Source: a virus
Virus record (IMG/VR): IMGVR_UViG_3300045996_002966
Coordinates: 1 to 64,000 of that record
Direction: 5' to 3' (one strand)
DNA: 64,000 nt
How positions within the stretch are numbered: the first letter of the stretch is position 1; the number at the start of each line of letters is the position of its first letter. The notes below the pieces were generated by a model that worked only from the letters and a program-made list of their open reading frames with translations, made no database searches and was not told the DNA's origin. Shown piece by piece: positions 1 to 64,000 of this stretch. Position numbers and translations under genes: made by a program.

Positions 1-11
1 AGGGGTGGGGT

Positions 12-179
12 ATGGACACTGACCTAGATCGTAGTGACGCGGCCGACGCGCGCCGCTTCCGTTGGTTGTTGAACGGCAACGGGTACTTCCTCGAGGAGGC
101 GATGCTCTGCGGTCATGAACAGTTTGACGAAAGCGACGAAGCCCGGCGCGCGATCGACAAGGCGATGAAGGATGACTAA
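12..179 (+). CDS. Small hypothetical protein (55 aa) upstream of helicase
   Basis: The reading frame runs from ATG at 12 to TAA at 177-179 and overlaps the helicase start at 172, so the two are probably translationally coupled. The product is small, acidic and without membrane segments (MDTDLDRSDAADARRFRWLL...). I recognise no family. The window edge leaves only 11 bases upstream, but they include the purine-rich AGGGGTGGGG, a plausible ribosome binding site. Function unknown. Confidence 0.6.
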   Translation: MDTDLDRSDAADARRFRWLLNGNGYFLEEAMLCGHEQFDESDEARRAIDKAMKDD

Positions 180-1662
180 CGACCTCTACGCCATTCAGCC
201 GCAGAAGTGGGTGCCGCACGCCTATCAGAAGAAGGCCCTCAAGTTCCTGATTGAGCACGCGGCCGCCGGCCTACTGCTCGACCCTGGGCTAGGCAAAACC
301 TCGATCACCTACGGTGCAATTCGCTTCCTGAAGAAGCGCAGTCTCATCGAGAAGGTGCTCATCATCGCACCGCTGCGCGTCTGCAGCCTCGTGTGGCCGG
401 CGGAGCGCGAGAAGTGGATCGACTTTCACGACCTGCGCGTGGTGGTGCTCCACGGGCCGAAGAAGGATCAGCTGCTGCGCGAGGACGCGGACATCTATAT
501 CATCAATCCCGAGGGTCTGGATTGGCTTCTACAGACCGAGAAGGTGAAGCTACCCTCCGGCAAGACACGGGTCACCGTGAACCTGCGCCGCTTCAAGGCC
601 CTAGGCTTCGATGCCCTGGTCGTCGACGAGCTATCGAAGTTCAAGCACACGAACACGAACCGCTACAAGGCTCTCAAGCAGGTGGTGCCGACCTTCGCCC
701 ACCGCTGGGGCTTGACCGGCAGCCCGGCCTCGAATGGGCTCCTAGATCTATTCGGCCAATGCTACATCCTCGACGAGGGCCGCACCCTGGGCCCTTACAT
801 CACGAAGTACCGTCAGACCTACTTTAACCCCGACTGGAGCGGGTTCGGCTGGACGTTGAAGGAGGGCGCCGACCAAGCGATCTATGAGCGCATCGCGCCT
901 CTCATGCTGCGCATGGCGGGCGAGGACTACCTCGAGCTGCCGCAGTTGGTCGAGCACCGCATTGAGGTCCAGCTCCCGCCCGAGGCGATGGTAGTCTACG
1001 ATCAGCTGGAGAACGACCTCATCGCGCGAATCAACAAGGACGCGGTCGTGGTTGCGGCGAACGCCGGTGTGGCGACGGGTAAGTGCCGCCAGGTTGCCAA
1101 CGGCGGTATCTACCTCGAGCCCGCCCTTGAGCCGGTTCTCGTCAAGGCCAAGAAGAAGCGCGAATGGGCGACGATTCACACGGAGAAGATTGAGGCTCTA
1201 GCCGACCTCGTGGAGGAGCTGCAGGGCGAACCACTTCTGGTAGCCTACGACTTCGAACACGACCTCGACCGCATCCGTGATCGGTTCGGGAAGGACGTGC
1301 CGTTCATCGGCGGCGGGGTATCGCTGAAGCGAAGCAAGGAGCTGGAGCGCCTATGGAACAACGGGAAGCTGCCGGTGCTATTTGCCCACCCGCAGGCGGT
1401 AGCTCACGGGCTTAACCTGCAGGAGCGAGGCCATCACGTCTGCTGGCATAGCCTGCCCTGGGATTTTGAGCTGTTCGATCAGTTCAACCGTCGGGTGCTG
1501 AGGCAGGGTAACCCGAGCGCGAAGGTCTTTGTGCACTTCCTGATCGCGAAGGGTACCATCGATGAGACGATCTACTACGTGCTAAAGGCGAAGGACAAGG
1601 GGCAGCAGGCCCTCTTCACCGCGCTGAAGGATCTAGCGAAGCGCAGGAGGAAGGCGGCATGA
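172..1662 (+). CDS. SNF2/DEAD-type superfamily 2 helicase
   Basis: This 496-residue protein is an ATP-dependent DNA translocase/helicase of superfamily 2. Visible motifs are Walker A DPGLGKT (residues 37-43), a DExx box VVDELSK (about 150-156), motif III LTGSPASNG (181-189), and C-terminal motifs V/VI around HGLNLQ and FDQFNRRVLRQG (about residues 415-452). The DEL(S)K variant of the DExx box is usual for phage SNF2-like helicases, which act in replication, recombination or fork remodelling. It overlaps its neighbours on both sides (8 and 4 bases), so it is part of a translationally coupled group. Length and motif order are complete. Its DNA substrate cannot be judged from sequence. Confidence 0.93.
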   Translation: MTNDLYAIQPQKWVPHAYQKKALKFLIEHAAAGLLLDPGLGKTSITYGAIRFLKKRSLIEKVLIIAPLRVCSLVWPAEREKWIDFHDLRVVVLHGPKKDQLLREDADIYIINPEGLDWLLQTEKVKLPSGKTRVTVNLRRFKALGFDALVVDELSKFKHTNTNRYKALKQVVPTFAHRWGLTGSPASNGLLDLFGQCYILDEGRTLGPYITKYRQTYFNPDWSGFGWTLKEGADQAIYERIAPLMLRMAGEDYLELPQLVEHRIEVQLPPEAMVVYDQLENDLIARINKDAVVVAANAGVATGKCRQVANGGIYLEPALEPVLVKAKKKREWATIHTEKIEALADLVEELQGEPLLVAYDFEHDLDRIRDRFGKDVPFIGGGVSLKRSKELERLWNNGKLPVLFAHPQAVAHGLNLQERGHHVCWHSLPWDFELFDQFNRRVLRQGNPSAKVFVHFLIAKGTIDETIYYVLKAKDKGQQALFTALKDLAKRRRKAA

Positions 1663-1832
1663 ATGTGGTAGGTGGCGCGGCGTACCTCGCGCTGCGGGCT
1701 TCCGCCGAGATGCCGAGTGAACCTCTCGAGTGGTGGGCTGCAGCCCTCCTGGTAATCGGAGGTCTCAGCTTTGTGGTCATCTGCTGCCTGATAGTAGCTT
1801 TGGCGTTCTCCGGAGACCGACACAAAAAATAG
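1659..1832 (+). CDS. Small single-span membrane protein (57 aa)
   Basis: The ATG at 1659 overlaps the helicase stop (ATGA arrangement). The product has a short N-terminal part, one long hydrophobic segment (about residues 25-50, AALLVIGGLSFVVICCLIVA) and a basic tail ending DRHKK, predicting one inner-membrane span with a cytoplasmic basic end. Such tiny membrane proteins are common in phages and may affect the host envelope or exclude other phages; nothing here shows which. Confidence 0.55.
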   Translation: MNVVGGAAYLALRASAEMPSEPLEWWAAALLVIGGLSFVVICCLIVALAFSGDRHKK

Positions 1833-1840
1833 TTGCCCAT

Positions 1841-1894
1841 GTGACAATGTTTATAAAAATAGGGGTTTACAAGCTCACGGGAGCATGGTGTAAT
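1841..1894 (+). promoter_or_regulatory. 54-bp family promoter P1
   Basis: The upstream box GTGACA (1841-1846) lies 25 bases before a -35 TTTACA (1866-1871). A 17-base spacer follows, then a -10 TGTAAT (1889-1894). AT-rich sequence (ATGTTTATAAAAATA) sits between the box and the -35. The same architecture recurs at about seven other places in this window. It should drive the gene starting at 1951. The transcript would begin at about 1900, near a weak GTTTC...GAAAC hairpin. Confidence 0.8.
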
Positions 1895-1950
1895 GGTTTC
1901 ACGGTCACCGAAACAGACCGAACCCCAACCCCAGTCACAAGGACACGATC

Positions 1951-2322
1951 ATGAAAGCAGCTCAAAAAACCTCCGGCGTCAACAAAGTGGTTTCGCATCG
2001 CCGGACGGCTACCCAGATGCTCAAGAAGGTCGGCATCGCCCAAGCCCGCTACAGCGACTTCATCTCCTGCGGCGAAGACGGCAAGTTCTTTGTGAACATC
2101 GAAGACGCCGTGCGCTCCCTGCAGAAACCTGCCAAGGTCGTCAAGGCTAAAGCGGTGAAGGTCGAGGGCGAGCAGAAGATCACCCTTGCCAACACGATCC
2201 GCTCCATGGTTCTCTCGGGCCAAACCAACGAGGAGATCCGCGAGAGCCTCCAGCTCCCCGACAACAAGCGCCACTACCCCGCTTGGTATCGTGCCGAGAT
2301 GGCTCGCAAAGCTGCGCACTAA
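1951..2322 (+). CDS. WYR-domain protein A (123 aa), putative nucleic-acid binding
   Basis: A small basic protein with two recognisable parts. Residues about 15-50 (RRTATQMLKKVG...) resemble the N-terminus of the protein encoded at 2710. The C-terminus (about 80-120) carries the KRHYPAWYRAEM signature shared with the proteins at 2710 and 3712 and, in degenerate form, with the end of the cytosine methyltransferase at 5224. A Lys/Val/Ala-rich linker joins them. The C-terminal unit looks like a compact helical domain of about 50 residues; DNA or RNA binding is inferred from the basic character, not shown. It is preceded by promoter P1 and followed by a strong hairpin, so it may be monocistronic and well expressed. 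Confidence 0.7.
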   Translation: MKAAQKTSGVNKVVSHRRTATQMLKKVGIAQARYSDFISCGEDGKFFVNIEDAVRSLQKPAKVVKAKAVKVEGEQKITLANTIRSMVLSGQTNEEIRESLQLPDNKRHYPAWYRAEMARKAAH

Positions 2323-2335
2323 TCTCGGGATCCCC

Positions 2336-2360
2336 GGAGGGCTTCGGGCCCTCCTTCTTC
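2336..2360 (+). terminator. Rho-independent terminator after WYR protein A
   Basis: A perfect 7-bp stem GGAGGGC/GCCCTCC (2336-2342 with 2348-2354), a TTCGG loop, and a pyrimidine tail TTCTTCCCC. The U-tract is modest, so termination may be partial. Confidence 0.65.
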
Positions 2361-2384
2361 CCCTAACCCTTTGGAAGCAAAGCC

Positions 2385-2594
2385 ATGAAAGATTTTACAC
2401 CCGCGCAGGCGGCCCGTTGGGTCGCTCAGCAGTTGGCCTCTACTACCCGTCGGGGTCCGGCAGCTGTGCGGGAGCGGATTAAGTCCGAGGAATCGTTTGT
2501 CAAGAGGTATGCCGAGCTGGGCTTACCCGACGATCTACCCATTTCCAGCGGTGCTCACAAAACCCTGATCGAGGAACTGAAGAAGCTGCAGTAA
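2385..2594 (+). CDS. Hypothetical protein (69 aa)
   Basis: ATG at 2385 follows a weakly matching leader. The product (MKDFTPAQAARWVAQQL...) is soluble, helix-rich and balanced in charge. It has no family match that I recognise. It lies between two hairpins (2336 and 2606) within the WYR-protein cluster, so it can be transcribed by read-through from P1. Confidence 0.6.
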   Translation: MKDFTPAQAARWVAQQLASTTRRGPAAVRERIKSEESFVKRYAELGLPDDLPISSGAHKTLIEELKKLQ

Positions 2595-2605
2595 TACTTT
2601 TGTAC

Positions 2606-2628
2606 TAGGGGGTTCCTTCGGCCTCCTA
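2606..2628 (+). terminator. Hairpin with CCTTCGG loop after 2594
   Basis: The stem TAGGGGG/CCTCCTA has seven pairs, one of them G-U, around the loop TTCCTTCGG. No T-tract follows (AAAATAG), so it may be an RNA 3'-end stabiliser or weak terminator rather than a classical one. Confidence 0.4.
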
Positions 2629-2637
2629 AAATAGTAG

Positions 2638-2666
2638 TTTACAAATGGGGAAATCCACCCTACTAT
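2638..2666 (+). promoter_or_regulatory. Promoter P2 (TTTACA-17-TACTAT)
   Basis: -35 TTTACA at 2638-2643, a 17-base spacer, and -10 TACTAT at 2661-2666. The TTGACA-like upstream box of the other promoters is missing; the hairpin at 2606 sits there instead. Just downstream GGGCTT pairs with AAGGCCC (2667-2691) to give a 5'-terminal hairpin. It drives the gene at 2710. Confidence 0.7.
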
Positions 2667-2709
2667 GGGCTTCCCCAAACCCCAAGGCCCAAAGTAAGAG
2701 AGGAATGAA

Positions 2710-3333
2710 ATGGAAATAAGCACGAAGATTTTCGCACGGCGCGATTCCGCCACCGCCCTTTTGCGCAAGCTTGGCGTTGACTCGTCGGAGTACGACAAGT
2801 ACATCGTCCGGATGACGACGGGCGAGTATCAACTCTCACTTCCGATCAAGGAAGAACCAGCCAACCCCGATCCGACTATCGCCGACGAGCAGGCAATCGG
2901 GGATCAGAAGGCCAACGCCGCCCTCAGCGATACTCCGCCCCCTCAAGAGGAGGAGGGTGAGGCCGCCTCCGATACGGAAGTCGGCGCCGAGGAGGGGGAG
3001 GGCGGCGCTGAGGAGGAAAAAGAAAAGCCGGCGTCACGGGGCAGAGGTCGGGCTAAGAAGCCTGCCAAAACTCCCAAGGCAAAGAAGGCGAAGCTGGCAC
3101 CGAAGGCGAAGCCCATCAAGCCTGCCGCAAAGATCCCATCGGGGCCGGGGCGGCTGAAAAACTCCGGCGATCGGAAGCCTTCGCTCGCAGCTCGTGCGCG
3201 TGAGCTGATCCTCGCCGGGAAGGACAACGATGCCGTCTTTGTGGTCCTGCAAAGGGAATTTGGCATTTCCGAGCAGAAGAAGCACTACCCCTCCTGGTAC
3301 CGCTCGCAGCTGAAGCGACAAGGGTTACTGTGA
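2710..3333 (+). CDS. WYR-domain protein B (207 aa) with acidic and Lys/Ala-rich linker
   Basis: Three parts are visible. The N-terminal unit (RRDSATALLRKLGVDSSEYD, about residues 10-30) is shared with protein A. The central low-complexity linker first runs acidic (EEEGEAASDTEVGAEEGEG) and then strongly basic, with KKPAKTPKAKKAKLAPKAK-type sequence like eukaryotic histone H1 tails or bacterial H1-like proteins. The C-terminal WYR domain (KKHYPSWYRSQLKR) ends the protein. The composition suggests a nucleic-acid-associated protein whose domains are tethered flexibly. It follows promoter P2, and its stop overlaps the GTG of the next gene. Confidence 0.7.
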   Translation: MEISTKIFARRDSATALLRKLGVDSSEYDKYIVRMTTGEYQLSLPIKEEPANPDPTIADEQAIGDQKANAALSDTPPPQEEEGEAASDTEVGAEEGEGGAEEEKEKPASRGRGRAKKPAKTPKAKKAKLAPKAKPIKPAAKIPSGPGRLKNSGDRKPSLAARARELILAGKDNDAVFVVLQREFGISEQKKHYPSWYRSQLKRQGLL

Positions 3334-3464
3334 AAAGGTTCTTGCGCTGGCTGATGGAGCCCGTCAGCCTCGAGCACGTGATCGGCGGCGGGATTATAGC
3401 CGCCGGTCTCGGAACCTTTGCCGGGCTTGTGATGACGATTATCTTCGTTCTGAGGGCGCAATGA
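3330..3464 (+). CDS. Small membrane protein (44 aa), GTG start
   Basis: GTG at 3330 overlaps the preceding stop. The product MKRFLRWLMEPVSLEHVIGG continues into one hydrophobic, glycine-rich span and ends VLRAQ. One transmembrane helix with a basic N-terminus is predicted. The next gene starts inside its stop (ATGATGA), so this is a translationally coupled set. Function unknown. Confidence 0.5.
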   Translation: MKRFLRWLMEPVSLEHVIGGGIIAAGLGTFAGLVMTIIFVLRAQ

Positions 3465-3715
3465 TGAAGGACGCCGTTGAGATCGTCGATGACAGCACCG
3501 CGCTCCAGGAGCGCCACACGCTCTACGTGAACGGGAGCCCGATGGTCGCGGTAAAGGTCGAGCACGGAGAGGTCCGGCTCCAGTGGATGGTTCACGGGCC
3601 GCAGAGCTGGGAGCCCCAAGGCCGCGCGCTGGTGATAGGTCTTCTTGAGCTTTCGGTGGTCGCCGATAAACTTTACAACAACCTAACAAAATTTCCGCGG
3701 GAGCCAGCATCATGA
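3461..3715 (+). CDS. Hypothetical protein (84 aa)
   Basis: It starts at ATGATG, overlapping the previous stop, and its own stop overlaps the next gene's ATG at 3712. The soluble product contains beta-rich sequence (HTLYVNGSPMVAVKVEHGEVRLQW) followed by a helix. I recognise no family. The coupling places it in one operon with WYR proteins B and C. Confidence 0.6.
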   Translation: MMKDAVEIVDDSTALQERHTLYVNGSPMVAVKVEHGEVRLQWMVHGPQSWEPQGRALVIGLLELSVVADKLYNNLTKFPREPAS

Positions 3716-4344
3716 TTCTCCTTAAGGATATAATCAAACCCTGCGCTGATAGTCAACGTCGTACCTGCATCCAGGTCGACCGGGATAACAGTGAGGTAAA
3801 ATACATTGAATTAGATATAGACACTGGCCTGGAGGTCCGGGCCTTACCCGTTTCCAGTTTTGACCAACGATTTCAGCCGTTGGTTGACTACCCCCCTGAT
3901 CGTGCCTGTCAGCTCTACGCGGAATACTCGCGCGTGATGGGGGCTTCTCGGGATGCCCTGAACTTCCTCGGGGCGCTTGTTAAAATATCCAAAGAGGACA
4001 TCGAAATGGCAGTCAAACGTAAACCAGCGGTTAGGGACCAAGCGGCAGCAACCGCTCGGAAGTCTACCACCAAGGCAGTCGCGCCCAAGGCGAAAGCTGC
4101 GAAACCCACCAAGGCAGCGAAGGCGAAAGCCAAGCCTGTCAAGGCAGCCCCCTCCGGAGAGCGGCCGGAGACCCCAGCGGCGATGTTCCGCACGCTGATT
4201 CTTGGTGGAGAGCACACCGACGATGCGATTTTCGCGAAGGTCCAGAAGAAGTTTGGGCTCGACGACAACAAGCGGAATTACGTGTCCTGGTACCGCAACA
4301 GCCTGAAGAAGGCGGGACACAAGGTGCCTCAGCCGAAGAAGTAA
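3712..4344 (+). CDS. WYR-domain protein C (210 aa) with Lys/Ala linker
   Basis: The N-terminal 95 residues (MILLKDIIKPCADSQRRTCI...) do not resemble proteins A and B. They are followed by a Lys/Ala/Pro-rich linker (about 105-150, e.g. APKAKAAKPTKAAKAKAKP) and a C-terminal WYR domain (KRNYVSWYRNSLKKAG). The family therefore has interchangeable N-terminal parts attached to one conserved C-terminal module. A basic linker suggests nucleic-acid contact. It is coupled to the previous gene by a 4-base overlap and ends before a stable hairpin. Confidence 0.7.
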   Translation: MILLKDIIKPCADSQRRTCIQVDRDNSEVKYIELDIDTGLEVRALPVSSFDQRFQPLVDYPPDRACQLYAEYSRVMGASRDALNFLGALVKISKEDIEMAVKRKPAVRDQAAATARKSTTKAVAPKAKAAKPTKAAKAKAKPVKAAPSGERPETPAAMFRTLILGGEHTDDAIFAKVQKKFGLDDNKRNYVSWYRNSLKKAGHKVPQPKK

Positions 4345-4380
4345 GCAACTCGGCAAAGTTGTGAGACTGTTGTTCGGACC

Positions 4381-4401
4381 AGGGGCGCGCCTTCGGCCCC
4401 T
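4381..4401 (+). terminator. Hairpin AGGGGC/GCCCCT with CTTCG loop
   Basis: A 6-bp GC stem (4381-4386 with 4396-4401) around GCGCCTTCG, followed by TATCTCC. The T-tract is poor, so it is a weak terminator or 3'-end protection element closing the WYR cluster. Confidence 0.5.
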
Positions 4402-4433
4402 ATCTCCACATATAAAAGAATTAGGGAGTCACG

Positions 4434-5222
4434 ATGAAGCCCCGACGAGAACGGCAGCGGGATGACCGCGACTATGACACCAGCCAGCTCAATGAACGTT
4501 TCCATGCGGGGGTGATGGGCCGGGATTATTCTGCTCACTTCTTCCGTTGGTCCTTCGCCCGGCGTCTGATCCTTAAGGACGATGATGTGCTAGAGGTCGG
4601 CTGCGGTCAAGATAAACCTCTGTCCAAAATTCTCGTACGGGGTCCGGTTGCTCTGGTGAATACCTATACCGGCGTTGACCTTAATCCTCTGAAGCAGTCG
4701 GCGATCAAAAAGCTAACCTTCAAAGGGGAGTTCAACTTCGTAGAGCGGTACCAGGAGCTGCTCGATGAGCGTGATGGTGAGGGCTTCGATATCCTGATTC
4801 ACCTCGAGGTCATCGAGCACATGCACGTGGACCTTGGGAAGAAGATGCTCAAGGCCTGCTACCGGTGCCTGCGCCCCGGCGGAACGATGATCATGTCTAC
4901 GCCGGCCTATGACGGGAAGCGCCACGCGGCGAACCACATTCACGAGTACACCGTACCCGAGCTGCAGAAGTACGTGGAGGTAGCTGGCTTCGTGGTCGAG
5001 GATCGCTTCGGTACCTTTATGGACATCCGCCACATCGGGAAGGCCGCGCCCAGCATTCACGACGACGACACGAATGACCCGTCGGAAATCAACGAAGCTG
5101 TGACCATCGCGAATCGGTACCTGAGCAAATACTACGACACCCACGCGCTTTCGTGCTTCTTCGCGCCGCTCTACCCTGACCACGCTCGCAACAACCTTTG
5201 GCTCTGCAGGAGACCTGACTAA
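4434..5222 (+). CDS. Class I SAM-dependent methyltransferase
   Basis: This 262-residue protein has motif I LEVGCGQDKPLS (about residues 44-55), an acidic motif II in YTGVDLNPL (about 80-88), and FDILIHLEVIEHM (about 118-130), where the VIEHM box is typical of the Methyltransf_11/23 group. These are usually small-molecule, protein or glycan methyltransferases rather than DNA enzymes, and I cannot assign a substrate. Its SD (AGGGAG) is well placed. It ends one base before the start of the cytosine methyltransferase gene, so both are probably co-expressed. A role in modifying an unusual base or cell-surface molecule is possible. Confidence 0.8.
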   Translation: MKPRRERQRDDRDYDTSQLNERFHAGVMGRDYSAHFFRWSFARRLILKDDDVLEVGCGQDKPLSKILVRGPVALVNTYTGVDLNPLKQSAIKKLTFKGEFNFVERYQELLDERDGEGFDILIHLEVIEHMHVDLGKKMLKACYRCLRPGGTMIMSTPAYDGKRHAANHIHEYTVPELQKYVEVAGFVVEDRFGTFMDIRHIGKAAPSIHDDDTNDPSEINEAVTIANRYLSKYYDTHALSCFFAPLYPDHARNNLWLCRRPD

Positions 5223-5223
5223 A

Positions 5224-6570
5224 ATGGCTCGACAACTCACCGCCCTAGGAGGCGCGATCTTCGCTGGCCTGTTCACGGTCGGGATCAAGGAAGCTGGCTA
5301 TAGGGTGCTCGGGCACCTGGAGTTCGGCGACTACGGCGTCGCAACGGCGCGCAAGAACTTCCCCGACCTTGACATCCGCGTAGGTACGCACAACTGGAAT
5401 CCCGAACGGTTCACCGGCAAGGTGGATTTCATGTACACCAACCCGCCGTGCGCTGCCTGGTCGACCCTGGGCCACCCCACGCGGAAGTGGCATGAGCAGA
5501 CCGAGCGACTCTCCTGCGTGCAAGACCTGGTGCAGGCGGGTCTCATCGTGCAGCCGAAGGCTTGGTGCTGGGAGAGCGTGACGGGGGCGTGGGGGAAGGG
5601 TCGCGAATTCGTGCTCGAGCAGGCCCGGATCTGGAATCAGCACGGGTACCACGTGACGGTGCTGCTCCAAAACAACATGTACCTCGGCTGCCCGCAGTTC
5701 CGCAAGCGAATGTTCCTCATCGCTCACAAGCACCCGATTGTCTGGATGCCGTTCGTAGAATCACGGACTACGGGGCAAATCCTGAAGCAGATGCCGAAGC
5801 GAGGCCTGCCGAAGCCCCCGTTGGTACCGCCACCGCTCTCGCCGAGGTTCCTGGAGCTATGGCACCGCTCGGATGGCCACGGGCGCCTGCGGCGCGCCTA
5901 TGAGCAGATGAGCGAGGAGGAGCTAGCGAAGCACCCCGGCATCATCCCGTTCGCCGTCGTGCGGCGGCTCAACCCAGACAAGCCCCCACCGGTGTTCCTG
6001 CAGAGCGCGATGCGGCTCCACCCGACGGAGCCCCGTGAGTTCACCTACCACGAGTGGCTCGAGTTCACGGGGCTGCCGCACAACTGGCAGACGGCCTGCA
6101 CCAGCTTCAACTCCTTCTCCCTGGAGCTATCCCGCGCCGTCATGCCGCCGGTCGGCCGCTGGCTCGGGGAGTCGATCGCCGCCGGTCTCAAGAAGAAGCC
6201 CCTCGACATCAACAAAGGCGTGACCACCAGGGTGGTGAATTTCATGTTCGGGCCGGAGCGGGCCAGCGAGGAGGAGCTATGGCGCACGACGGAGTTCGCC
6301 GACCTCTCGACTCCTGTTTGGAGCCCCGCGACGCCCCCGCCGGAAGCGCCCAAGCGGGTGGCAAGGATAGGAGCCCCGCCCCGCGCGCCAAGCCCAGGGC
6401 GCCCCGGTATCGGGGCTCGAATCAGGGATCTGCTGCAAGACCCGCGAGGCTTTATCACCGAGCAGATTCTCACAACGATCCGGCAGGAGTTTCCCCAGTC
6501 CAAGGCCACCGCGGCCGACGTGTCCTGGAACCGCGGCAAACTGAAGAAGGAGCAGCAACGTGCAGCCTGA
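5224..6570 (+). CDS. DNA cytosine-C5 methyltransferase with C-terminal WYR-like domain
   Basis: A 448-residue Dcm/C5-MTase family protein. Motif I is GGAIFAGLFTVGIKEAG (about 9-25), the catalytic Pro-Cys loop is NPPCAAWSTLG (Cys76), the ENV-equivalent is CWESVTG (about 115-121), and motif VIII is CPQFRKRMFLIAH. The enzyme would transfer methyl from SAM to C5 of cytosine in a short target. The target-recognition region looks short. Beyond the MTase fold, the last 55 residues (IGARIRDLLQDP...DVSWNRGKLKKEQQ) match the WYR domain of the small proteins encoded at 1951-4344, with WYR changed to WNR. Overlap with the next gene is 11 bases. It could protect phage DNA from host restriction. Confidence 0.85.
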   Translation: MARQLTALGGAIFAGLFTVGIKEAGYRVLGHLEFGDYGVATARKNFPDLDIRVGTHNWNPERFTGKVDFMYTNPPCAAWSTLGHPTRKWHEQTERLSCVQDLVQAGLIVQPKAWCWESVTGAWGKGREFVLEQARIWNQHGYHVTVLLQNNMYLGCPQFRKRMFLIAHKHPIVWMPFVESRTTGQILKQMPKRGLPKPPLVPPPLSPRFLELWHRSDGHGRLRRAYEQMSEEELAKHPGIIPFAVVRRLNPDKPPPVFLQSAMRLHPTEPREFTYHEWLEFTGLPHNWQTACTSFNSFSLELSRAVMPPVGRWLGESIAAGLKKKPLDINKGVTTRVVNFMFGPERASEEELWRTTEFADLSTPVWSPATPPPEAPKRVARIGAPPRAPSPGRPGIGARIRDLLQDPRGFITEQILTTIRQEFPQSKATAADVSWNRGKLKKEQQRAA

Positions 6571-7084
6571 AGAGTTGAAAGAAAACCTCTCGATTCTAAT
6601 CGACTTCATCCACACCGCGCCGGGACGTCTACCCTTCCGGGTCCAGACGGCCATTGCGTTGCTAGAGCAGGCCATGCCACCGACGATCGAGGAACCGCCC
6701 GACCTCATCGGCGACGTGCGGGCCTTCGGTGAGAAGTTCGGCCTGCCGCTCTCCGACACGCCGCACCTGCTCAAGCCCGAAGATTGGGCTTACCGCGTTC
6801 ATTTCCTCCACGAGGAGCTGATGGAAACGGAGGAGGCCTATGATGTAGACGACCTGGTGGGCGTGGCCGACGGTCTCATCGACCTCATCTACGTGGCCAT
6901 TGGCACGCTCCAGTTGATGGGCGTCCCGGTCGCCGAGGGTTGGCGCGAGGTGCAGCGAGCTAACATGACCAAGGAGCGGGTGGCCAAGGCCGAGGATTCC
7001 AAGCGCGGTCACGCCTGGGATATCAAGAAGCCCGAGGGGTGGGAGCCGCCCAACTGGGAGCGCGTGCTCGGGAGACCTACATGA
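6560..7084 (+). CDS. MazG-like nucleotide pyrophosphohydrolase
   Basis: It starts at GTG 6560, behind GAAGGAG, inside the end of the methyltransferase gene. The 174-residue product has the all-alpha NTP-PPase signature EELMETEEAYDVDDLVGVAD followed by GLIDLIYVAIGTLQLMGV (about residues 91-128), with the E..E...D metal ligands in place. The family hydrolyses (d)NTPs to monophosphates and PPi; T4 gp56 dCTPase/dUTPase belongs to the same broad fold. Placed directly before a dNMP kinase, TS homologue and dCMP deaminase, a dCTPase or dUTPase role is the natural inference. Exact substrate not provable from sequence. Confidence 0.8.
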   Translation: MQPEELKENLSILIDFIHTAPGRLPFRVQTAIALLEQAMPPTIEEPPDLIGDVRAFGEKFGLPLSDTPHLLKPEDWAYRVHFLHEELMETEEAYDVDDLVGVADGLIDLIYVAIGTLQLMGVPVAEGWREVQRANMTKERVAKAEDSKRGHAWDIKKPEGWEPPNWERVLGRPT

Positions 7085-8007
7085 GATCCGCTCGCCTGAC
7101 CATCTTCGAAGGGCCGGACGGCGCGGGCAAGACCACCCTGGCCCAGGCCTACGCCAAGGAGACCAACGCGCGGTATCTGCACTTCGATGCGCTGCGCGGT
7201 ATCAAGACCGGCGCCGGCCTGGCTCGGCACTACGCCGAGGCGATCATGCCCGCGGTGCTAGGCTACCAGGACATCGTCATGGATCGCTGCTGGCTCTCGG
7301 AGGAGCCCTACGCCGAGGTCTACCACCACGAGCAGGGCAGGCTCGGCCGAGCCCATACCCGAATGCTCGAGCGCCTGGCCCTGCGCTGCGGCGCGGTCGT
7401 GGTTCTTTGCGCTCCGCCCCTGGAGGTGGTACGCGAGAACTACCTGTCGCGCCAGGGTGAGGAGATGCTCGAGAGCGTGGCCCAGCTGGAGCAGGTCTAC
7501 GATCGCTACAAGCGTCACCTGCTTACGCACCTGCCCTGCGTGGCCTACGACTACACCGGGAAGACCGGCAACGCGACGGTGCCGCCCTACTACCTCGAGG
7601 AGTTCCGCGGTCAGCGCCACTCGCTGGCGGTGGGGAGCACGGCGGGTAACTGGGATGCGCGCGTAGTCCTCGTGGGGCAAGACTTCGCTCGGCACAAAGA
7701 CCTGGATTCATACTACCAGTGGCCCTTCGCGTCGTTCGCCGGCGCTGGCTGCTCGCGCTTCCTCACCGATCACCTGGAGGAGTGGGGTATTCTCGAGAGC
7801 GAATTGCTTTGGGTCAACGCCGACATGGTCCTCGAGGCGATCCCGTTCGGCGAGCGCAAGGTGATAGCTCTGGGCGAGCTGGCGTCGATGGCTCTCAACG
7901 TTCTCGACGTGAGGCATACGCTTATCTCTCACCCGCAGTATCATAAACGATTCAAGGCTGGCGAGCCTTATCTGCTCGGCCCTCAGCTCGTGGAGATGTT
8001 GAAATGA
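7081..8007 (+). CDS. dNMP (thymidylate-type) kinase fused to a uracil-DNA-glycosylase-like domain
   Basis: ATG 7081 overlaps the previous stop. Residues 1-185 form a P-loop nucleoside monophosphate kinase: Walker A EGPDGAGKTT (10-19), a DR motif (68-69, MDRCWLSEEPYAE), and a lid-like Arg-rich region. Residues 192-308 are a second domain, RVVLVGQDFARHK..WPFASFAGAGCSRFL...KVIALGELAS...ISHPQYHKRF, whose pattern (VLVGx, PF..FAGxG..L, ALGxxA, HPxYxxRF) resembles UDG superfamily family 4/5 proteins. The glycosylase match is my inference; the canonical acidic/Asn residue of motif A appears replaced (VGQDF). Single-domain dTMP kinases are about 210 residues, so the extension is real. The gene is coupled to the TS homologue by a 4-base overlap. 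Confidence 0.75.
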   Translation: MRSARLTIFEGPDGAGKTTLAQAYAKETNARYLHFDALRGIKTGAGLARHYAEAIMPAVLGYQDIVMDRCWLSEEPYAEVYHHEQGRLGRAHTRMLERLALRCGAVVVLCAPPLEVVRENYLSRQGEEMLESVAQLEQVYDRYKRHLLTHLPCVAYDYTGKTGNATVPPYYLEEFRGQRHSLAVGSTAGNWDARVVLVGQDFARHKDLDSYYQWPFASFAGAGCSRFLTDHLEEWGILESELLWVNADMVLEAIPFGERKVIALGELASMALNVLDVRHTLISHPQYHKRFKAGEPYLLGPQLVEMLK

Positions 8008-8864
8008 CACCTGACCTCACGACCGTCTGGTTGAACACGTTGCATATGGTAGTCTCCGAAGGCCACCAGGTCTCGCCGCGGGGAAAGCTGACCCTGGAGA
8101 TTCCGCAGCACACCAGCGTCGTTAACATGCGGCGCCCGGTGCTCACCGCCCCAGCTCGGAAGCTCTCCTACAAATTCATGGCGGCCGAGGCTTATTGGAT
8201 CCTCTCGGGCGATAACTCCGTGAAGGGAATCGCGCCCTACAACGCGAACATCGCCCAGTTCTCCGACGACGGGGAGACCTTCTTCGGTGCCTATGGGCCG
8301 AAGATCCTGGCTCAGCTCGACTACGTGGTAGCGAAGCTGCTCGAGGATCCGACCAGTCGTCAAGCGGGGCTGACCCTCTGGCGGGAGAACCCACCGACGA
8401 CGAAGGACGTACCCTGCACGGTCGCCATGTTCTTCGCGATTCGCGGGTCGCGGTTGAACCTCCACGTCTTCATGCGGTCGAACGACGTGTGGCTCGGCAT
8501 GCCCTACGACGTCTTCAACTTTTCCATGCTGGCCCATCTGGTTGCCGCCAGGATCAACCGCGAGCGGCAGAACGACCAGATCATGGACGGGCAAGTTCCC
8601 ACGCCAATCAGCGTCGTGCCGGGTAACCTCTACCTGACCGCGGCGAGCTGCCACCTCTACCGTGAGCACTGGGACGCCGCGGCCGACGTGTTTAGCTCGT
8701 CCCTGGGCCTGCAGCCGGCCACGCCGGAGGGACTGTTCCTGAATGAATGGCTGCTGATGGATTGGCTAAAGAAGCTACGCGACGCCGGACCGGAATCCAC
8801 GATGCGCTGGTGGACGCAACCAGCGATCGAGACCACTACCCCAACCCTGGAGGAGAAGTTATGA
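8004..8864 (+). CDS. Thymidylate synthase homologue, probable dCMP (or dUMP) hydroxymethylase
   Basis: The 286-residue protein has the TS fold motifs: the folate/nucleotide region AEAYWILSGD (61-70), the catalytic Cys138 in DVPCT, and RSNDVWLGMPYDVF (158-171). In thymidylate synthases the last motif is LGLPFNIA, with an Asn that selects dUMP. Here Asp169 replaces Asn, the substitution known from T4 gp42 dCMP hydroxymethylase and sufficient in TS mutants to accept dCMP. The Trp-rich IWDEW segment of TS is also missing (NIAQFSDDG). I therefore infer a hydroxymethylase acting on dCMP, with dUMP as the alternative. It overlaps its neighbours by 4 bases on each side. Confidence 0.8.
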   Translation: MTPDLTTVWLNTLHMVVSEGHQVSPRGKLTLEIPQHTSVVNMRRPVLTAPARKLSYKFMAAEAYWILSGDNSVKGIAPYNANIAQFSDDGETFFGAYGPKILAQLDYVVAKLLEDPTSRQAGLTLWRENPPTTKDVPCTVAMFFAIRGSRLNLHVFMRSNDVWLGMPYDVFNFSMLAHLVAARINRERQNDQIMDGQVPTPISVVPGNLYLTAASCHLYREHWDAAADVFSSSLGLQPATPEGLFLNEWLLMDWLKKLRDAGPESTMRWWTQPAIETTTPTLEEKL

Positions 8865-9424
8865 AACTCGAGGAGCACACCCTCGGTGCCGCGATGGCGG
8901 CGATCGAGACCCTGCAAGACCTCGGATTTACCTTCGACAACTCGATCAACCGGCGTTGGAGCCCGCCGAAGAACCTACCGCCTCACATGAGACCAATCCC
9001 GCTGGAGGAGCAGTTTCGCCAGGTGATGATGGCGCTGGGCTTCCCTTCGGCTCAGCACCTCTCGAGTGGCGACGTGCTGACGGTCGCGGTGGCTGGAATG
9101 AAGGTCTTCCAAGAGGCTGACCCTCGCAACCCGCGCACCGGACCATTCGCCAAGGATCTTGAGCGCCGTTCGGCGGACCAAGTAGCTTTGAACGCGGCGA
9201 CCCCGCTCAATACGCTGCCGGCCGCGGAGAAGGAAGCGCGAAAGCACGACCAGACCAAGGTCGGGCTCGAGGCGGAGAAGGAGCTGGTTCGGCAGGTGAT
9301 CCGCGAGGAGCTGAAGATTTCATTGGACCGCCGGCTTAACTACGATTCATGGGATTGGGTTGTTTCGCTTTACCTGGTAAATGACGAGGCCTTTGATTCT
9401 GACGCGGTGAGGGAAGTGCGATGA
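8861..9424 (+). CDS. Hypothetical protein in nucleotide operon (187 aa)
   Basis: ATG 8861 overlaps the previous stop and the gene's stop overlaps the deaminase start, so it is translated as part of the nucleotide operon. The product is soluble and helical. It contains a conserved-looking early segment (MKLEEHTLGAAMAAIETLQD) and a charged C-terminal helix (EAEKELVRQVIREEL). I recognise no family. Its position between a hydroxymethylase-like enzyme and dCMP deaminase suggests a partner or accessory role, but nothing in the sequence proves it. Confidence 0.6.
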   Translation: MKLEEHTLGAAMAAIETLQDLGFTFDNSINRRWSPPKNLPPHMRPIPLEEQFRQVMMALGFPSAQHLSSGDVLTVAVAGMKVFQEADPRNPRTGPFAKDLERRSADQVALNAATPLNTLPAAEKEARKHDQTKVGLEAEKELVRQVIREELKISLDRRLNYDSWDWVVSLYLVNDEAFDSDAVREVR

Positions 9425-9951
9425 CCCGCCCGACCAAAGACCTCTGGGCGATCAACCTCGCGACGATGACCGCCGAGCGAAGCACCTGCGCGCGGCGCCG
9501 CGTGGGCTGCGTGCTGACCAACGTCCGCGGTCACGTGCTCGCTACGGGGTACAACGGGGTGGCGGCGGGGCTACCTCACTGCAACCAGGAAACGGGCAAG
9601 GAGATGAAGCTCCGATACGTGGACGATGCCTCCCATGAGTCGGCGACTTTCTTGGCGCCGGTCTACGCTCACGCCTGCTCCGGCGCGGCCTCGCCGAGCG
9701 GTACGAACCTGGATGCCTGCGAGGCGATCCACGCCGAGCAGAACGCGCTGCTGCAGTGCCACGACGTCTTCGACATCCATACCTGCTACGTGACCGCCAG
9801 CCCCTGCGTGACCTGCACCAAGCTCCTGCTCAACACCGGCTGCCAGCGGATTGTGTTCGTCGAAGAGTACCCGCAGCCCGAGGCCGGCCGGCTCTGGAAG
9901 AAGTCGCACCGCCAATGGCTTCACGTCAGCGAAGTAGGCCACAGTGAGTAG
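9421..9951 (+). CDS. Deoxycytidylate (dCMP) deaminase
   Basis: A 176-residue zinc-dependent cytidine/deoxycytidylate deaminase. The HAE motif (104-106, EAIHAEQNALLQ) supplies a zinc ligand and the proton-shuttling Glu. The PCVTC motif (128-132) supplies the other two zinc ligands. An insertion of about 35 residues before HAE is usual for phage and eukaryotic dCMP deaminases. The enzyme converts dCMP to dUMP, feeding dTTP synthesis and lowering dCMP. It is the last gene of the coupled run that starts at 4434, and promoter P3 begins one base after it. Confidence 0.92.
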   Translation: MTRPTKDLWAINLATMTAERSTCARRRVGCVLTNVRGHVLATGYNGVAAGLPHCNQETGKEMKLRYVDDASHESATFLAPVYAHACSGAASPSGTNLDACEAIHAEQNALLQCHDVFDIHTCYVTASPCVTCTKLLLNTGCQRIVFVEEYPQPEAGRLWKKSHRQWLHVSEVGHSE

Positions 9952-10005
9952 TTGACACTTGTTGATAAACTAAAGGTTTACAAACTCCTGGAATAGGCCT
10001 ACTAT
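9952..10005 (+). promoter_or_regulatory. 54-bp family promoter P3
   Basis: TTGACA box at 9952-9957, -35 TTTACA at 9977-9982, 17-base spacer, -10 TACTAT at 10000-10005. It is followed at once by a perfect hairpin, CTCCTC (10006-10011) with GAGGAG (10018-10023). The 3' arm of that hairpin is the Shine-Dalgarno of the gene at 10030, so the predicted 5' end can hide its own ribosome binding site. Confidence 0.8.
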
Positions 10006-10029
10006 CTCCTCAACCCCGAGGAGATTGAA

Positions 10030-10209
10030 ATGAGCGCCTTCAAACAAGGATACCAAGCCCGAAAAGACGCCACCGGCCCGGAGGAGGGTGTAAATCCTTT
10101 CGCCGGTCCGAAGCAGGTGTGGCTCTCCCAGCAGTGGATGGCCGGTTGGGAAGCGGCAGAAGCTGAGCTGAAGCAGGCGGCGGCTGAATACCACGAGGGA
10201 GATCGGTGA
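10030..10209 (+). CDS. Ribosome modulation factor / CrpP-like protein (59 aa)
   Basis: The short product MSAFKQGYQARKDATGPEEG...NPFAGPKQVWLSQQWMAGW ends in an Ala/Glu helix. The pattern GYxA(R/G)....NPF/Y...W..GW matches the RMF family (E. coli Rmf: RGYQAG..., CPYQ..., WLGGWREA) and the related CrpP proteins of Pseudomonas. RMF drives 100S ribosome dimerisation in stationary phase. A phage copy could modulate host ribosomes, but this is inference. It is driven by P3, and its SD lies within the 5' hairpin. Confidence 0.65.
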   Translation: MSAFKQGYQARKDATGPEEGVNPFAGPKQVWLSQQWMAGWEAAEAELKQAAAEYHEGDR

Positions 10210-10448
10210 TGGAACCCTTCGTCATCCACGTCCGCCGGGTCACCCTCAAAGCTCATTCCATCGACTCCGCCCGTCGGGTGGTGCGGGAGCACATCGAGCT
10301 GATGGAGCAGCGGGGCGAGGGTGGCGCGAGCGAGCTAGGCGCTGAGTTCACCGTCAAGCAAGGGAAGAAAACCATCGGCCATATTAGCTACAACGGTCGC
10401 TTCTGGCCGCTGACCCCGAAGATCACAAAGGAGGAAGATGATGATTGA
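10209..10448 (+). CDS. Hypothetical protein (79 aa)
   Basis: I chose ATG 10209, which overlaps the previous stop (TGATG); a GTG one codon earlier is an alternative. The product begins MEPFVIHVRRVTLKAHSIDS and ends with an acidic EEDDD tail. The pattern of alternating strands and one helix is consistent with a small alpha/beta fold. No family recognised. Coupled to both neighbours. Confidence 0.6.
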   Translation: MEPFVIHVRRVTLKAHSIDSARRVVREHIELMEQRGEGGASELGAEFTVKQGKKTIGHISYNGRFWPLTPKITKEEDDD

Positions 10449-10986
10449 AGTACAAGTAACGCTACCCAGCGAGCGGTGGCAGGTGCTGCTGCGTCGCGTT
10501 GACGGCGATACCTTCGTCGAGGACGTGCGCGCCGCGATCCTGAAGGCGGTGGAGGAAGCCGAGCGCGAGGCAGCGGTAGTCGCCGAAGCCCTTCGCCAAA
10601 GCGAGGAGCGAAGCGAGCGGTACAAGCGTTACCGTGAATACCGCCACGAGCGGCTGCTGCAGAGCCCGGTCGTCAACGGGTTCCGCGCGACGGTTACGGC
10701 TCCTTCCGAGTTGGAGGCTCGCCGGGTTGTCACCCTCTACCACGATCAGCAAGACCTCAGCCGCCCGGCCTATTACGTCTACCTCTCAGAGAAGCAAGGG
10801 TACACCCGCATCGAGCAGGTGGTGAAGCACCGGCGTGGCTTTAGCCGGCGAGAAGTTTCCGGCTGGACCGGGAACGCAGCCACAAGCGCGCGGTTTAATC
10901 GGCTGGTGGCGACGGCGACGCGGCTGGCAGAACTTAGCACCCCCGTCCTACCTCTTGAGGAATGGCACCATGAAGATCAGAGTTGA
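10441..10986 (+). CDS. Hypothetical protein with coiled-coil region (181 aa)
   Basis: AAGGAGG (10428-10434) favours the ATG at 10441 over the adjacent one at 10438. The product has an N-terminal strand (MIEVQVTLPSERWQVLL), a charged helix with coiled-coil character (KAVEEAEREAAVVAEALRQ), and a globular C-terminal half. It overlaps the previous and following genes. Unknown function. Confidence 0.65.
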   Translation: MIEVQVTLPSERWQVLLRRVDGDTFVEDVRAAILKAVEEAEREAAVVAEALRQSEERSERYKRYREYRHERLLQSPVVNGFRATVTAPSELEARRVVTLYHDQQDLSRPAYYVYLSEKQGYTRIEQVVKHRRGFSRREVSGWTGNAATSARFNRLVATATRLAELSTPVLPLEEWHHEDQS

Positions 10987-11269
10987 TAATGAAAAGCTCG
11001 TCGCTCATCGCGCGAAAGAAGAACGCCGGGCGCGGTGCCTAGCGCTGCAAAGTCAGCTGTCCGAGCTGGTAGGCAGCGTGCTCTACAAGGAGAACGGTGA
11101 GCGAACCGACGTGCCCCTCGATCTTATCACGGTAGAGCTGCACGTTAGCGAGGTAGCTCTGCTACGGGAGTTCGATGTGATCACCTACGGCGATAGCAAG
11201 ATCAAGATTTACGGCGACAGCCCGATATTGGTGACCTTTACCACCGTACGCGACGACGATGGCAAGTAA
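10970..11269 (+). CDS. Hypothetical protein (99 aa)
   Basis: ATG 10970 follows the SD-like TTGAGGAATGG and lies inside the end of the previous gene. The product starts MKIRVDNEKLVAHRAKEERR, with a helical N-terminus and a beta-rich C-terminus (KIKIYGDSPILVTFTTV). No family recognised. Confidence 0.6.
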   Translation: MKIRVDNEKLVAHRAKEERRARCLALQSQLSELVGSVLYKENGERTDVPLDLITVELHVSEVALLREFDVITYGDSKIKIYGDSPILVTFTTVRDDDGK

Positions 11270-11319
11270 CCCGAACCGGTGCCATAATGCTGATTCAGGT
11301 GCATAAGGAGGTACCTGAC

Positions 11320-11835
11320 ATGAACACTAAGTACCCATCGGACTACGGGTTGTCGCCCGCTGAGGCCCACGCCTGCAAGGAGACGCAGCACCAGCGGGAG
11401 CTGCAAGAAGCTATTTACCGGGCAGGGGCGCAGCGCCAGCGGGAAGCTCACGCCCGCGAGGAGGAGCAGCACCGGCGGGAGCTGCAAGAAGCTATTCACC
11501 TGGCAAGGGCGCAGCGTCAGCAGCAGGAGCACTACCGGCAGCTCCTGGCCGTCGGCCCGCCGTCCTCCGGCGGTGGCTGCGGAGGCCCGACCTCTGGGTT
11601 GAATCCTTACGAGCAGCCGATTACCAAGCCCGAATTGGCCCATCGAGTCCGACACAACCCGACGGGCGGCACGTACGACGTGCTGGGGCCCAACGGCGAG
11701 TACCGGAAGGCCTACCATCACAAAGACGAAGCAGAGGCGATTGCCGCCTTCTGGTCGGGCGACTTCCTGCACGCGGAGGAATACCGGCGCCGAGTCCTTT
11801 GCCGAGAGGGCCACCTGAAGCCGGAAGATTTGTGA
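11320..11835 (+). CDS. Hypothetical protein with internal Gln/Glu-rich repeat (171 aa)
   Basis: The SD AAGGAGGT selects the ATG at 11320 over an upstream ATG at 11287. Two near-identical helical repeats, HQRELQEAIYRAGAQRQ and HRRELQEAIHLARAQRQ, occupy about residues 24-65. A Gly-rich hinge follows, then a C-terminal unit with NPTGGTYDVLGPNGEYRKAY. The repeats should form an extended helix or coiled coil. Function unknown. Confidence 0.65.
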   Translation: MNTKYPSDYGLSPAEAHACKETQHQRELQEAIYRAGAQRQREAHAREEEQHRRELQEAIHLARAQRQQQEHYRQLLAVGPPSSGGGCGGPTSGLNPYEQPITKPELAHRVRHNPTGGTYDVLGPNGEYRKAYHHKDEAEAIAAFWSGDFLHAEEYRRRVLCREGHLKPEDL

Positions 11836-11867
11836 GTTTGACGTTCAAACAGGGAAAGGAGATTATG

Positions 11868-12068
11868 ATGCTAACTCTAGAACTAGGTTCGGAGCAGGTG
11901 AGGGTCGAGACCATCGTCGAGGCCCGCGAGGCGGCGATTATCTTCTTGGCAGAAGAAGCCGAGCGCGGGGCTGATCCAACGACGCTGGCTGAAATCCAGT
12001 TTCGGCTTTTCAACCGCGAGCGGCTCCTCGGGCTGGTCGTGGGTGGTTACTTCTACCAGGCTCACTAG
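11868..12068 (+). CDS. Hypothetical protein (66 aa)
   Basis: AAAGGAG is 6 bases from ATG 11868 (ATG 11865 is too close). The small helical product (MLTLELGSEQVRVETIVEAR...) ends GGYFYQAH. No family recognised. It lies just before the membrane protein gene at 12070. Confidence 0.6.
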   Translation: MLTLELGSEQVRVETIVEAREAAIIFLAEEAERGADPTTLAEIQFRLFNRERLLGLVVGGYFYQAH

Positions 12069-12069
12069 C

Positions 12070-12384
12070 GTGGATATCCCCGTCAAGAGTCCGCTTAAAT
12101 CAAAGACCGTCTGGCTCAACATCGCTGCGGTCTTCGCGATCTTCTATCTACCGGAAGACCAACTACGCGAGTGGGTGGCCCTGCTGCCGATCCTCGGTGA
12201 CACCGATGACCCCAAGGAACTGGTGGCGATCCTGACGGCGCTCGCCAATCTCTGGCTGCGGTCGCAGTATACCAACCAGCCGGTGACCGTGACCGCCGCG
12301 CTGCGCCCCGTGGACCCCGGTACTACGGTTACCCGTGATACCGGCGTCTATCTTGTGCAGAAGCGCACGCGTGACAATCCTTAA
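12070..12384 (+). CDS. Small membrane protein (104 aa), holin-like N-terminus
   Basis: GTG 12070 lies two bases after the previous stop; a GTG at 12043 is an alternative. The first 65 residues contain a hydrophobic segment SKTVWLNIAAVFAIFYL and a second weakly hydrophobic one (LVAILTALANLWL). The WLN-type start resembles small phage holin-like proteins. The lysis genes are elsewhere (19-22 kb), so this may serve another membrane function. Promoter P4 begins inside its 3' end. Confidence 0.5.
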   Translation: MDIPVKSPLKSKTVWLNIAAVFAIFYLPEDQLREWVALLPILGDTDDPKELVAILTALANLWLRSQYTNQPVTVTAALRPVDPGTTVTRDTGVYLVQKRTRDNP

Positions 12385-12424
12385 TAAAATAGTCGTTTAC
12401 AAGCTCGCTGTGGCGTGATCTAAT
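12371..12424 (+). promoter_or_regulatory. 54-bp family promoter P4
   Basis: GTGACA box 12371-12376 (inside the end of the previous gene), -35 TTTACA 12396-12401, 17-base spacer, -10 TCTAAT 12419-12424. The predicted transcript begins with the hairpin GGCTC (12426-12430)/GAGCC (12441-12445). Confidence 0.8.
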
Positions 12425-12452
12425 GGGCTCTCATCAACGGGAGCCAAGGATC

Positions 12453-12764
12453 ATGAATAAGTCACAAGAACGGGCAATCAACGCGATCCGCCGCCACATA
12501 GAAGATAGCCTCAACACCAATCCAGACTACGGTGATGAGATTACCAGGTGGGAAGTAACGACGACAAGCTATGGCTGCCTCTGGGTGACTGCTGAAAACG
12601 AGATGACAAAGCTCCCCGAGACCAACTTGCTCCGAATCATAGATCGCCAATATTGGCTGTTCGCGATTGGTAAGCGCGGAGCTATCACGATGAAAATGGG
12701 ACCGAACAGCTACAAGCAATTCAACGGCCGCAAGGCCTTCGGTTTTCACGTCGATACCAAATGA
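12453..12764 (+). CDS. Hypothetical protein (103 aa)
   Basis: The first gene after P4. The product starts MNKSQERAINAIRRHIEDSL and has a soluble alpha/beta pattern, with WEVTTTSYGCLWVTAE and a basic C-terminus FNGRKAFGFHV. Sequences of this type are frequent in phage accessory regions, without known function. Its stop overlaps the next reading frame. Confidence 0.65.
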   Translation: MNKSQERAINAIRRHIEDSLNTNPDYGDEITRWEVTTTSYGCLWVTAENEMTKLPETNLLRIIDRQYWLFAIGKRGAITMKMGPNSYKQFNGRKAFGFHVDTK

Positions 12765-12775
12765 GAGGAAAAACC

Positions 12776-13162
12776 ATGAACCCCAACGACGATCGCATCT
12801 ACTGCCTGCTCCCACCGAGTACGGTGCGCATGGTGCGAACCCTTAACCCCGACGGGCCGACTGCCCTGCCCCTGCGCCTCGGGCGCATTCTCGCGGTGCC
12901 GGGGCTCGAGCAGGAGCGCGAAGACGAAATATCTGTCTTCTTTAAGCCTCGTGCGCGGGCCTGGAGCGAGAAACAGCTGCCTCGATACGTTACGATAGGC
13001 GAGGATCTTCGGACGGTTTATAGCTGGCCCCTCGAGTGGCTCTACTGCCGGGAGTTCGCCTTCGGGCGCTTCGTGCGACGGGTCGGGCGGATCGCGGATC
13101 ACCAGTTGATTTTCGATGGACACTACTTCCTTAGCCACTTGGGTATTCGCGCCGAAATCTAA
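12776..13162 (+). CDS. Hypothetical protein (128 aa)
   Basis: GAGAGGAAAAACC precedes ATG 12776, which I prefer to the in-frame ATG at 12761. The product (MNPNDDRIYCLLPPSTVRMV...) is rich in Arg and aromatic residues, with no membrane segment. No family recognised. A large hairpin follows immediately. Confidence 0.6.
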   Translation: MNPNDDRIYCLLPPSTVRMVRTLNPDGPTALPLRLGRILAVPGLEQEREDEISVFFKPRARAWSEKQLPRYVTIGEDLRTVYSWPLEWLYCREFAFGRFVRRVGRIADHQLIFDGHYFLSHLGIRAEI

Positions 13163-13165
13163 GGA

Positions 13166-13202
13166 CGCCTCCGATAGGGTCATCGTGGCCCTACGGGAGG
13201 CG
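13166..13202 (+). terminator. Long two-part hairpin between 13162 and 13248
   Basis: The outer stem CGCCTCC (13166-13172)/GGAGGCG (13196-13202) encloses an inner stem TAGGG (13175-13179)/CCCTA (13189-13193). No T-tract follows; a C-rich leader and the SD CCCCAAGGAG of the next gene do. It could be a rho-dependent pause, a processing site or an mRNA stability element. Confidence 0.5.
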
Positions 13203-13247
13203 CCCCGTGCCTCAACCCCAACCCCTAAACCCCCCAAGGAGAATGTG

Positions 13248-13655
13248 ATGCTTGACAAAGCTAGAATTTCAGCGATCGGCAACGACCTGCGGGATGCGCT
13301 CAAGGCTGTCGCAGAGAAGCACAACCTCAACCTGACCAAGAGTAACATCTCGTTCGCCACCGACTTCTTCAACCTGTCCTGCACCTTCGGTGACAAGGAT
13401 GAGCTGGGCGACGCCAACCCGCTTTATCGCGTGACCATGCAGCGCAAGGGCCACGAGTTCGGGCTCTCGATCGAGGACATCGGCAAGAAGTTCATGACCC
13501 GGCAAGGTGAGGTCGAGATCATCGGCATGCGCGGCTCCCACGTCATCGGGAAGCAGGAGAACGGTCGGCTCTACAAGTACGACCCGGTTACGGTTGCCGG
13601 CCTGCTGGGCCAGAAGCCGACGGCGCTGCGCCTCGCAGTGGGAGGGCGGTCATGA
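13248..13655 (+). CDS. Hypothetical protein (135 aa)
   Basis: ATG 13248 follows CCCCAAGGAGAATGTG. The soluble product begins MLDKARISAIGNDLRDALKA, with mixed alpha/beta content and a basic C-terminus. It is coupled to the next gene by a 4-base overlap. I recognise no domain. Confidence 0.65.
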   Translation: MLDKARISAIGNDLRDALKAVAEKHNLNLTKSNISFATDFFNLSCTFGDKDELGDANPLYRVTMQRKGHEFGLSIEDIGKKFMTRQGEVEIIGMRGSHVIGKQENGRLYKYDPVTVAGLLGQKPTALRLAVGGRS

Positions 13656-14086
13656 CATCGCTTATCACGCTACTCAAGGAGGCCGCCGCGACCTACCTCA
13701 AGCAGCTGACCGAGGAGCCCGACCACGACGAAGCTTTGAACTGGGCGTCGTCCTTCCTACTCGCGGCGCTAGCCCTGAAAAAGCGTGGTCACGACACGGA
13801 GGAGATGCTGCTTGCCCGCGGGCTGATCTTCGAAAAGTACGGCCATGACCTTCTCCTGCATCTTATCTCATCGCCGAGCGAGTTGGAGGCTGAGGGCGCG
13901 AAGATAATCACGCAGACCCTGCTCACCGTTCATTGGACGTTGACGTCGCCGATCGACGACGCCGACAAGGTAACTCACCTGCGGGAGGAGTTATTCCCGC
14001 CGGGCCGACTTGAGCAGGTACTTCACATGGCCGACCTGTTCGGGTTTAAAAACCCAGCGAAAGTCAACTCTAATTTTCTGCACTAG
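13652..14086 (+). CDS. Hypothetical helical protein (144 aa)
   Basis: Starts in the stop of the previous gene. The product is almost entirely helical and acidic (MTSLITLLKEAAATYLKQLT...). No signal peptide or membrane segment. Unknown function. Confidence 0.65.
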   Translation: MTSLITLLKEAAATYLKQLTEEPDHDEALNWASSFLLAALALKKRGHDTEEMLLARGLIFEKYGHDLLLHLISSPSELEAEGAKIITQTLLTVHWTLTSPIDDADKVTHLREELFPPGRLEQVLHMADLFGFKNPAKVNSNFLH

Positions 14087-14099
14087 GGACTGAGAACAA

Positions 14100-14447
14100 A
14101 TGAATGAGCCCATCCTCGCTACCTTCGCCCACCCATGGATAGGGCAGCTGAATCTGGTGCTGAGCACCTACCAGCTGGAGGTCGGCGCCGAGCGCCGGCG
14201 CATTCCCTATCTGTGGGTCGGGCGCGAGGATGGCGAGACGATAGCCACCTTGACCGTAATCCTCAAGGAGGTAAAGCCCTACGCCGCGCTGCCGCCAAAC
14301 CACACCTGGGTGGTGCTGCGACCGGCGCTTACCGGGCTACGCGACCTCCTGCTCGACACCGGCGTCGTGCGCGATACCGGTGTGATCTATGGACCTCATC
14401 ACCCTCCCGCCGAGCTGTGGGAGTATCAACTACCACCACCATCCTAA
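14100..14447 (+). CDS. Hypothetical protein (115 aa)
   Basis: ATG 14100 sits behind GGGACTGAGAACAA. The product (MNEPILATFAHPWIGQLNLV...) looks globular, with a Pro-rich C-terminus ending LPPPS. No family recognised. It is followed directly by the lipoprotein gene. Confidence 0.6.
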   Translation: MNEPILATFAHPWIGQLNLVLSTYQLEVGAERRRIPYLWVGREDGETIATLTVILKEVKPYAALPPNHTWVVLRPALTGLRDLLLDTGVVRDTGVIYGPHHPPAELWEYQLPPPS

Positions 14448-14464
14448 GGACCGGAGTAATCATC

Positions 14465-15316
14465 ATGAAACCCCTCGCCCTAGCCCTCTGCCTTACGCTC
14501 GCCGCTTGCGGCAGCGCAGGAGAGTCACCCGGCTCGGCGGCGACCTCACCCGCAACCGCCGCAGCTCCAACCCCAGCCCCCGTCGCGGCAGCACCATCGC
14601 CCGCCGCGCCTTCTCCGACCCCGCTATCTACGACGGCGCCCGTGGATCCGACGCCGGCCGACCCGAGCACGCCTGCTCCAGGTACCGTTGCCGGCCCCGT
14701 GGTCTACGCCGCCATGCTCCAGCGCTGGGAGCCTACCCCGGCGCCCCACCCCTCGATGGCCCGCCTAACCGAGGCGCCTGGGACGCAGGCCTACTACTTC
14801 CAGCAGGACGGCCTCGAGCCGTTGAACACCCACACCGCGCCCGGCCTGTTCGTCATGAGCCAGGGCTGGCAGAACCAGAACGAGCCCGGCTCGTCGCCGA
14901 CGGACCTGGCGGGGGTCAGCTTCGCCGTCCCGGTGGTTACCGCGCCCGGTCGGCTTGAGCTCTACTTCGAAGGTCGGGTTACGGTTTGGAGTCCGCACAA
15001 CGCGAACAACAACCTCCCGATCGTGCTTGAGGAGCGGCTCATGTATCACCAATCAGGCCTGCGATTCTCCGATACGCCCGGCGTGCTCTACCCGCTGGAT
15101 CAGCTCCTGGGCCGGTGGGCCGATAGCCCCGATCGACGGATCGACCTGCGCCTGGAGCGCGATCCAAGCCCTCGGGCCTTCCAGCTCTGCTGGGAGGCGA
15201 TCCTGCAGACCGCGCGCCGGTCGATGTGTGGTCGCTTCGATCGCGAGACAGGTGCGCACCTCGGGGTGCGGATCGTCGACGACTCCTATGGGCTTGGCCC
15301 GAAGGTTTGGGAGTAA
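14465..15316 (+). CDS. Lipoprotein with Pro/Ala/Thr linker and C-terminal globular domain (283 aa)
   Basis: The first 16 residues, MKPLALALCLTLAACG, are a lipoprotein signal peptide with lipobox LAAC (Cys15 lipidated). Residues about 20-75 are a low-complexity Pro/Ala/Thr/Ser linker, and the remaining 200 residues form a globular domain. The protein would be anchored to an envelope membrane and present its domain in the periplasm or at the surface. Phage lipoproteins are often superinfection-exclusion or receptor-blocking proteins; that role is inference. It stands outside the lysis region and is followed by a promoter, as expected for an independently expressed accessory gene. Confidence 0.7.
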   Translation: MKPLALALCLTLAACGSAGESPGSAATSPATAAAPTPAPVAAAPSPAAPSPTPLSTTAPVDPTPADPSTPAPGTVAGPVVYAAMLQRWEPTPAPHPSMARLTEAPGTQAYYFQQDGLEPLNTHTAPGLFVMSQGWQNQNEPGSSPTDLAGVSFAVPVVTAPGRLELYFEGRVTVWSPHNANNNLPIVLEERLMYHQSGLRFSDTPGVLYPLDQLLGRWADSPDRRIDLRLERDPSPRAFQLCWEAILQTARRSMCGRFDRETGAHLGVRIVDDSYGLGPKVWE

Positions 15317-15332
15317 TAGCCTAAACTGGTTA

Positions 15333-15361
15333 TTTACAGATTCGGTTTCGCCTGTTATCCT
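15333..15361 (+). promoter_or_regulatory. Promoter P5 (TTTACA-17-TATCCT)
   Basis: -35 TTTACA at 15333-15338 and -10 TATCCT at 15356-15361 (or TTATCC with 16 spacing). The downstream sequence TTGG...CCAA forms a small 5' hairpin that ends in the SD AAGGAGG. The TTGACA-like upstream box is not evident. It drives the gene at 15389. Confidence 0.55.
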
Positions 15362-15388
15362 TGGAATACCCCCAAGGAGGTATGACCG

Positions 15389-15568
15389 ATGAAACCGAAC
15401 GACGAACCAGAGCAACACTACTATCAAGTCAAAATGCAGCAAGAAGATGAAATGCTACCGATCGTCGCGTGGCTGTGGGGCGCGATCATCATGTTTGTGG
15501 TCTTCTCGTTTCTGTGGGAGACCGCGGTGAAGCCTCTGCTTGCGCATCTCGGAATCCACATCGACTAG
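15389..15568 (+). CDS. Small membrane protein (59 aa)
   Basis: AAGGAGG (15374-15380) is correctly spaced to ATG 15389 rather than to the ATG at 15382 in another frame. The acidic N-terminus (MKPNDEPEQHYYQVKMQQ) precedes one hydrophobic helix (IVAWLWGAIIMFVVFSFLW). A single-span protein with N-terminus in the cytoplasm or periplasm. Unknown function. Confidence 0.55.
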   Translation: MKPNDEPEQHYYQVKMQQEDEMLPIVAWLWGAIIMFVVFSFLWETAVKPLLAHLGIHID

Positions 15569-15722
15569 AAGGAGTCGAGGCCACGACGAGGTGCCGCACG
15601 CAAACGCAGCCCTCGTCGTGGCGGAAATCTCCCATCCCCTGCCGATAGCCGCGCTTCCGAAGGCTCTGCGCGGTTGCGAGGTTGGTAATCATCGCGTAGG
15701 CGCAGCGCCGGCAGTCCATCAT
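15489..15722 (-). CDS. Possible small Cys-containing protein (77 aa), coupled to the 15719 gene
   Basis: Minus-strand ATGATG at 15722-15717 overlaps the stop of the gene encoded at 16087-15719 (ATGA arrangement). The first 50 residues (MMDCRRCAYAMITNLATAQS...) contain CxxC and a later CVC, suggesting a small metal-binding protein. The last 80 bases lie antisense to the 3' end of the plus-strand gene at 15389-15568, and an 11-bp inverted repeat lies inside it. It is a plausible gene, but the overlap makes it uncertain. Confidence 0.4.
   Translation of the reverse strand: MMDCRRCAYAMITNLATAQSLRKRGYRQGMGDFRHDEGCVCVRHLVVASTPSSRCGFRDAQAEASPRSPTETRRPQT
15581..15621. terminator. 11-bp perfect inverted repeat
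   Basis: CCACGACGAGG (15581-15591) and CCTCGTCGTGG (15611-15621) form a perfect 11-bp stem with a 19-base loop, 12 bases after the plus-strand stop at 15568. Neither flank has a T-tract. It may act in either direction at this convergent junction, or be a protein binding site. Confidence 0.45.
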
Positions 15723-16087
15723 GCCACCCTGCGAACTTCGATGTTCGCCTCTTGAGCTACCGTCCTGAATCGGAAGTCACTGATGTGGTGCATGATCGCT
15801 ACCGCGGCGCGTACCTTCTGGATCTGGCGGCGTCGCTGCTGCTTATCGACTACGGTAGCGATTGGAAAGCTGCGAACCTCCTCGAGCGTGAAATCCTTCA
15901 GGCCAAACCCGACCAACCTGTTTGCGTACTTCTTGTTTTGAAGCTTAGGCCGGGGAAGAATCACAGCCATCTGCTGCTTAGTGTTGTTGGTGTAGACCCC
16001 GATGCGATAGCGTGCTTCCCAGTACGCTGTGACGGCAATCTTCGTGGCTTCGGGGTGCGGATCAAACGGATTCCAGGTCAGACTCAT
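15719..16087 (-). CDS. Hypothetical basic protein (122 aa) on the minus strand
   Basis: A strong SD (AAGGAGGG) precedes ATG 16087. The product is basic and soluble (MSLTWNPFDPHPEATKIAVT...), with a helical C-terminal half rich in Arg and Gln (VVDKQQRRRQIQKVRAAVA). It is an isolated minus-strand gene inside a 19-kb plus-strand block. The nearest minus-strand promoter is at 16418-16389, with a terminator between, so expression may be attenuated. No family recognised. Confidence 0.6.
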   Translation of the reverse strand: MSLTWNPFDPHPEATKIAVTAYWEARYRIGVYTNNTKQQMAVILPRPKLQNKKYANRLVGFGLKDFTLEEVRSFPIATVVDKQQRRRQIQKVRAAVAIMHHISDFRFRTVAQEANIEVRRVA

Positions 16088-16113
16088 AACCGATCCCTCC
16101 TTGAAATTTCAGG

Positions 16114-16141
16114 ATTACATTCGGCCGACCTGGGCTATAAT
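16114..16141 (+). promoter_or_regulatory. Promoter P6 for the small gene at 16199
   Basis: ATTACA (16114-16119) and a consensus -10 TATAAT (16136-16141), separated by 16 bases. It overlaps the 5' untranslated region of the divergent minus-strand gene that starts at 16087, so the two transcripts overlap in antisense. Confidence 0.55.
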
Positions 16142-16198
16142 TTAGATTAGCTGCTAGCTACGGCAGCCTATTCCCTACACCACGGCAAGGAGTTTTGA

Positions 16199-16300
16199 AT
16201 GGACACACGAAGAAGGTGGGCTGAGTTGTGGAAGGACTGGGCACCGGCGATCGTCGGGGTGGCGGCAATTGCGCTCCTGATCGTCTACCGGTTGTGGTAA
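16199..16300 (+). CDS. Tiny membrane protein (33 aa)
   Basis: Shine-Dalgarno CAAGGAG precedes ATG 16199 by 7 bases. The product is a basic/Trp-rich N-terminus (MDTRRRWAELWKDWAP) followed by a single hydrophobic helix (AIVGVAAIALLIVYRLW). Size and topology resemble small phage membrane proteins. It is antisense to the 5' region of the minus-strand gene at 15719-16087. Confidence 0.5.
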   Translation: MDTRRRWAELWKDWAPAIVGVAAIALLIVYRLW

Positions 16301-16335
16301 AAAGAAAACCGCCGACACCTTACGATGCCGGCGGT
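16298..16335 (-). terminator. Minus-strand rho-independent terminator
   Basis: Stem ACCGCCG (16308-16314)/CGGCGGT (16329-16335) with a 14-base loop. Read on the minus strand it is followed by TTTCTTTTT (16307-16299), a proper U-tract. In the plus direction the tail is CTTCACC, so it favours leftward transcription. Confidence 0.65.
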
Positions 16336-16382
16336 CTTCACCCCAAGCCCCAACCGATCACAGGAGAGAACGGCGGAAACAG
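16299..16382 (-). ncRNA. Candidate small RNA, about 84 nt
   Basis: A minus-strand promoter (16418-16389) is followed 60-80 bases later by a terminator with a U-tract (16335-16299), and no reading frame with a start and SD lies between. The predicted transcript begins at about 16382 and ends at about 16299. It could be a discrete sRNA or an attenuated leader for the gene at 15719-16087. Its 5' part is C/G-mixed with no strong structure. Confidence 0.4.
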
Positions 16383-16388
16383 ATCCCT

Positions 16389-16418
16389 ATTCTAACCTAA
16401 CCCCGCGAAGCTTGTAAA
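16389..16418 (-). promoter_or_regulatory. Minus-strand promoter P7 (TTTACA/TAGAAT)
   Basis: On the minus strand TTTACA occupies 16418-16413, and TAGAAT occupies 16394-16389 with an 18-base spacer. The -35 is the same hexamer as in the plus-strand promoter family. It is the only leftward copy I found in the window. Confidence 0.6.
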
Positions 16419-16450
16419 CAGTGGGAAATTCCAACCGCGAGACCCCCTGA

Positions 16451-16720
16451 ATGATGATAGCGTACGAACTGCACAGACCCCGGCCGGAAGACCAGGACCG
16501 AGACACCCGCCACGAGGTTATCCTTATGGCGATCAACGAAATCGATACCATGCGGCTGCTGGCAATCATATCGATCTTCCAGCAGGGCGTGCTAGACCAG
16601 TGGCTGGACCAGGCCATCGCTAAACTTGCTACCGAGGAGTTGCCTAATGCCTTCGAAGACGCCGCCCGCCAAAACCCCACAAAAGACCAAAGAGCAACGG
16701 AAGGACGAGCTGAGGACTAA
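16451..16720 (+). CDS. Hypothetical protein (89 aa)
   Basis: Starts at ATGATG (16451/16454) without a clear SD. The product (MMIAYELHRPRPEDQDRDTR...) has an amphipathic helical centre (EIDTMRLLAIISIFQQGV). Its last 74 bases overlap the next gene in another frame, so its C-terminus is less certain. No family recognised. Confidence 0.5.
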   Translation: MMIAYELHRPRPEDQDRDTRHEVILMAINEIDTMRLLAIISIFQQGVLDQWLDQAIAKLATEELPNAFEDAARQNPTKDQRATEGRAED

Positions 16721-16865
16721 GCTCGAATCTGCCTTAGAAAAGTTGAGAAAGGATCGCGACGAGCTGCGCGGCCTGTTATCGGAATATACCGACGTCCTGG
16801 AGAACGCCGAGGATGCGGCTGATTCTCTGGAGTACGCCATCGAAAACCTTTCCAATCATCTTTGA
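16647..16865 (+). CDS. Small coiled-coil protein (72 aa)
   Basis: GAGGAG is 8 bases before ATG 16647. After a Lys/Pro-rich start (MPSKTPPAKTPQKTKEQRK) almost the whole protein is a charged heptad-like helix (ALEKLRKDRDELRGLLSEY), predicting a coiled coil and oligomerisation. Function unknown. Confidence 0.6.
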   Translation: MPSKTPPAKTPQKTKEQRKDELRTKLESALEKLRKDRDELRGLLSEYTDVLENAEDAADSLEYAIENLSNHL

Positions 16866-17075
16866 ACAGGAGGTAGGGTCTTCATTACAGGCCGAGGTGT
16901 CGTGGTGCTCTGACCGCTGCGCCACCTCCCAGCCGCTTGGTCGGGCTCCCTACTTCCGGAAGCGCTTCGGGCCCACCAGGCACTCAACCTCCGCGCAACA
17001 GCAGCGGGAAATCAGAGCCAGCTGTGACTTTGGCCGTAGAGAGTAACGGCCACCCCACCCCCAAGAGGAGCTGTG
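16866..17075. other. Non-coding stretch with hairpins
   Basis: No convincing gene lies here. On the minus strand, GGGAGGTGGCGCAGCGG (from about 16940 leftwards) looks like the acceptor/D-arm half of a tRNA, and ACCTCCT near 16873 could close a 7-bp acceptor stem, but no T-arm is present. On the plus strand, palindromes CTTCCGGAAG and GAAGCGCTTC lie at about 16955-16972. A GGCCGT/ACGGCC hairpin lies at 17032-17051, before the leader of the next gene. Confidence 0.4.
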
Positions 17076-17324
17076 ATGAAATGGAAAACCAGGGACGGCC
17101 GAACGCTGGCACCGTCTGAGATGAGCACGGAGCATCTAAAGAATGCTATCGCGATGCTGCGCCGCCAGGGAAAGGTTACTCACGGCGAGCTGCTCAGCAT
17201 GATCGCCTATGCGGGTAGCGCGCCGGACGGCGCTGCGATGGCCGTCGAACAGGAGATCGACAACGCGAGGGTCAGTCGAGGCCTCTCGGTCCTCGAGGCC
17301 GAGCTATCCAGGAGAGAAGCATGA
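17076..17324 (+). CDS. Phage protein of the 'DG..MST.HL.N' type (82 aa)
   Basis: CAAGAGGAG precedes ATG 17076. The sequence WKTRDGRTLAPSEMSTEHLK resembles a short conserved module common in phage proteins (W..RDG..I..M...HL.N), whose function is not established. The rest is helical. Its stop overlaps the next ATG. Confidence 0.65.
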   Translation: MKWKTRDGRTLAPSEMSTEHLKNAIAMLRRQGKVTHGELLSMIAYAGSAPDGAAMAVEQEIDNARVSRGLSVLEAELSRREA

Positions 17325-17740
17325 GCTTTCAACACCGGGAGGCCTTCTGTCTGATGTGGTACCGCTGCGAGGTCTGCGCTTGCACATTGCGATTTTGGAA
17401 CAGTCGCGACGGCGTTACCCCTTTCACCACCACCTGCCCCTCCTGCGGCGCCCTCGCGATGACGCACTGCCTTTTCAGCCAAGATACGCGCTTGCCGCTT
17501 TATCGACCCTGGACCGGACAGCCGGTCTGGATCGATATGACACGAGAACAGGCCGAGGCCTACGCCAACCGGAAGCTGAAGCAGCGTCAGCTCGAATCCG
17601 GCGAGGAGTCGACGCCGGAGCTACGCGAGGCCCTGATAAAGGAGATCTACCGGGACGGACAGGCTCCCGACTTGATGATTTGGGGTTTTCAGCGGGACAT
17701 AAACGCGCCCTTCCGCCCGAATTGGTGGCCTAAGAAGTAA
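17321..17740 (+). CDS. Putative zinc-ribbon protein (139 aa)
   Basis: After MSFQHREAFCLMW the product has two Cys pairs, CEVC and CPSC, about 26 residues apart (about residues 16-44), typical of a zinc ribbon. The C-terminal half is helical (TREQAEAYANRKLKQRQLES) and ends FRPNWWPKK. Zinc binding is inferred from spacing; a DNA or RNA role is possible but unproven. Promoter P8 starts at its stop codon. Confidence 0.6.
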   Translation: MSFQHREAFCLMWYRCEVCACTLRFWNSRDGVTPFTTTCPSCGALAMTHCLFSQDTRLPLYRPWTGQPVWIDMTREQAEAYANRKLKQRQLESGEESTPELREALIKEIYRDGQAPDLMIWGFQRDINAPFRPNWWPKK

Positions 17741-17790
17741 CACTTGTTCATAAAATAAAGGTTTACAGACAGGGGCGGTTGTGGTCCAAT
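17737..17790 (+). promoter_or_regulatory. 54-bp family promoter P8
   Basis: GTAACA box 17737-17742 (including the previous stop TAA), ATAAAATAAAGG, -35 TTTACA 17762-17767, 17-base spacer, -10 TCCAAT 17785-17790. A GGAA/TTCC mini-hairpin follows at the predicted start, then AAGGAG. Confidence 0.78.
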
Positions 17791-17815
17791 GGAACCATTC
17801 CAAGGAGAGACAGAC

Positions 17816-18055
17816 ATGAAACATCAAACCGTTAAAGCTCCCGAGGGCTGGGCCATTCACCTCTTTGCTGCTCGGGTACGCACCGGCGACGAGGGTCTTT
17901 GCGTCTACACCTTTCCGGGTGCGGAGAGCTGGAAGCTAACGCGGGTCACCTATCCGGTAGACAAGCAGGGTAAGACCCTTCGCCCGACGATCGTCGATCT
18001 ATCCGCCCCTTTCAACTCCCTGAGCGAGTTGAATAAGTTCCTCGACGCTCTATAA
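17816..18055 (+). CDS. Hypothetical protein (79 aa)
   Basis: Driven by P8, with SD AAGGAG. The product MKHQTVKAPEGWAIHLFAAR is beta-rich and soluble, ending in a short helix (SLSELNKFLDAL). No family recognised. Confidence 0.65.
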   Translation: MKHQTVKAPEGWAIHLFAARVRTGDEGLCVYTFPGAESWKLTRVTYPVDKQGKTLRPTIVDLSAPFNSLSELNKFLDAL

Positions 18056-18068
18056 AAAGGAACCTATC

Positions 18069-18221
18069 ATGCTTACCAACTCTGATCTGAGCCTCATCGT
18101 CGCCCTCCGGAGCGCTATGAACACGCAGGGTCGTTCCGAGCGCCAAATGGAAGAACTAACCGCCGAGCTGACGAAGGCCCTCGAGCGGTGGAACGAGTGG
18201 AACCAGCCGCACGAGGTTTGA
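18069..18221 (+). CDS. Small hypothetical protein (50 aa)
   Basis: AAAAGGAACCTATC precedes ATG 18069. The product is a single amphipathic helical protein (MLTNSDLSLIVALRSAMNTQ...) ending QPHEV. Its stop TGA lies inside the upstream box of the next promoter. Unknown function. Confidence 0.55.
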   Translation: MLTNSDLSLIVALRSAMNTQGRSERQMEELTAELTKALERWNEWNQPHEV

Positions 18222-18271
18222 CATTTGTTCATAAAATAAAGGTTTACAAGGTAGCTCCTTTGTGTTCTAAT
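18218..18271 (+). promoter_or_regulatory. 54-bp family promoter P9
   Basis: TTGACA box 18218-18223, -35 TTTACA 18243-18248, 17-base spacer, -10 TCTAAT 18266-18271. Its flanks are nearly identical to P8: TTTGTTCATAAAATAAAGG upstream and the GGAACCATTCCAAGGAG leader downstream. Confidence 0.82.
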
Positions 18272-18294
18272 GGAACCATTCCAAGGAGAACATC

Positions 18295-18486
18295 ATGATC
18301 ACCCTCTTCACCTACGACATTAACCGCCGCGCCGCCTACTTCGGCCGCACCACCCCTCGGGTTGAGTGGGTCGTGATTCGCAGCGACGGCCGTCAAATGG
18401 GAACCTACGCCACCCGGCGTGAGGCACAGGCAGAAAAAGAGCTCAACGAGCTGCTCGACCGCCGCGAAGCCGGTGAGGAGGCCTGA
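18295..18486 (+). CDS. Hypothetical protein (63 aa)
   Basis: P9-driven, with AAGGAG SD. The product is an N-terminal beta unit (MITLFTYDINRRAAYFGRTT) followed by a Glu/Arg-rich helix. No family recognised. The next gene starts one base after its stop and also begins with a TFIFTYGR-type strand, so the two may be distant relatives. Confidence 0.65.
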   Translation: MITLFTYDINRRAAYFGRTTPRVEWVVIRSDGRQMGTYATRREAQAEKELNELLDRREAGEEA

Positions 18487-18487
18487 G

Positions 18488-18682
18488 ATGGGTGCTACCT
18501 TCATCTTCACCTACGGCCGCAGTCGCCACGAGATCAAGAAGGGCGACCGGAAGGCGGCGGCCGACGTGCTGCGCTACGCGCGGGCGAACCGACCGGCCTG
18601 CCAAGTTGAGCGGATCTGCCAAGGGCAGTTCCTTATCGATCACCCCGCGCGCCACACAAAGGTGCGCATCAACGTTCGGTGA
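18488..18682 (+). CDS. Hypothetical protein (64 aa)
   Basis: The product MGATFIFTYGRSRHEIKKGD... is basic and alpha/beta in pattern. Its first strand recalls its upstream neighbour's. It is co-transcribed from P9, and its stop overlaps the box of P10. Confidence 0.6.
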   Translation: MGATFIFTYGRSRHEIKKGDRKAAADVLRYARANRPACQVERICQGQFLIDHPARHTKVRINVR

Positions 18683-18732
18683 CACTTGTTGATAAATTAA
18701 AGGTTTACAAGGTAAGGTAGTTGTGATCTAAT
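18679..18732 (+). promoter_or_regulatory. 54-bp family promoter P10
   Basis: GTGACA box 18679-18684 (containing the previous stop), -35 TTTACA 18704-18709, 17-base spacer, -10 TCTAAT 18727-18732, then GGTTTCACACC and the SD ACGGAG. Confidence 0.8.
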
Positions 18733-18755
18733 GGTTTCACACCACGGAGATCATC

Positions 18756-18902
18756 ATGAAAAGCTGGAACGAACTAACCCCCACGGAACGTCGGATTGAA
18801 ATCTTGACGCAGCGGCTCAATAACCTAGCTCCGAGTGCTCCGCTCCGTATTAAGGTCGCGATCACCGCTGAACTTCGCTCGTTGGGCTGGGGTCGGAAAT
18901 GA
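18756..18902 (+). CDS. Small hypothetical protein (48 aa)
   Basis: P10-driven. The product is short, helical and basic (MKSWNELTPTERRIEILTQR...). It overlaps the next gene by 4 bases. The size and helix content are consistent with a small regulatory or inhibitor protein; no match recognised. Confidence 0.55.
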   Translation: MKSWNELTPTERRIEILTQRLNNLAPSAPLRIKVAITAELRSLGWGRK

Positions 18903-19252
18903 ACAAAGAGACCATCATGCAGCGCACCTACGCTAGCGAATTCGGCCCCAAGTACCACCCGGAACCGGAGGTGCTCCACCTCCTCGGGCAGCTGTTCTTC
19001 CTCGACTCAAGCTGGCACAACGACACCTGCCCAAGCTGGACGTACGAATTCAACGACCGATCGACCCTGATCGTCTTTGTGCAGCCGGCCGACGCTACCC
19101 TGCGGGAGTGGCCCGAGGCGAAGCGCTTCAACGTGCAGATCCGCGACCCGGAGGGCGACCTAACGGATTACGACTTCGACACCGACGATCAGGGCGAGCT
19201 GCGCGCCCACCTTGTGCGGCTCCTCCGGGCCCGAGGGGTGGAGGCCGAATAG
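18899..19252 (+). CDS. Hypothetical acidic protein (117 aa)
   Basis: Starts in the stop of the previous gene (ATGA); ATG 18917 is an alternative. The product has a beta-rich acidic C-terminus (VQIRDPEGDLTDYDFDTDDQ) and ends with a helix. No family recognised. It is the last gene of the 19-kb rightward block before the convergent junction. Confidence 0.6.
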   Translation: MNKETIMQRTYASEFGPKYHPEPEVLHLLGQLFFLDSSWHNDTCPSWTYEFNDRSTLIVFVQPADATLREWPEAKRFNVQIRDPEGDLTDYDFDTDDQGELRAHLVRLLRARGVEAE

Positions 19253-19261
19253 AGCCCCGTA

Positions 19262-19279
19262 GAGCCTCTCACGAGGCTC
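19262..19279. terminator. Hairpin at the convergent gene junction
   Basis: Perfect 7-bp stem GAGCCTC/GAGGCTC with a TCAC loop, placed between the rightward genes ending at 19252 and the leftward genes ending at 19342. There is no T-tract on either side; it may still limit read-through both ways. Confidence 0.5.
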
Positions 19280-19341
19280 GGAGCCCTACCACCCATGCCC
19301 TAAGCGCTTGGCGCGTTCTAGAGGCCTTCCCGTCAGCCGAT

Positions 19342-19632
19342 TTAGGCGTTTCGAGCCCCGGTCGGGGAGGCCTTGGGCGCCGGCGGACCCATCGGAGGTT
19401 CGGCCGGCTGCAGGGCTTCCTCCAGCTCCCGCAGCTCGTCCTTCGTCAGGCACGCAACCCCATGGCGTTGGATCTGGCTCGGGAGCGGGCCCACGATGCT
19501 GATGCCGACCTGATCGGGCGCCGCCTTCCAGGCCTCGCAGGCAGCTTTGTCGGTCCAGGGAACGTACTGGGTCTGCGAGAAGGGCACACCCCCGAGCGTG
19601 AAGAGAAACGTAATCACAAGCACGGCGTTCAT
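19342..19632 (-). CDS. Secreted or membrane-anchored protein (96 aa)
   Basis: The N-terminus MNAVLVITFLFTLGGVPFSQ is a hydrophobic, signal-like segment. The rest has two Cys (AACEAW, VACLTK) that could form a disulfide in the periplasm, and a Pro-rich C-terminus. It is the most distal gene of the leftward lysis region. No family recognised. Confidence 0.6.
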   Translation of the reverse strand: MNAVLVITFLFTLGGVPFSQTQYVPWTDKAACEAWKAAPDQVGISIVGPLPSQIQRHGVACLTKDELRELEEALQPAEPPMGPPAPKASPTGARNA

Positions 19633-19638
19633 GGTGCT

Positions 19639-20052
19639 TTACTCCAGCAACTTAAGGGCCTGGTCCTTCAGCCCATCCCAGTCCACGCCCGCCAGGATCG
19701 GGCGCTCGTTGGCGCGAAGCCAGCGCTGGAATGTTTGGGTTAAAACTTCTTCCTGCGTCGCCCGCAGCCGATCAAGCTTAATCTCGTAGCGCAGGCAGGT
19801 TAGCACATAGCTGGGCTTGCCACCGAGGGTTTCGGCCACAAAGGAGTGGCAAAACTCGTGCTCCCAGCAGTAGGCCCAAAGATCGTCACCGTAGCCGAGC
19901 CGGTGCGCGATTACGTGGTAGTGAGGATCTTCCGGGTGCGGCCAGGCCTCGAGGTGAGATCCGTCGGGGAAGCGGTTGACGATGCGACGGTGCTTCAACG
20001 CCTGGTCGTCGTACTCGAGAGTGACGTAATCCAGGGCGATGACCTTTTTCAT
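19639..20052 (-). CDS. Protein with HExxH motif (137 aa)
   Basis: I chose ATG 20052, which overlaps the stop of the tiny gene upstream. The product contains WEHEFCHSF (HEFCH at residues 65-69), the HExxH zinc-protease signature, plus nearby His residues (DPHYHVIAHRLG). There is no signal peptide. Similar short HExxH phage proteins are usually unannotated. Metalloprotease-like activity is a hypothesis; the position in the lysis region would fit an enzyme acting late. Confidence 0.6.
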   Translation of the reverse strand: MKKVIALDYVTLEYDDQALKHRRIVNRFPDGSHLEAWPHPEDPHYHVIAHRLGYGDDLWAYCWEHEFCHSFVAETLGGKPSYVLTCLRYEIKLDRLRATQEEVLTQTFQRWLRANERPILAGVDWDGLKDQALKLLE

Positions 20053-20138
20053 CCCTTCCAGACACCCCAGGCCAGCGCCAGAAGTGCCCCCACGATCAGC
20101 CCGAACCAAATCCAATTCCAGCCACCGAAGTCTTGCAT
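20049..20138 (-). CDS. Tiny membrane protein (29 aa)
   Basis: ATG 20138 overlaps the last bases of the Rz-like gene, and its TGA overlaps the next ATG. The product MQDFGGWNWIWFGLIVGALL continues LALAWGVWKG: one membrane span with aromatic N-terminus. It may be a small holin/antiholin-type peptide; unproven. Confidence 0.5.
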   Translation of the reverse strand: MQDFGGWNWIWFGLIVGALLALAWGVWKG

Positions 20139-20779
20139 CACTTCCTCGCACAAATCATCGCCGTCTCATCCCAGTAATCCGGCCCGCCGTCGTCGACGAC
20201 TTCGAAGCACTGGGGCGCCGCCTTCACCGCTCCCTGGAGGAATTCCGTCACCGCTTTTTGGCGGACGTGGGAGCAGCGGGCGAAGTTGACCCACCGGGCA
20301 AGTTCGTACTCGCTGGCGCCGGAGCCGTCGTCGTCGGCGGGAGGTCCAGCTGGAGCGGTGGCAGGTCTGGGGGTGAGACCAAGAATCGCGAGGGGATCTT
20401 TATGCGCTTCGGCTCGGCGGGCACTGGGACCGTCGTTGAGCAGCTTGACAGCAGGAGCAGACAGAGCCCGACGAGTAGTGCTCGCCACACTCTCGAGCTG
20501 AGCACTGATAGCATCGAACTTCTCCCTGTATTGATCTTGAGTCTCTACCAGCAGCTTCAGCAGCTGATCGATCGCAGTTTGGGAATCCCTCTGCGCCGTC
20601 TGAGCCTTCTGCTCGGCGATGATCGAGCTAGATTTCCAACGCTCATTTTCGGTCTCGAGGTCGCGGATGGTATCGGCCCGCCAGGTCCACGCGACGTAGG
20701 TAGTTAAGCCCCCGACTAGGAGTCCGGCCATCGCGCCGAGCACCAAGCCGGCGGTCCCAGTCAGGGTGCTGAGGCTCAT
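20138..20779 (-). CDS. Inner-membrane spanin (Rz-like, i-spanin)
   Basis: From ATG 20779 the 213-residue product has an N-terminal membrane anchor (LVLGAMAGLLVGGLTTYVAW), then a long charged coiled coil (DLETENERWKSSSIIAEQKA and on) that would extend into the periplasm, and a C-terminal extension with several Cys. The layout is that of Rz i-spanins, which link to an outer-membrane lipoprotein partner and disrupt the outer membrane at lysis. The partner gene is nested within it in another frame (20514-20248). It is longer than lambda Rz (153 aa) because of the C-terminal tail. Confidence 0.75.
   Translation of the reverse strand: MSLSTLTGTAGLVLGAMAGLLVGGLTTYVAWTWRADTIRDLETENERWKSSSIIAEQKAQTAQRDSQTAIDQLLKLLVETQDQYREKFDAISAQLESVASTTRRALSAPAVKLLNDGPSARRAEAHKDPLAILGLTPRPATAPAGPPADDDGSGASEYELARWVNFARCSHVRQKAVTEFLQGAVKAAPQCFEVVDDGGPDYWDETAMICARK
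20248..20514 (-). CDS. Outer-membrane spanin lipoprotein (Rz1-like), nested in Rz
   Basis: This 88-residue product, in a different frame inside the Rz-like gene, begins MLSVLSSRVWRALLVGLCLL and has lipobox LSSC, so Cys25 would be lipidated. The mature part is Pro-rich (PPDLPPLQLDLPPTTTAPAP), as in Rz1 proteins. Rz/Rz1 nesting is a recognised arrangement and confirms both genes. The partner would contact the i-spanin across the periplasm to fuse inner and outer membranes. Confidence 0.75.
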   Translation of the reverse strand: MLSVLSSRVWRALLVGLCLLLLSSCSTTVPVPAEPKRIKIPSRFLVSPPDLPPLQLDLPPTTTAPAPASTNLPGGSTSPAAPTSAKKR

Positions 20780-20952
20780 CTCAGTAACGGGCGGGAATTC
20801 CAGGGCAGGGCTACGCCGAGGGCCTGGAGAATCAGGAGTACCACGCAGATCACCGCGCCAGCCCAGAGCAACGTACGCAGCCACGAAGGCATCGTCGGGA
20901 CGAGAGCCGCGAGGAGAATGAACAGGATGAGAAGAATGATCAAGAGAGACAT
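20776..20952 (-). CDS. Small two-span membrane protein (58 aa), holin candidate
   Basis: GGAGGTAGTCCT precedes ATG 20952. The product MSLLIILLILFILLAALVPT continues with a second hydrophobic segment (TLLWAGAVICVVLLILQALG). Two spans with a short loop, immediately upstream of the spanins, fit a class II holin or a small lysis accessory protein. Its stop overlaps the start of the Rz-like gene. Confidence 0.6.
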   Translation of the reverse strand: MSLLIILLILFILLAALVPTMPSWLRTLLWAGAVICVVLLILQALGVALPWNSRPLLR

Positions 20953-20956
20953 AGGA

Positions 20957-21064
20957 CTACCTCCAGGGTTTAACTCGCCACCAGTGGCGCGCAGCGCGAA
21001 ACTTCTGCAAAGCATATTCGGCCGATACCCAACGGGCGGCGAGCCAACTGATCAACCTATCCAT
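20957..21064 (-). CDS. Tiny basic protein (35 aa)
   Basis: ATG 21064 overlaps the last codons of the lipoprotein gene. The product is Trp- and Arg-rich (MDRLISWLAARWVSAEYALQ...). The sequence could be an amphipathic peptide. It may be a genuine small lysis-region gene, but coding evidence rests on position and overlap only. Confidence 0.4.
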   Translation of the reverse strand: MDRLISWLAARWVSAEYALQKFRAARHWWRVKPWR

Positions 21065-21242
21065 CGCACAGATTCCTTGCACGACAACTACGCGGATTAC
21101 CGGCGCATTCTATCATCACATTACGGTAATCGTTCGGATCGCAACTTAGGGGAGGCGGCGAGTCGTCGACCACCGGCGCCTCCTCGGAATCGCCGCCACA
21201 AGCAACCAGAAGAAGGAAGACCAGGACGATGACCTTCGCCAT
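21057..21242 (-). CDS. Small lipoprotein (61 aa)
   Basis: The product MAKVIVLVFLLLVACGGDSE has a lipoprotein signal with lipobox LVAC (Cys15) followed by an acidic/Pro linker and four further Cys in the C-terminus (LSCDPN, IECAGN, SCRARNLC), suggesting two disulfides. It would be anchored to an envelope membrane with a compact disulfide-bonded periplasmic domain. Adjacent to the transglycosylase; role unknown. Confidence 0.65.
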   Translation of the reverse strand: MAKVIVLVFLLLVACGGDSEEAPVVDDSPPPLSCDPNDYRNVMIECAGNPRSCRARNLCDG

Positions 21243-21246
21243 GTGC

Positions 21247-21861
21247 TCACCTACAGTATTCCATGCCCCAGCCGGTGCTTGCATAGGCGCCTTCGCGTTC
21301 GGTAATCCGTGTGACGTATCCTCGGTTTTCACGTATCGCCCACCCTGCCCGTGAAGTCTTTTGCGCCACGTCCGCCCACCGGGTAGGGTCGCAGCTTCGA
21401 TCCTGCCCACAGAGCCCTATCTCCCGCGCGAGAGCGGTCGGCCCGCCGTTATAGGCGGCACCAGAGAACTTGATGGCCTCGCAGCGATCGCGCCCTCGCG
21501 CGTAGTCGGCGTACAGGTCACGCATGTGAAGAGCTTGCGCGTAGAAGCACCACTTCGGGGAATATCGCCCCAGCGACGCCAGCCCGTCGAACTGCCCTTC
21601 GATCCCCGCCGCGGTCGCCGGGATGAACTGGCAGAGCCCTCGAGCCCCCGCGGAGGAGGTCAGGCCATCGCGCCAACCGCTCTCCTGGCCGATCTGAGCG
21701 GCGAGCCAGGCCGGCGTGCTTAGGCCCCAGACCTGGCGCACCGTTCCGACGTAGAGCCGCTTCCATTCCTTTGCCTCGCGCGGAACCTCAAAGCTATACG
21801 CTGAGGGCCATGGCCAGCATGCCCACGCCAATAAGGAAAGCACGACGGTGATGGTTCTCAT
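21247..21861 (-). CDS. Lytic transglycosylase (SLT-type endolysin)
   Basis: The 204-residue product has an N-terminal signal peptide (MRTITVVLSLLAWACWPWPS) and a goose-lysozyme/Slt-like domain. The catalytic Glu60 is in QIGQESGW, with SSAGARGLCQFIPAT (about 69-83) and SGAAYNGGP (about 133-141) as the conserved SLT motifs. It cleaves the MurNAc-GlcNAc bond of peptidoglycan to 1,6-anhydro ends. Because it carries its own secretion signal it may reach the periplasm by Sec, with the hydrophobic start acting as a signal-anchor. It is the main murein-degrading enzyme of the window. Confidence 0.9.
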   Translation of the reverse strand: MRTITVVLSLLAWACWPWPSAYSFEVPREAKEWKRLYVGTVRQVWGLSTPAWLAAQIGQESGWRDGLTSSAGARGLCQFIPATAAGIEGQFDGLASLGRYSPKWCFYAQALHMRDLYADYARGRDRCEAIKFSGAAYNGGPTALAREIGLCGQDRSCDPTRWADVAQKTSRAGWAIRENRGYVTRITEREGAYASTGWGMEYCR

Positions 21862-22096
21862 GATTCGGATCAGCCCTATCGGGTTTCCAAAGGTAGAAGT
21901 GAACCGAATCGATGCCCCAACCCATCAAGGCTCCGATCATTACAGCCGTGCCTTTGACTACCAGGTCATCGAACGCAGGGCTCGGCCAGCCCTGCCTGAA
22001 GACGATGTAGACCAGGGCTAGCGTCGTCAGCACCCAGACGTGCTTAAGCTTGACCTTACCCAGCAAGCCTGTTTTGGTGATAGACGACTTTTCCAT
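21794..22096 (-). CDS. Membrane protein (100 aa), holin candidate
   Basis: ATG 22096. The product has two to three hydrophobic segments: VWVLTTLALVYIVFRQGW, VVKGTAVMIGALMGWGI and FLIGVGMLAMALSV. Its 3' end overlaps the transglycosylase gene by 68 bases, a typical holin-endolysin pairing. Membrane topology and position make it the best holin candidate in the window, though three other small membrane genes lie nearby. Confidence 0.6.
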   Translation of the reverse strand: MEKSSITKTGLLGKVKLKHVWVLTTLALVYIVFRQGWPSPAFDDLVVKGTAVMIGALMGWGIDSVHFYLWKPDRADPNHENHHRRAFLIGVGMLAMALSV

Positions 22097-22338
22097 CACT
22101 CGCTCGGCGGCCGAATATTTGGAATATCGGCGAAGTGTCCGACGAGAGCAATCAGGATAATGACCCCGATGATTACCAACCCGACGGTGAAGAAACGCCG
22201 CGCGGGCGTCCACGACTTCCAACCCCTATAGACGTCAGAATCTTGAAACTCCTCCTTACGATCCTCGGCCAAAGCCTTGGCTTCTTCGATTCGTCGACGC
22301 ATATCGTCGCCCCAGTCGTCACGATGTTCCGGTTCCAT
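22096..22338 (-). CDS. Single-span membrane protein (80 aa)
   Basis: GGAGGTCTACT precedes ATG 22338. The product has a charged N-terminal helix (RRRIEEAKALAEDRKEEFQD) and a C-terminal membrane span (FFTVGLVIIGVIILIALVGH) ending in a short tail. Tail-anchored topology; possibly a lysis regulator. Coupled to the next gene (1-base overlap). Confidence 0.55.
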   Translation of the reverse strand: MEPEHRDDWGDDMRRRIEEAKALAEDRKEEFQDSDVYRGWKSWTPARRFFTVGLVIIGVIILIALVGHFADIPNIRPPSE

Positions 22339-22348
22339 AGTAGACCTC

Positions 22349-22438
22349 CTACCCGTGCAGAACATAAGCGATAAACCCGCCTGCGATAATACCAATCACG
22401 GCAAGTATGATTTTACGATACCTTCTCCAAAAAGCCAT
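22349..22438 (-). CDS. Tiny membrane protein (29 aa)
   Basis: AAGGA precedes ATG 22438 by 8 bases. Product MAFWRRYRKIILAVIGIIAG continues GFIAYVLHG: basic N-terminus and one span. Size and basic-plus-span layout resemble small phage membrane peptides. Coding status inferred from SD and composition. Confidence 0.45.
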   Translation of the reverse strand: MAFWRRYRKIILAVIGIIAGGFIAYVLHG

Positions 22439-22450
22439 CAGCATTTTCCT

Positions 22451-22891
22451 TTACGGCACTACTAACTCCAAACGCGGTAAGTTGACGCACTCATTCCTGA
22501 GTATATTAGGTTTCCAGCACACGCGATTGACTGCAACATAAGTTCCCGATTTCAGTGGGGGAATCTCAACGGTGCGCTCCGTCATATAAATATCGGGCGG
22601 GTAGGTAACAACGCTCGAGGGTAGTTCAATCCGGATTACCTTACCGTCCATCGATCGAACCAACTCACGAATGAAACGAAACTCCCGCTCGCGGTGAATA
22701 CGAAACTCCCGCCGGATAAGGATATGCCGTGTACCCTGCATCTCAACCGAGTGATGCTCTGGGTTGACACTTTCAAATGCTGGTTCATATTGGGCATAGT
22801 TCAAATAACCGGCGATAACACCTGCCCCGACCATAACCCAAGTCGCGGTAGACATGCCAGCCATCATAAATTTGAAGGTCCGGTTATTCAT
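22451..22891 (-). CDS. Membrane-anchored protein (146 aa)
   Basis: The N-terminus has one span (MMAGMSTATWVMVGAGVIAG) followed by a 120-residue exported domain with an Arg-rich helix (RREFRIHREREFRFIREL) and beta-rich C-terminus with a Cys pair (NRVCWKPN, RNECVN). It would be in the periplasm, tethered to the inner membrane. Its start overlaps the end of the preceding gene. Function unknown. Confidence 0.6.
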   Translation of the reverse strand: MNNRTFKFMMAGMSTATWVMVGAGVIAGYLNYAQYEPAFESVNPEHHSVEMQGTRHILIRREFRIHREREFRFIRELVRSMDGKVIRIELPSSVVTYPPDIYMTERTVEIPPLKSGTYVAVNRVCWKPNILRNECVNLPRLELVVP

Positions 22892-23427
22892 TCGTCGTCG
22901 CTCAAAGGTTCATATTTTTGCAAACGCCGCCTAAGCCTCGCGCTCTCTATCTGGCAATTCTGCAATTTTTCCTCAAGTAGATCATTCTTTTCTTCTAGCA
23001 ACTTTACCTGCCGGTCGTGAATTCCCTGAAGGTTCTCCGCCGTCTGGACCTTGTTTTTAAGCCCGTGAATTAGCTGAGCGGTCTCATCGCGTTGACGATC
23101 TGCCTCGCGCTTCCGATCCTCGCGCTCTCGCTCGAGGTCTCGCTCGAGCCGAGCACGATCCTCGCGCGCCGTCTTCTCCGCAGCCTCGCGAGCCTGGTCG
23201 GCAATGCGCTGCGCCTCACGCCGATTCTCCTCGTCCTTACGCTCCCGCTCCCCCGCCAAGCGGTTCGCTTCGATTTTGTCGGTCTTCTCCTTCTCAGCGG
23301 CTAGCTCCCGCGTTTTGCGCCGATCCTGCATCTGCGATTGAGCAAGGCGAAACAGGCCGCCAATGATCAGCAGCAAAACAGGGCCGACGAAGCCCTCGGT
23401 GTCCTTGAGTAAATCCCAAATTGGCAT
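22888..23427 (-). CDS. Membrane-anchored coiled-coil protein (179 aa)
   Basis: I chose ATG 23427; a TTG at 23436 that overlaps the previous stop is an alternative. After a short N-terminus there is one membrane span (GFVGPVLLLIIGGLFRLA). Then comes an extremely charged heptad region of about 130 residues (ERERKDEENRREAQRIADQA and on). It resembles a second spanin-like or murein-spanning rod, but no lipoprotein partner is visible here. Role unknown. Confidence 0.6.
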   Translation of the reverse strand: MPIWDLLKDTEGFVGPVLLLIIGGLFRLAQSQMQDRRKTRELAAEKEKTDKIEANRLAGERERKDEENRREAQRIADQAREAAEKTAREDRARLERDLEREREDRKREADRQRDETAQLIHGLKNKVQTAENLQGIHDRQVKLLEEKNDLLEEKLQNCQIESARLRRRLQKYEPLSDDE

Positions 23428-23432
23428 ATCGC

Positions 23433-23789
23433 TCAATTGGTAAAGGTAAACACCTTCTTGACGAGAATTTCAATGAACTCGGTATGCACGTCGTCCGCAG
23501 TCTCAAACTCCGCCTGGAGCTGAATAACTAGGAGCCGCTCGGGAAGACCGCCAACCGGCAGGTGGCTTCCCGGCACGCGGATTTCCATGCTTGACGCGGA
23601 ATCGTCGACCGTTACCAACGGGCTTACGTTCGCACCCGTTAACGCATCGAAGACCTGATACTGCACCGAAAGAGGGGTTGCCGCCAACCCCCTCATATCC
23701 CGCCAGGTGATAGGAATCTCAACCGAGTTACCGTGACTGATGATCTTCGCCGGTCGGCTCAGGCGTTGAAGGGTGGACGGGGCAGGCAT
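23433..23789 (-). CDS. Probable tail/fibre accessory protein (118 aa)
   Basis: The soluble beta-rich product (MPAPSTLQRLSRPAKIISHG...) is likely a single beta-sandwich domain (PITWRDMRGLAATPLSVQYQ, VFDALTGANVSPLVTVDD). It lies directly downstream of the giant repeat protein and one base apart from it. Small beta domains in this position are often fibre caps, chaperones or accessory virion proteins; this is inferred from position. Confidence 0.55.
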   Translation of the reverse strand: MPAPSTLQRLSRPAKIISHGNSVEIPITWRDMRGLAATPLSVQYQVFDALTGANVSPLVTVDDSASSMEIRVPGSHLPVGGLPERLLVIQLQAEFETADDVHTEFIEILVKKVFTFTN

Positions 23790-26486
23790 TTAAATTTCCT
23801 CCATCATAATTTCATTCACGGAAACATCCGCGCTTCTCGCGTAAACGGTATACGTAGCAGCCATCCTGCGAACCTCGCCCACGTCAGCGCTGCGGGCAAG
23901 CACGCTCCACCGGGCCTGGTAGGTCTGGTCGGTACTTTCGCTCTCGGCGTCCGTGACCCCCTGGGCTGCGCAAGCGCCATGGCTCGACCCCAACCCCTGG
24001 GAGACCGCACGTAGGAAGGCGACCACATCTGCCCAGCCCTCCGCTGTGCCGACCGCCCAGGCGTCCGCCGTGCTGTCGCTGCTGGCGGTAGCCACCCCCG
24101 CCGCCGCTCCGGTCGCCGTCGCGTCGCTTGCCCCGGCCGCGGGCGCAGTGCCCAGCCCGTCCGAGGTGCCTACCACGTAGCGCACAGCCACATAAGCGCC
24201 CACCGCGGCGACGGTGCTGGTCCCGGCGCTCGTCGCTCCGGCGCCCAGGATCCCAAGCCCCACAGCCGCGGCGGTGCCGGTACCCGCGCTCGAGCCCGCG
24301 GCGGTGCGGACCTCGGTGGCGTTGCCGACGCCGCTCGCGAGAGCACTGCCGGCGATGGAGGGCGCACGCAGGGCCCAGGAGGCCCCTACGGCGCTCGCTT
24401 GACCCTGCCCAGCTCCTACCCCAGCCGCGAAGCGTATGGCGGCGTAGGCCCCCGTTCCGAGGGCTAGGGCAGCCCCTGCCGCGGTCCCGGTCGCCGCAGC
24501 CGCTCCTCGTCCAACCCCGGTCGCCGTAGCCAGGCCCGCCGAGACCCCGATGCCGTGACCGGAGCCCGTCCCGCTGGCCACCGCGGTCGAGGTGCCGGTG
24601 CTTGTGCCGACGGCAAGCGCCGTGCTGGTGCTGATCGCGGCCGCGGTAGCCATCCCGCTCGAGGTGCCCACCGCCAGGCCCGAGCCCGCCGCCAGCGCGC
24701 TCACGGTGGCGAGACCGGCTGAGCTGCCGACCGTGGGCTTCAAGGCGCGCCCGACCCCGCTCACGGTTGCTACCCCGGCAGCGCTCAGGCCGACCCCGGT
24801 GCGGGTAGCGATGTAAGCACCCACCGCATCGGTAAAGCCAGCCAGACCACCGGCTACCCCCACCGCTGGGATGCGCGCGCCTCCTATCCCCGCGGCCGCA
24901 CCTACCCCCGCCGAGCTGCCGGCTGCGGTTCGGACGTCGACGAAGGAGCTAACCGCGGTTGCCGTCCCGACGCCGCTGGCGGTACCTACCCCGGCCGCCG
25001 CGCCTCGTCCTACGGCCGCCACCGAGCCCACGCCGGTGGAAGACCCCGCGCTTTCCATCACCGCGGTGCCGACCGCGGCCGCGGTGGCCACGCCCGCGCT
25101 GCTCCCAGCCGCCAGGTAGTCGTTGATCGAGGTTCCGCCAGCCGAAGCAGCGCCCACGCCCGTGGAAGTACCTACGCTGGCCGCAACCCTATGGCCGACG
25201 GCGGTGCTCGTGGGCACGGACCCGGCTGAGGATCCTACGCAAGGGATCACCGCGTTACCGGTACCCAACGGCAGCGCGGCACCGGCCGAACTGCCTACCG
25301 ACTCATAGATGACTCCGATGCCGCCTTCGTGGTAGTCTGCGTCGGTTCCTACCGCGTTAGCCGTGCCTGCGCCCGCCGAAGCTCCGACCCCGGCCGCGGC
25401 ACCTCGACCTACAGCCGTCGCCGCACCTACCCCGGCCGAGGCTCCGGCACCATCGGCGAAGCTGGCGCTTGCCGGAGGTCGCAGCGCAATGGTCAACGAG
25501 GCGTTGATGCTTGACGTAACCGTCGCCGTCGTTGCCGATACCACGCCGGCCGTGGTTTTGATCCCGCAGGCGACGCCGAAGCCTCCGCCGTTACCCTGCG
25601 CAGTGCCTAGATCGTCAACCTCGGTGATCGACGCCAGGCTAGCATTCGTCCAACCAGAGAAGGCAGCCGACGCGCTATCGTTATCGCGCGCGATGATATT
25701 GACGATCAGACAATTATCAACCGTGGTCGTCAAGCCAGGCGCTGACGCCGACGTGCTCGCGCTAGCCTTCTGCGCGACTGCGGTTACGTCCCACGGGTTA
25801 CCGCTCGCGATGCAATTCCGGAATGTGATTATCCTCGCATATACGTGGTTACCCGGATCGGCCACCGTCGGGGTAGCCATGGACGTAGACGTAGCGCGAC
25901 ACCAGAACGCGGTAATCCGTGTGCCGTTTGTTGTTGTACCAGTTGCCGAAGGGCTATTGTCAACCGCGACGAATCCAGCTGCGGTGCTCAGGGTCGCCGC
26001 TTCACCCCCGCAGGATTCAACCAGAAGCAACCCGATATCACCGACCGCGTGAGTGGGCCACGTCGGCGAGACCGCGCCGGTACCTTCTTGCAGCGCCCCG
26101 TTCGCTACCCAACGCGGATCAATTATCTCTTTGATCGACGCACTGGTAATACTGCCGACAAAGGAGTTGCCCCAAATATAGATTTCAGTATTGGTCGCCG
26201 TGAAGTCAAACGTCGACGTTCCAATACTCGAGCGCGTAGCGGCGTGGGTGCCTGGGGACGTCCCGTCGTAGACTGTGGACACGGACCCGGACGTGTAGGC
26301 TGAAACCTCAACTGATCCACGGTACGGCGCGCCCGCGACCAGCCCGCTCGGGACGAAGATAAATTTATCACCGCCACCGGTGCAGGTCGCTACACCGCTT
26401 CCGACACTCCACCCAGCATCGAGCGTTAAGCCCGTTGACGAGTCAAAGGTCGGCTGCGGGAATAATTCCGGGCCGAGCAGAGGCAT
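23790..26486 (-). CDS. Giant Gly/Ala/Ser-rich repeat tail protein (898 aa)
   Basis: Residues about 1-340 are a non-repetitive beta-rich region (carbohydrate-binding-like by composition, with FIFVPSGLVAGAPYRGSVEV). Residues about 345-840 are at least 22 imperfect repeats of about 20-22 residues with core G(S/T)S(A/S)G(V/L/T)xTAxAVG plus a variable 6-9 residue joint (e.g. RGAAAGV, AYVAVR). A C-terminal domain (TYQARWSVLARSADVGE...) closes the protein. Such small-residue repeats suggest a long slender fibre, possibly a solenoid or polyglycine-type fold. Placement among tail fibres supports a virion role. Function is inferred. Confidence 0.7.
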   Translation of the reverse strand: MPLLGPELFPQPTFDSSTGLTLDAGWSVGSGVATCTGGGDKFIFVPSGLVAGAPYRGSVEVSAYTSGSVSTVYDGTSPGTHAATRSSIGTSTFDFTATNTEIYIWGNSFVGSITSASIKEIIDPRWVANGALQEGTGAVSPTWPTHAVGDIGLLLVESCGGEAATLSTAAGFVAVDNSPSATGTTTNGTRITAFWCRATSTSMATPTVADPGNHVYARIITFRNCIASGNPWDVTAVAQKASASTSASAPGLTTTVDNCLIVNIIARDNDSASAAFSGWTNASLASITEVDDLGTAQGNGGGFGVACGIKTTAGVVSATTATVTSSINASLTIALRPPASASFADGAGASAGVGAATAVGRGAAAGVGASAGAGTANAVGTDADYHEGGIGVIYESVGSSAGAALPLGTGNAVIPCVGSSAGSVPTSTAVGHRVAASVGTSTGVGAASAGGTSINDYLAAGSSAGVATAAAVGTAVMESAGSSTGVGSVAAVGRGAAAGVGTASGVGTATAVSSFVDVRTAAGSSAGVGAAAGIGGARIPAVGVAGGLAGFTDAVGAYIATRTGVGLSAAGVATVSGVGRALKPTVGSSAGLATVSALAAGSGLAVGTSSGMATAAAISTSTALAVGTSTGTSTAVASGTGSGHGIGVSAGLATATGVGRGAAAATGTAAGAALALGTGAYAAIRFAAGVGAGQGQASAVGASWALRAPSIAGSALASGVGNATEVRTAAGSSAGTGTAAAVGLGILGAGATSAGTSTVAAVGAYVAVRYVVGTSDGLGTAPAAGASDATATGAAAGVATASSDSTADAWAVGTAEGWADVVAFLRAVSQGLGSSHGACAAQGVTDAESESTDQTYQARWSVLARSADVGEVRRMAATYTVYARSADVSVNEIMMEEI
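23990..25460 (-). repeat. Degenerate 60-66 bp tandem repeats encoding Gly/Ala/Ser units
   Basis: About 1.47 kb of the 898-residue protein gene consists of imperfect tandem units of 20-22 codons. Each codes for a GSSAG(V/L)xTAxAVG-like core. Unit sequences differ by many third-position and joint changes, so the array is old rather than freshly expanded. Confidence 0.7.
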
Positions 26487-26492
26487 GATTTT

Positions 26493-28142
26493 TTACGCGA
26501 TGGTGTACGCGTGCTGCCAGCAGGTAATATTTGCATCACTCGACGGGTTCGTATAGACGCGGTGCCGCCAGCCTCCAGACACGAACCACTGCGCCTTAAA
26601 GTGCTGCGTATCCGCCATCAAGTTCACGAAGTTGTAGGGCGACTGCCGGCCATCGCGTTTATCAAAGAACCGAACCTGGGCAGATCCCGCGGGCGTAAAT
26701 TCCACGAATGTCTCTGAGCTGATCGTAACGGGCGAGCTAAACGTGACGCTGTAGTAGAAGCGCTTCGGAATAGTGCCGTCGGCAAGCACGCCTGAGTTAG
26801 CCGAACCTTCTGAAAACGAGCCGGTAGCCAACGTGGTCCCACCGCTATTCTTCACGGCGACGTTAACGGTTCCAGCCACGTCGAAGGCGCAGGAAACCCG
26901 GCAGCCGATCAACGTCCAAGAGGTCGGAGGGGTGATTACATCACGGATAGGTGCGCTCGAGGTAGCCAGCGTAGCGGTCAGGTGCTGAGCTGCGTCGAAG
27001 TTCATCAGCCCGAAGGAGGTACCGTTGGTGAAATTCAATTGGAAGTTCGGCATAATCCGATAGGGTGACGCAACGTTCATATGGTCGAACGTCCACGCAC
27101 CGGTCGAACCCTGCTGCCGCCACGCCTGCCATACAGTCCAATCCGAATCGAGCAAATACGGAGTGCCGTCGGATGAGTTCGTCATGTGCTGACCATAGCA
27201 GTCTACGTTGCTATAGCCGAAGGTCGTATCCTCCGCCCGGCTCAAGAATTCCAAGTGGTAGAGAGTACCCGCCACTATATTCCCGTTGACAGTACCGAAC
27301 GTGTGAGCGTTGAAGCGGTCATCAGGATTGGCGAATACGCCGCTGCTCATGTTCAGGGAAAAATCAGCCTGCGCGATCGGAGACCCGCTCATGTTCCGAT
27401 TACCGCTGCCGTCATCGGGCCAGATATTGCAACGAGGCAATCCACCGTTGCCGCCCGAGTACCCCGCACCATCCGCCATCCAGAGCTTAATCGAGGACGG
27501 GGTACCAGACTTACCCGCGCGAAAACGGATGTAGCACCGGTAGTTGTAGCCGTCGCTGTTGCGTCCGAAGTTAACGTTAGACAACGTGTCCATCGGGAAG
27601 ACGCCACCGCCCTTCATGCGGGAGAATTCCGTACTTGTCAAGCCATAGTTGCCCGGCGGGAGGATCGACAGGGTACCTTGGTTGAGGGTACCGTTAACGC
27701 CTATCGTGAACGACTCGCTAACCTGACTGCTACCGGCGTTGACGATTGCCCTAATCCAAAGTCCGCGGGCGTGCCCAGCGGCGAAATTTCCGCCTGAGAT
27801 TCCTGAGGCCTCAGAGCTAGGGCTGCTGAAAGTTACGCCAGGCGGTGCGGTAGTCTCATTGGCGATAGCGTTTTCCGTCAGGTTCACACCCACGGCGCTC
27901 CAACCAATAGCGATAGACGTTGTGCTTGAAGGCGTGTCAGCTTGAATCCACGCCTTTAAGGCATCGCGGGCATCCGAAGGCTGGACGTAAACGCACCGGT
28001 AGCACGTGTGCCCAGCAGTAAACTGCGAGCTAGTCAAGCTGAATAACTCCAAGGGTGCGAGCACACTTGATTTTTGCCCACCCAGCGACGCCGCCGCAGA
28101 GCTGTTAGATGCGCCACCAGAGAGGAATAGAGAAGTCGGCAT
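26493..28142 (-). CDS. Tail fibre / receptor-binding protein (549 aa)
   Basis: Residues 1-160 (MPTSLFLSGGASNSSAAASL...) are homologous to residues about 60-215 of the protein encoded at 28158-30911, giving a shared, probably virion-attaching domain. The remaining 380 residues are beta-rich with aromatic and Gly content typical of fibres (e.g. IRFRAGKSGTPSSIKLWMAD). I see no enzyme motif. With the neighbouring fibres it probably determines host range. Confidence 0.7.
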   Translation of the reverse strand: MPTSLFLSGGASNSSAAASLGGQKSSVLAPLELFSLTSSQFTAGHTCYRCVYVQPSDARDALKAWIQADTPSSTTSIAIGWSAVGVNLTENAIANETTAPPGVTFSSPSSEASGISGGNFAAGHARGLWIRAIVNAGSSQVSESFTIGVNGTLNQGTLSILPPGNYGLTSTEFSRMKGGGVFPMDTLSNVNFGRNSDGYNYRCYIRFRAGKSGTPSSIKLWMADGAGYSGGNGGLPRCNIWPDDGSGNRNMSGSPIAQADFSLNMSSGVFANPDDRFNAHTFGTVNGNIVAGTLYHLEFLSRAEDTTFGYSNVDCYGQHMTNSSDGTPYLLDSDWTVWQAWRQQGSTGAWTFDHMNVASPYRIMPNFQLNFTNGTSFGLMNFDAAQHLTATLATSSAPIRDVITPPTSWTLIGCRVSCAFDVAGTVNVAVKNSGGTTLATGSFSEGSANSGVLADGTIPKRFYYSVTFSSPVTISSETFVEFTPAGSAQVRFFDKRDGRQSPYNFVNLMADTQHFKAQWFVSGGWRHRVYTNPSSDANITCWQHAYTIA

Positions 28143-28157
28143 GATGAAATTTCCTTT

Positions 28158-30911
28158 TCAGACTACCCCAGCTTGCCAGGCATCGACTGGAGGCTTATCC
28201 CAAAACTTAAGACCAGAGAATAGAACTTCCGCCGGCGCGTCGTTCACAAAGCTAGAGTTAATCGCCGGCGCGCAATAATTCTGGGTGAACATTGGGAAGT
28301 TAGCGATATTGTTGCTCGCCCCCATCAAGTTCATACCGGCTACGTTGAGAATATCCTGACCATCCACAGCGGTGCGGAAGATTCCGGCAGGTCGATTCAT
28401 ATAGACCTCGATCCGATGCCAGCCTGCTGCGTTTGATTGAGTTGCGAGGACGACGTTCACCGTACTGTTGCTGCCTGAATAGATATGGTTCGCGTTGGTC
28501 AATATATCGGTATGGGAAACCCAGATCAGCTTGCTTCCGTTGTACTGGAGTTGGATGCGCAGCCGATAGTCAGGCTCGCACTTGCACTCCCAGAAGATAT
28601 GGTAGAAGTTGGTCGAACCGACCCGCTGCGCTCGAGCAAGAGTCCGCTCGTCGAACTTAACCCACATTCGCTGGTAGAAGATCGGCTCACTTCGGGTCGA
28701 CCCCGCCAAGCCCTGCGTCTGGTATTCCGTGAGACGCAGCTGCTCGACGCCGGTACCAGGAGAGTCCGCTTTGATCGAGTGGCTCATAACCCGCAGCAAG
28801 GAGCCGCCGCGCCCCATCACATTCTTGAAAGTCGTCTCAGCGTAGAAGGCTGACGGGTTCGGCAGCGAGTTACCGGTGATAGCCAGCTCCCACCACTGAT
28901 AGATACTGTTGCGCGAGAACAACGGGTTGTTGAAAGCGCCGCCGCGTATATAGCGGTCCTGGTTATTGTTCCCACTCGTCGCGGTAATCGTCGTATTAGC
29001 CCACTCCTGGGAATCAAAGATTACTACCGCGTCGTTTGCCGGCGGAGGTGCAGGCGGCGGGGTTGGTACCGGTGTAGTTGAGCCTGGCGTAGCACCGAAC
29101 TTTCCGTTGGTGATATCCGTGGCAAACGTCGCCGTCGCGAGGTCGGTCCGGGTAAACCGCATCCGCCCGTCGGTTAGGAGAACGATACGGCCGATCGGCG
29201 CCGCCTTCATCCAGTCCGTATAATTCGTCCACCAGAGGCGAGCCTGATCTCCCGTCGAACTATTGTTGTTGAAGTAACTAAACTGGCCGCCGGTAGAGCC
29301 CCACTCAAATAGGTTCTGACTCACGACGCCGGCAGCGATGCAAGCTCCTTGACGTCGAACCATGTTGTCGACGGTTTGGATCCAGGAGCTATTCTGCATG
29401 TTCGTGCCGTCGGGGAACAGCTTATTGGCCGTCTGCATCCACTCCGTAGCGATGATGGGCCCATTCCACCCAACCTGGGTTGACAACTCTGACTTCAGCG
29501 ATTGAATAAAGGAGAAGCCACCATCGACCGGGTTAAACCAGCCGCTAGTGTAGTGATACTCATGGAAGGTAACCGCGTCAATCCAGTCCTTCATGAACGT
29601 ACCGATGCCACTGCCGAATCCGACGTTGGGGCCGGCCGCGGAAGCATTTAGCACGTGAACGATATCTAGGCGACGGAACGAATCAAGGCTCATCGCCTCC
29701 GGGCCCCATAGTTGAATATCAGGCCAGGCGCTGTTCATGATGCACTGCTTAATGATCCTCGCGTATTGAGCGTAGAGGGTTGCGCTCCTCGAGGGCCAGC
29801 CGGCGCTCGTGGCTTCGTTCGGGTTATTTCCCGGCGAGGTCGAGAACAGCGGTTCGTTGGCGAGCAGGCAGACCTTGCACCGCCCCGCGTTGTTCGTCAG
29901 CCACTCCTGGAACTTCACCCGTACGTTGTCCCACTGCGTCTGGGTCAGGGAGGTAGCCGTACCGTGGATATTCATGTAGCACTGGAACCAGACCGTAGCA
30001 CCGCGGCTAGCTTCGCCGTTCACCCACAGGTCATAGTCCGAGTAGGGCGCCGCGCCCGTGGCGAGATAGGTGAGCTCCTTCGCTTGATTCCGATGCGCGG
30101 TACCATAAGCGCAATAGCGATCGGCGCCGTACGTGTTTGCCGGTGGGGGAAGTGAATTGACGTTATAAGGGGCTTCCCAGTTGCTGACGGTATAAAACTG
30201 CTTCGTGAGCTGACGCGTACCACTAAAGAGCACCGTCGCCTCGTCCGGTCCTGGAGGCACAACCGCACCTGACTCGATCGGATCGAAAGCGATCACGAAA
30301 TTCTCAGATGGGATTACCGTCGTACCCGCCGCGATCGAGTATCTCACCCACAATCCCCGAGCCTGGTTCGCCGCCAGCGGACCGGAATCAGGCGCGGTCG
30401 TTAACCCTGTCGCGTCAGAGAAGGTTACGCCAAACGGCGGGGTCGTTTCATTGACTACCGCAGCCTCGGTTTGCCCAGCTCCCGCAACTGCCCACCCCAG
30501 CGAAACGGTCGTGCTAAGGCTCGGGGTCTCGGTATGCTTAAAGGCCTTCATACTCGTCACAGCCAGGTTAGGCTGGACGTAGATCAGACGATAACGAACC
30601 GAGCCCGAAGTAAACGCCGAGGCAGGAACATCACCGAACAGCTTTGCCGGTACCGGCGTAGATGATTTAACCCCGCCAATGGAATTAGCCTGATCCACAT
30701 TGGAGGCGCCACCCGAAAGAAACATTGAAAGTATCATGGTATTAACAGGTGGCGGTGGTGACGCTGCCGCTTGAATTTGAAAGGTGAAGAGAGGCAGCGA
30801 TTCAGCAATAGCGAAGGTGAAGAATTCCTGGGTTGCAGGAGGGACGGAAACGAGGAAGGTAAAGGTGTCGAGGGGCGCAGGTGCAGCCAAGCTAAAGGTA
30901 AAGGAATCCAC
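28158..30911 (-). CDS. Tail fibre with clan GH-A glycosidase domain and lectin-like C-terminus (917 aa)
   Basis: Residues 1-50 are TFTF-containing strands; 60-215 are the attachment domain shared with the 26493 protein. Residues about 225-600 look like a TIM-barrel glycoside hydrolase: NEP with Glu353 (acid/base), FHEYHY (about 449-454) and ATEW with Glu490 (nucleophile) are in the spacing seen in clan GH-A. A Pro-rich linker (about 618-635) leads to a jelly-roll domain (640-917) like polysaccharide-lyase/lectin modules. It is most likely a depolymerase cleaving a host surface polysaccharide. Enzyme family assignment needs a structure or profile search. Confidence 0.7.
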   Translation of the reverse strand: MDSFTFSLAAPAPLDTFTFLVSVPPATQEFFTFAIAESLPLFTFQIQAAASPPPPVNTMILSMFLSGGASNVDQANSIGGVKSSTPVPAKLFGDVPASAFTSGSVRYRLIYVQPNLAVTSMKAFKHTETPSLSTTVSLGWAVAGAGQTEAAVVNETTPPFGVTFSDATGLTTAPDSGPLAANQARGLWVRYSIAAGTTVIPSENFVIAFDPIESGAVVPPGPDEATVLFSGTRQLTKQFYTVSNWEAPYNVNSLPPPANTYGADRYCAYGTAHRNQAKELTYLATGAAPYSDYDLWVNGEASRGATVWFQCYMNIHGTATSLTQTQWDNVRVKFQEWLTNNAGRCKVCLLANEPLFSTSPGNNPNEATSAGWPSRSATLYAQYARIIKQCIMNSAWPDIQLWGPEAMSLDSFRRLDIVHVLNASAAGPNVGFGSGIGTFMKDWIDAVTFHEYHYTSGWFNPVDGGFSFIQSLKSELSTQVGWNGPIIATEWMQTANKLFPDGTNMQNSSWIQTVDNMVRRQGACIAAGVVSQNLFEWGSTGGQFSYFNNNSSTGDQARLWWTNYTDWMKAAPIGRIVLLTDGRMRFTRTDLATATFATDITNGKFGATPGSTTPVPTPPPAPPPANDAVVIFDSQEWANTTITATSGNNNQDRYIRGGAFNNPLFSRNSIYQWWELAITGNSLPNPSAFYAETTFKNVMGRGGSLLRVMSHSIKADSPGTGVEQLRLTEYQTQGLAGSTRSEPIFYQRMWVKFDERTLARAQRVGSTNFYHIFWECKCEPDYRLRIQLQYNGSKLIWVSHTDILTNANHIYSGSNSTVNVVLATQSNAAGWHRIEVYMNRPAGIFRTAVDGQDILNVAGMNLMGASNNIANFPMFTQNYCAPAINSSFVNDAPAEVLFSGLKFWDKPPVDAWQAGVV

Positions 30912-30940
30912 CAGCCCCCTCCGTTAAGTTGATGTAGCTC

Positions 30941-31369
30941 TCAATCCTCGGTGATCGCCGTCGCGGTCGTCAGACGCGGCGTGATACCATTGCCGCAGAC
31001 GATCGTCGGGCTGATAGCCCCCTTGTAGAGAATTTTGCCCGCGCCGGAAGACGCCGTACCGACCGACCAGTGAGTAGCGGTGCCCGAGCCGCCGGTACCT
31101 GCCGGGAAGGTGATATCGGCAACTGGGCTGACTGAGTTACCGGTCACAGTCCACCCGCCTGTCGTTCGGGCCACCGCAACCCTGGCGTAGCTGGTATAGG
31201 CGATCTCACTCGTCGTCTGGCTACCCGAGTCGCCAGGGTCGGCCGTGTGAAGGGCGACCTGTAGGTTGGTAAGCGGCGAAGACGCCGCGTTATCCGCCAT
31301 GTTCGCAATGGCGGTAGCGTTGAAGATCAGCTTGAGAAGATCGTTCTCAAAGGTATCACCCTTGCTCAT
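30941..31369 (-). CDS. Tail accessory protein of the 'MSKGDTFENDLLKLIF' family (142 aa)
   Basis: The product starts MSKGDTFENDLLKLIFNATA and contains SPLTNLQVALHTADPGDSG, TSYARVAVAR and FPAGTGGSGTATHWSVGT. This is a conserved small virion-associated protein found with tail fibre genes in many phages; it is usually annotated only as a tail fibre or structural protein. Beta-rich, about 140 residues, normal length for the family. Confidence 0.75.
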   Translation of the reverse strand: MSKGDTFENDLLKLIFNATAIANMADNAASSPLTNLQVALHTADPGDSGSQTTSEIAYTSYARVAVARTTGGWTVTGNSVSPVADITFPAGTGGSGTATHWSVGTASSGAGKILYKGAISPTIVCGNGITPRLTTATAITED

Positions 31370-31400
31370 GATTTACTCCGAAGATAAAGGGATGTTGGAA

Positions 31401-32084
31401 TTACTTGTTCGGCAAATCTGCCGAACCCGTGACGGTTACCACTAGCTTATGTAATGAATCGGGGGCTGGTGCCGGTGGTGGAAGATTCGCAGCCCCTCCT
31501 TGTGGGTTCTTAGGCGGATAGCTTGTTGCCCATTGGTATTCCTTGACGTCCTTCGCAATCATGTTCTTAAGCATCGAACGCAGCACACCCTCGTCCATGG
31601 TATCTGCGCCAAGGCTCATCAGGTTAGTCGTCCAGATTTGAATCGCACGGGCCGGGTCGCGGGTCTCCTCCGGCGTGGCGCTTCCGTTCGCGCCGCCCGG
31701 CACGAAGGAGGTCTGCTTGGCAAATTCCTCGAGGAGGATTGCCGTTACCTGCTCTCGCGAGCGGACCTGTGGCGCAGGCGCGGGAGCCGGGACCGGCGTA
31801 GGGGCTGGCTGGGGCGCGGGAACGGGGGTAGGAGCCGGCTGAGGCGTCGGCGAGGGTACTGGTACCGGCGCGGGCGTTGGAGCTGGCTGAGGGGCTGGTT
31901 GGGGCGCTGGCGGGGGCTTCGGCGTCGGGGTGGGCGCCGGGACAGGCTTCGGCTTGCGCTTTAGGAGCGCGTTCACCTTCGTCAGTAGATCCTTGGCGAC
32001 CTTTCCTTGCGCAATGGCGTTTGTGTACAACTTTTCCAGGGTCGCTTTGATTTTCATCAGTTCTTCCTTGTCCTGATCGTCCAC
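31401..32084 (-). CDS. Structural protein with long Pro/Ala linker (227 aa)
   Basis: GTG 32084 and ATG 32057 (better SD, GGAAG) are alternative starts. An N-terminal helix (KIKATLEKLYTNAIAQGKVA) is followed by about 63 residues of nearly pure Pro/Ala/Thr/Val in PAP.PTP-type repeats, then a C-terminal helical domain (TAILLEEFAKQTSFVP...). The linker should be extended and flexible. Placement among tail genes suggests a tethering or spacer role. Confidence 0.6.
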   Translation of the reverse strand: MDDQDKEELMKIKATLEKLYTNAIAQGKVAKDLLTKVNALLKRKPKPVPAPTPTPKPPPAPQPAPQPAPTPAPVPVPSPTPQPAPTPVPAPQPAPTPVPAPAPAPQVRSREQVTAILLEEFAKQTSFVPGGANGSATPEETRDPARAIQIWTTNLMSLGADTMDEGVLRSMLKNMIAKDVKEYQWATSYPPKNPQGGAANLPPPAPAPDSLHKLVVTVTGSADLPNK

Positions 32085-32127
32085 TTTTGTGCTCTCTCGA
32101 GAGTAAAGGGTGCGGCACGTTTAAGGG

Positions 32128-32153
32128 AGGTTGCCTATTAAACCACACAACCT
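32128..32153 (-). terminator. Hairpin between the tip protein and the PA-linker protein
   Basis: AGGTTG (32128-32133) and CAACCT (32148-32153) form a 6-bp stem with a 14-base loop, two bases beyond the stop of the tail-tip gene. The tail on the minus strand is CCCTTAAACG, so it is a weak terminator at most. Confidence 0.4.
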
Positions 32154-32155
32154 GA

Positions 32156-34978
32156 TTATGCATTCCAGGGCGGGAATACCACCTGGCCAGCCGAAGCCCT
32201 TCCGAGATACGGTTGGAAGAACACCGGCGTCAGTTGGCGATTTGTGGGAATGCTGGTATCACGAAACGACACCAGGGTGAAAATTGCGGTGCGCGCCGCG
32301 TCTGGTACTCGGAAGAAACCACCGAAGGGCTGAAGATCCTTAACCGAAAGGGGTTGGAAAAGCAGCGCGTTGCGGGGTAGCAACGGGCTCGACCAACGGG
32401 CCGAGATTCCATTGGGGTGAAACAGCTCAGCGCCGGTCGCGTCGAACCATACTACGTCGACCCGCAGGTCGGAATAGAAGCTATGGCCATAGACGTAGGC
32501 GACCATGTTATCGCCGGGCGTCACCGATACCTTCGTCGACTCCTCAAAAACAACGGTCGGTGCTACTAGATCGTTTTCAAACCAGTAGACCACGCCGTTA
32601 TTGTTCGGATCTCGAGCAGTCGTCGGACCGACGATCTGCCGGTAGGGCATCATCTCGATGTTACCAGCATTGAAAGGTCCGTTCCACCCATCGTAGATGA
32701 AATCAATCGTGGTCGGGGTGACGAACTGGTTACGATAGTGAAACCGCGCGTTGACGAGGAGGTTTCCCGTCAGGTACTGGGTCGGGGTATCGTCGGCGAC
32801 CTTCTTGATCATCGTCCACGGACCCTCGACCAAACGGTTGTTCGCCCGTCCTTCGATCACCAGAATGTCGTTCCGCCTGACAGGGAAGCGAAACTCCTCC
32901 TGCGTAGGTGGCAGCTTCGGCGAGTAGTTCCACTCCGATTCGGAAATCCGCTTATAGCGAACGTCGACATGGCCTCCCGCAAGCACCATCGCGTCTTTGA
33001 TCTCGTCCCACATTACCCTGCATTGCGCGGTGAGCTCTCCGTTCGGGCCGAAGGCAGCCGCGGCCAGGTTAGTCTGTGCGCGTAGATTGACCAGCTTAGG
33101 AACATCGCGCACATTGGGTAAACTGGTATTGGGTGTTATATCAACGTTCGTTTCATTGAAGTCCCACTCATAGATGAATGGATGATCCTCCTGTGCCTCC
33201 ATCTCTACGGTGCCGTTCGCCATTAGCTGCCACCGCTTGACGCGGAAAATCTTGTTGGGGTTGGCCATCCCCAGACTGCGGACCTGGTAGTAGAAGGTGA
33301 GCTCAGGCGCGAGCGGGATGGCTCGCGTGTTGAGAATACCAATCAGGCGCAACCCATTGCGCGCCCGCCAGAGCATCTGCTTTGAAATCCGATGCGCCAT
33401 GTACGAGTCGCGCGTACCCAGCAAGTCAGCCTCCCGCCAGATGTAGCGTGGAGGCTCCTGTCCCGCGTTGTCCTGCAACGCGTAGAAACGCGACGGATAG
33501 GGGTGGGCATCGTCCATCGGCCACCAAGGCTTCTGGTCGTTCGGGTGCCGCACTCGAATCGAGTTGTATAGCTCCGGCCGAGACATCCCCTTGATGACCT
33601 CGGGGTAACTCACGAAGTCGGAGTCCTGGAGGAGAATCTCAGGCTGCGGGAAGTGCCCGACCCAAATGTCAAGGTAAGGCCCCGAAGGAACCACAGCACC
33701 ATCGCACGTCGTCAGTATCGCGCCGAGGTTGTCAAGCGGCGTGTTTTCCGTTGACAGGGCAAGATCGATCCTATAGCGCTCCTGGTGAGGGTTCGCGTCC
33801 GAGTAACCGTGCAGCTGGTTGGGTACTCCAGGCGTTAGAGGGATCGGCTCGTCGCAGATGTTGATCTGGCTAATGAAGTGGCCCGTATCGTCGATCTCAC
33901 CTGGATCTGCTTGAAACTCGTTGATCAGATAATCACGTGTGGCGAGAGCAGGGTTAGTCGAGAAGGTAGTGACGACGTCGCGCGGCGTGAATACCTCCTT
34001 ACCAAGGATTCGGAAGGAGATGGGCTCGAGCCCCTCGGGGAACACGCTAGGATCAGGGTGAATGCGGAAGACGACGTAAGGAATACCTCGCAGCCGATCG
34101 CTGGCGGTCCACTGCTGCTCAAAGAGACCCGCATTTGCGGTCCCAGCGATGAAGTTCGGATCTGCTAGCTGATTCTCATCGCCGAGGTAAGCCCAGGCTT
34201 TGATGTAGCTCTTGGTGTACTGATACTTGTAGGTAATCGAGTAAGCTTCGCCCGGTACCCCGCCGATCAATTCAATCAGAGTCGGGTTGAAAGCGGTACC
34301 AATTCCTGGAACACGGCGCACCGTTACGTCGCGCGGCGTATAGCGTCGATCCTGCCAAGTATCATCGCCGGTCGTCATGACCGGCATAGTGACATTCTCC
34401 TGCTGGGCGACGCTAGCGACGATCTGCTCGCCCTCGAGCGGCCCGAGCACGTAGATGGGCTCTCCTGTGTGTCCAGGCTTAGGCTTCAGATCGATCAGCC
34501 CATTGCTAGGAATAACTCCGGTTTGCGAATGCGTCTCACTGAAAGCCCGATTGAACCAACCGCTTGCCACATCGCCGTTAGGTGAAAAGGGCCAGAGGTT
34601 AGTGTGCTCGCCATACATCACCTGAGAGAAACCGGTAATCTTGTGAGCGACCGGCAACGCCAGCACCATCCAGAAGTAAGGATCCTCCTTGGATTTAGGC
34701 GAGCGCCCGCCCACCAGGACGCCGCTCACGTACGCTTGCCCGTACACGTAACTCTTGGCGATGTTCCCACCGCGCAGGGTCAGCTTCCGATCGGCGAACT
34801 TCCCATTAAGCGCCGAGGCCTCGGCTTTCTTCCGCTCCTCGCGCGCTGCCCAGGCCCCATAGACGGTTGAGGTGCCCGCCAACGCGTAACCCGCGACCGC
34901 ACCCCAGGCTCCACCGGACGCGAACATGGCAGCGCCCCAAAGGACCACCTGGAAGGCCTGGCGTGCTTTACCGCCCAT
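32156..34978 (-). CDS. Tip attachment protein (lambda gpJ-like)
   Basis: A 940-residue protein at the position where lambda-like phages encode gpJ. The N-terminus is hydrophobic/Gly-Ala rich (MFASGGAWGAVAGYALAGTS). It continues with beta-rich domains (RGGNIAKSYVYGQAYVSGVL; VTVRRVPGIGTAFNPTLI; LQLKQWQL-type fibronectin stretches) and a long C-terminal domain. It should form the central tail tip/baseplate hub and contact the receptor. The family assignment rests mainly on gene order (TMP, distal tail, NlpC-like, J) and length. Confidence 0.75.
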   Translation of the reverse strand: MGGKARQAFQVVLWGAAMFASGGAWGAVAGYALAGTSTVYGAWAAREERKKAEASALNGKFADRKLTLRGGNIAKSYVYGQAYVSGVLVGGRSPKSKEDPYFWMVLALPVAHKITGFSQVMYGEHTNLWPFSPNGDVASGWFNRAFSETHSQTGVIPSNGLIDLKPKPGHTGEPIYVLGPLEGEQIVASVAQQENVTMPVMTTGDDTWQDRRYTPRDVTVRRVPGIGTAFNPTLIELIGGVPGEAYSITYKYQYTKSYIKAWAYLGDENQLADPNFIAGTANAGLFEQQWTASDRLRGIPYVVFRIHPDPSVFPEGLEPISFRILGKEVFTPRDVVTTFSTNPALATRDYLINEFQADPGEIDDTGHFISQINICDEPIPLTPGVPNQLHGYSDANPHQERYRIDLALSTENTPLDNLGAILTTCDGAVVPSGPYLDIWVGHFPQPEILLQDSDFVSYPEVIKGMSRPELYNSIRVRHPNDQKPWWPMDDAHPYPSRFYALQDNAGQEPPRYIWREADLLGTRDSYMAHRISKQMLWRARNGLRLIGILNTRAIPLAPELTFYYQVRSLGMANPNKIFRVKRWQLMANGTVEMEAQEDHPFIYEWDFNETNVDITPNTSLPNVRDVPKLVNLRAQTNLAAAAFGPNGELTAQCRVMWDEIKDAMVLAGGHVDVRYKRISESEWNYSPKLPPTQEEFRFPVRRNDILVIEGRANNRLVEGPWTMIKKVADDTPTQYLTGNLLVNARFHYRNQFVTPTTIDFIYDGWNGPFNAGNIEMMPYRQIVGPTTARDPNNNGVVYWFENDLVAPTVVFEESTKVSVTPGDNMVAYVYGHSFYSDLRVDVVWFDATGAELFHPNGISARWSSPLLPRNALLFQPLSVKDLQPFGGFFRVPDAARTAIFTLVSFRDTSIPTNRQLTPVFFQPYLGRASAGQVVFPPWNA

Positions 34979-34979
34979 C

Positions 34980-35399
34980 TCAGTTCACCGCCCAGACGAT
35001 GATTGCTTCGCGCATGGGTGTCACCAGCAGCTCGGTTTCGCCAGGAGCGTGCGCGCCGCGCCCGGTGCAAAGGCCCAAGGACGGTAACCCCTCGGCATCG
35101 TAGATCAGCACCGGATCGCCGCGCGAGAAGGTGGCTGCGTTCGGCCGCCGCGGGAAGCGCTTATCCATCGCTACGATCAACCCGCCCTCAGCCTCGAGCA
35201 GCTGCATCGCCTCCTCCTTCGTATGCCAGGGGTCGGCGCGGTATTCCGGAATCGGATCGACGCCGGTAGTCGCAAGCACACCGTTCATCGTGAAGAGCAC
35301 GCAGTCCAACACACCCCACTCGTAGGGCTTGAATTGATTCTCCATCACGTAGAGGTTCAATCGCTCTACCCAGCTCGAGACCTTACGCCACTCGTTCAT
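34980..35399 (-). CDS. NlpC/P60-like tail protein (DUF6950 type, 139 aa)
   Basis: The motif KPYEWGVLDCVLFTMNGVL carries the Cys of a cysteine peptidase-like fold. The His partner is possibly within GRGAHAPGETELL. Such proteins occur just upstream of the tip protein gene in lambdoid-like tails (compare the lambda gpK NlpC domain), where they help tail tip assembly or cell-wall penetration. The catalytic triad cannot be fully verified by eye. Confidence 0.7.
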   Translation of the reverse strand: MNEWRKVSSWVERLNLYVMENQFKPYEWGVLDCVLFTMNGVLATTGVDPIPEYRADPWHTKEEAMQLLEAEGGLIVAMDKRFPRRPNAATFSRGDPVLIYDAEGLPSLGLCTGRGAHAPGETELLVTPMREAIIVWAVN

Positions 35400-35405
35400 G
35401 TGATT

Positions 35406-36110
35406 TTACTTCTGCTGTAGAAAGGCTGGCATGAACACCAGCTCGGCATTGGCGAAGTAAGCAGCCCGGCGCAATCCGGTGTCGCCAGGATATTTGCGGT
35501 CCTGCTCCTCGTGTGAAAGTCGTTGCGGGTTCGGGAACAGGCCGCGAGAGAGCGTGCTCTCGAGACTGGCCCTGATCACCCCATAGCCCGTCGCGTCGTA
35601 GTTCTCCCGCGTCTGTTGGGTAATGACAATCAGCGTCGCCTGGTTAGAGGTGTAGACCACGCTGTTAATCGTTACCGTGGCGGAAATCGTAGTCGAGCCA
35701 ACGCCGACCGCAAGAACTTCCATCACCGCGACGCCTTGGCTATCGGTAAGGATACTCGAGGGCAGTGGGGCGACCTGCTGGTCGGTACTGGTAAGGACGA
35801 TGGTGAATTGTCCGGTTGCGCGCAAGTCGTTTAAACGTACTTCCACATGTAGGGTAGATGCCTGCCCTGGTTCGCGCTGCAGCGGCCCGAGCGTAAGGAC
35901 TACTTCATAGTCAGGAATCGGCGGGCCTGGTGGTTCGCCGATGCTCTGCGTAACACCATCAAGGTTATAGCCGCCGCTCGGTGAAAGCGATCGGAAAAGG
36001 TTGATGACTGGGGCGGACGTGGGCGCAGGTGCGGGCGCAGGCACAGGTCCAGGCGGCGGTGTGCTCGCCGGGATTCCGACAACCTCAAAACTAAAGGTAT
36101 GAATAGCCAT
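35406..36110 (-). CDS. Tail protein with Pro/Ala linker and Ig-like domain (234 aa)
   Basis: It starts MAIHTFSFEVVGIPAS, a short strand motif reminiscent of the N-terminus of the 28158 fibre (TFTFSLAAP). A Pro/Ala linker (PGPVPAPAPAPTSAP) and an immunoglobulin-like region (VEVRLNDLRATGQFTIVLTS; VLAVGVGSTTISATVTINSV) follow. Ig-like domains in tails often bind carbohydrates. Position between tip and fibres supports a structural role. Confidence 0.6.
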   Translation of the reverse strand: MAIHTFSFEVVGIPASTPPPGPVPAPAPAPTSAPVINLFRSLSPSGGYNLDGVTQSIGEPPGPPIPDYEVVLTLGPLQREPGQASTLHVEVRLNDLRATGQFTIVLTSTDQQVAPLPSSILTDSQGVAVMEVLAVGVGSTTISATVTINSVVYTSNQATLIVITQQTRENYDATGYGVIRASLESTLSRGLFPNPQRLSHEEQDRKYPGDTGLRRAAYFANAELVFMPAFLQQK

Positions 36111-38000
36111 CTAGATGACCGTCACCTGGAAGATACCCGGACCCGCGACCGAGATACCGTTGTAGTTCGGATTGCGCAACGCCGCCTCGACCGGCTGGCC
36201 AAGGGAGAGCGAAACCCCCGACGGCGGGGTAACGACCATGCGCGAAAGATTACCCGCCGCAGGTGTTTGCTCGAAGCGCTGGCCTTCAACTTCGAACAAC
36301 TTCGTGGTAGGGAACTTTTCCGAAATGTGCTTGGCGTAGACAGCGATCTCAAATCCAGCGACACCGTACCACCCCTGCTCCGCTAGAATCTCAATCTTAC
36401 GCGCGGTAACGGTGCCGCCCACCGTAAGCACCGATACGTTTGAGGTAACGAGGTCTGTTTGCGTCACCAAATCTTTATAAGTAGACGCTGTGATATTTGT
36501 CGTGCCATTCGCCAAAGCTCTCAGCTGGAGAGTGGCCGTCCCTATATCATTGACGCCAGTGGGAGGTGCCTGGTTAAACTCTGCCTTGGTAGCATCGGAA
36601 ATAAACCAATTCAATCCTTCGTGGTTATCCCACGGAGCGTTGGCGATATCCAGGAATTGCACAAAAGCGTTGGCCAGTCCGCCGACTGGAATTGAAACGG
36701 GCGAGATGCTCATCAAAATACTCTGCAGGCTCCTCGAGACCATCGTACCCTCGGTGATCTTCGGGAAGGTGGGAACCGTACCTGACTCGAGTTGGAAGCC
36801 GGTAACGTCAAGGCTGCGGCCTAGAGCCACTTGCTGAACACCGCCGGTTACCAGTGGATAGAATTCAATGATGCGATTTCCAGCCGGCAGCGTAACGGCA
36901 ATCCAAACCAACCACCAACCGTTAGCGAGGGCCTTGAACCCTACCGCGCCGTCGCTGGCGGTACCAAAGTTGTTATTGACTACGAAAGCGCCCGTCACCA
37001 AGTTAAAGTGCGCCTGATGGCCTGCAGAGAACGCGTCGTTCATATGGCGCAGGCAGACGAAGTCGGTATCGACCTTTTTGAATACGCCGTAGGCGAGCTG
37101 CTTACCCGCCGGGACGCTAATGACATTTTGGTAAATTCCGCCGTTGGCATTAGCCATCCGCACGCGCTGCGGGCCACCCCACTGGGTAGCAATGTCGACG
37201 GCAGCGCCGCTGATTAACTCGTTGCTTTGCTTGTTCCAAACGCCATTGACCAACCCCGTGCCAGCGGAGTGAAGAATCCGATTAACCCGAACGCCGGTGC
37301 TACCCGTCGCAGCGATCTCGGAAGGCATCTCAGCATCGCCTGAGATAACCATGCCGTTGAAAGTATTGAAGACCGGCATGTCGGCCGAGTAGGCAAGCGC
37401 ACCCGAGGCTACGAAGTCCGGGCCGAACTCGCCGATGACCGCAGCCGCAACCGAGCCTCCGTCGCCCGAGTGAGCCGAAAGGAGGCTATTGGATCGGACG
37501 ACCGTTTCGCTAGCCCACTCGGCGAGAATCTCCGTGTCGGTCAGCGAGGCAGCGTAACGGCGAATGTGCGCGAACAGACCGATGAAGAGTCCCGTGTTCC
37601 CACCGCTGTCACCCCACCATTCCAGCTCGGAGGTATAGGTGGTTTGGGCAACGGTAATGGTAACGACCGTAGTTCCGCTTTTCCACTTCAGCGAAATATT
37701 CGAGCCTGCTCCCACAACCGCCATCGGAAACCAAGTGTTAAGCGGAACAGCGGTCGTACCCTTCGCTTGGGTCGTAGCCCAGTTAGCTTGCACAACCGGG
37801 AGGTGAGGAGTTGAATTCGCCGGATCGTTGATGATAACGTCGTGAGCGTTCCCCACCGCCCTGCTCAGGTTGAAAAGAAACTTCAGCCCCGTCAGGTCAG
37901 CCAATCTTTTCACGTAGAAAATATGGGAGAAAGCCCCGGTCGTCAACCCCTGGGGCATTCTCATTCTGGAGCTGGCAGCTCCTGTCATGTGAAAAGACAT
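36111..38000 (-). CDS. Tail fibre with LamG-like and Big2-like domains (629 aa)
   Basis: The N-terminal 200 residues (FSHIFYVKRLADLTGLKFLF..., LFIGLFAHIRRYAASLTDTE) look like a concanavalin/LamG lectin fold with the typical C-terminal R-YAxxLTDxE strand. The centre is unassigned, and the last 200 residues contain Big2-like sequence (ITASTYKDLVTQTDLVTSNV) and a final beta domain. It may bind host surface glycans. No enzyme motif seen. Confidence 0.65.
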   Translation of the reverse strand: MSFHMTGAASSRMRMPQGLTTGAFSHIFYVKRLADLTGLKFLFNLSRAVGNAHDVIINDPANSTPHLPVVQANWATTQAKGTTAVPLNTWFPMAVVGAGSNISLKWKSGTTVVTITVAQTTYTSELEWWGDSGGNTGLFIGLFAHIRRYAASLTDTEILAEWASETVVRSNSLLSAHSGDGGSVAAAVIGEFGPDFVASGALAYSADMPVFNTFNGMVISGDAEMPSEIAATGSTGVRVNRILHSAGTGLVNGVWNKQSNELISGAAVDIATQWGGPQRVRMANANGGIYQNVISVPAGKQLAYGVFKKVDTDFVCLRHMNDAFSAGHQAHFNLVTGAFVVNNNFGTASDGAVGFKALANGWWLVWIAVTLPAGNRIIEFYPLVTGGVQQVALGRSLDVTGFQLESGTVPTFPKITEGTMVSRSLQSILMSISPVSIPVGGLANAFVQFLDIANAPWDNHEGLNWFISDATKAEFNQAPPTGVNDIGTATLQLRALANGTTNITASTYKDLVTQTDLVTSNVSVLTVGGTVTARKIEILAEQGWYGVAGFEIAVYAKHISEKFPTTKLFEVEGQRFEQTPAAGNLSRMVVTPPSGVSLSLGQPVEAALRNPNYNGISVAGPGIFQVTVI

Positions 38001-38009
38001 GATTAGGTC

Positions 38010-39386
38010 TCAGCTGAAGATATCGGGGTAAGAGGCGTTGAGGTTATTCCACGTGCAGGTATGCATCACGTGGAATTGATAGTTAGGCCACTTCGCCCGA
38101 ACATACCGGTGGCGTGAAGTTCCGATACCGTACAGGTAAGCTCCACCCGTACTCGAGCCGACGGAGGACGGCGCGTAGTAGTCGCCGCCGTTCGCCACGA
38201 GGAAGCGCGAGGCGTCACGGTCGTCGGTCGCCGATGGGTTGTGCAAAATCAGCGAGGTTCGGCAGGAGAAAAGAATCTCCTGCAGGTTGTTCGGATCCCA
38301 GCCGCGCAGGCCTCCGAAGGGGTGCGGAACCCAGTAGCTGCCGGTGCTGTCCACGCCGAGCACAGGCGCCGGGCGATAAGAGCTGTAGCCGTTGTAGGCA
38401 GACTCTACCCGGTGGTCGAACATGCTCGGGTTGTTGCTTCCGGTAAAGCTAGGCCTCCAGGCTTCACCGCCGCTGGGGTTGATGTGAAACATACGAGACC
38501 AAACGCCGCCCTTCTTCAACCAGCACTGAGTATCCCAGAATAGCACTCGGCTGTTGCCTACGTAGCCAGGGGCGTGCTTGGATGCGGTAGTCTGGTAATC
38601 ATCCGAGAGGAAAACGTCTGCCCACCACATAATTCGATCCCAGAGCGGAATCGCGCGCGCGTCGGTCAGCTGCTGGCCCGTAACCCAGGTGAGGTCGGTT
38701 TGGTAATCCGGGTTGCGATCGTCGAAAGCTGCCGGGTTCGGGTACCTGCCCATGGACAGCTGAGCGCGGGTGTATTGGCTCGAGGGGCTGCGCTCCTCGC
38801 GGCGAAAGGTTCGCGCCTCGTTCAGAGCGTAGCTGTTGGAGTAGCTGAAGGAGCCGGTCGCCGGATCCTTGCGCATATCTGTCAGCGCGATTCGAAGCCA
38901 ATCGTCGCCGCTCTCGCCGCCGCCACCTCCGCCTCCAATTGGCACGTCCAGACCCGCAGGAGGTTTAAGGAGCACGTTGAGAAGCCTCACGAAGTCGGTA
39001 CCGTTGAGATTCTTACTCGCGGTAAGGAACAGAGCCGGGTCACCGCCAAACTTCAACGGTACGCTAATCTCAGTTGAAGAATTAGTGGCATGGCGTAAAA
39101 CCATCGTCGTCGTGTCACCGCTCAGCGTCGCCACGCTGTTAAGACTCGGCGGTTCGGTAAGCGCGCCAGACATCGAGATGCCGGCGGCAGCAACTGGAAT
39201 TGCGGTAGGGACTACTGTGCGGTAAACGATCGACGTGCCCACCCGAATCTCAAAGATCGGATTGGCGCCTAGAGCCGACAATACACCTTGAACGTAGTGC
39301 GCTTTTTGCTGCCCGATGGAGACCGCGAGCGCATTCGCGTAGATGACACCAGCGTTAATACCTTTGAAAGTAACTTTCGCAGCCAT
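38010..39386 (-). CDS. Tail fibre protein, paralogue of the 39393 gene (458 aa)
   Basis: Residues 1-150 (VTFKGINAGVIYANALAVSI...GQQKAHYVQGVLSALGAN) are clearly homologous to the N-terminus of the neighbouring product. They share the GQQKA.Y, NPIFEI.VGT and EPPS motifs. Residues 150-458 are different, with a Gly-rich joint and a beta-rich domain (YRPAPVLGVDSTGSYWVPHP). The shared part should be the virion attachment domain and the rest the binding domain. Confidence 0.7.
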   Translation of the reverse strand: MAAKVTFKGINAGVIYANALAVSIGQQKAHYVQGVLSALGANPIFEIRVGTSIVYRTVVPTAIPVAAAGISMSGALTEPPSLNSVATLSGDTTTMVLRHATNSSTEISVPLKFGGDPALFLTASKNLNGTDFVRLLNVLLKPPAGLDVPIGGGGGGGESGDDWLRIALTDMRKDPATGSFSYSNSYALNEARTFRREERSPSSQYTRAQLSMGRYPNPAAFDDRNPDYQTDLTWVTGQQLTDARAIPLWDRIMWWADVFLSDDYQTTASKHAPGYVGNSRVLFWDTQCWLKKGGVWSRMFHINPSGGEAWRPSFTGSNNPSMFDHRVESAYNGYSSYRPAPVLGVDSTGSYWVPHPFGGLRGWDPNNLQEILFSCRTSLILHNPSATDDRDASRFLVANGGDYYAPSSVGSSTGGAYLYGIGTSRHRYVRAKWPNYQFHVMHTCTWNNLNASYPDIFS

Positions 39387-39392
39387 GATTTT

Positions 39393-40736
39393 TTAGGACC
39401 ACCCAGGTGGAGGATTGGTGTTAAGGGTAGTGATTGGAATGCTACTCCAGGAAAACGTGCGCCAGGCGCCATTACTCGGAATTAACTTCACGCGGCCGAC
39501 TCCGGCCCCATCAACTACATATACGTCATTCGCATACCAGTTAGACGCCGACCAGATCATCAGATTAGCGTTCGCCCGGTCATCTGTCCCCGACGGATCG
39601 TGCACAATTAACCGAGCCTCGAGAACCTCGAGCACCGCGCGTACGTTATCTACCCACCACTGGCGCGTATTAACATATTCTATCGGATGCGAGTGAAGCA
39701 TGAAATCTTCGTAGCGAATCCGATTTGAATTACTGGTCGAATCAAAGGCTAAGCCCCAGTTACCCGAGCCAATCGAGCCTAAGCTCTGACCTCCGCCGTT
39801 ACCTACCGGTTCAATACGAGCTTGGTAGACTGCTACCCCCTGCTCAGTTGGGATAGAAAGACCGCCACCAACAAACGTCGACTGCCAAACAGCGGTGAGA
39901 ATGCCGTCGTCCCGGCTGGCTAGCGTTTGATATAGTCCATTGCGTAAATAGGCAATGAGCTTATGCCCGCGAATTTGCACACGAGAGTTAATGCTACGTG
40001 TCAACGAACCAGATCCTCGACCAACCACGATTGAGCCCATGAGTTTAATGGCCGTGGTATTGGTAAGGGTAACCGTTCCCGTCGGTACGCGCAACGTTGC
40101 ATCGCTGAGATACGCATTGGGATAACCTGAGTCACCGTCAGTTCGGTTAATCGCTACCGTGATTTGAGCATAGGTGTTGGTCGTACCGGTATGAGTATTA
40201 GGCGCCTGCGCAATCCCCCACCCATTCTCATTGGGCAGGGTCATATCGTTGATCAATTCTTGCTTCGAATATGTCGTCGTACCAGCTGAGCCACCGCTAA
40301 CATCAAGAGTCGGCGGTGGAGTCAGGCGGAAGGAGGACGTGCGCACAAGTCTCGTTCCGTCGAGTGCCAGGCTAGCAGTTACGAATCCGGTACCACCACC
40401 AAGCTTTATCGGCACGCTCGCATAGACCGAGCTGTTGCTCGCGTTGCGAATTATTACCACGCAATTGCTACCGGTAAGCGCATCAGCAAGGTTCACCGAC
40501 GGCGGCTCTACGAATTGAACTGGAATCACCACCCCTGCAGAGCTATTCGCCAGGGTGCCCATAACGGTCGACCGATACTTCACCGTGGTACCTACCGCGA
40601 TCTCAAAGATCGGGTTGGTACCAAGCAGCGCCGCTACGTCGGTGCAATACTTAGCCTTCTGCTGGCCAACCGGCAGAGCACCGGCGGCAGATATCAGCCC
40701 AGGGACGTTGAACCCGACGAGGGTAGCAGTCGTCAC
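39393..40736 (-). CDS. Tail fibre protein, paralogue of the 38010 gene (447 aa)
   Basis: It shares the about 150-residue N-terminal domain with the previous product (GQQKAKYCTDVAALLGTN, NPIFEIAVGTTVKYRS). The remaining 300 residues are beta-rich and unlike the neighbour's (GSIVVGRGSGSLTRSINSRV). Duplicated N-terminus and diverged C-terminus point to gene duplication followed by swapping of the receptor-binding part. Confidence 0.7.
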   Translation of the reverse strand: MTTATLVGFNVPGLISAAGALPVGQQKAKYCTDVAALLGTNPIFEIAVGTTVKYRSTVMGTLANSSAGVVIPVQFVEPPSVNLADALTGSNCVVIIRNASNSSVYASVPIKLGGGTGFVTASLALDGTRLVRTSSFRLTPPPTLDVSGGSAGTTTYSKQELINDMTLPNENGWGIAQAPNTHTGTTNTYAQITVAINRTDGDSGYPNAYLSDATLRVPTGTVTLTNTTAIKLMGSIVVGRGSGSLTRSINSRVQIRGHKLIAYLRNGLYQTLASRDDGILTAVWQSTFVGGGLSIPTEQGVAVYQARIEPVGNGGGQSLGSIGSGNWGLAFDSTSNSNRIRYEDFMLHSHPIEYVNTRQWWVDNVRAVLEVLEARLIVHDPSGTDDRANANLMIWSASNWYANDVYVVDGAGVGRVKLIPSNGAWRTFSWSSIPITTLNTNPPPGWS

Positions 40737-41152
40737 GAAGCAGCCTCCTCGGCGAAGGGCTGCGAGATTCTTATCTCACTGATCGTTCCGCGGTGCACCA
40801 CGAAAGGTGCATCTACCGGCTGATTCGTATCTGGATCGCGCAGAAGGGCCCAGGTATGAACCACGGCGCCCTCGAGGTCGGTATTCAGGGCCAGGCTAAT
40901 CAGGGCCGGGTCGAGACCACTCAGCACCAGCTCGCCGTTCTTGGCCTCGAGGCTCGCGCTCTCCTCGGGGAACTCCATGTCGAGAAGGTCTCCCGCGCCC
41001 AACCAATCGACGCCCGCCCAGTGCTGCGTATGGACGCCTGAGCAGAGGTAGATATTGCCCACCGGCAGCGGAAGGGTGATCCTCACCAGCCAGGTAAGGT
41101 TCACCCGGTCAGCGTTAATCGCGTTGCGGTTGGCGGTCGTCAAGAGTCTCAT
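40733..41152 (-). CDS. Minor tail protein (139 aa)
   Basis: The product MRLLTTANRNAINADRVNLT contains IYLCSGVHTQHWAGVDWLGA and resembles small baseplate/tail proteins of the DUF2163/DUF1833 type by its strand pattern. It overlaps its neighbours by four bases on each side. The family assignment is tentative. Confidence 0.55.
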   Translation of the reverse strand: MRLLTTANRNAINADRVNLTWLVRITLPLPVGNIYLCSGVHTQHWAGVDWLGAGDLLDMEFPEESASLEAKNGELVLSGLDPALISLALNTDLEGAVVHTWALLRDPDTNQPVDAPFVVHRGTISEIRISQPFAEEAAS

Positions 41153-41760
41153 CGCATCGGAACCTCAATCAGCCCGACCGTGAAACCTTCGCCCATGTTC
41201 CCGCGCGTGTGGAAGGTCGGCCGCTCGACGATCATGCAGTCGAGGTAAGGTTTGCTCCAGGTGACGATCGCGCCGCCGTTCGCTGCCCGACGTAGAGGCG
41301 GGGTAATCTCCGCGGTGATCACCGAGCCTACGGTGAACGCGTTATGAATTAAGACCAACTGCTGATAGTTGTTATTCAGCGTTACCCCCACGAAATCACC
41401 AGTCAGCAGCGTTGACCCGGTAGTCGTCTGAACCCCGATGGCGTTGGCGCCTTCGCCGTGCAACGCAGTCAAGGTAGGCGAACCGCGCAACGTGCCCGTA
41501 GGCACTGAGTGATCGGCAACCCAGACTCGAACTCGGTGTGCCTTTGTTCGAAGGGTCAACCAGAAAGCTCGCACCGAGCGATATTCGCTTAGAGGCATGC
41601 CGCGGTACTCAAACCCTACCACCCAGCAGTCACCAGGAAACTCCACGGTTTGAGTCGCGAAGTTCAACTTTGAGCGGTTTACCATTACGTTTTCGAGAAG
41701 GTCGATCTCGAAATTAGTAAAGTACCGCGAATGCCAACTAGGAAGTGCATACACCGTCAT
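41149..41760 (-). CDS. Minor tail protein (203 aa)
   Basis: A beta-rich product (MTVYALPSWHSRYFTNFEID...) between the tape-measure gene and the small minor tail gene. In lambda-like order this is the place of distal tail/minor tail proteins. I see no recognisable motif. Coupled to the next gene by 4 bases. Confidence 0.6.
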   Translation of the reverse strand: MTVYALPSWHSRYFTNFEIDLLENVMVNRSKLNFATQTVEFPGDCWVVGFEYRGMPLSEYRSVRAFWLTLRTKAHRVRVWVADHSVPTGTLRGSPTLTALHGEGANAIGVQTTTGSTLLTGDFVGVTLNNNYQQLVLIHNAFTVGSVITAEITPPLRRAANGGAIVTWSKPYLDCMIVERPTFHTRGNMGEGFTVGLIEVPMR

Positions 41761-41764
41761 AGCT

Positions 41765-44557
41765 TTACCTCGTCGTACGCCGTTGCTTGTTCGACATGGT
41801 GCGCTCGACGACCGTAGTCAGAATGCGCTTCATCTCCATCGGGCTCGGCTGATTCGAATTACCGGGCGGCATATTGATATGAAACTCGTTATGCACAGGC
41901 CCTCCACCGCCGCCACCTTCGACCCCAAGCTTGCCATTGCGGCCCCGCTTTAGGGGCATGACGGCCTCCGGGCCAGCCTCAGCCATGAGACCCATGCCGG
42001 ACGCGAAGCGGAACATGGTGGGCCTCGTATAGACCCCGGAGGACAGGCCGTTGATGCCGCCCATGAAGGTGCCGCCGCTCGCAAACACCTGATCAGCGAT
42101 CGCTTGGTTACCCGCAGCGGTGAACGCGGAGCTGCCCCTCGAGCCGGCGCCACCCATCAGCTGGAGCAGCATGCTGACGGTTTGTTTCGTGAAGAAGCGA
42201 GCCATATCGGCCTGCATGCTCTTGAGCAAGTTCGAAAAGGAGAGCTTGCCACTCGTCGCCGCATCGGCCATCGCATCCTCGAGGCCGCCGAAGGCATTCG
42301 TAAACATGCCCTCGGTCTGAGTCGCGAGGTCGTTGGCCTCGTCGATGTAATTCGCGATAGCCTCACGAGCGCCAGTCGCAGCATCGCGCTGCTTCTCCTG
42401 AAGACGACTCCAATAGACGTCGTACTCGTTCAAAGCCTTGTCGCGAAACTCCTTGATAATCTCGATCTGCTTGTCAAGCTGATCCTTCTGCTCTTGGGTT
42501 TGCGCTGCGGCGCGCTCCCGCGTCGTATCCAACAGCTGCTGCTGGTACTTCTCGTTGATCTGAGTCAGACCCCGCAACCGATCGCGGGCAAGGTTTCCCT
42601 GGCCCATGCTGGCGATCTCGAGGTCGTGTTGGCGCTCAAGGCTGGTCAGGTAGTCCTCAGCCGCATCGCGCATCGCCTGAATATCTTTGATACGATTGCG
42701 GGCTGCGTTGGCTTGCGTAGTCTCGAGATTCTGCTCGGTGATATTCGTCTTACGACGAATGCGCTCGATCTCACTTTCGCTATCGGCAATCTGCCGGTTG
42801 AGCTGGATGACCTCAGCGTTATAACGGCGCTGGGCCTCGAGCTTCTCCTGCTCCGTGCCACCCGAGGCGTCGCGGCGCTCAGCAGCGATCTGCTTCTCCT
42901 CCTCGAGCCGTGCGATTTCCTGCTCGAGGGCTGCTTGACGTATACGAGCATCCTGATGAAGCAACTCCTTCCGACGCGCATAGTAATCCTCCTCGTCCAC
43001 GAGACCGGCAGAGCGCAGAGCCTCGAGCCGATCGTTAGCGTTTTCATTGTCGGCAACAATGTCACCCAGGGCTCGCTGAATAGCAGCGATATCCGAACCT
43101 AGATCCTTGGCCCCGATCCTGATCTCGAGCTGGGCGAGCCGCTTGGCGGCTGCTTCGGCTTCGCGCTGAGCCTTCTTAGCACCCGAGTCCAGCGAGGATG
43201 GACGGGCCGCCGCCTGCATCTTCTTGATCTCGGCTTCCGACTTACCAGCCGCCAGGCCGGTCTCACGGATCTTCTTCGCGGTCTCCGCGTACTTCTCGGC
43301 AACGGTTTGGTGCTTCTTGGACAGCTCCTCCCAGGCGCGCCCGGCAGCCTTCGCAGCCTGGATATCCGCGAGGTTGTTGGCAATGCGTCGATCGTCGCCC
43401 GATAGCTCTGGGGTGCCGGCACCAGCTGGGTCGCGCTGGTTGGCGAACCGCTTCATGTCCTCCGTGGTCGCCTGGAGCTGGTTGGACAGGCTCTTGGCAC
43501 GGCCCTCGAGCATCGCCATGTGAGTCAGCTGCGCCTGCGATGGGGCGGTGCCCGACTCCTTCCGGTAGTTCTCCAGCTCCTGAATAGTCTTGTTGATCTG
43601 ATAAGAGAGCCGTGCGCTCTTGGTCTCCAGCTCGGATAGCTGATCCAGGCCTAGGAGCCTGCTCAGCAGCCCAGGGTCGACGATGATATTCGAGAAGGTC
43701 TCGACGCCTTCAGCGAGCTTTCTAGTAAGGCCATAGGCCTGATCGATCTTCCCGATCGAGACCTGGACCGCGTTCTGCAGCGCGGTGAGGGACTGTTCGA
43801 AGGTCTGCGGCATGCGAGCCGCTTCAGCGTTCAACGCACCGAGCTGCGCGATCAGCGCTGGAATCATCGAACCGGTGGTGAGCTCTCCCGCAGCGGCCAT
43901 CGCCCGCAGCTCAGAGGTAGTCCGCCCCATGCCCTTGGCGATGGCCTCCATCAGCCGAGGCATCTGCTCGTTGACCGAGTTGAACTCGTCGCCGCGCAGC
44001 GTACCACTCGCGAAGGCTTGGCCTAGCTGCCGCAGTGCACCAGACGCTTCCTGCGCGTTGGTACCTGAGATGAGCATCGACTTGCCGACGGCATCCGTGA
44101 CCTTCAGCAGGTCTTGCTCGGTTACCCCTGCGTCCTTCGTCGCCCGAGCTAGCGAGGTGTAGAGGTTGGTAGTCTCACCGAGGCTTTGCTTGTTCTTCTG
44201 CGCCTGCGCAAAGAGGTTGTTCTGGACGCGCTCGAGCTGCCCGGTGCTGTTAGTCACCAGGGCCAGCCGGGCGTTCATCAACGCATAGTTATCGGCAACC
44301 GCGATAACCTGGCGGGCAACGGTGACAAGGGCAAGGCCCTGCATCGCCCGACCGAAGGTCGTGATGGCACTCGCGACGCGGGCGGTGCTGGTCGACACCT
44401 GCTGCATGTCGCCAGCGAGGCGGCGCGACCTCCCACCGAGGGAGCCCATCTGGGCTTCCGTGCGAACACCGGCACTCGTAAGAGCACGGAGCCGCTCCGC
44501 CGCGGTCTGGGCAGCGGTGCTGTCGACCTGTATGCCGAGCCGGGCGATGTCACTCAT
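41765..44557 (-). CDS. Tail tape measure protein (930 aa)
   Basis: The N-terminal 280 residues contain the phage tape-measure domain (LRQLGQAFASGTLRGDEFNS, NEQMPRLMEAIAKGMG, MIPALIAQLGALN). Then comes a long helical charged rod with many coiled-coil heptads (DRLEALRSAGLVDEEDYYAR...). Near the C-terminus lies a Gly-rich and FASGGTFMGG-type region. Length fixes the tail length; at about 0.15 nm per residue this predicts roughly 140 nm (inference from the helical tape-measure rule). It starts within the end of the GT frame, giving the typical tail operon order. Confidence 0.93.
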   Translation of the reverse strand: MSDIARLGIQVDSTAAQTAAERLRALTSAGVRTEAQMGSLGGRSRRLAGDMQQVSTSTARVASAITTFGRAMQGLALVTVARQVIAVADNYALMNARLALVTNSTGQLERVQNNLFAQAQKNKQSLGETTNLYTSLARATKDAGVTEQDLLKVTDAVGKSMLISGTNAQEASGALRQLGQAFASGTLRGDEFNSVNEQMPRLMEAIAKGMGRTTSELRAMAAAGELTTGSMIPALIAQLGALNAEAARMPQTFEQSLTALQNAVQVSIGKIDQAYGLTRKLAEGVETFSNIIVDPGLLSRLLGLDQLSELETKSARLSYQINKTIQELENYRKESGTAPSQAQLTHMAMLEGRAKSLSNQLQATTEDMKRFANQRDPAGAGTPELSGDDRRIANNLADIQAAKAAGRAWEELSKKHQTVAEKYAETAKKIRETGLAAGKSEAEIKKMQAAARPSSLDSGAKKAQREAEAAAKRLAQLEIRIGAKDLGSDIAAIQRALGDIVADNENANDRLEALRSAGLVDEEDYYARRKELLHQDARIRQAALEQEIARLEEEKQIAAERRDASGGTEQEKLEAQRRYNAEVIQLNRQIADSESEIERIRRKTNITEQNLETTQANAARNRIKDIQAMRDAAEDYLTSLERQHDLEIASMGQGNLARDRLRGLTQINEKYQQQLLDTTRERAAAQTQEQKDQLDKQIEIIKEFRDKALNEYDVYWSRLQEKQRDAATGAREAIANYIDEANDLATQTEGMFTNAFGGLEDAMADAATSGKLSFSNLLKSMQADMARFFTKQTVSMLLQLMGGAGSRGSSAFTAAGNQAIADQVFASGGTFMGGINGLSSGVYTRPTMFRFASGMGLMAEAGPEAVMPLKRGRNGKLGVEGGGGGGPVHNEFHINMPPGNSNQPSPMEMKRILTTVVERTMSNKQRRTTR

Positions 44558-45199
44558 CGTCTAGCTCTGCCTGCTGCGACCGATTCCGCAGTGTAATGAT
44601 TTCGACCGCTTCCATTGCCCTGATGCCTTCAAAGACGTCAATCCACTCACCCTTTGGCACGCCTACCAACCTAAGCACCGTGGGCAACACCCCGTAATCC
44701 AAACCTGTCGCGCCGTAGTGGCTGAATCGCCACTGAGTCCGCATGGCGACGTAGACCTCGACCGTCGTCATGTTATCTGGCCATACCGCCACCTCTGCCG
44801 GCCGGTAATCCTCCTCGCTCAAACCGTATAGGGCCATCTCCTCGGGGTCAGGAGGTACCCATAACAGTCGGCGCGCACAGGTTTTCAGTTTCCCAATCGT
44901 TGCTGCGTGAGCTCCGCAAGATAGGCATCGCGAATGGCGAAGGAAGCACCACCGTAGTTCTCGAGTAGTGTGTGGAGGGCGTCCCTGCTGAACTCCTCGT
45001 CCACGTTTTCCCAGCCTGTCACCATGTCCATCAGATAATCGACGTCCTCCTTTTTCATCACCTCGGGGTCGCTGCTCCACTCCCGCAGAGCTGATCGAGT
45101 CCGGTGCTTGAAAATGAAGGTAATAGGTTTAGGTTCTCCTCCAGCCACAGGGATGGCGACCTTTGCTTTGAAGGTCGGATCTACTTTTAGTTTGAACAT
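44550..45199 (-). CDS. Tail assembly chaperone GT (frameshifted product, 216 aa)
   Basis: Reading starts at ATG 45199 as the G protein and shifts -1 at GGGAAAC (44894-44888), continuing without stop to 44550: LKTCARRLLWVPPDPEEMAL...ending QQAELDDE. The T part has helical sequence (AMEAVEIITLRNRSQQ). As in lambda gpGT, the fusion would bind the tail tube protein and tape measure during tail assembly. The slip site is in frame as X XXY YYZ and the -1 frame is open immediately after it. Confidence 0.8.
44885..45199 (-). CDS. Tail assembly chaperone G (104 aa)
   Basis: The product MFKLKVDPTFKAKVAIPVAG continues TFIFKHRTRSALREWSSDPE and ends QQRLGN. It is the short, frame-0 product of the G/GT pair upstream of the tape-measure gene. 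Most ribosomes should stop at TGA 44887-44885, directly after the slip site. Related chaperones are conserved in long-tailed phages. Confidence 0.8.
   Translation of the reverse strand: MFKLKVDPTFKAKVAIPVAGGEPKPITFIFKHRTRSALREWSSDPEVMKKEDVDYLMDMVTGWENVDEEFSRDALHTLLENYGGASFAIRDAYLAELTQQRLGN
44888..44894 (-). promoter_or_regulatory. Programmed -1 frameshift slippery sequence GGGAAAC
   Basis: On the minus strand the codons are TTG GGA AAC TGA. The heptamer G GGA AAC is aligned as X XXY YYZ and lets both tRNAs re-pair at -1 as GGG AAA. It matches the lambda-type GGGAAAG site with C in the last position. The stop codon lies immediately after it. Confidence 0.85.
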
Positions 45200-45218
45200 C
45201 AGCAGTTACCTCGTTGGA

Positions 45219-45869
45219 TTAAGGTGCCGCGTACCTCATCGGGTCAGACAGCAGCGAGAGCGTGACTTCCACAGCCATGATCTCGTTCACCGTGAGGGTC
45301 GGCGTTTTGTTGAGGGAGATGTACGCGTTGTAGAAGATCGTCGCGCCCGAGGGCAGCGTGATCCGCACCGCGCGGGGCAGTCGGTCGTCGTTCGCCGCGC
45401 TCGCCAGCTGGTAGCCAGGCAGAGCCGGGTCGTCCGCAACCGTAAAGGAAAGGCCCGAGGCAGACTTGGTGGTTGGGATCCGCTGCTGCGTATCGCTTTC
45501 GAGCAGCTGATACTCCAGGAACTGCTGCTCACCACCCGAAGAGGCCGAGCCCAGGATTTGAGCCAGCTGAGTCCACGTGAGAACTTCCATGACGAAACCA
45601 GAGCCACCGCCCGCCGGGTAAAGGCTGGTGCTGGTGCTATTCACACCGGTCAGCGGGATAACATCGCCCGCCGGCGTACCGGCGACGACAACGCGGTCAG
45701 TCAGTTTCGACCAACCGGAGGTCACCACCATTACATCGTTGGCGACAATTCCATGACCGGTTGCGAGAGTAGCTTGGGCCGGGTTGGCATTCGAAACCGC
45801 CGACATGACCTTGGAGGTTCCATAGCTCGCGGCGATCGCGACCAGGGCACCATTGGGAAGTGAAATCAT
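45219..45869 (-). CDS. Major tail (tube) protein (216 aa)
   Basis: The product starts MISLPNGALVAIAASYGTSK. It has the phage tail tube pattern with the Gly/Ser-rich VMEVLTWTQLAQILGSASSG and the beta strands TLTVNEIMAVEVTLSLLSDP. It is directly upstream of the chaperone G/GT and downstream of the terminator gene, the conserved position of the tube protein, which polymerises as rings around the tape measure. No Ig-like C-terminal domain is seen. Confidence 0.8.
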   Translation of the reverse strand: MISLPNGALVAIAASYGTSKVMSAVSNANPAQATLATGHGIVANDVMVVTSGWSKLTDRVVVAGTPAGDVIPLTGVNSTSTSLYPAGGGSGFVMEVLTWTQLAQILGSASSGGEQQFLEYQLLESDTQQRIPTTKSASGLSFTVADDPALPGYQLASAANDDRLPRAVRITLPSGATIFYNAYISLNKTPTLTVNEIMAVEVTLSLLSDPMRYAAP

Positions 45870-45886
45870 GATTGCTTATCCTTAAA

Positions 45887-46303
45887 TCAGATGGTGTCCG
45901 ACCGCACTTGGCAGGAAACCGGTTGTGTGTAAGCGTTGGCCTCCGAGGTGGAGCCACCGGGAGACATAGGCGTGGTGATTATGACTACCACGTCATTCTC
46001 TCCCACCAAGCGAAGATTCACCGGGAACAGGGTGCTCAGTTCCTGGAGTAGATCCTCAGCATCTCCGGAACCTTCACCAGCTCGGGTAACGATGTTGATC
46101 TGGAAAATTCCTTCGTAAACTCGATGTGCCCCCTCGAGGTCGAAGCTTCGGACGCCTACGGGCAGCAGGTAGACGGCCAGGTAAGTCTCCCCTGGGGTCT
46201 CCGGGCTGTTCTGCCAGACCAGAGCCAGGGGCTCGAGCCGGGAGGCATTCCAGGTACGCAGGCGCTGCTCGAGAACGGCGCGGACAAGTGCCTGCTCGCT
46301 CAT
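45887..46303 (-). CDS. Tail terminator protein (138 aa)
   Basis: The product MSEQALVRAVLEQRLRTWNA matches the phage tail terminator (gpU-like/DUF4128) type, with the pattern helix-strand-YLAVYLLPVGVRSFDLEGAH and FQINIVTRAGEGSGDAEDLL. It caps the tube and joins it to the head. It overlaps the neck gene by 4 bases. Confidence 0.75.
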   Translation of the reverse strand: MSEQALVRAVLEQRLRTWNASRLEPLALVWQNSPETPGETYLAVYLLPVGVRSFDLEGAHRVYEGIFQINIVTRAGEGSGDAEDLLQELSTLFPVNLRLVGENDVVVIITTPMSPGGSTSEANAYTQPVSCQVRSDTI

Positions 46304-46698
46304 GATACGGTCGCCACGGCAGCGCTCAGATACTGCTGGAAGCGAGCCGCGCTGATGCGGACCATTCCGGCAGGAGCCTGCTTGCTATATCCGTACTCCA
46401 AGCGAGTGGCGTACGGAAGGTTGTTGGTGATCCAGATCAGATCGCCTAGCTTCGCCGAGCCAAGTCCATTGGCGATCCTCGTCAACGCAGCGCTGCCCGA
46501 CTTATCCGCGCCGGTGTTGGTAGCAACGTTGGGGCTATAGCCAATCGAGAGGTACCAGTTGTTGCGAAACCGTCCGGTGTCGACGGGGCTCATCTGAATG
46601 AGCTGCGCAGCCATGTCGAGCGTGACCTTGCGAAGCACCTTCTCGACGTTGAGCTGGTACTTCTTTTCAAAGGCCTCGAGGTCGGCGGCGAAGGTCAT
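46300..46698 (-). CDS. HK97 gp10-like neck/tail-joining protein (132 aa)
   Basis: The motifs MSPVDTGRFRNNWYLSIG and NNLPYATRLEYGYSKQAPAG are the hallmark of the HK97-gp10 family (SPVDTG.L...W, NP.PYA..lE.G). It is part of the head-tail connection between terminator and head completion proteins. Length and position are as expected. Confidence 0.85.
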   Translation of the reverse strand: MTFAADLEAFEKKYQLNVEKVLRKVTLDMAAQLIQMSPVDTGRFRNNWYLSIGYSPNVATNTGADKSGSAALTRIANGLGSAKLGDLIWITNNLPYATRLEYGYSKQAPAGMVRISAARFQQYLSAAVATVS

Positions 46699-47105
46699 CA
46701 GTCCTTCCTCGCTTGGACTTCGTACAACACGGGAATACCCGCCGGCGCGATGGTACGGTTGTTGATAACCTCGTATTCTTCGTAGCCGACTACCTGACCT
46801 CCCTGCAGCACAGGCATCACCAGCACGTCGCCCTTCTTCGGCTCCTGCGAGAGCGTAGGCGCCAGCAGCACACGACTGTCGGTCACCTGGATCAGGGTTC
46901 CGTCGATGTCCGCAAGGTCATACTGCAGGACGACCGCATGCACCTCGTCCTCCGACCACCGTTCACCGAGGTAGCCGTACTCCACCTTACCCGTGGCCGG
47001 GTTGTAGATTCCCGGCTCCTTGACCTTGAAGATCACAGGCGCACCGAACCGAGCCAATAAGCGCTCGGCGGTTTGGGCGGTGGCGGAGTAGTCGAAAGCA
47101 GCCAT
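46698..47105 (-). CDS. Head-tail connector / stopper protein (135 aa)
   Basis: ATG 47105 overlaps the stop of the upstream gene. The product has a beta-barrel pattern (IFKVKEPGIYNPATGKVEYG; GDVLVMPVLQGGQVVGYEEY). It is typical of small connector proteins (gpFII/gp16 type). Function assigned from neck gene order. Confidence 0.65.
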   Translation of the reverse strand: MAAFDYSATAQTAERLLARFGAPVIFKVKEPGIYNPATGKVEYGYLGERWSEDEVHAVVLQYDLADIDGTLIQVTDSRVLLAPTLSQEPKKGDVLVMPVLQGGQVVGYEEYEVINNRTIAPAGIPVLYEVQARKD

Positions 47106-47605
47106 CAACCCCTCACGAGCAGGGTTTGACCACTGGCAGACGATCGCAGGTAGGGACTGAGGTAAAGGTCGGCAAAGGTGTGAACGTTCTTCGCCCTGCG
47201 CGCTTCGCTGTAAGTCACGCTAATCGGGCCGACCTTCTCACTGGTTACCTGCTGCTGGCTTTCCTCGGATTCATCGATGAGAGGCTTGGTGCTAGCCTCG
47301 AGCGCCAACTGGGCCGTTGCCTTCGCCACGCCGGTAGGTACCACCAGCGGATCGACGAGCAAGACCCCCGGAAGGTAATTGATCCGCGGCCACTGCAGAT
47401 CCTGGAACGCAGCCACCGGCTGGCCAACCCAAAGGCCGGCATACGTAGCCTCCAGGTAATCGGTAGCTTGGCGGAGCAACTCCTCCTTGCGCGTGGTCGT
47501 GAGAGCAGCCCAGGCGGCATTACCCCGAGCTGCGTGGTACGCGTCGGCTGTGGCTACTGAGATGTAGCTATCAGCCCCCACGGCAGGAACCACGACCAAG
47601 GCCAT
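47105..47605 (-). CDS. Head completion / DnaT-like connector protein (166 aa)
   Basis: The product MALVVVPAVGADSYISVATA contains helical sequence (AARGNAAWAALTTTRKEELL) and LQWPRINYLPGVLLVDPLVV. This is the phage connector adaptor fold (gp6/gp15-like), frequently annotated as 'DnaT-like ssDNA-binding'; the structural role in the neck is more likely here. Confidence 0.7.
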   Translation of the reverse strand: MALVVVPAVGADSYISVATADAYHAARGNAAWAALTTTRKEELLRQATDYLEATYAGLWVGQPVAAFQDLQWPRINYLPGVLLVDPLVVPTGVAKATAQLALEASTKPLIDESEESQQQVTSEKVGPISVTYSEARRAKNVHTFADLYLSPYLRSSASGQTLLVRG

Positions 47606-47620
47606 AGAATCACCCCCCTA

Positions 47621-47848
47621 TCAACCCTTTGGAGGCGCCTGGAGCCAACCAAGCCCTTCCATGATCTCTATGGAGTTGCGGTTGACCTCAGCTCGCACCT
47701 GACCGTCGGACGACCACATGAAGATGCAATCCTCACCCTGAGGCAGCTCCTCCGTGGTTCCCTCGGCCTCAACCGTGTAGTTGAGACCGGGAAAGGCGAA
47801 CACCGCCGCGGAGGGCGGTGCTACCTTCTGGGCTGAGCCCTTACCCAC
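47621..47848 (-). CDS. Small structural protein (75 aa)
   Basis: I chose GTG 47848, which overlaps the stop TAA of the upstream gene; earlier in-frame starts exist up to 47917. The product (VAPPSAAVFAFPGLNYTVEA...) is beta-rich and ends APPKG. In P22-like/HK97-like heads small head decoration or connector proteins occur here. Unassigned. Confidence 0.5.
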   Translation of the reverse strand: MGKGSAQKVAPPSAAVFAFPGLNYTVEAEGTTEELPQGEDCIFMWSSDGQVRAEVNRNSIEIMEGLGWLQAPPKG

Positions 47849-48458
47849 GAAGCCCACCCATGCGGTTCCAGCCGGCGCGCTCGTAATCCCCGACCATCTT
47901 CTCAGGAACCTGGGCATAGACCCGACCCGGAACGTCCGGCGTAATGCGGTAGAGCATCACGAGGTCTTTGTCCGGCGCGATGCCGTCGGCCAACTTCGGA
48001 TTCTCCGGGTCGTTGCCGAACTTCTGCGCGAAGTGGTCCGAAGCTTTCAGCTCCGGCGGCACGACGGCCAGGGTTCCCGCGTCCGCCACAGTCGCGATGA
48101 CACGCTTTTTATCGGCGTCGTTCATCGCAGCCTCGGCAGCCTTGGCGCGAAGGTCATCGGCTTTGGTCGCCAAATCGTTCGCCTTCTTCTGCTCCGGAGT
48201 GAGCTGCACGTCAGCCTCGTTCCGAGCCTTGTCGGCCTCGGCTTTGGCAGCCAGGTAGGCTTTCATCTCCGGGCCTACCGTGTCGTCGCCGGTGGCGAGG
48301 CGCGGGTGCTCGGTGGACAGAGGAACGTCGGAGCCCGTCGCGGTATTCATCACCGCAGCCTGCTCCTCGGGTGCAGCGATGGGCTGCTTGTCGGCGACTG
48401 GGATGTCGCCCGAGGTGTCGCCCTGAAGTGCACCGTCTTTCGGTTTGCTAGTAGCCAT
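47841..48458 (-). CDS. Head-region helical protein (205 aa)
   Basis: ATG 48458. The product has an acidic/Ala N-terminus (DGALQGDTSGDIPVADKQPI), a charged helix (AYLAAKAEADKARNEADVQL, KKANDLATKADDLRAKAAEA) and a C-terminal domain. It lies just downstream of the capsid gene. Helical, disordered-flanked proteins here are often head-stabilising or accessory proteins; not recognised. Confidence 0.6.
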   Translation of the reverse strand: MATSKPKDGALQGDTSGDIPVADKQPIAAPEEQAAVMNTATGSDVPLSTEHPRLATGDDTVGPEMKAYLAAKAEADKARNEADVQLTPEQKKANDLATKADDLRAKAAEAAMNDADKKRVIATVADAGTLAVVPPELKASDHFAQKFGNDPENPKLADGIAPDKDLVMLYRITPDVPGRVYAQVPEKMVGDYERAGWNRMGGLRG

Positions 48459-48494
48459 GATCAAATTCCTATGTGTGAAGGTGTGCAAGGACTA

Positions 48495-48510
48495 GCCGGC
48501 TTTCACCGGC
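48495..48510 (-). terminator. Short GC hairpin after the capsid gene
   Basis: GCCGG (48495-48499)/CCGGC (48506-48510) with a 6-base loop, about 20 bases past the capsid stop at 48531. No U-tract; it could adjust the capsid to downstream mRNA ratio. Confidence 0.4.
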
Positions 48511-48530
48511 CTGTCAATCAGCGTCGGGGA

Positions 48531-49796
48531 TTAACCGAGCAGCAGTGCGATCTGGTACGGGTTCGGCGCAGCGACACCCCAAACAGCCGCGATTTCGATC
48601 TTGATCTGCCGGTATTGACGATACAGGCTGATCTCAAAGGTAACCCCGGTGAACGGATCCTGAACCGTGGTCCGGTCGTCCGCCATGTCCGCTGCATTGC
48701 CGTTGAGGTCCACAGGCAGGGCCGGCAGACGGGTGGCGAGCAACAGGCCGTTGCGCGAGAAAGCCACGTTTGGCGTGAAGGAATTGCCGATCGTCATCGC
48801 CACGCCGGAAGCCAGCGGCATGCGCAGGCCAGGCCGGTTGAGGGTGATAACGCCAGGAGCCGCGACACCCGATCCGACGACGTATTTGTTTGTGTCGCCA
48901 GCGAAGGTCACGACGTCGCCTGCCTTCACCGTACCGGTGCCGGTAGCGAGCGTGATAGCCGTCGCGCCGACCGCGTAGGTGCCGGAGGTGACGTAGCTCG
49001 CGCCCGTACCCTTGATGTGCGGGGTGATGAGACCCGAAAAGCCGATGTCGAAGTCCGTCACTTGACCGACCCGACCGCGACGCAGGAGGTCGTCGGTACC
49101 CGATTCGTTCACCTTGAACAGCACCGACTGCTTGCCGCGCAGGTTGGCCATGGCCGCGGAGTTGACGACCATCCGACGGCCGGGAGGCACGCCGTTGTCG
49201 TCGAGGATCTGCGCCGTCAGGGCGAAGTCGGAGAGGTCATTCGGGGTGCCGAAGGGCGTGGTGCCTGCGGTACCGGCAGCGCGCGAGGCCGCCGCGTAGG
49301 CAGCAAGCGCGAGGTCCGTTTCCATCTCGTTCGTGAGAGTACGGAAGGCTTGCGTGATCTGATCCAGGAGGATCGGGCGATGGCCGACGCCACCGTTATT
49401 CAGACCGAGCTGCTCTTCACCGTTCCAGCGAATCGGCACGTAGCGAGCTTTGCTGATCGTCAGCGGGATGCTCGAAAGCACCTGGTCGCCATCGTTCGGC
49501 GCGGTAACTCCTGGCGTTACGTCAGCCGCGGTCGCCTGCGGGGTGATGAACGAGGTAATCGTCTGGCCGCGCGCTGCTCGAGAGACCTGCGGGTCACGAG
49601 CGATGGCAGGAATGAAGCCGGAATATTCCCGCGCTACCTGGTCGAGACCAAGGTAGAGCGAAGGGATCAAGCCGGTGAGGGTGTTGGCACCCATCACTAG
49701 ACCTTGCCGCGCCATGAGCCCGAACAACTTGTCGTGGGCCAGGACCGCCACAGCGGCCATGAACGCGGTGATTTTGTGGAAAAGACTCTTGACCAT
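48531..49796 (-). CDS. Major capsid protein (P22-coat-like, 421 aa)
   Basis: The product has a hydrophobic N-terminal arm (MVKSLFHKITAFMAAVAVLA), then the coat fold with VPIRWNGEEQLGLNNGGVGH, and an inserted domain rich in Thr/Gly/Val (about 255-310: TYAVGATAITLATGTGTVKA), as in P22-like coat proteins with an I-domain. It ends YRQIKIEIAAVWGVAAPNPY. It assembles hexamers and pentamers of the icosahedral shell. The strong SD and an upstream hairpin fit high expression. It is adjacent to the scaffold gene. Confidence 0.85.
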   Translation of the reverse strand: MVKSLFHKITAFMAAVAVLAHDKLFGLMARQGLVMGANTLTGLIPSLYLGLDQVAREYSGFIPAIARDPQVSRAARGQTITSFITPQATAADVTPGVTAPNDGDQVLSSIPLTISKARYVPIRWNGEEQLGLNNGGVGHRPILLDQITQAFRTLTNEMETDLALAAYAAASRAAGTAGTTPFGTPNDLSDFALTAQILDDNGVPPGRRMVVNSAAMANLRGKQSVLFKVNESGTDDLLRRGRVGQVTDFDIGFSGLITPHIKGTGASYVTSGTYAVGATAITLATGTGTVKAGDVVTFAGDTNKYVVGSGVAAPGVITLNRPGLRMPLASGVAMTIGNSFTPNVAFSRNGLLLATRLPALPVDLNGNAADMADDRTTVQDPFTGVTFEISLYRQYRQIKIEIAAVWGVAAPNPYQIALLLG

Positions 49797-49815
49797 GAAG
49801 GAACCTCTCGATGAA

Positions 49816-49835
49816 GGCTGCCTTACATGGCAGCC
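49816..49835 (-). terminator. Hairpin between scaffold and capsid genes
   Basis: A perfect 7-bp stem, GGCTGCC/GGCAGCC, with a 6-base loop (TTACAT). It lies 20 bases before the capsid start on the minus strand. Probably an mRNA processing or stabilising element that raises capsid relative to scaffold mRNA, as there is no T-tract. Confidence 0.5.
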
Positions 49836-49858
49836 AGGGGTTAACGAAAATGCGTGAC

Positions 49859-50665
49859 TTAATCGGTGATTACTGCCTTGCCCTGGCTGTGGTCGATGGC
49901 AACCGCACGCTTAGCGTCACCGTCCAGGGCTTCGAATTGTGCTCGAGACAATACGCGCTTACCACCGTGGTCTGCACCACCGTTGCTTGCACCACTGCCC
50001 GAGGAACCGGAACCCTTCATGATCCGATCCTTGTAGGGATACTGGTCAATCAGGATTTCCAAAGCCTCGTCAAAGTCAGCCACCTCGCCCATCTTCTGGC
50101 GAGAATAGATGGGCTTGCCGTCGGCCCCGTACGCGATGGCTTTGCCATTCTCGACCTTGAACGCTTTGCCGAAGGCAGCGCGAACCATGTCGGGCGGAAT
50201 AGCGATCTTCTCGTTGATGAACTTGCTTCGCGCGAAGCCGCCGCCGATCATCTCCTCGTGAAGGCCATCGCGGTATTGGTCCCGCTCCTTCGCCAACACG
50301 TCGATTTGTTCTTTGGACTGCTTCAGCGTCGCTTGAACACGCTCCTCAGCTGCACGTTGCGCGGCAGCTTTGATCTCCTCGGCTTTACCCGCGGTGATCA
50401 GCTTGCCGTCGTCGAGGTTCTTCACAGTCTCGAGAGCCTTGCGGGCCTGCTCGGGATCTTCGATGCCCTCGAACTCCTTCACCTTGGCTTCGGCCACGGT
50501 GAAGCGCTCCTTGTAGCTTGTGTTCTCACCGGTTAGCTGGCCGATCTTCGTAAAGGCTTGCTCGGCATCGAAAGCGATCTCGCTGCCGTCGTCCTTTACG
50601 TAAATCGGTTTGCCATCCTTGAGCACAGGGATGCCCTTATCATCAAGTTTCAGTTTCCAAGCCAT
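49859..50665 (-). CDS. Scaffolding protein (268 aa)
   Basis: The product is highly helical and charged (AAQRAAEERVQATLKQSKEQ; DVLAKERDQYRDGL), with a short N-terminal beta part (MAWKLKLDDKGIPVLKDGKP) and a conserved C-terminal capsid-interaction region. The Gly/Ser-rich segment GSGSSGSGASNGG lies near the end. It acts as an internal scaffold for capsid assembly and is located directly upstream of the capsid gene. Matches the scaffold of P22-coat-like siphophages. Confidence 0.8.
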   Translation of the reverse strand: MAWKLKLDDKGIPVLKDGKPIYVKDDGSEIAFDAEQAFTKIGQLTGENTSYKERFTVAEAKVKEFEGIEDPEQARKALETVKNLDDGKLITAGKAEEIKAAAQRAAEERVQATLKQSKEQIDVLAKERDQYRDGLHEEMIGGGFARSKFINEKIAIPPDMVRAAFGKAFKVENGKAIAYGADGKPIYSRQKMGEVADFDEALEILIDQYPYKDRIMKGSGSSGSGASNGGADHGGKRVLSRAQFEALDGDAKRAVAIDHSQGKAVITD

Positions 50666-50694
50666 GGTGACCTTCCTGGTCGAGAGGTGTTAAG

Positions 50695-50732
50695 GGCTTA
50701 CTGCCCGAAGGCCGTCGCTCGTGCTTACTGCC
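50695..50732 (-). repeat. Two direct copies of GGCAGTAAGC upstream of scaffold
   Basis: GGCAGTAAGC occurs on the minus strand at 50732-50723 and again at 50704-50695, 28 bases apart, between the terminator and the scaffold start. It may be an operator or promoter element for the capsid operon; no -10/-35 pair is obvious. Confidence 0.35.
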
Positions 50733-50745
50733 GTGGCGGCGGGTA

Positions 50746-50787
50746 CAAAAAGAGGCCCACGACTCGCAACGAAGTGCGAGCCGCGGG
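50746..50787 (-). terminator. Strong rho-independent terminator upstream of the scaffold-capsid genes
   Basis: On the minus strand, CCCGCGGCTCGCA (50787-50775) pairs with TGCGAGTCGTGGG (50768-50756), 13 pairs including two G-U, around CTTCGT. It is followed by CCTCTTTTTG, a full U-tract. It separates the DUF3606 gene from the scaffold-capsid genes, which therefore need their own promoter. Confidence 0.85.
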
Positions 50788-50832
50788 ACCAATCCACCCG
50801 ACTGGGCAGAGGAGACACTCGAATCACAACCC

Positions 50833-51903
50833 TCACTTGTCCGGGGTGAAGGGCGGCGGCGCAGGCGGCATCGCGGGTGGCGTGGTAGTCTGCGGCGCGG
50901 GAGGTGGGGGCGGCGGTGCGACCGACGATCCAGGGTCGACGACCGGCGCGTTGGCAACCGCAAGATCGTCTACGTGGTGCGGCGGTTGCCCTGGATTCGG
51001 CTCCGCAGCCGTGGGTCCAGGAGGAACAGGCGACGTCGAAGAATCACCGGAAGGGCCAGCCGCGGCGGCGCCCTCCGGGCTGGGTTCCCCCGGCGCTACA
51101 CCTTCCACCGGGGCAGGCTTTGCCGGATCACCGACGGGAGCATCCGCGGGGCTCGAGGCCGGATCGGCTGGCGCTGCGGGTGAACCAGGTGAATCAGCTG
51201 GCTCGGAAGACGACGGAGCGGCATCGGCCGCGGGAGCTTGGTCACCTGACGGGGCGGCTCCAGGAGCCGCGCCAGCATCCGTGGGGTCATCCCCCGCGGA
51301 GCCCGAATCACCTGACCCGGTGTCGGCGTCAGGCTGTTCAACTCCTGAAGGAGCTGGGCTGTCTCCAGCAGGCTCGGCATGGCCACCATCGACGGGCTCC
51401 TGAGGTTGAGGGTCTCCCACGACGTCGGGCGGAGCATCGGTGCTGGGCGCCGGGTCTTCCGCTACGGGAGAATCCACGGGGTCAGCCGCGGGATCCTCGG
51501 CGGCGGGAGGAGCAGCGGGCTCCTCGGCCACAGGGTCGTCGACCGCCGGATCAGCGGCCGGGTCGCTACCCTCCACCGGGTCAGCGGCGGGCTCCTCGGC
51601 CACCGGATCCTCGGCGGCAGGCTCCTCGTTAGCTTCCTCGGGCGGCACCACATCGACGTCCGTCGGGTCGGTCACAACCGGCTGCTGCGGGTCGATCGGC
51701 GGGACGGTTACACCGGGGTCTGCCTCGTGCAGCTGGCCCTGATCCTTCAGGAACTGCCGCACCTTCGCAACGCTGTTCCCCGCGCTGGCGATGGCATGGC
51801 GCAACTGCGGTCGCGAGCAGCCGAACTTCTTGGACCAATAGCCCAGCTCATGCGCCTGCATGGTGCTGATGCGCTTTCGGTCACCCGAGCCTGTCTTGGC
51901 CAT
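50833..51903 (-). CDS. DUF3606 protein with long acidic Pro/Ala/Asp tail (356 aa)
   Basis: ATG 51903. Residues about 1-55 (GSGDRKRISTMQAHELGYWS...) match the DUF3606 pattern (a small helical domain with YW, the conserved Cys-containing FGCSRPQLRHAI and a terminal VRQFL). It is followed by 300 residues of low-complexity acidic Pro/Ala/Asp/Glu sequence (EEPAAEDPVAEEPAADPVEG). The tail should be disordered and highly negative. Placed in the head operon before the scaffold, but its role is unknown. Confidence 0.65.
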   Translation of the reverse strand: MAKTGSGDRKRISTMQAHELGYWSKKFGCSRPQLRHAIASAGNSVAKVRQFLKDQGQLHEADPGVTVPPIDPQQPVVTDPTDVDVVPPEEANEEPAAEDPVAEEPAADPVEGSDPAADPAVDDPVAEEPAAPPAAEDPAADPVDSPVAEDPAPSTDAPPDVVGDPQPQEPVDGGHAEPAGDSPAPSGVEQPDADTGSGDSGSAGDDPTDAGAAPGAAPSGDQAPAADAAPSSSEPADSPGSPAAPADPASSPADAPVGDPAKPAPVEGVAPGEPSPEGAAAAGPSGDSSTSPVPPGPTAAEPNPGQPPHHVDDLAVANAPVVDPGSSVAPPPPPPAPQTTTPPAMPPAPPPFTPDK

Positions 51904-51955
51904 AGCTAAGACCTCCGTGTATGGGTTCACAAACACAAGTGGGCTAATTCTACAC

Positions 51956-53026
51956 CTATTTGTTAAACAGCGTTTCGTCGCGTCGTTTCAGGGCCTCGAG
52001 GTCAAGCACCTCGCCCTGCTTATTCACAAACTTGTCGAGAGGAAGGTGGTGCTCCCGAAAGAGCTGCCCGCGCTTCGCACCAAGCACCTCGTCCTGGACC
52101 GCGGCCGGTTGATCCCGCAGCCAGCCCCCGAAGCTGGTGGCCGCTGGCACCTGACCATCCATCGAGGCGCGCATACCGGCGTCGACCTCCTCGAGGTTCA
52201 CACCCAGCTCGCGCCAGGAGGCGGTGATCGGCGCCGCTAGACTGCGGCAGTTCCAGTGGCGCGGGGGCTGCGGACCTTTACCGACCGGGAAGGTCTTGCC
52301 GTCCAGGCTGCCGCAGGTGATCGAGGTTCGCGAGTCCAGGGTGGCGCGGAACACCCAGCGCGGCACCAGGTCTTTGTTCTCCTCATAGATTTTCTGCTTG
52401 GCGTAATTCTGCGTGTGGTTCACCGCGGTTCGCACCAGGGCTGCCAGCTGGTGGCGCGGTCGCTCGAGGAGGCCATCGGCGTAGCCCTGGGCGCGTGTGC
52501 CTCGTAAGGTGCGGGTGATCTCCGCCTCGGTACGACCCTCGATGATCCCCATGCGAATGGTGTCGCGGATCAGCTTCGCGCGCCCTGCTTCTTGGTCCTC
52601 CAGGGCCTCGGAGAGCAGTACACCCTGGAAGGGTCGGGCCATCGCGGCGGCGAATACCTGATCGGCAACCACGCGATTAACCCCGAGCTGGGTCACGATG
52701 GGCTCCGGCACCTCGGTCTCGAGCAGGGTCGCCTGGTACTCCAGCTCGTGGTCGAGGAAATCATGCAGCTCAACGCTCAGCGCGCGGCTCAGCCGATCGT
52801 AGGAGGTCGCGTTAAGGGCGTTTGCGTCGACGAGAAGGGCCTCCAGGCGCTCAATTCGCAGGTCCGAGGCTGTACCCTCGATCGCCGCGCTCAAACGCGC
52901 TAGGAGGTCTGTATCGACCTCGTTCAACAGGCCTACCATGCGCTGGACGGCGCCGTTCGCGAAGCGCTGCAGGCTTACCGCGTGCCGAACCTCCGCGTTG
53001 AAGAGCCTTTCATTGACGGTAGCCAC
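51956..53026 (-). CDS. MuF-like head morphogenesis protein (356 aa)
   Basis: The phage Mu F-like C-terminal signature is visible at RHWNCRSLAAPI and TLDSRTSITCGSLDGKTFPV (about residues 225-265), typical of proteins near the portal. I chose GTG 53026; TTG 53035 is possible. No SD precedes either, and the upstream region is occupied by promoter P11 of an inserted plus-strand cassette, so the real start or coupling signal may have been disrupted. It is normally a portal neighbour. Confidence 0.75.
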   Translation of the reverse strand: MATVNERLFNAEVRHAVSLQRFANGAVQRMVGLLNEVDTDLLARLSAAIEGTASDLRIERLEALLVDANALNATSYDRLSRALSVELHDFLDHELEYQATLLETEVPEPIVTQLGVNRVVADQVFAAAMARPFQGVLLSEALEDQEAGRAKLIRDTIRMGIIEGRTEAEITRTLRGTRAQGYADGLLERPRHQLAALVRTAVNHTQNYAKQKIYEENKDLVPRWVFRATLDSRTSITCGSLDGKTFPVGKGPQPPRHWNCRSLAAPITASWRELGVNLEEVDAGMRASMDGQVPAATSFGGWLRDQPAAVQDEVLGAKRGQLFREHHLPLDKFVNKQGEVLDLEALKRRDETLFNK

Positions 53027-53028
53027 AG

Positions 53029-53082
53029 TTGACAATCTTTAATAAAATGAGGGTTTACAAGTGCGCAGGTTTGTGGTGTAAT
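53029..53082 (+). promoter_or_regulatory. 54-bp family promoter P11 (moron cassette)
   Basis: TTGACA box 53029-53034, ATAAAATGAGG, -35 TTTACA 53054-53059, 17-base spacer, -10 TGTAAT 53077-53082. It is on the plus strand inside a minus-strand operon and drives the gene at 53108. Confidence 0.82.
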
Positions 53083-53107
53083 GGAATCTCAGCACCGGAG
53101 AACGATC

Positions 53108-53326
53108 ATGGAAAAATCAACCTTCGCCCAGCAGATTAAAGATCAGATGGCAGCCTATACCTCGCGCGGAAATGCTGCGCCGGCAGTGCTCGTAAATCAT
53201 CTGCGGAAAGTCGAGAAGATGACTGAGGCCGAATTTGCAGTTCACTATGCGAATCTTCAAGCCTTCAGCCGGCCAGCCGCGGTTTCGGTAGTTCGGAAGC
53301 TGCGCCGGGTGAAGTTCGTAAAATAA
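53108..53326 (+). CDS. Small helical protein (72 aa) in moron cassette
   Basis: The product (MEKSTFAQQIKDQMAAYTSR...) is basic and helical, ending VVRKLRRVKFVK. It has its own promoter P11. Short basic helical proteins of this kind can bind nucleic acids or inhibit host proteins; there is no specific evidence. Codes against the intergenic part of the leftward head operon. Confidence 0.6.
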   Translation: MEKSTFAQQIKDQMAAYTSRGNAAPAVLVNHLRKVEKMTEAEFAVHYANLQAFSRPAAVSVVRKLRRVKFVK

Positions 53327-53362
53327 AGTTGACAGAATCTCAAATCCCCAAGGAGCAGAGCC

Positions 53363-53641
53363 ATGAAAACCGACCTCGTTCATCTGAGTGCCACGTACGG
53401 AATCACCGGCACTACCGAAGAAGGCGACCTGAATCGCAAAGTCGCAGCCACCTTGATTCGTGACTTCCGTCGGACCCCCGGTGTAACCGTGACCCGCGTG
53501 CTGCGGACGTCGCACATCGTCATTCGCAGGCCGGATTTCGACTTCACCTGCCATCTCACCTGGGCGGAGCCGGAGGCGCGGGTGCAGGCCCGCTTGGCGG
53601 CGGGGCTGGCCGACCTGGAGTGGAGGCGTTCGGTCCTCTAG
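53363..53641 (+). CDS. Small protein (92 aa) in moron cassette
   Basis: CCCCAAGGAGCAGAGCC precedes ATG 53363. The product begins MKTDLVHLSATYGITGTTEE and has alpha/beta character with a C-terminal Arg-rich helix. Its last 86 bases are antisense to the 3' end of the portal gene (Pro/Ala-rich C-terminus), so two genes share sequence at a convergent junction. Confidence 0.6.
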   Translation: MKTDLVHLSATYGITGTTEEGDLNRKVAATLIRDFRRTPGVTVTRVLRTSHIVIRRPDFDFTCHLTWAEPEARVQARLAAGLADLEWRRSVL

Positions 53642-55049
53642 GCGGCGCTCCGGGCGCGGCAGGCAGCATGCCGAGGGGTGGGCCCTCGGCTTCCGCCGCT
53701 TCCAGCTCCTCGTCGACATCCACGTCGCCGGAGATGACCCCGCGGCGCTGCATCTCGTGAAGCGTGGTTTCCTTCGTGATCAGGCCCTGACCGCGTAGCG
53801 CGAGGACCATCTGCGCCGAGGCATCGGAAAGCGTGGCCACGCCGAAGTCTTTGAACAGCGCGAGGTGCCCGCCGTCCTTCGCCCCGAGGTACTCGGCCGT
53901 AAACTGCAGACATTCATCGATGGCGTCCTCCATGTTCTCGATGATCCGCTGAAGATCGCTCTTGTTGCCCTCCGCATCGGTGAAGGCCTCCGTCGCGCTG
54001 CGCTCGCCGGGCTTGACCACCAGCAGCTCGGCTCCCGTCTGGACCATCTGCTGCTCGAGGTCTTTGAGGCTCTCGCGCCCCGCCCCGATGGCCGCACCGC
54101 TGTGCTCCACGTACTTGGCATCGGCGCCCATCGGCAGGTTGAAGGTCAGGTTGGCGGCAACGGTTTTCTTCTTCGCGCCCGGAGCTTCCTCCTCCGCCCC
54201 GATGATCGCCAGGATTGGCACACGGGCGACGTGAAGGATGTTGTCTTGGTCCGATTGGCTCTGGTAGTGCTTGACGTTGAGGTGGGCTAGGTCCAGGAGC
54301 GGGGAGCGGCCCTGCATGAAGCCGGTCTCCTCGCCGAAAAAGGCCACAAACGGAATCTCCTGCTTGCCGCCGGTGCGGATCATCGGCCCCGCGTCAATCT
54401 GGACGTACTCGGTCGGCTTGTCCTTGACCTCCTCGAACAAGCGGAACCTGCCGGGCTCGAGGACGCGGACCCGCTTGACCCGGCGCACGCCGAATTCCCC
54501 GTCGGGTACCTCGGCCTCCTCCGCCAGGCGCAGCATCGTGAGGCGCTGCACCCCAGTCTCCGACTTCTCGCTGCGCCAGCCCAGGATCTGGTGATGCTTG
54601 ATCCACACCCAGTAGGGCCGGGCGCCGGCTGCCTGCTCGTCGGCCTTAGTGCGTAGCTCGGTGCCGCGGCGGGTGTAGTCGATGAAGACACCAGCCAGGC
54701 CAAAGGCCAGGGCCTCGCGACACACGCGCTGGGTGAAGACGTGGACACTCGAACCTTGTTGGTCGATGTTGGGCAGCAGCTTCTCGATCTCAGGTGGCAC
54801 CTTCTCGTCGGGTGTGATCTGCTTGGAGAAGGGCTTGCCGCTCATCACGTTGATGGTGCGACGAAACGCAGGGTAGAGGACCGCGCCGGCGAGCCGACTC
54901 GCGTAGTTCTCATCGACCTCGCCCGGCCAGCGAGGTAGCAGGGCCTGGGCCACCGCCCGCATACCCCTCGTACCGCCCATCAGGGGCTCGATCAAGTCCC
55001 AGTCCTGCTGCATGCCCAGGACCTCGGACGACTTCTCATGGACCTTCAT
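53556..55049 (-). CDS. Portal protein (DUF4055, 497 aa)
   Basis: The sequence from VLYPAFRRTINVMSGKPFSK through FTQRVCREALAFGLAGVFID to FVAFFGEETGFMQGRSPLLD fits the DUF4055 portal family. The C-terminal 50 residues are Pro/Ala-rich (PGAPPRGPNASTPGRPAPPP). It forms the dodecameric DNA channel at the capsid vertex. The C-terminus overlaps the antisense moron gene and may have been altered by the insertion. Gene order portal-MuF-scaffold-capsid is conserved. Confidence 0.88.
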   Translation of the reverse strand: MKVHEKSSEVLGMQQDWDLIEPLMGGTRGMRAVAQALLPRWPGEVDENYASRLAGAVLYPAFRRTINVMSGKPFSKQITPDEKVPPEIEKLLPNIDQQGSSVHVFTQRVCREALAFGLAGVFIDYTRRGTELRTKADEQAAGARPYWVWIKHHQILGWRSEKSETGVQRLTMLRLAEEAEVPDGEFGVRRVKRVRVLEPGRFRLFEEVKDKPTEYVQIDAGPMIRTGGKQEIPFVAFFGEETGFMQGRSPLLDLAHLNVKHYQSQSDQDNILHVARVPILAIIGAEEEAPGAKKKTVAANLTFNLPMGADAKYVEHSGAAIGAGRESLKDLEQQMVQTGAELLVVKPGERSATEAFTDAEGNKSDLQRIIENMEDAIDECLQFTAEYLGAKDGGHLALFKDFGVATLSDASAQMVLALRGQGLITKETTLHEMQRRGVISGDVDVDEELEAAEAEGPPLGMLPAAPGAPPRGPNASTPGRPAPPPSGPAPAPPAPPR

Positions 55050-55239
55050 TGCGGGGCTCCTGGTGGGTGTGCATCAAGGCGTCGACCAGGGTAGCTTCCA
55101 CGGCTTCCATGACCGCAATGCGCTCATCGGCCTCGTCCTGCGTCAGCTGGCCCGCGCGCACAGCGCAGGGGAGCACCCGACGACGGTGGCAGACCTCGGC
55201 GTGAACCGCGGCGATCTGGGTGGGATAGTCGATGATCAT
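55036..55239 (-). CDS. Small phage protein (67 aa)
   Basis: The product MIIDYPTQIAAVHAEVCHRR contains the common phage pattern ending QLTQDEADERIAVMEAVEAT (helical, 'EA.ERI..MEAI'), found next to portal or terminase genes in many phages. Its function is not established. It overlaps the portal start. Confidence 0.65.
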   Translation of the reverse strand: MIIDYPTQIAAVHAEVCHRRRVLPCAVRAGQLTQDEADERIAVMEAVEATLVDALMHTHQEPRNEGP

Positions 55240-55442
55240 TGGAACCTCTCAATTCTTACCTGACCGTAGACCCGCTCTTCCAAGGGCGCGGTCTGCGACT
55301 CATTGAGCTGTATGCGACCTTCGGCGTTGGTAACCAGCTGGACCACGTAGCCTTCCTCGTCATCTGCCTCGATGGCAAACTGCGCTTCGTGGCCGTCGAG
55401 GAAGACGTGGGCCCGGTCACCATTCGCTACCGATACTTTCAT
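55236..55442 (-). CDS. Small hypothetical protein (68 aa)
   Basis: ATG 55442 lies at the stop of the terminase gene (GTGATGA). The product is beta-rich and acidic (KVSVANGDRAHVFLDGHEAQ; YVVQLVTNAEGRIQLNES). It overlaps the next gene by 4 bases. Unknown function. Confidence 0.6.
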   Translation of the reverse strand: MKVSVANGDRAHVFLDGHEAQFAIEADDEEGYVVQLVTNAEGRIQLNESQTAPLEERVYGQVRIERFQ

Positions 55443-56713
55443 CACACCACCAGGGGCGTTGCTTCTGCGACGCGTTTAACGATCGGGTAGCGCTTGACGA
55501 GGAAGTAGCCACCAGCATCGTTGATGTGGTCCAGGCCTCCTTCCTTGTCCGGTTCCCCGTTCTTGTCGTAGGGCTGCTGCTCGAGGGCCGCGGTGTACTC
55601 AGGGCAACGATCGGTGTTGACCTTCAAGCGACGCTGGCCCTTCTGGTTGAGGATCATGCCGTTGACCGCGTTGACCCGATCCTTGATCCTGGGGTTAGCG
55701 TCGTTGACCCGGATGGTAAAGCCGGCCTGCCTCAGGATGCTGAGGTCGGACTCGCTGGCCTTCTTGGTGCTAGTGCTCTTGGCACTGGCATCGGGATAGA
55801 TGACCACTGGGTGGCCACGATCCACGTACCGCTCCTTGAGAATCTGGGCCATGGTCGGCGTGTCCCGAACCTTGGTCAGCTCCTCGAGGGCCATGGGCAG
55901 GTCGTTCCTCACGGCGAAGACCACAGCCGCCATCTTCATCACGTTGAAGTCCATCCCGATGTGGAGCGCTTCGTAGGGCAGGATCTCCTGGGAGGTGTGA
56001 TTCAGCACCCGGTCAAAGTCGGGGTAGACCGAGCCACTCGCCATGTTGACGAAGTCGCCCAGGATGTAGGCGCGGACCAGGTGCGGCGGATAGGTCTCGT
56101 AAAGGCCATCGATGTAGTCGTCGGGCAGGAACGGGTTGCTCTGCGTCGCCGCCTTGACCATCGTGTAGCTGGGGCTTGGGTTCTTGCCCCATTTGCTGTA
56201 CACGAACTTGAAGCCCTCGGGCGTGGAGTAGACCGAGACCCGGTTAACTGGGTTGACCATACCGAGGGGCTTCTGGCGGTTTCGCGCGATGATCTTCTGC
56301 CAGACCAGCGTGGCCTGCTCCTTCTTCAACGTGTCCAGCTCGTCGACGTGGGCGCGATAGCTCTCGTAACCCACGATCCTGGACGGGTTCTCCAAGGTCC
56401 GCAGCACGAAGTCACCGCACTGAGGACTCGACACGTAGATGATGTTTTCTTGCTTGTTGTGCTTGTACCGCAGTCCGTGGGCCTCGAGCATGGCGCTTAG
56501 CCGTGGCGTGAGGATCAGGCGAACGAGGTCATAGGTCGGTTCGTAGAGCGCGATGAGCGCGTATGGCGAGGCAAGCGCATCGCGGAAGGCACAATCAAGG
56601 AGGGTCTGGGTCTTACCGCTGCCGTAGCCGCCGAGGAACAACGGGTACTTGCCCTGGTCGGTGTAGAACCGAGCCTGGGGCTCGGTCATCTGGAGCGTGA
56701 TGGTGCGACTCAC
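55442..56713 (-). CDS. Terminase large subunit (423 aa)
   Basis: GTG 56713 overlaps the small-subunit stop. The ATPase domain has Walker A GGYGSGKT (28-35) and Walker B HVDELDT (about 122-128). The nuclease domain shows HIGMDFNVMKMAAVVFAVRN (Asp near 248), YPDASAK (about 320) and DHINDAGGYFLVKRYP. It translocates DNA into the prohead and cuts concatemers. It is complete and followed by the usual small genes before the portal. Confidence 0.93.
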   Translation of the reverse strand: MSRTITLQMTEPQARFYTDQGKYPLFLGGYGSGKTQTLLDCAFRDALASPYALIALYEPTYDLVRLILTPRLSAMLEAHGLRYKHNKQENIIYVSSPQCGDFVLRTLENPSRIVGYESYRAHVDELDTLKKEQATLVWQKIIARNRQKPLGMVNPVNRVSVYSTPEGFKFVYSKWGKNPSPSYTMVKAATQSNPFLPDDYIDGLYETYPPHLVRAYILGDFVNMASGSVYPDFDRVLNHTSQEILPYEALHIGMDFNVMKMAAVVFAVRNDLPMALEELTKVRDTPTMAQILKERYVDRGHPVVIYPDASAKSTSTKKASESDLSILRQAGFTIRVNDANPRIKDRVNAVNGMILNQKGQRRLKVNTDRCPEYTAALEQQPYDKNGEPDKEGGLDHINDAGGYFLVKRYPIVKRVAEATPLVV

Positions 56714-57219
56714 GCGTCGTCTGCCTCGAGGTCGTCAACCGGGTTCAAACTCTCGACCTTGCCGCCCACCACCTCGACCACGATCCTGCCGATCGGCGGG
56801 GTGTCGTCCGGGTTTAGGCCCTTCGCGCTGCGGTCCAGGTCGTGCTGCAGCTTGGTCATGCTCTCGAGGCGTGCAACCAGACGATCGAACTGGTTGTGAA
56901 AGTCGGCACGACGAAACTTCTTCTTGCGCAAGAGGTTGCCCACCTGCTTCCCGGTCTTGGTGGTGTAGACCTCCTCAACGATCTCCTCCAGCTCCTGCGT
57001 GGTCATATCCCCGTCGGTCACCATCTGGCGAGCTTCGGCCACGAGCATGCGCCTGAGGCGAATGCGAATGATTTCGATCTCAGATGAGAGGTCGTTCCAG
57101 AGGTGCTGCTCGGCGAAGGCAACCTCCTCCTTCGTGAAGAGGTTGGACCAGACCGAGGTGCGGAAGTTGTTGCGCGTGCCCTTCGGCGGCCCGCCATTTT
57201 CAGGAAGCTCTCGAGCCAT
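56710..57219 (-). CDS. Terminase small subunit (169 aa)
   Basis: I chose ATG 57219 (MARELPENGGPPKGTRNNFR...); an upstream TTG at 57252 extends it by 11 residues. Neither has a clear SD. The protein is helical, with a basic N-terminus and acidic C-terminus, and lies directly upstream of the large subunit with a 4-base overlap, the position of the small subunit. It would recognise the packaging site. Family assignment comes from context and composition. Confidence 0.7.
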   Translation of the reverse strand: MARELPENGGPPKGTRNNFRTSVWSNLFTKEEVAFAEQHLWNDLSSEIEIIRIRLRRMLVAEARQMVTDGDMTTQELEEIVEEVYTTKTGKQVGNLLRKKKFRRADFHNQFDRLVARLESMTKLQHDLDRSAKGLNPDDTPPIGRIVVEVVGGKVESLNPVDDLEADDA

Positions 57220-57629
57220 GGGAATTTGCACTGCGAAATTAGGGATTGCCAAATTCTACCATGGAACGAGATTCACTTGCGTTCAACTGTGGGTGCAGCA
57301 CAAAGAACTTCGTGCGAAGGGTGCGCAATCAACACGGGCACCAATGGGCGGTGAACTCGAGTGCACGTAGCCGCGAAGGGCTAAGCACAAGGCTGTTTCA
57401 GATTTTACTTTGTTTCAGATTCCTATATTTACTATAGGGGAAAAAGTAGTAGAAGGTATAAATATATAAGGGTTTATAACAGTTTATATATATAAGGAGG
57501 TAGGGATCTCTGTACCAGAGTAGATTCTGAAACACGGCTTAAGTCCTTGAATTCATTAAAAAAATTCTTTGACCTACCAACTTCTATCTGCTTCTGAATC
57601 TGAAAATGAGCCGATTTTGTGTCGTTGAT

Positions 57630-57662
57630 TCACCAATAAATCACCAATAAATCACCAATATT
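57630..57662 (+). repeat. Three 11-bp iterons
   Basis: TCACCAATAAA (57630-57640), TCACCAATAAA (57641-57651) and TCACCAATATT (57652-57662) lie in direct tandem with an 11-bp period, one helical turn apart, so a protein could bind all on one DNA face. Confidence 0.8.
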
Positions 57663-57742
57663 TGGCCTGTTTTTGCCTATTTTTTAGGCAATTTTCGCCC
57701 CATTTCGGCCTTTTTGGTGCCAAATATTGGTGATTTATTGGT
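57643..57742. repeat. 23-bp perfect inverted repeat around a 54-base centre
   Basis: Left arm 57643-57665 (starts ACCAATAAATC, ends CAATATTTGG) and right arm 57720-57742 (starts CCAAATATTGG, ends TTTATTGGT) are exact reverse complements. The centre holds a smaller hairpin GCCTA/TAGGC (57675-57679 with 57685-57689). A cruciform or a symmetric initiator binding site is expected. Confidence 0.85.
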
Positions 57743-57821
57743 CCTTTTCGGCCCCGTTCCGAGTTCATTGTGAAGCCTGTTTCACTCATTACACGATTTC
57801 AAGGCCCTCTGAAGTTTGCTA

Positions 57822-57849
57822 TTGGACAGCCCTGGAAATTAAGTATTAA
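57822..57849 (+). promoter_or_regulatory. Possible promoter for the replication genes
   Basis: TTGGAC (57822-57827), 16 bases, TATTAA (57844-57849), about 45 bases before the gene at 57894. It differs from the TTTACA family and is only a moderate match to a sigma-70 promoter. Confidence 0.35.
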
Positions 57850-57893
57850 TATCCTTTTCCCTGATTCCGAATAACTGAATAAGAGACGAGGCG

Positions 57894-58388
57894 ATGACGA
57901 CAAAGGCTAAGGTAATTCCCCTAAAGCCACCGAGCGCGCAGTTCGAAGACCTAAGCGAGGAGGACGCCAACGAGCTGATCCTCGGGCTCTACGTAATCTA
58001 TAAGACCATCGACTCGAGGCGCAAGGCTCTCGAGCTGGCCAGATCCTGGTTCGCGGGGCAAGGCGTAAGGCTGGTACGCAACAGCACGCTGCCCAACGCG
58101 ATTCAGGAAACCGTGCAGCACCTGCGCTACCAGAAGAAGAAGGGTCAGTACGTGGTACGCTGGCGAAGCGGCGGCTACCAGGTCTTCAACACGCTGGCCG
58201 AGGTCGCCGAGGCTTTGCACCTCGGGCTCTATCAGCTGCGCAACGACTTCGTCGGTCAGACGAAGATCGACCTCGCCGGTATCACCGACGAGCACGGAAA
58301 CCCTGAGATAGTTACCCTCGAGCTGGTTCCATTTGACCAACTCACCGAACACCTGCGCCTGTTGGAATTAGAAGACGCGCAGGGTTGA
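57894..58388 (+). CDS. Hypothetical protein beside the origin (164 aa)
   Basis: The product starts MTTKAKVIPLKPPSAQFEDL and has a helical and basic central region (SRRKALELARSWFAGQGVRL; YQKKKGQYVVRWRSGGYQVF). The first gene to the right of the origin region, before the primase-helicase gene, is often an initiator or origin-binding protein. I see no helix-turn-helix I can assert. Its origin role is inferred from position. Confidence 0.6.
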   Translation: MTTKAKVIPLKPPSAQFEDLSEEDANELILGLYVIYKTIDSRRKALELARSWFAGQGVRLVRNSTLPNAIQETVQHLRYQKKKGQYVVRWRSGGYQVFNTLAEVAEALHLGLYQLRNDFVGQTKIDLAGITDEHGNPEIVTLELVPFDQLTEHLRLLELEDAQG

Positions 58389-58392
58389 GCTG

Positions 58393-58408
58393 GTCGGGCT
58401 TTCCCGAC
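58393..58408 (+). terminator. GTCGGG/CCCGAC hairpin
   Basis: A perfect 6-bp stem (58393-58398 with 58403-58408) and CTTT loop just after the stop. No U-tract follows; the SD of the primase gene begins 14 bases later. Possibly an mRNA spacer hairpin. Confidence 0.4.
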
Positions 58409-58437
58409 TGGTTATGCCGTAAGGGAGGTTGGAAAAA

Positions 58438-60639
58438 TTGGTTAAGAAGTCCAACGTGAGCCAGATCGACGATTACAAGGTGGGGAGGTTAGCAGAGGAA
58501 AAGCTTGATTCTTCCGGTCTCGACCTAGCCGATGCGAAGCAGCTACACATCGACATTCTCTCCTCCTCCCAAGCGAGTCCGCTGCTGCCCGAGGCGCTAC
58601 GCGAGAAGAACAAGCGGGGCGTTCTCAAGTTCACCTACCACACGATCGAGGGTAAGCCCCTCATCGACAAGGCCACGAAGGCTCCCTACTACCGGGTTCG
58701 CCTGCTGGGCGATGATGATGCGGCTGCCGCCCCAGCCGTCCCACAGGGCGCCTTCGGTTCGGTTCCCATCGAGACCAAGAAGCGGCGCCCGGCGCGCTAC
58801 TTCCAGCCCGCCAAGAGCCTGCCGCATCCTTACTTCCCCACCAACCTCACCGAGCTGATCTACCTCGTCGATGGCGAGTGGCAGCAGCGCGACGTCACCT
58901 GGTCCGACCTTGCCCAGGATCCCGACCTGCCCGTCATCCTCACCGAGGGCGAGCTGAAGGCGGCGAAGGCCTGCGCGATGGGGTACGCAACGATCGGGCT
59001 GGGAGGCGTGCACGCCTGGAAGTCGGGCCCGCACGGGATTCCGTTTCTGCCCGAGCTGGAGGATTTCCTCTGGCATTCACGCCGCGTCTACATCTGCTTC
59101 GACTCCGACGTGATGACCAAGCCCGCGGTGGCGGAGGCCCTGGAACAACTCTCGGGTGAGCTGGTCGATCGCGGCGCGGACGTCTTCATCGTGCTACTGC
59201 CTCCCATCTACGCCGAGGGCGCGGAGGATAAGAAGCAAGCGCCGAAGACGGGGCTCGATGACTTCTTCGTTCACGTGCCGGGTGCGGAGGAGCAGTTCCG
59301 CTACCTGCTGCAGGAAGCTCAGCACTTCGGCCTCGCGCGCCCGCTGTTCGAGCTCAACCACAAGTATGTCTACGTCGCCGACAAGCACTTCATCCTCAAC
59401 CTGAAGAACCTCTCCATCGCCAGCCCCGCACAGTTTCGCGACACCGAGGGCAACGTGAGCGTGGTGATCCCGTCGGTCAAGCAGGGCAAGGTCAGCTATG
59501 AGAAGCAGGCGGCCCCGGCCCAGTGGCTGCGCTGGCCCTTGCGAGGCTCGGTCGAGGGGCTGGTCTATCGGCCCTGCCCGCCCGGCTCCGAGCTGCGCTT
59601 CGTCGAGGGCAGGTACAACACCTGGCGGGGCTACGGCTGCGAGCCCAAGCCGGGCGACGTGGGTCCGTTCCTGAAGCTCATCGACCACATCTTCACCGAC
59701 GCCGACCCCGGCGCGAAGGAGTGGTTTCTACGCTGGCTGGCCTACCCGCTGCAGAAGCCCTCCAAGATGCTGACCGCCGCGGTGCTCTGGGGCATCGAGC
59801 AGGGTACGGGGAAATCCGTGATTGGCAACCTGATGGGGCAAATCTACGGGGAGAACTTCTCGGCCATCAACCAGTCGCAGCTCCACTCAACCTTCAACCC
59901 CTGGGCCCACAACAAGCAGTTCATCATGGGCGAGGAGATTACCGGGGCCGGAGATAAGCGCTCTGACGCCAACGTGCTGAAGGATCTGATTAGCGGCAAG
60001 CGGGTGTGGGTCAACCAGAAGAATGTCTCGCAGTATCAGATCGACAATTATATCAACTTCCTCTTCACCTCTAACCACCCCGACGCCTTCTACCTCGAGG
60101 ACAAGGACCGGCGCTATTTCATCCACCACGTGACCGTCGGCCCACTGCCGGCTTCGTTCTACCAGGGTGAGCTGCGCAAGTGGGAGGACGCGGGCGGCGT
60201 GTCTCACCTGTTCGACTACCTGCTGCGCCTGGACCTGAAGGGCATGCACCACGACGATCGGGCCCTGGAGACCGAGGCGAAGCGGCAGATGATCGAGGAC
60301 GTGCGTAGTGAGCTCTCCCTGTGGGTCAGCGAGCTGCGGAACAACCCGGATTCGGTCCTGAGGCTGGGCGAGGTGATCCACCCGGCCGAGCTGTTCACGA
60401 GCGCGCAGCTGCTGTCCTTCTACCAGACGCAGCACGACCTGACGGGGACGACGACCAACGCAATGGGGCGCGAGTTGAAGCGCGCCGGCTTTACGCAGGT
60501 GCTAAGGGGCTCACCGATCCGAACCCAGGACGGGCTGCAGAATCGCTACTTCGTGATCCGTAATCCCGAGAGGTGGGTAAAGGCGACGATGGGACAAATC
60601 ACCTCTCACCTGAATCAATTCGTCAGCCGTAAAAAGTAG
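58438..60639 (+). CDS. Bifunctional primase / SF3 helicase (DUF3854 + DUF5906 type)
   Basis: AGGGAGG (58422-58428) fits the TTG at 58438, not the TTG at 58429; no ATG lies nearby. The protein (733 aa) begins with an N-terminal part whose TOPRIM-like region contains LTEGELKAAKACAMGYATIG and YICFDSD (about residues 165-235). It ends with an SF3-type helicase core: Walker A EQGTGKSVIGN (about 451-461), FIMGEEITGAGDKRSDANVL, and LFTSNHPDAF (sensor). This is the replicative primase/helicase of the phage, and its location next to the candidate origin fits. TTG starts often mean restrained translation. Confidence 0.85.
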   Translation: MVKKSNVSQIDDYKVGRLAEEKLDSSGLDLADAKQLHIDILSSSQASPLLPEALREKNKRGVLKFTYHTIEGKPLIDKATKAPYYRVRLLGDDDAAAAPAVPQGAFGSVPIETKKRRPARYFQPAKSLPHPYFPTNLTELIYLVDGEWQQRDVTWSDLAQDPDLPVILTEGELKAAKACAMGYATIGLGGVHAWKSGPHGIPFLPELEDFLWHSRRVYICFDSDVMTKPAVAEALEQLSGELVDRGADVFIVLLPPIYAEGAEDKKQAPKTGLDDFFVHVPGAEEQFRYLLQEAQHFGLARPLFELNHKYVYVADKHFILNLKNLSIASPAQFRDTEGNVSVVIPSVKQGKVSYEKQAAPAQWLRWPLRGSVEGLVYRPCPPGSELRFVEGRYNTWRGYGCEPKPGDVGPFLKLIDHIFTDADPGAKEWFLRWLAYPLQKPSKMLTAAVLWGIEQGTGKSVIGNLMGQIYGENFSAINQSQLHSTFNPWAHNKQFIMGEEITGAGDKRSDANVLKDLISGKRVWVNQKNVSQYQIDNYINFLFTSNHPDAFYLEDKDRRYFIHHVTVGPLPASFYQGELRKWEDAGGVSHLFDYLLRLDLKGMHHDDRALETEAKRQMIEDVRSELSLWVSELRNNPDSVLRLGEVIHPAELFTSAQLLSFYQTQHDLTGTTTNAMGRELKRAGFTQVLRGSPIRTQDGLQNRYFVIRNPERWVKATMGQITSHLNQFVSRKK

Positions 60640-60640
60640 G

Positions 60641-60669
60641 TTTACAGTAATCAGCTTTCAGGTTAACTT
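60641..60669 (+). promoter_or_regulatory. Promoter P12 for the tRNA (TTTACA-17-TAACTT)
   Basis: -35 TTTACA at 60641-60646 and -10 TAACTT at 60664-60669. It starts 2 bases after the primase stop. The predicted start at about 60676 is 3 bases before the tRNA acceptor stem, so the tRNA would be almost leaderless. Confidence 0.6.
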
Positions 60670-60678
60670 AGCAGTAAG

Positions 60679-60753
60679 CGCGCGGTAGCTCAGTTGGCAG
60701 AGCGGCCAGGTCTGGCACCTAGCAGGGCGTGGGTTCGACTCCCACCCGCGCGT
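60679..60753 (+). tRNA. tRNA gene, tentatively Pro(UGG), atypical
   Basis: The 7-bp acceptor CGCGCGG/CCGCGCG, D-arm GCTC...GAGC and T-arm GTGGG-TTCGACT-CCCAC are clear. C1-G72 is a tRNA-Pro feature. The anticodon arm is odd: a 6-bp stem GCCAGG/CCTAGC with one C.A mismatch, and loop TCTGGCA centred on TGG with C at position 33 instead of U. CCA is not encoded (TCCT follows). tRNA-Ala(GGC) is the alternative reading. Confidence 0.7.
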
Positions 60754-60779
60754 CCTAACCAAAGCCCAAGGAGATTTAC

Positions 60780-61007
60780 ATGAGACTGCAGAAAATCACG
60801 TTCCCCGGCCGCCCCGACCTCACCCGCTTCGCCGGTAGCCAGAAGGATGCGAGCGCCACCCGTCGCGAGCTGGCCGACACCTTCAACGTGGGAGTCCGCT
60901 CAGGCGTGATCGAGCAAATCGAGGTCAACAGCAACAAGGAGGGTCTGCTCGACTTCCTCAACCAAGCCTTGGAGGAGGCCGCCAGCGGCGCCAAAGCGAG
61001 CGCCTGA
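60780..61007 (+). CDS. Small protein (75 aa) next to the tRNA
   Basis: CCCAAGGAGATTTACA precedes ATG 60780. The product begins MRLQKITFPGRPDLTRFAGS, with a helical, acidic C-terminal half (SNKEGLLDFLNQALEEAASG). No family recognised. Co-transcribed with the tRNA or read through from it. Confidence 0.6.
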   Translation: MRLQKITFPGRPDLTRFAGSQKDASATRRELADTFNVGVRSGVIEQIEVNSNKEGLLDFLNQALEEAASGAKASA

Positions 61008-61062
61008 GTCCTTACCCTACCCCAACGCCGCCAACCCCATGGCGCCCCCAAGGAGAACCCTC

Positions 61063-61434
61063 ATGAGCGTAATCTGCGAGATGAAGCCTACCCCGCCGGG
61101 TGAGAGGGGCTTAACTCACACGTACCGCGTTTATCAGGCCCTGCTGAACACCCAGCAGGATTTCATGAACGTCGCCCAGCTGGTGAAGGCTACCGGCTCG
61201 AACTTCAACCAGGTCTCGGCAGCCCTGTTCTCGCTGCGCAAGTTCCAGGCGGTCGATGTGGTGATCGAGAACGACGGCGTAGGCTGGTGGTTCGCGACGC
61301 CCGAGACCGACCTTCGCTCGCGCCACGTCCAAGAGCGCAGGGTGGAGGAGCCGGGGCACCGGAGGCTTCGCGGCGGTCCACGTCGTGGGCGTGCCAAGGT
61401 CATTCAAATCAAACGCAGCGGAGAAGTAGAATGA
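61063..61434 (+). CDS. Putative winged-helix protein (123 aa)
   Basis: AAGGAGAACCCTC fits ATG 61063. Residues about 20-75 (VYQALLNTQQDFMNVAQLVK, SNFNQVSAALFSLRKFQAVD) have the helix-turn-helix-like order of a winged-helix domain, and the C-terminus is very basic (RRVEEPGHRRLRGGPRRGRA). A DNA-binding role, for example in transcription control, is inferred. Its stop overlaps the next ATG. Confidence 0.6.
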   Translation: MSVICEMKPTPPGERGLTHTYRVYQALLNTQQDFMNVAQLVKATGSNFNQVSAALFSLRKFQAVDVVIENDGVGWWFATPETDLRSRHVQERRVEEPGHRRLRGGPRRGRAKVIQIKRSGEVE

Positions 61435-61748
61435 AAAGACCCACCCAATACCTTCCCCCGCGTAGCGTGGTGGTAGGCGACCTCGCGTTTCTGGTGGTTA
61501 CCGTCGTGCTCGGGGATCGGCTGATGGTCCCGCTGACCTCGATCAACGTGATAACCCGAGTGCCTATGTCCGATGTTGAGGAGGCGGGTCTGCTCACCGA
61601 GGAGATAGTGGAGCAGCTGGTGGCCGAGTCGGGCTTGACAGAGGGCGAGCGGACTACCCTGATGAAACTCAAGGACGGGGTACCAATCGTGCTCTGCGAC
61701 ACGCCGGATGACATCCTCAGCGCGATCGCCGAGGCGCGGCGACCATGA
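61431..61748 (+). CDS. Hypothetical protein (105 aa)
   Basis: ATG 61431 overlaps the end of the previous gene. The product starts MKRPTQYLPPRSVVVGDLAF, with a hydrophobic strand region and acidic C-terminal half (LLTEEIVEQLVAESGLTEGE). No family recognised. Confidence 0.6.
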   Translation: MKRPTQYLPPRSVVVGDLAFLVVTVVLGDRLMVPLTSINVITRVPMSDVEEAGLLTEEIVEQLVAESGLTEGERTTLMKLKDGVPIVLCDTPDDILSAIAEARRP

Positions 61749-61939
61749 GCGAGAAGGGCACGTCGATCCCCTCGACCCTGAGCGGGCCGTTCTACGTGGC
61801 CAAGCTCGAGAGGAAGCGCTGCCCTACCTGCGGGCGTGGACCGAACTTTCACCAAGGTTGCTCCATGCTCGAGTGCCCGATGCGTCGAGTCATCACCGCC
61901 CGGCCCTCGATGGGTCGGCGCCCAGGCGAGGAGGAGTAG
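61745..61939 (+). CDS. Small zinc-ribbon protein (64 aa)
   Basis: The product contains KRCPTCGRGPNFHQGCSMLE with a further Cys: CPTC plus C...C pairs, a compact zinc ribbon. Likely binds nucleic acid or protein; unproven. ATG 61745 overlaps the previous stop. Confidence 0.6.
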   Translation: MSEKGTSIPSTLSGPFYVAKLERKRCPTCGRGPNFHQGCSMLECPMRRVITARPSMGRRPGEEE

Positions 61940-61940
61940 C

Positions 61941-62174
61941 GTGAGAGTTGCCGAGCTGGTCCAGCTGCTGCGGGAGTATCAGGCGGTTCACGGACCGAAC
62001 GCACCCGTCACCTCCCAGGGCCGCGAGGTGGTCGGCCTGCGCCTGGCCCACACCCTTATTAGCAGCAATCAGCTTCCCATCATCGTCATTCAACTAAAGG
62101 AACCCCATGAACCCCATGAACCCCATGAACCTCAGCTCGATGCCCTACCCGCGGCAGACCCAACCCAGCTTTGA
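61941..62174 (+). CDS. Small protein (77 aa) with EPH repeat
   Basis: GAGGAGTAGC precedes GTG 61941. The product MRVAELVQLLREYQAVHGPN is a soluble helical/strand protein that ends in (E-P-H) repeats, KEPHEPHEPHEPQL. The repeat is made from three tandem copies of GAACCCCAT (62100-62126). Its end overlaps the start of the next gene by 68 bases. Confidence 0.55.
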   Translation: MRVAELVQLLREYQAVHGPNAPVTSQGREVVGLRLAHTLISSNQLPIIVIQLKEPHEPHEPHEPQLDALPAADPTQL

Positions 62175-62271
62175 TCGGCGCGCGTGGCAGTCGACCCACG
62201 ACACCCACATGCACCCGTGGACCAACCATGAGCACGTGCCTCTCGCCATCTTGCCCAAGCAGGCGTGGTAG
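62107..62271 (+). CDS. Small protein (54 aa) starting in the repeat
   Basis: AAAGGA precedes ATG 62107. The product begins MNPMNPMNLSSMPYPRQTQP, since each GAACCCCAT unit supplies an ATG in this frame. The rest is Trp/His-rich and ends LAILPKQAW. Overlap with the previous gene is in another frame. Unknown function. Confidence 0.5.
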   Translation: MNPMNPMNLSSMPYPRQTQPSFDRRAWQSTHDTHMHPWTNHEHVPLAILPKQAW

Positions 62272-62273
62272 CG

Positions 62274-62582
62274 ATGATGAGATACGCCATCCTCGCCCTT
62301 GCGCTCGCACTCACCGGCTGCGGATCGGGCTCCGAAGCGCCTACCGCCGAGCCGATCAAAACGAAGGGCACGAACGTCTGGGAGTTCCCGAACGACCCGA
62401 CCTGTGCCAATGCCAAGCTCGCGACCGCTGGCTACTACCGCGCCTATCCCGATCGCGTGACGAGCGCGGCGCCGGCGGTTGAGACTTGGTGGTACCTGAC
62501 GATGGACTATGCGCGGGTGTTTGATTGGCGCTACGGCGTCTGCCTGCTCAGCGACTTCCACCAGGCCCACCCACGCTACTAG
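62274..62582 (+). CDS. Small lipoprotein (102 aa)
   Basis: ATGATG at 62274. The N-terminus MMRYAILALALALTGCGSGS has a lipobox (LTGC). The mature protein is about 84 residues with two Cys (DPTCANAK and YGVCLLSD) that may pair in the periplasm, and many aromatics (WWYLTMDYARVFDW). It may act in the host envelope, for example in superinfection exclusion, but this is inference. Confidence 0.65.
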   Translation: MMRYAILALALALTGCGSGSEAPTAEPIKTKGTNVWEFPNDPTCANAKLATAGYYRAYPDRVTSAAPAVETWWYLTMDYARVFDWRYGVCLLSDFHQAHPRY

Positions 62583-62593
62583 GGAGGCGACGA

Positions 62594-63199
62594 ATGAGAG
62601 AGTGGCTTACCGAGGCGGAACGTCTGGTCGTAGCGTTCGAGAATACGATGAGGGCCAACTGGCCAAACCTAACTGTGACTATCGCTCGTGATGCTCTGCT
62701 CGCTCATCTGCGTGCGGCGCCCGAAGCGCCTGGAGAACTGACTGAGCAGCAGGCGTTTGAGGCGTGGATGGAAGCCAGCGCCGACGAGGAACGATGGGAT
62801 GGCTGCGACATCAACGACGCACTGTGGTACGCATGGCAGGCCCGTGCCGCCCTTGCCGCCGCGCCCGAAGCGCCTGGAGAACTGACGGACGATGACATTC
62901 TCCGGCGTCTGGATAGTGCCGGTATCGACGTCGATCCCTTGCTGGCGCTCGCCGTGGCTCGCGTCGTCATCGAGGCCGCAGAGATCAAAGCCATCGATGC
63001 CGTCTGCGACTCCTATGCAGCAGAGAACCAGCGGTTCAGCGACGAGATTGACCGTCTGCGCGCCGCTCTAGCTGCTCCAGCAGGGGAGCCGGTAGGCTGG
63101 GTCACCGCCGATGGGTTTCCCGCGCTCAAAGGGCACAAACCGCTGCCGCCGGGCACCTTGCTCTACACCCGCCCATCCGTAGAGCAGGAGCCGAAGTGA
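62594..63199 (+). CDS. Ea8.5-like modular accessory protein (201 aa)
   Basis: AGGGAGGCGACGA precedes ATG 62594. It is a modular protein with APEAPGELT linkers and the C-terminal signature AGEPVGWVTADGFPALKGHK-PLPPGTLLYTRP, of the kind seen in enterobacterial and burkholderial phage accessory proteins (repeating APAGEPVGW and LYTRP pieces). The 26-bp repeat coding for APEAPGELT occurs twice (62717-62742 and 62861-62886). Function unknown. Confidence 0.7.
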   Translation: MREWLTEAERLVVAFENTMRANWPNLTVTIARDALLAHLRAAPEAPGELTEQQAFEAWMEASADEERWDGCDINDALWYAWQARAALAAAPEAPGELTDDDILRRLDSAGIDVDPLLALAVARVVIEAAEIKAIDAVCDSYAAENQRFSDEIDRLRAALAAPAGEPVGWVTADGFPALKGHKPLPPGTLLYTRPSVEQEPK

Positions 63200-63558
63200 A
63201 AGCAACCATCAAAGCACCTCGCGGCAAGTGCCTTACTGACGGCGGCATCTCAAGAATGACCATCTATGCCGAGAACCCTGCCGATGAGGTTCGCATGAAG
63301 GAACTGGAGCGATGGTTTATGGATTGGAGGCTGACGGTTGGCCCCGCCGCTCTAGCTCCAGCAGGGGAGCCAGAATGGCAACCAACGCATCGCCACATGG
63401 ATGGCGGGCTTTACCGTTTCGAACGGGAGGTGATGATCAGGAGCGACGACGACGAGGCGTGGCGTGAGGGCGTGGAATACACCTGCGATCGCCCGCAGGC
63501 GCGGCCCTACGTGACTTCGAAAACCCGCTGGCAGAAGCGGTTCATTCCACTGAAGTAA
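63196..63558 (+). CDS. DUF1653-like accessory protein (120 aa)
   Basis: ATG 63196 overlaps the previous stop. The C-terminal half (WQPTHRHMDGGLYRFEREVM) matches the DUF1653-like pattern of HRH..G.YR strands. The linker AALAPAGEPEW is a near copy of that in the preceding gene (63345-63371 versus 63061-63090), so the two share a cassette. Function unknown. Confidence 0.65.
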   Translation: MKATIKAPRGKCLTDGGISRMTIYAENPADEVRMKELERWFMDWRLTVGPAALAPAGEPEWQPTHRHMDGGLYRFEREVMIRSDDDEAWREGVEYTCDRPQARPYVTSKTRWQKRFIPLK

Positions 63559-63562
63559 CGTC

Positions 63563-63820
63563 GTGAAGGTGTACCTGCTCGGCGGCCCTAGCGAGCTGCG
63601 CTTCAGGCAGATCAACGTGGAGTTTTATGCGGTGCTGGCCGACGGTACGCGAAAGCCGATTGATACGAAGGCAGCGAAGCCCTCTGAGCTGTGGCTCGCT
63701 TACCAACCCAGTACCCGCATTCCGGTGGTTTACGTCTATCGCAACTTCTTCGTGTTCCCTAAGGGTAAAAGCGCGTTGTTCTACTTCGAAGGCGAGCGCT
63801 CGCCGAAGGAATTTCAGTGA
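63563..63820 (+). CDS. Small protein (85 aa), GTG start
   Basis: GTG 63563. The product MKVYLLGGPSELRFRQINVE is beta-rich, ending FYFEGERSPKEFQ. No family recognised. Close spacing suggests co-transcription with the previous gene. Confidence 0.6.
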   Translation: MKVYLLGGPSELRFRQINVEFYAVLADGTRKPIDTKAAKPSELWLAYQPSTRIPVVYVYRNFFVFPKGKSALFYFEGERSPKEFQ

Positions 63821-63852
63821 AGCCTATCTACGTCTAAATGAAAGGTTCGGAA

Positions 63853-64000
63853 ATGACTAATCGTAGTCTTTATCTTCTCATGGCCGCTTTGAGTATGGTG
63901 CTAGGGTTCCTTAATGCTTTGGTTTATGCGTACCAAGGCTACCCCCATAGTCTTATCCTGTCTGTCATTTTGATCTTTGTTGGCCTCCTGCTTATGGGTT
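63853..64000 (+). CDS. Partial membrane protein at the window end
   Basis: ATG 63853 follows AAAGGTTCGGAA (SD AAAGG). The visible 49 codons encode MTNRSLYLLMAALSMVLGFL and a second hydrophobic stretch, so at least two membrane spans. It continues beyond the window edge. Confidence 0.5.
   Translation, partial: MTNRSLYLLMAALSMVLGFLNALVYAYQGYPHSLILSVILIFVGLLLMG

Follow-up and report, generated by a model that had tools for sequence, protein, structure and literature searches.

Results

Seven copies of one promoter module

Seven copies of a single promoter module precede seven small genes in the phage DNA analyzed here (window of 64,000 nucleotides, the whole stretch analyzed, from a record of 71,959 bases). 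The module is probably a strong T4-like early promoter for the main RNA polymerase of the host, with one copy before each of seven unrelated small genes. Its sequence blocks are under selection, are shared with related phages, and resemble those of T4 early promoters. From these blocks, we infer the use of the host polymerase, the start point, the early timing, and the strength of the module.

All seven full copies were confirmed on the + strand, where a preliminary description of the sequence had placed them, and there is no eighth. Six lie in the early arm and one (53029) among late genes. A search of the whole 71,959-base record with TGACANNNNTTNATAAANTANNNGTTTACA at three or fewer mismatches returned these copies and nothing more, with no match on the other strand and none for a reversed-pattern control. 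The motif count proposed earlier for the complete genome thus gave only seven copies, with 0 expected. Exact KTGACA-N19-TTTACA occurred six times in the record, compared to a mean of 0 in 60 order-1 simulations.

Copy 1 (1841–1896, 69.9 bits) consists of a GTGACA box, the AT box, TTTACA, TGn, TGTAAT, and GG, and it is syntenic with a promoter 3' of the helicase gene in related phages. Copy 2 (9952–10007, 61.8 bits) is the only one with a TACTAT -10 element, which has A at -11, and the only one without TGn. Copy 3 (12371–12426, 73.2 bits) overlaps the 3' end of gene 12070–12384. Copy 4 (17737–17792, 72.4 bits) carries GTAACA, whose TAA is the stop of gene 17321–17740. The TGA of the box terminates gene 18069–18221 in copy 5 (18218–18273, 79.4 bits) and gene 18488–18682 in copy 6 (18679–18734, 78.9 bits). 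Copies 4 and 5 have a common start region. Copy 7 (53029–53084, 74.7 bits) is located between the portal and head-morphogenesis genes, inside a leftward late operon to which its orientation is opposed.

The distances of 25 bases from the box to TTTACA and 17 bases from TTTACA to the -10 element, both described earlier, were kept in all copies. Other parts of that description needed adjustment. The [GT]TGACA box is present in six copies and replaced by GTAACA in copy 17737, and the -10 element fits TNNAAT in six copies, with TACTAT in copy 9952. The AT box is present, but it is shifted by one base in copy 1841, has TG for TA in copy 53029, and has CG for GG in copy 12371. The TGA of the box, described as often being the stop of the previous gene, has this role in copies 18218 and 18679 but not in copy 17737 (TAA), copy 12371, where the upstream gene ends deeper within the module, or copy 9952, where a TAG stands directly before the module.

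TGn precedes the -10 element in 6/7 copies, and GG follows it likewise in 6/7. C at -1 was found in every copy, while A at -11 was missing from six, which have C or G there. Within the upstream box, G-58 occurs in six copies and C-56 in all seven.

The mean pairwise identity between copies was 100% for the -35 element, 86% for the distal box, 83% for the AT box, and 76% for the -10 element, compared to near-random values of 32% over the nine middle positions of the spacer and 25–26% in the flanks. This contrast with a near-random mid-spacer and flanks shows selection on the boxes. That the copies are recent duplications without a function of their own is extremely unlikely: the start region that copies 17737 and 18218 have in common would fit such an origin, but the boxes remained fixed while the surroundings drifted to near-random, and a ribosome site and ATG stand behind each copy.

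Genes behind the copies

A ribosome site and ATG lie 77–82 bases from the module start in six of the seven copies. The distance from the putative start, at about CA, to the ATG is 17–22 bases in six copies and 50 in copy 1841. The genes, all on the + strand, encode small products whose functions are mostly unknown. The gene of copy 1 (1951–2322, 123 aa) has homologues in related phages, and its product has a predicted C-terminal helix-turn-helix. The product of copy 2 (10030–10209, 59 aa) weakly resembles ribosome modulation factor (20.9 bits against a cut-off of 27.9), and close relatives of it were absent from viral contigs. The genes of copies 3 (12453–12764, 103 aa), 4 (17816–18055, 79 aa), 5 (18295–18486, 63 aa), and 6 (18756–18902, 48 aa) gave no Pfam match; the last was missed by the gene caller and was taken from the open reading frame list together with its ribosome site. 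The gene of copy 7 (53108–53326, 72 aa) is a moron-like insertion with no match in 50,697 phage records, and a search for a terminator 3' of this cassette at 53 kb found none. In AXL3, PW916, and MW202621, the portal gene is followed by a gene that overlaps its end or starts at most 4 bases from it.

Common ancestry of the seven products was rejected, with only a 7-residue chance match between them. No sigma factor or RNA polymerase was found in the scanned subset of proteins (40 against PHROGs and 50 against Pfam), and an 898-aa protein had no relatives among named phages.

The C-terminal domain of the 1951–2322 protein was modeled with a pLDDT of 91–92 (blocks 81–120) and aligned mostly with helix-turn-helix domains. 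In a comparison for a tri-helical DNA-binding fold, the best Z was 4.9 over 43 residues (VIA-align), and Foldseek gave no match to the model at E 0.001 or better. Several other matches were not accepted as homology: the PDB profile match to 8vd6 covers a single short segment that recurs along that chain, the Pfam Ras association match is weak (8/22 members, best E 0.00017), and three further Pfam matches of the family are also weak. Entry 8vd6 is named by a protein design paper.

Upstream element

An UP element consists of A/T subsites adjoining the -35 element, a proximal one at -45 to -37 and a distal one at -58 to -45, and E. coli UP elements such as that of rrnB P1 likewise have A/T subsites beside -35 (PMC2613000). 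The register of the AT box is the one that the proximal subsite has, and it is the same in the module copies, in the relatives, and in the early promoters of phage T4. By letter counts against the UP consensus, the seven copies matched 2.71/4 letters in the proximal subsite adjoining -35 and 6.57/11 in the distal one, compared to 0.82 and 2.79 at random places of the record. The values for 59 sites of relatives, selected here with no A/T filter, were 2.36 proximal and 5.02 distal (random 0.92 and 3.04). T4 promoters scored 2.48 proximal and 5.81 distal against 1.27 and 4.63 in the A/T-rich T4 background, the distal excess being modest. The distal box fits the consensus at least as well as T4 promoters do, yet C-56 and G-58 are fixed in it.

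Thus, the A/T letters of the TGACA box would fit the distal half of an UP element, while its fixed C and G would not, and these fixed letters distinguish the module from an UP element of the rrnB P1 type. Because they do not suit an UP element, there is room for an activator site. The idea of a second binding site, for an UP element or an activator, was partly supported. With the AT box at the proximal subsite, there is good support for an element upstream of the core in a promoter module; for the TTGACA box as more than the distal UP half, the pointers go both ways.

Other readings of the box were rejected. As a second -35 element, TTGACA has no -10 element at 16–18 bases, where GGTTTA was seen on inspection. 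As an IHF site, it would need the core TTGAT, which inspection found in only 2/7 copies. A TGACA-TGTCA dyad was seen in contigs L198 and L213/L218. It gives no support because such palindromes are scattered over L213 and L218 (54 and 36, respectively) and G000 has none.

Likeness to T4 early promoters

T4 early promoters have the same build of UP element, -35, TGn, and -10 and are set before novel ORFs (PMC2988021 and PMC1524935). The features shared with the 21 T4 sites compared are GTTTAC at -36 to -31, an A-rich segment between -44 and -40, TGn, and many dispersed copies, often before novel ORFs. In the module, GTTTAC occupies -36 to -31 in 7/7 copies, A-44 and A-43 are invariant, and in 6/7 position -42 is A or T and position -40 is A. 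TGn is found in 6/7 copies, and G-14 in 81% of the 21 T4 sites.

Within a -10 element, A at -11 usually matters most. Since a TATAAT-like -10 element with this base occurs in only 1/7 copies, the module is called T4-like here and is not classed as a T4-type early promoter. It also differs from T4 in its TGACA box at -59 to -55, in C or G at -11 in 6/7 copies, and in fewer copies. Furthermore, the portal, terminase, and head genes seen here are those of a siphovirus-like phage and not those of T4, and as another difference from T4, the Pfam scan of 50 proteins found no ADP-ribosylating protein. The T4 and relative sites of the column comparison were picked by G-36, TTTAC, and the -10 element, and those of relatives also by upstream A/T content, so the likeness in these columns is built in. 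TGn occurs in only 3/59 sites of relatives, so part of the resemblance to T4 is peculiar to this phage.

Promoter cores in related phages

GTTTACA-17-TANNAT with at most one mismatch was found in 28/37 records, our own included, with 122 sites compared to 8 for the reversed pattern. In our record, GTTTACA sites with a 17-base spacer numbered nine on the early strand and none on the other. AXL3, PW916, MW202621, and the IMG/VR helicase relatives share this core and the register of the AT box, and they place the promoter 3' of the helicase gene or before relatives of the copy-1 gene. PW916 has one at each of these places, with that of the helicase gene at 2024. They mostly have TTGAAAATANNTG, compared to TTnATAAAnTAnnGG in the module of this phage. 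The extension of the motif count to relatives recovered the core; the TGACA box 25 bases before -35 was absent from the 34 helicase-relative and 23 terminase-relative records. Among 59 sites of relatives, TGACA occurred in none and A-11 in 58. Judged from strand, position, and sharing with relatives, it is likely that the seven are turned on together as an early set, as had been proposed.

The exact module was found in 0 viral contigs and 0 genome contigs of other collections. Less strict patterns yielded 10 and 56 stretches, each with a single match; the 10 were inspected, the 56 were scored against the module (best 15 of 56), and 11 loci were looked at further. One isolated promoter with a high score in L229 (52.3 bits) was rejected, with no TGACA sister copy in its 8-kb contig.

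In relatives, TTGWAAA-N6-TTTACAA comes close to a palindrome and could thus be an operator overlapping -35, bound by a repressor or activator dimer, and some dyads are near-perfect, such as TGTAAATACCTGTTTACA in L124. We regard this as very unlikely for the module, in whose seven copies the left arm is incomplete; in addition, an UP element with its T-run and A-run would account for most of the same letters.

A possible site for an activator protein

It is possible, if unlikely, that the TGACA box is the site of an activator, most likely phage-made, with the 1951–2322 protein as the candidate; the weak -10 elements without A-11 would make the seven promoters dependent on it. G-58 in 6/7 and C-56 in 7/7 copies are fixed beyond the needs of an UP element, amid a near-random mid-spacer and flanks, and the module combines two differences from its relatives, the presence of TGACA (0/59 relative sites) and the loss of A-11 (58/59). 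For a simple strong promoter of the sigma-70 type, the absence of A-11 from 6/7 copies is unusual when 58/59 sites of relatives have it, and the module could depend on another factor. However, a TTTACA site with TCTAAT occurs without TGACA in AXL3 and PW916, so C at -11 needs no TGACA box. The box has no clear repeat or dyad across all copies, and its A/T letters fit an UP element with scores at least equal to those of T4 promoters.

The candidate gene is itself behind the most conserved of these promoters, whose core precedes 25/30 of its relatives. It is also present in relatives without the TGACA box; therefore, gene and box do not co-vary. The absence of a Foldseek match at E 0.001 and a VIA-align Z below 5 also count against this protein. 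In MW202621, a different fixed site lies somewhat further upstream than TGACA does in the module: five 16-bp palindromes (CTAG..CTAG), 21–22 bases before -35, serve 6/7 of the promoters listed, one being shared between two divergent promoters. The middle promoter Pm of phage Mu, with Mor, is a phage promoter in which an activator site accompanies a partial UP element (PMC4390567). Mor is centered at -43.5 there, whereas the fixed box here is at -59 to -55, in seven copies.

Partial copies

Four partial copies described earlier do contain TTTACA, but the TGACA box is present in none. The copy with TTTACA at 2638 (2613–2668, +, 10.3 bits) has an AAAATAG box and GTTTACA-17-TACTAT, and gene 2710–3333 behind it ends with a KKHYPxWYR motif. 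The copy at 60641 (60640–60669, +) has GTTTACA-17-TTAACT about 10 bases before tRNA-Pro, and that at 15333 has ATTTACA-17-TATCCT. The reverse copy at 16418 (16304–16418, -) has GTTTACA-18-TAGAAT and may produce a candidate short RNA of about 85 bases, with a 16-pair terminator directly after. Pairing of this RNA with the module leaders was rejected, as random stretches paired as well or better in 8, 54, 69, 65, 98, 77, and 80 of 100 cases.

Discussion

As an early promoter for the host polymerase, the module would combine an upstream A/T element contacted by the alpha subunits, GTTTACA at -36 to -30, and a 17-base spacer ending in GTGn, followed by the -10 element, a GG discriminator, a start at about CA, and a gene with its ribosome site and ATG. 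With one copy per small gene, all seven genes would be expressed as soon as the DNA has entered, independently of read-through. The KTGACAnTnnTT box would most simply be this phage's form of the distal UP half, with an overlaid protein site as the main alternative. In a further, quite doubtful scenario, the box would define a private regulon, in which the copy-1 helix-turn-helix protein would bind TGACA and turn on dispersed orphan host-takeover genes, while each relative would keep the core and have its own distal site, such as the palindromes of MW202621.

With the module read as an early promoter, a phage group whose head and packaging genes are unlike those of T4 would use the same promoter solution, in which each small gene has its own copy of GTTTACA and an A/T element. 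GTTTACA-17-TANNAT may serve as a ready pointer to genes that are candidates for early host takeover in this group. Furthermore, the fixed distal box would allow a polymerase reading and a phage-protein reading of the far upstream half to be told apart cleanly.

Copies of the Promoter Module and Their Conservation

The 54-bp promoter module was confirmed at the seven positions given in the preliminary description (1841, 9952, 12371, 17737, 18218, 18679, and 53029), all on the + strand. The window covers bases 1–64,000 of a 71,959-base virus record, and a search of this complete record with TGACANNNNTTNATAAANTANNNGTTTACA at up to three mismatches returned these seven copies only. KTGACA-N19-TTTACA, which joins the distal TGACA box to the -35 element, occurred six times in the record against a mean of 0 in 60 order-1 simulations, and GTTTACA-17-TNN[AT]AT occurred eight times against a mean of 0.017.

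The motif held overall as first described, with small corrections; for example, G-58 is present in only six of the seven copies. When the copies were aligned with TTTACA at -35 to -30, the fixed letters of the distal part were K-60, T-59, G-58 (6/7), A-57, C-56, A-55, T-53, T-50, and T-49. Those of the proximal part were AAA at -45 to -43, T-41, G-36, and TTTACA, and those of the -10 region were TGn (6/7), T-12, A-8, T-7, GG at -6/-5 (6/7), and C-1.

Mean pairwise identity among the seven copies reached 100% at -35; the distal box had 86%, the AT box next to -35 had 83%, and -10 had 76%, with 40–76% in the other short blocks. It fell to 25% and 26% in the upstream and downstream flanks and to 32% over the nine positions at the centre of the spacer. 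Such near-random flanks and mid-spacer, against the kept boxes, oppose the view that the copies are merely recent duplicates. Because the unconserved mid-spacer is a built-in control, this pattern indicates that the distal box is under selection.

Genes Behind the Copies

Gene starts were assigned with our own simple gene caller, an ORF list, and inspection. In six copies, an ATG with a ribosome site lay 77–82 bases from the module start and 17–22 bases past the likely start point; in copy 1841, these distances were 110 and 50 bases. The seven products were 48–123 aa long and showed no kinship beyond one 7-residue chance match. One weakly resembled ribosome modulation factor (20.9 bits, cut-off 27.9).

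Genes for replication and nucleotide metabolism form an arm on the + strand of the phage, and those for head and tail lie on the - strand. Copy 53029 stands amid the late genes, in opposed orientation, before a 72-aa gene with no match in 50,697 phage records. In the related phages AXL3, PW916, and MW202621, the portal gene is overlapped by the next gene or followed by it within 4 bases; therefore, a segment of about 0.5 kb that brings its own promoter seems to be an insertion here, moron-like. No terminator was found 3' of this cassette. It also holds a second + strand ORF (53363–53641, ribosome site CCCCAAGGAGCAGAGCCATG), which overlaps the oppositely oriented portal gene at its 3' end.

On the - strand at 16304–16418, GTTTACA-18-TAGAAT is followed by a 16-pair terminator, marking a candidate RNA about 85 bases long, whose fold z of -5.1 includes the terminator stem.

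The Promoter in Related Phages

The nearest named phages by helicase were MW202621 (65.8%), PW916 (62.4%), and AXL3 (62.2%), and megablast of window positions 8000–23000 against the named phages matched only 178 bases of AXL3. The 37 records searched, many of them close kin or fragments, were 33 of the 34 helicase relatives, three terminase relatives, and the phage's own record. Counts in relatives differed between the core and the TGACA module. The core, GTTTACA-17-TANNAT at up to one mismatch, was present in 28 of the 37 records (own included), with 122 sites in all, compared to 8 for the reversed pattern. The TGACA module was found in none of the 34 helicase-relative and 23 terminase-relative records, which are fragmentary, so that absence is no proof. 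By weight matrix, the seven copies scored 61.8–79.4 bits, and all other loci of the scored set 18.6 bits or less. Core sites were absent from the three nearest terminase relatives; therefore, the promoter seems to travel with the early arm.

A TTTACA promoter lay downstream of the helicase gene in 23 of 34 loci by search and in three more (L110, L122, and L123) by inspection, typically as TTGAAAATAGGTG-TTTACA-17-TANAAT. Many had the leader CGGTC..GACCG, with position and leader the same as in copy 1841. In MW202621, six of seven listed promoters had a 16-bp palindrome near CTAGNACWTGTNCTAG, 21–22 bases before -35; there were five promoter palindromes in all, one being common to two divergent promoters. 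The palindrome pattern gave 13 matches against 2.8 expected, with both strands of each palindrome counted and three places lying elsewhere.

Two further arrays were observed. A 108,591-base record (L219, IMGVR_UViG_3300042923_001459) had a very dense one-strand array of GTTTACA-17-TANAAT promoters, 73 reverse and 6 forward at up to one mismatch (control 0 and 2), mostly spaced by a few hundred bases from 74 to 108 kb and with a common leader in those read. IMGVR_UViG_3300028833_000006 (L213) and IMGVR_UViG_3300031992_000098 (L218) carried 54 and 36 perfect palindromes TGACANNNNTGTCA, respectively, across their contigs, with 0 in the reversed-pattern control and 0 in the window's phage. These two look like near-identical phages whose listed palindrome sites largely coincide, and the array resembles one of stoperator or partition-type sites.

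The Gene Behind Copy 1841 and Its Relatives

The gene behind copy 1841 (1951–2322, + strand) has homologues behind the same promoter in related phages. With its product or the MW202621 relative as query, tblastn gave a match in 30 of 37 loci, in some of which (L106, L110, L118, and L130) the match covered the C-terminal part only; the L110 start is possibly wrong. A TTTA[CT]-type promoter lay within 90 bases of the assigned gene start in 25 of the 30, a loose pattern also present in 146 of 6,000 random 160-base stretches (2.4%); the 25 represent 21 distinct promoter cores and are not all independent. It was missed at L119, L120, L122, L127 (which has GGTTACA instead), and L130. In MW202621, AXL3, and PW916, the gene does not adjoin the helicase, yet a promoter of the same kind is kept.

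The family alignment comprised 22 proteins, one from the window and 21 from the set of 30; it left out those of the three named phages and six others that were near-duplicates, cut, or uncertain. The structure model had a pLDDT of 77 overall and 91–92 in blocks 81–120. No Foldseek match reached E 0.001. Because the best VIA-align matches (Z of at most 4.9, over 43 residues) were mostly helix-turn-helix domains, at residues 74–123, the protein is probably DNA-binding and the natural candidate regulator. Its C-terminal motif K[KR]HYPxWYR also ends the product of gene 2710–3333 (+), behind the partial copy at 2638. Both the end of the DNA methyltransferase (5224–6570, +) and 20 of the 22 family members match phrog_17205. 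MW202621 further encodes an annotated 'regulatory protein' (11756–12085, 109 aa; Cro/CI-type helix-turn-helix by eye), for which the window's record showed no homologue.

Comparison with UP Elements and T4 Early Promoters

The module was compared with two groups: 21 T4 sites (GTTTAC, 17-base spacer) drawn from 90.9 kb, and 45 sites of relatives. Both groups were picked by G-36, TTTAC, and -10, and the relatives also by upstream A/T content (89 of 114 kept), so a test is possible in the remaining columns only. There, both groups had the A/T stretch of -44 to -40 and A+1 in common with the module, whereas TGn was shared with T4 only. Against the UP consensus, the module scored 6.57/11 (distal) and 2.71/4 (proximal), compared to 2.79 and 0.82 at random places in the record. 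T4 sites scored 5.81 and 2.48 against 4.63 and 1.27, and 59 relative sites without the A/T filter 5.02 and 2.36 against 3.04 and 0.92. Of these 59, 58 had A-11, 3 had TGn, and none had TGACA.

The distal box had been tentatively attributed to an UP element or a phage activator. Because its A/T letters match the distal UP half at least as well as those of T4, the UP reading would account for them with nothing more needed. A protein that reads the box and activates the seven promoters would explain two things that the UP reading leaves unaccounted for: C-56 and G-58 being fixed, and the poor -10 by which the module differs from its relatives; however, one site in AXL3 and PW916 has TCTAAT yet lacks TGACA. 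We consider such an activator rather unlikely, a judgment that stayed the same after the TGACA search in relatives and the unfiltered 59-site comparison.

PMC2988021 describes T4 early promoters as a UP/-35/TGn/-10 type that competes very well for host polymerase. For T4-like phages, PMC1524935 reports predicted early promoters that precede novel ORFs and carry GTTTAC from -36 to -31 and A-rich DNA from -40 to -44. Because A-11 is missing in six of its seven copies, unlike in the T4 early promoter, the module is not classed as one, and its use by host polymerase and its timing are predictions. From the sequence comparison, we conclude that the module is probably a T4-like early promoter, read by host polymerase and scattered with one copy for each gene.

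What the first reader, a model, noticed from the sequence alone, without database searches (positions are those of the whole stretch)
1951..6570. New family of 'WYR' C-terminal domains, also fused to a DNA methyltransferase
Four products within 4.6 kb end in the same about 50-residue module: RHYPAWYRAEM, KHYPSWYRSQL and RNYVSWYRNSL, plus DVSWNRGKL in the cytosine methyltransferase. Each is preceded by a helix (xxLILxGxxxDxI). Their N-terminal parts differ, so the module is mobile. Association with a DNA methyltransferase and basic linkers suggests it binds nucleic acid and targets different activities to it. It may be a phage DNA-targeting domain with several client proteins.
Basis: seen in the sequence. 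Interest (0 to 1): 0.7.

Follow-up and report, generated by a model that had tools for sequence, protein, structure and literature searches.

The report
Unnamed phage helix-turn-helix-like shared domain
Four neighbouring proteins of this bacterial virus, one of them a DNA-methylating enzyme, end in the same small three-helix domain; related phages carry it in up to six places per genome, including a head protein fused to an ADP-ribosylating enzyme, so it is probably an uncharacterised tether that holds different phage proteins on DNA.

Summary
Four products (1951-2322, 2710-3333, 3712-4344, 5224-6570) end in one homologous ~50-residue module, and no other copy lies in the 72-kb record. The methyltransferase copy cannot be linked from the three sister copies alone (E 1.6, below a shuffle). 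It can be linked through 98 relatives that exclude methyltransferase-type copies (E 5e-10; best of 1000 shuffles 0.39). One correction: the first two proteins share their N-terminal domain, so there are three architectures, not four.

The module has no Pfam or NCBIfam entry; in PHROGs it is scattered over at least nine uncharacterised families. It is almost confined to one set of siphophages (Pamexvirus/Xp12, AXL3, RDJL, Achromobacter 83-24 types), up to six copies per genome. Other clients are MuF minor head proteins with two to three modules and a C-terminal Alt/VIP2-like ADP-ribosyltransferase, plus short proteins with lysine-rich tails. In one relative the P3-type protein carries a methyltransferase-type module, and syntenic methyltransferases exist without it, so it is mobile.

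AlphaFold gives a confident three-helix helix-turn-helix-like fold without a wing; helix 3 is basic and nearly free of acidic residues. Most likely it tethers clients to phage DNA. Binding is inferred, not shown.

The parts
172..1662 (+). SNF2/DEAD-like helicase, upstream anchor of the conserved gene order
   Evidence: PF00176 E 5e-21, phrog_62 DNA helicase E 1e-136; helicase upstream of module genes in relatives
1951..2322 (+). P1, 123 aa: N-domain shared with P2, short linker, C-terminal module
   Evidence: N-domain E 1e-13 to the P2-type family with modules masked
2167..2319 (+). module copy 1 (KRHYPAWYRAEM); lacks about four residues of helix 2
2710..3333 (+). P2, 207 aa: N-domain (about residues 3-48), long acidic then K/A/P-rich basic linker, C-terminal module
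3166..3327 (+). module copy 2 (KKHYPSWYRSQL)
3712..4344 (+). P3, 210 aa: folded N-domain (residues 1-105), disordered K/A/P-rich linker (about 106-150), C-terminal module
   Evidence: homologues with the same layout in about 20 viral contigs
4156..4329 (+). module copy 3 (KRNYVSWYRNSL); predicted helices at P3 residues 155-165, 170-181, 190-200
   Evidence: AlphaFold pLDDT 93-98 over residues 151-200
4434..5222 (+). class I SAM methyltransferase without module, conserved neighbour of P3
   Evidence: PF13489 E 1e-11; same position in AXL_3 and PW916
5224..6570 (+). C5-cytosine DNA methyltransferase with C-terminal module; PCxxxS (PPCAAWS), ESV and QxRxR motifs present
   Evidence: PF00145 E 4e-16, residues 14-318; motifs
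6394..6561 (+). module copy 4 (ATAADVSWNRGKLKK)
   Evidence: E 5e-10 with a profile lacking methyltransferase-type copies
6560..7084 (+). MazG-like nucleotide pyrophosphohydrolase, conserved downstream gene
   Evidence: phrog_671 E 4e-26
8004..8864 (+). thymidylate synthase / pyrimidine hydroxymethylase superfamily enzyme, conserved in module-bearing phages
   Evidence: phrog_5131 E 4e-41; 57-61% identical to AXL_3, PW916 and MW202621 enzymes

Best explanation
A phage-specific three-helix, helix-turn-helix-type domain of about 45-50 residues serves as an interchangeable DNA tether. Its third helix (consensus [I/V]xWYRNxL[K/R]K) is predicted to lie on DNA, helped in several clients by a disordered Lys/Ala/Pro-rich linker or tail. 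It is attached to proteins that must work on phage DNA: here two paralogous early proteins (P1, P2), P3 with a separate N-domain, and a C5-cytosine methyltransferase. Related phages also carry it in a MuF minor head protein that ends in an Alt/VIP2-like ADP-ribosyltransferase. Shown: homology, mobility, phage-wide distribution, gene neighbourhood, and the presence of the AXL1 head protein in virions (published). Predicted: the fold. Inferred: DNA binding, low sequence specificity, and that the module raises the methyltransferase's residence on DNA.
For: Homology of all four copies. Fold: three helices, pLDDT 93-98 over the module. Structural matches that cover the module are all weak (Z 3.3-4.3) but nearly all come from DNA-binding proteins or transcription complexes: Nur and PerR, TnsB, the ISCth4 transposase, linker histone H1 in two chromatosome structures, Rns. 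Weak Mrr N-terminal domain matches for three members (best E 0.003). Helix 3 is basic and almost free of Asp/Glu (R/K 99%, 83% and 68% at three positions; acidic residues at most 3% at nearly all positions); 82 of 103 modules are net positive. H1-like K/A/P linkers in P2 and P3 and K/A-rich tails after the module in RDJL-type proteins. Clients include a C5-methyltransferase with intact motifs and MuF proteins; the SPP1 MuF protein gp7 is called DNA-binding in the title of a paper cited in PMC5576092. The genes lie between helicase and nucleotide-modification genes in relatives. AXL1 gp16, a MuF/ADP-ribosyltransferase protein, is found in virions by mass spectrometry (PMC9206674).
Against: No direct binding evidence. 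Fold matches are below Z 5, and three-helix bundles match many things; RecX, a protein-binding three-helix repeat, also appears. No wing strands are predicted. The P1 linker is not unusually basic. The charge of the module itself is modest (mean +2.4) and negative in 10 of 103.
Confidence: 0.56

Rival explanations
1. The module is a protein-docking domain. All clients bind one common phage or host partner, such as the helicase, the polymerase, the host RNA polymerase or the portal, and so gather at one place.
For: Several clients per genome (up to six copies). RecX-type three-helix repeats, which bind protein, are among the fold matches. Clients with quite different tasks share it.
Against: Acid-free basic third helix and basic linkers. 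Nearly all module-covering fold matches are DNA-binding proteins or transcription complexes. A virion head protein and a methyltransferase have DNA, rather than an obvious protein, in common.
Confidence: 0.25
2. The module is a capsid-targeting tag that brings proteins into the head so that they are injected with the genome.
For: It is present in MuF head proteins with an injected-type ADP-ribosyltransferase, and AXL1 gp16 is in the virion (PMC9206674).
Against: MuF already brings a protein to the procapsid through the portal (SPP1 gp7, PMC6316719), so no tag is needed there. This phage's own MuF protein lacks the module. Most clients lie in the early replication cluster.
Confidence: 0.08
3. 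The module binds RNA (host or phage transcripts, tRNA) rather than DNA.
For: Basic three-helix domains and lysine-rich tails also bind RNA (general knowledge); the P3 N-domain resembles SH3-like/KOW ribosomal-protein folds, weakly.
Against: Fusion to a DNA C5-methyltransferase and to a portal-associated head protein; no RNA-specific client was found.
Confidence: 0.07

Closest known systems
PHROG families 17205, 34102, 38698, 17767, 16873, 35736, 21513, 37268 (unknown function) and 21789 (virion structural)
   Same: They contain this module: phrog_17205 matches 15 of 16 module sequences.
   Different: They are whole-protein clusters. The shared module is not defined, named or given a function, and the proteins of copies 1-3 here score only E 0.008 or worse against them.
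AXL1 gp16-type MuF-VIP2 minor head proteins (PMC9206674) and polyvalent proteins (PMC5512222)
   Same: MuF head domain plus Alt/VIP2 ADP-ribosyltransferase. Our L082-type proteins have this layout.
   Different: A text search of those papers for DNA-binding, winged or helix-turn-helix domains gave no description of a repeated module between the two domains. The window's proteins are not polyvalent head proteins.
Linker histone globular domain with lysine/alanine-rich tail
   Same: Three-helix core with a long loop before helix 3 and K/A/P-rich basic segments; weak fold match to H1.0 (Z 3.5, rmsd 3.4 over 58 residues).
   Different: No sequence match to the linker histone family in Pfam, no wing strands predicted, and a phage origin. 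A resemblance only.
Mrr N-terminal domain (PF14338)
   Same: Weak matches that include helix 3, in three members.
   Different: Far below the family's cut-off (15.9 versus 29.5 bits for the P3 module).
Mobile DNA-binding domains of viruses such as KilA-N/Bro-N (from general knowledge)
   Same: Works like them: a small DNA-binding domain joined to varied partners in one virus.
   Different: No match to any such Pfam family.

Membership tests
   Methyltransferase copy E 5e-10 with all methyltransferase-type copies left out of the profile; copies 1-3 were part of that profile, but BLAST links P1, P2 and P3 to relatives outside the window at E 1e-17 or better
   L005 P3-type protein (N-domain E 1e-25) carries a module that falls with methyltransferase-type copies (group 91/88, parent branch 99/97). 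Methyltransferases in L006 and L022 lack the module
Helix-turn-helix fold | Three-helix core with a third helix able to act as recognition helix | tested here: met
   AlphaFold helices 155-165, 170-181, 190-200, pLDDT 93-98; basic, acid-free helix 3. Prediction only
Winged helix | Two-strand wing after helix 3 | tested here: not met
   No strand in residues 201-210 of the predicted model
Linker histone (Pfam linker histone family) | Sequence match to the family model | tested here: not met
   Not among the matches of 16 modules at E up to 1
Linker histone (Pfam linker histone family) | Same fold | tested here: inconclusive
   Z 3.5 to 7xvl_o and 3.3 to 4qlc_U, tied with other HTH folds
Mrr_N (PF14338) | Score over the curated cut-off | tested here: not met
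   15.9 versus 29.5 bits for the P3 module; best E 0.003 among 16 members
C5-cytosine DNA methyltransferase | PF00145 over cut-off with PCxxxS, motif VI Glu and QxRxR | tested here: met
   59.7 bits versus 22; PPCAAWS, ESV, QFRKR
DNA-binding domain | Measured binding to DNA | not testable with these tools
   Needs a gel shift or similar

The most novel reading that the evidence does not exclude
The module is a reader of base-modified phage DNA: it binds the phage's own cytosine-modified genome in preference to host DNA and so sends replication proteins, a methyltransferase and an injected ADP-ribosyltransferase to phage DNA. In support, 25 of 26 module-bearing genomes encode a thymidylate-synthase-family enzyme; module-bearing AXL1 and AXL3 resist most restriction enzymes with G/C in their sites; and their relative Xp12 has 5-methylcytosine in place of all cytosine (PMC9206674). 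This may equally reflect shared ancestry.
Probability: 0.1. Interest if true: 0.8.

Novelty: new member of a known kind. Interest (0 to 1): 0.52.

Why it matters
The domain unites many 'hypothetical proteins' of a widespread siphophage group under one fold and one testable role. It links early replication-cluster proteins, a DNA methyltransferase and a virion-borne ADP-ribosyltransferase of the same phage group. If it binds DNA, it explains how a phage can send several activities to its own genome with one small exchangeable part. If it prefers modified DNA, it would be a self/non-self label reader.

Tried and rejected
Linking the methyltransferase copy from copies 1-3 alone: failed. Pfam and NCBIfam identification of the module: none over cut-off in Pfam; the NCBIfam hits are few, weak and unrelated to each other, most likely from lysine/alanine-rich stretches. 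Solved-structure search by sequence gave no convincing relative; the profile's top hit, 8vd6 'CAP REPEAT' (E 1.5e-7), has no single stretch that passes and was judged repeat bias. Bacterial genomes: two pattern scans over 84,980 species gave one confirmed locus, on a 34-kb contig of a Lentisphaera metagenome bin, probably a phage; plasmids none. The Erwinia phage Hallingskeid match (ADP-ribosylglycohydrolase) was read and is a chance hit to a NYVEWYQNG string inside the enzyme. The absence of a strong fold match is not taken as evidence of a new fold.

Full report
Observation. A profile of 16 modules finds exactly four copies in the whole 71,959-base viral record, all in this cluster. I tested the weakest link, the methyltransferase copy. 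A profile of copies 1-3 gives it E 1.6, and one of 1000 shuffles of its tail does better. A profile of 98 relatives that excludes every methyltransferase-type copy gives E 5e-10, with the next window ORF at 0.46 and the best shuffle at 0.39. The claim is therefore true, though it could not be established from the four copies.

Correction. P1 (1951-2322) and P2 (2710-3333) also share their N-terminal domain (RRDSATxxLRKLGxxxxxY..FI). With modules masked, a profile of relatives finds both at E 1e-13 and 6e-14 and no other window ORF. Relatives usually have one P2-type gene followed by one P3-type gene, so P1/P2 is most simply a local duplication (inference). There are three architectures, not four. 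Basic K/A/P-rich linkers are outliers in P2 and P3 only.

Distribution. Scans of viral contigs with three subfamily alignments and of sequenced phages gave 130 profile matches in the fetched loci, about 105 of them distinct. Isolates include Stenotrophomonas AXL_1 and AXL_3, Pseudoxanthomonas PW916, Xanthomonas DoCa phages, Pseudomonas AAT-1, PaMx28 and PaMx74, Achromobacter 83-24 and Roseobacter RDJL phages. Up to six copies occur per genome. Bacterial genomes yielded one locus on a short contig and plasmids none. The gene order polymerase - helicase - module protein(s) - (methyltransferase) - MazG - thymidylate synthase - dCMP deaminase recurs in most of the isolates and, from the helicase on, in the window.

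Clients. C5-methyltransferase with C-terminal module: window, L005, L020, L091, L092. MuF minor head protein, two to three modules, then ADP-ribosyltransferase: L082, L088 and others, with an Alt-like PHROG match. MuF plus one module: L039. Short proteins with lysine/alanine-rich tails after the module: AXL_1 gp68, PA_LZ02, RDJL3. AXL1 gp16, the MuF/ADP-ribosyltransferase protein, has been found in virions by mass spectrometry and its MuF and VIP2 domains were described; my text search of that paper found no mention of a DNA-binding or helix-turn-helix part (PMC9206674).

Mobility. The L005 P3-type protein has the P3 N-domain (E 1e-25) but its module groups with the methyltransferase copies. 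The enclosing branch is supported at 99/97 and the methyltransferase-type group itself at 91/88, on few columns. At the same locus, before MazG, L006 and L022 have the methyltransferase without a module. The module therefore moves or is lost independently of its partner.

Fold. AlphaFold on P3 with 57 aligned sequences gives pTM 0.57 and mean pLDDT 86.5: a folded N-domain (residues 1-105), a low-confidence linker, and a module of three helices at pLDDT 93-98, with an eight-residue loop before helix 3 and no wing. Low-scoring matches that cover the module come almost entirely from DNA-binding helix-turn-helix proteins, including linker histone in chromatosomes; RecX is the clear exception. All Z values are under 5, so this is suggestive only. 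Conservation fits a DNA-facing third helix: Arg/Lys at 99%, 83% and 68% of three positions and almost no acidic residues.

Mechanism. Best supported: a DNA tether shared by several phage proteins. Shown: homology, mobility, distribution, gene setting. Predicted: fold. Inferred: DNA binding and the benefit to the methyltransferase, which retains PCxxxS, motif VI Glu and QxRxR. The main rival is protein docking to a common partner. A capsid tag is unlikely because this phage's own MuF protein has no module and MuF reaches the procapsid through the portal (PMC6316719).

Novelty. There is no Pfam or NCBIfam model that identifies it. The domain lies within at least nine PHROG families, eight of unknown function and one labelled virion structural. 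It is a new, unnamed member of a known kind, small mobile helix-turn-helix-type domains of viruses. A link to base-modified DNA is possible: 25 of 26 module genomes have a thymidylate-synthase-family gene, AXL1 and AXL3 DNA resists most restriction enzymes with G/C in their sites, and Xp12 is a relative. Common ancestry explains this equally well.

Limits. Homologous rows in the alignment guide the model, so the methyltransferase copy's fold rests on homology. No binding data exist here.

Noticed in passing
window 3712-4026: The N-domain of P3 (strands plus helices, pLDDT above 90) matches SH3-like/KOW folds weakly (L14e-type ribosomal proteins, CarD, TRCF; Z 3.3-4.1); it has no named family.
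   Followed up: partly
window 52241-52570 (minus strand): This phage's own MuF head protein (360-residue frame) carries no module, unlike the 1.1-1.3-thousand-residue MuF proteins of Pamexvirus-type relatives.
   Followed up: yes
L020 4387-5220: The P2-type protein appears to have two copies of the short N-domain (RRxxATxxLRKLG type) before its module.
   Followed up: no
L016 10930-11289; L105 2630-3187 and 3310-4197: Further small proteins carry the module, some in a divergent subtype that matches only profile positions about 18-57; in AXL1 they lie next to a HIRAN-domain gene.
   Followed up: no
L031 1426-3294: Two P3-type proteins in tandem, another local expansion of module genes.
   Followed up: no
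L108: Only confirmed match in the bacterial genome collection, on a 34-kb contig binned as Lentisphaera; probably a phage contig.
   Followed up: no
window 8747-9424: 225-residue ORF between thymidylate synthase and dCMP deaminase with no PHROG match.
   Followed up: no
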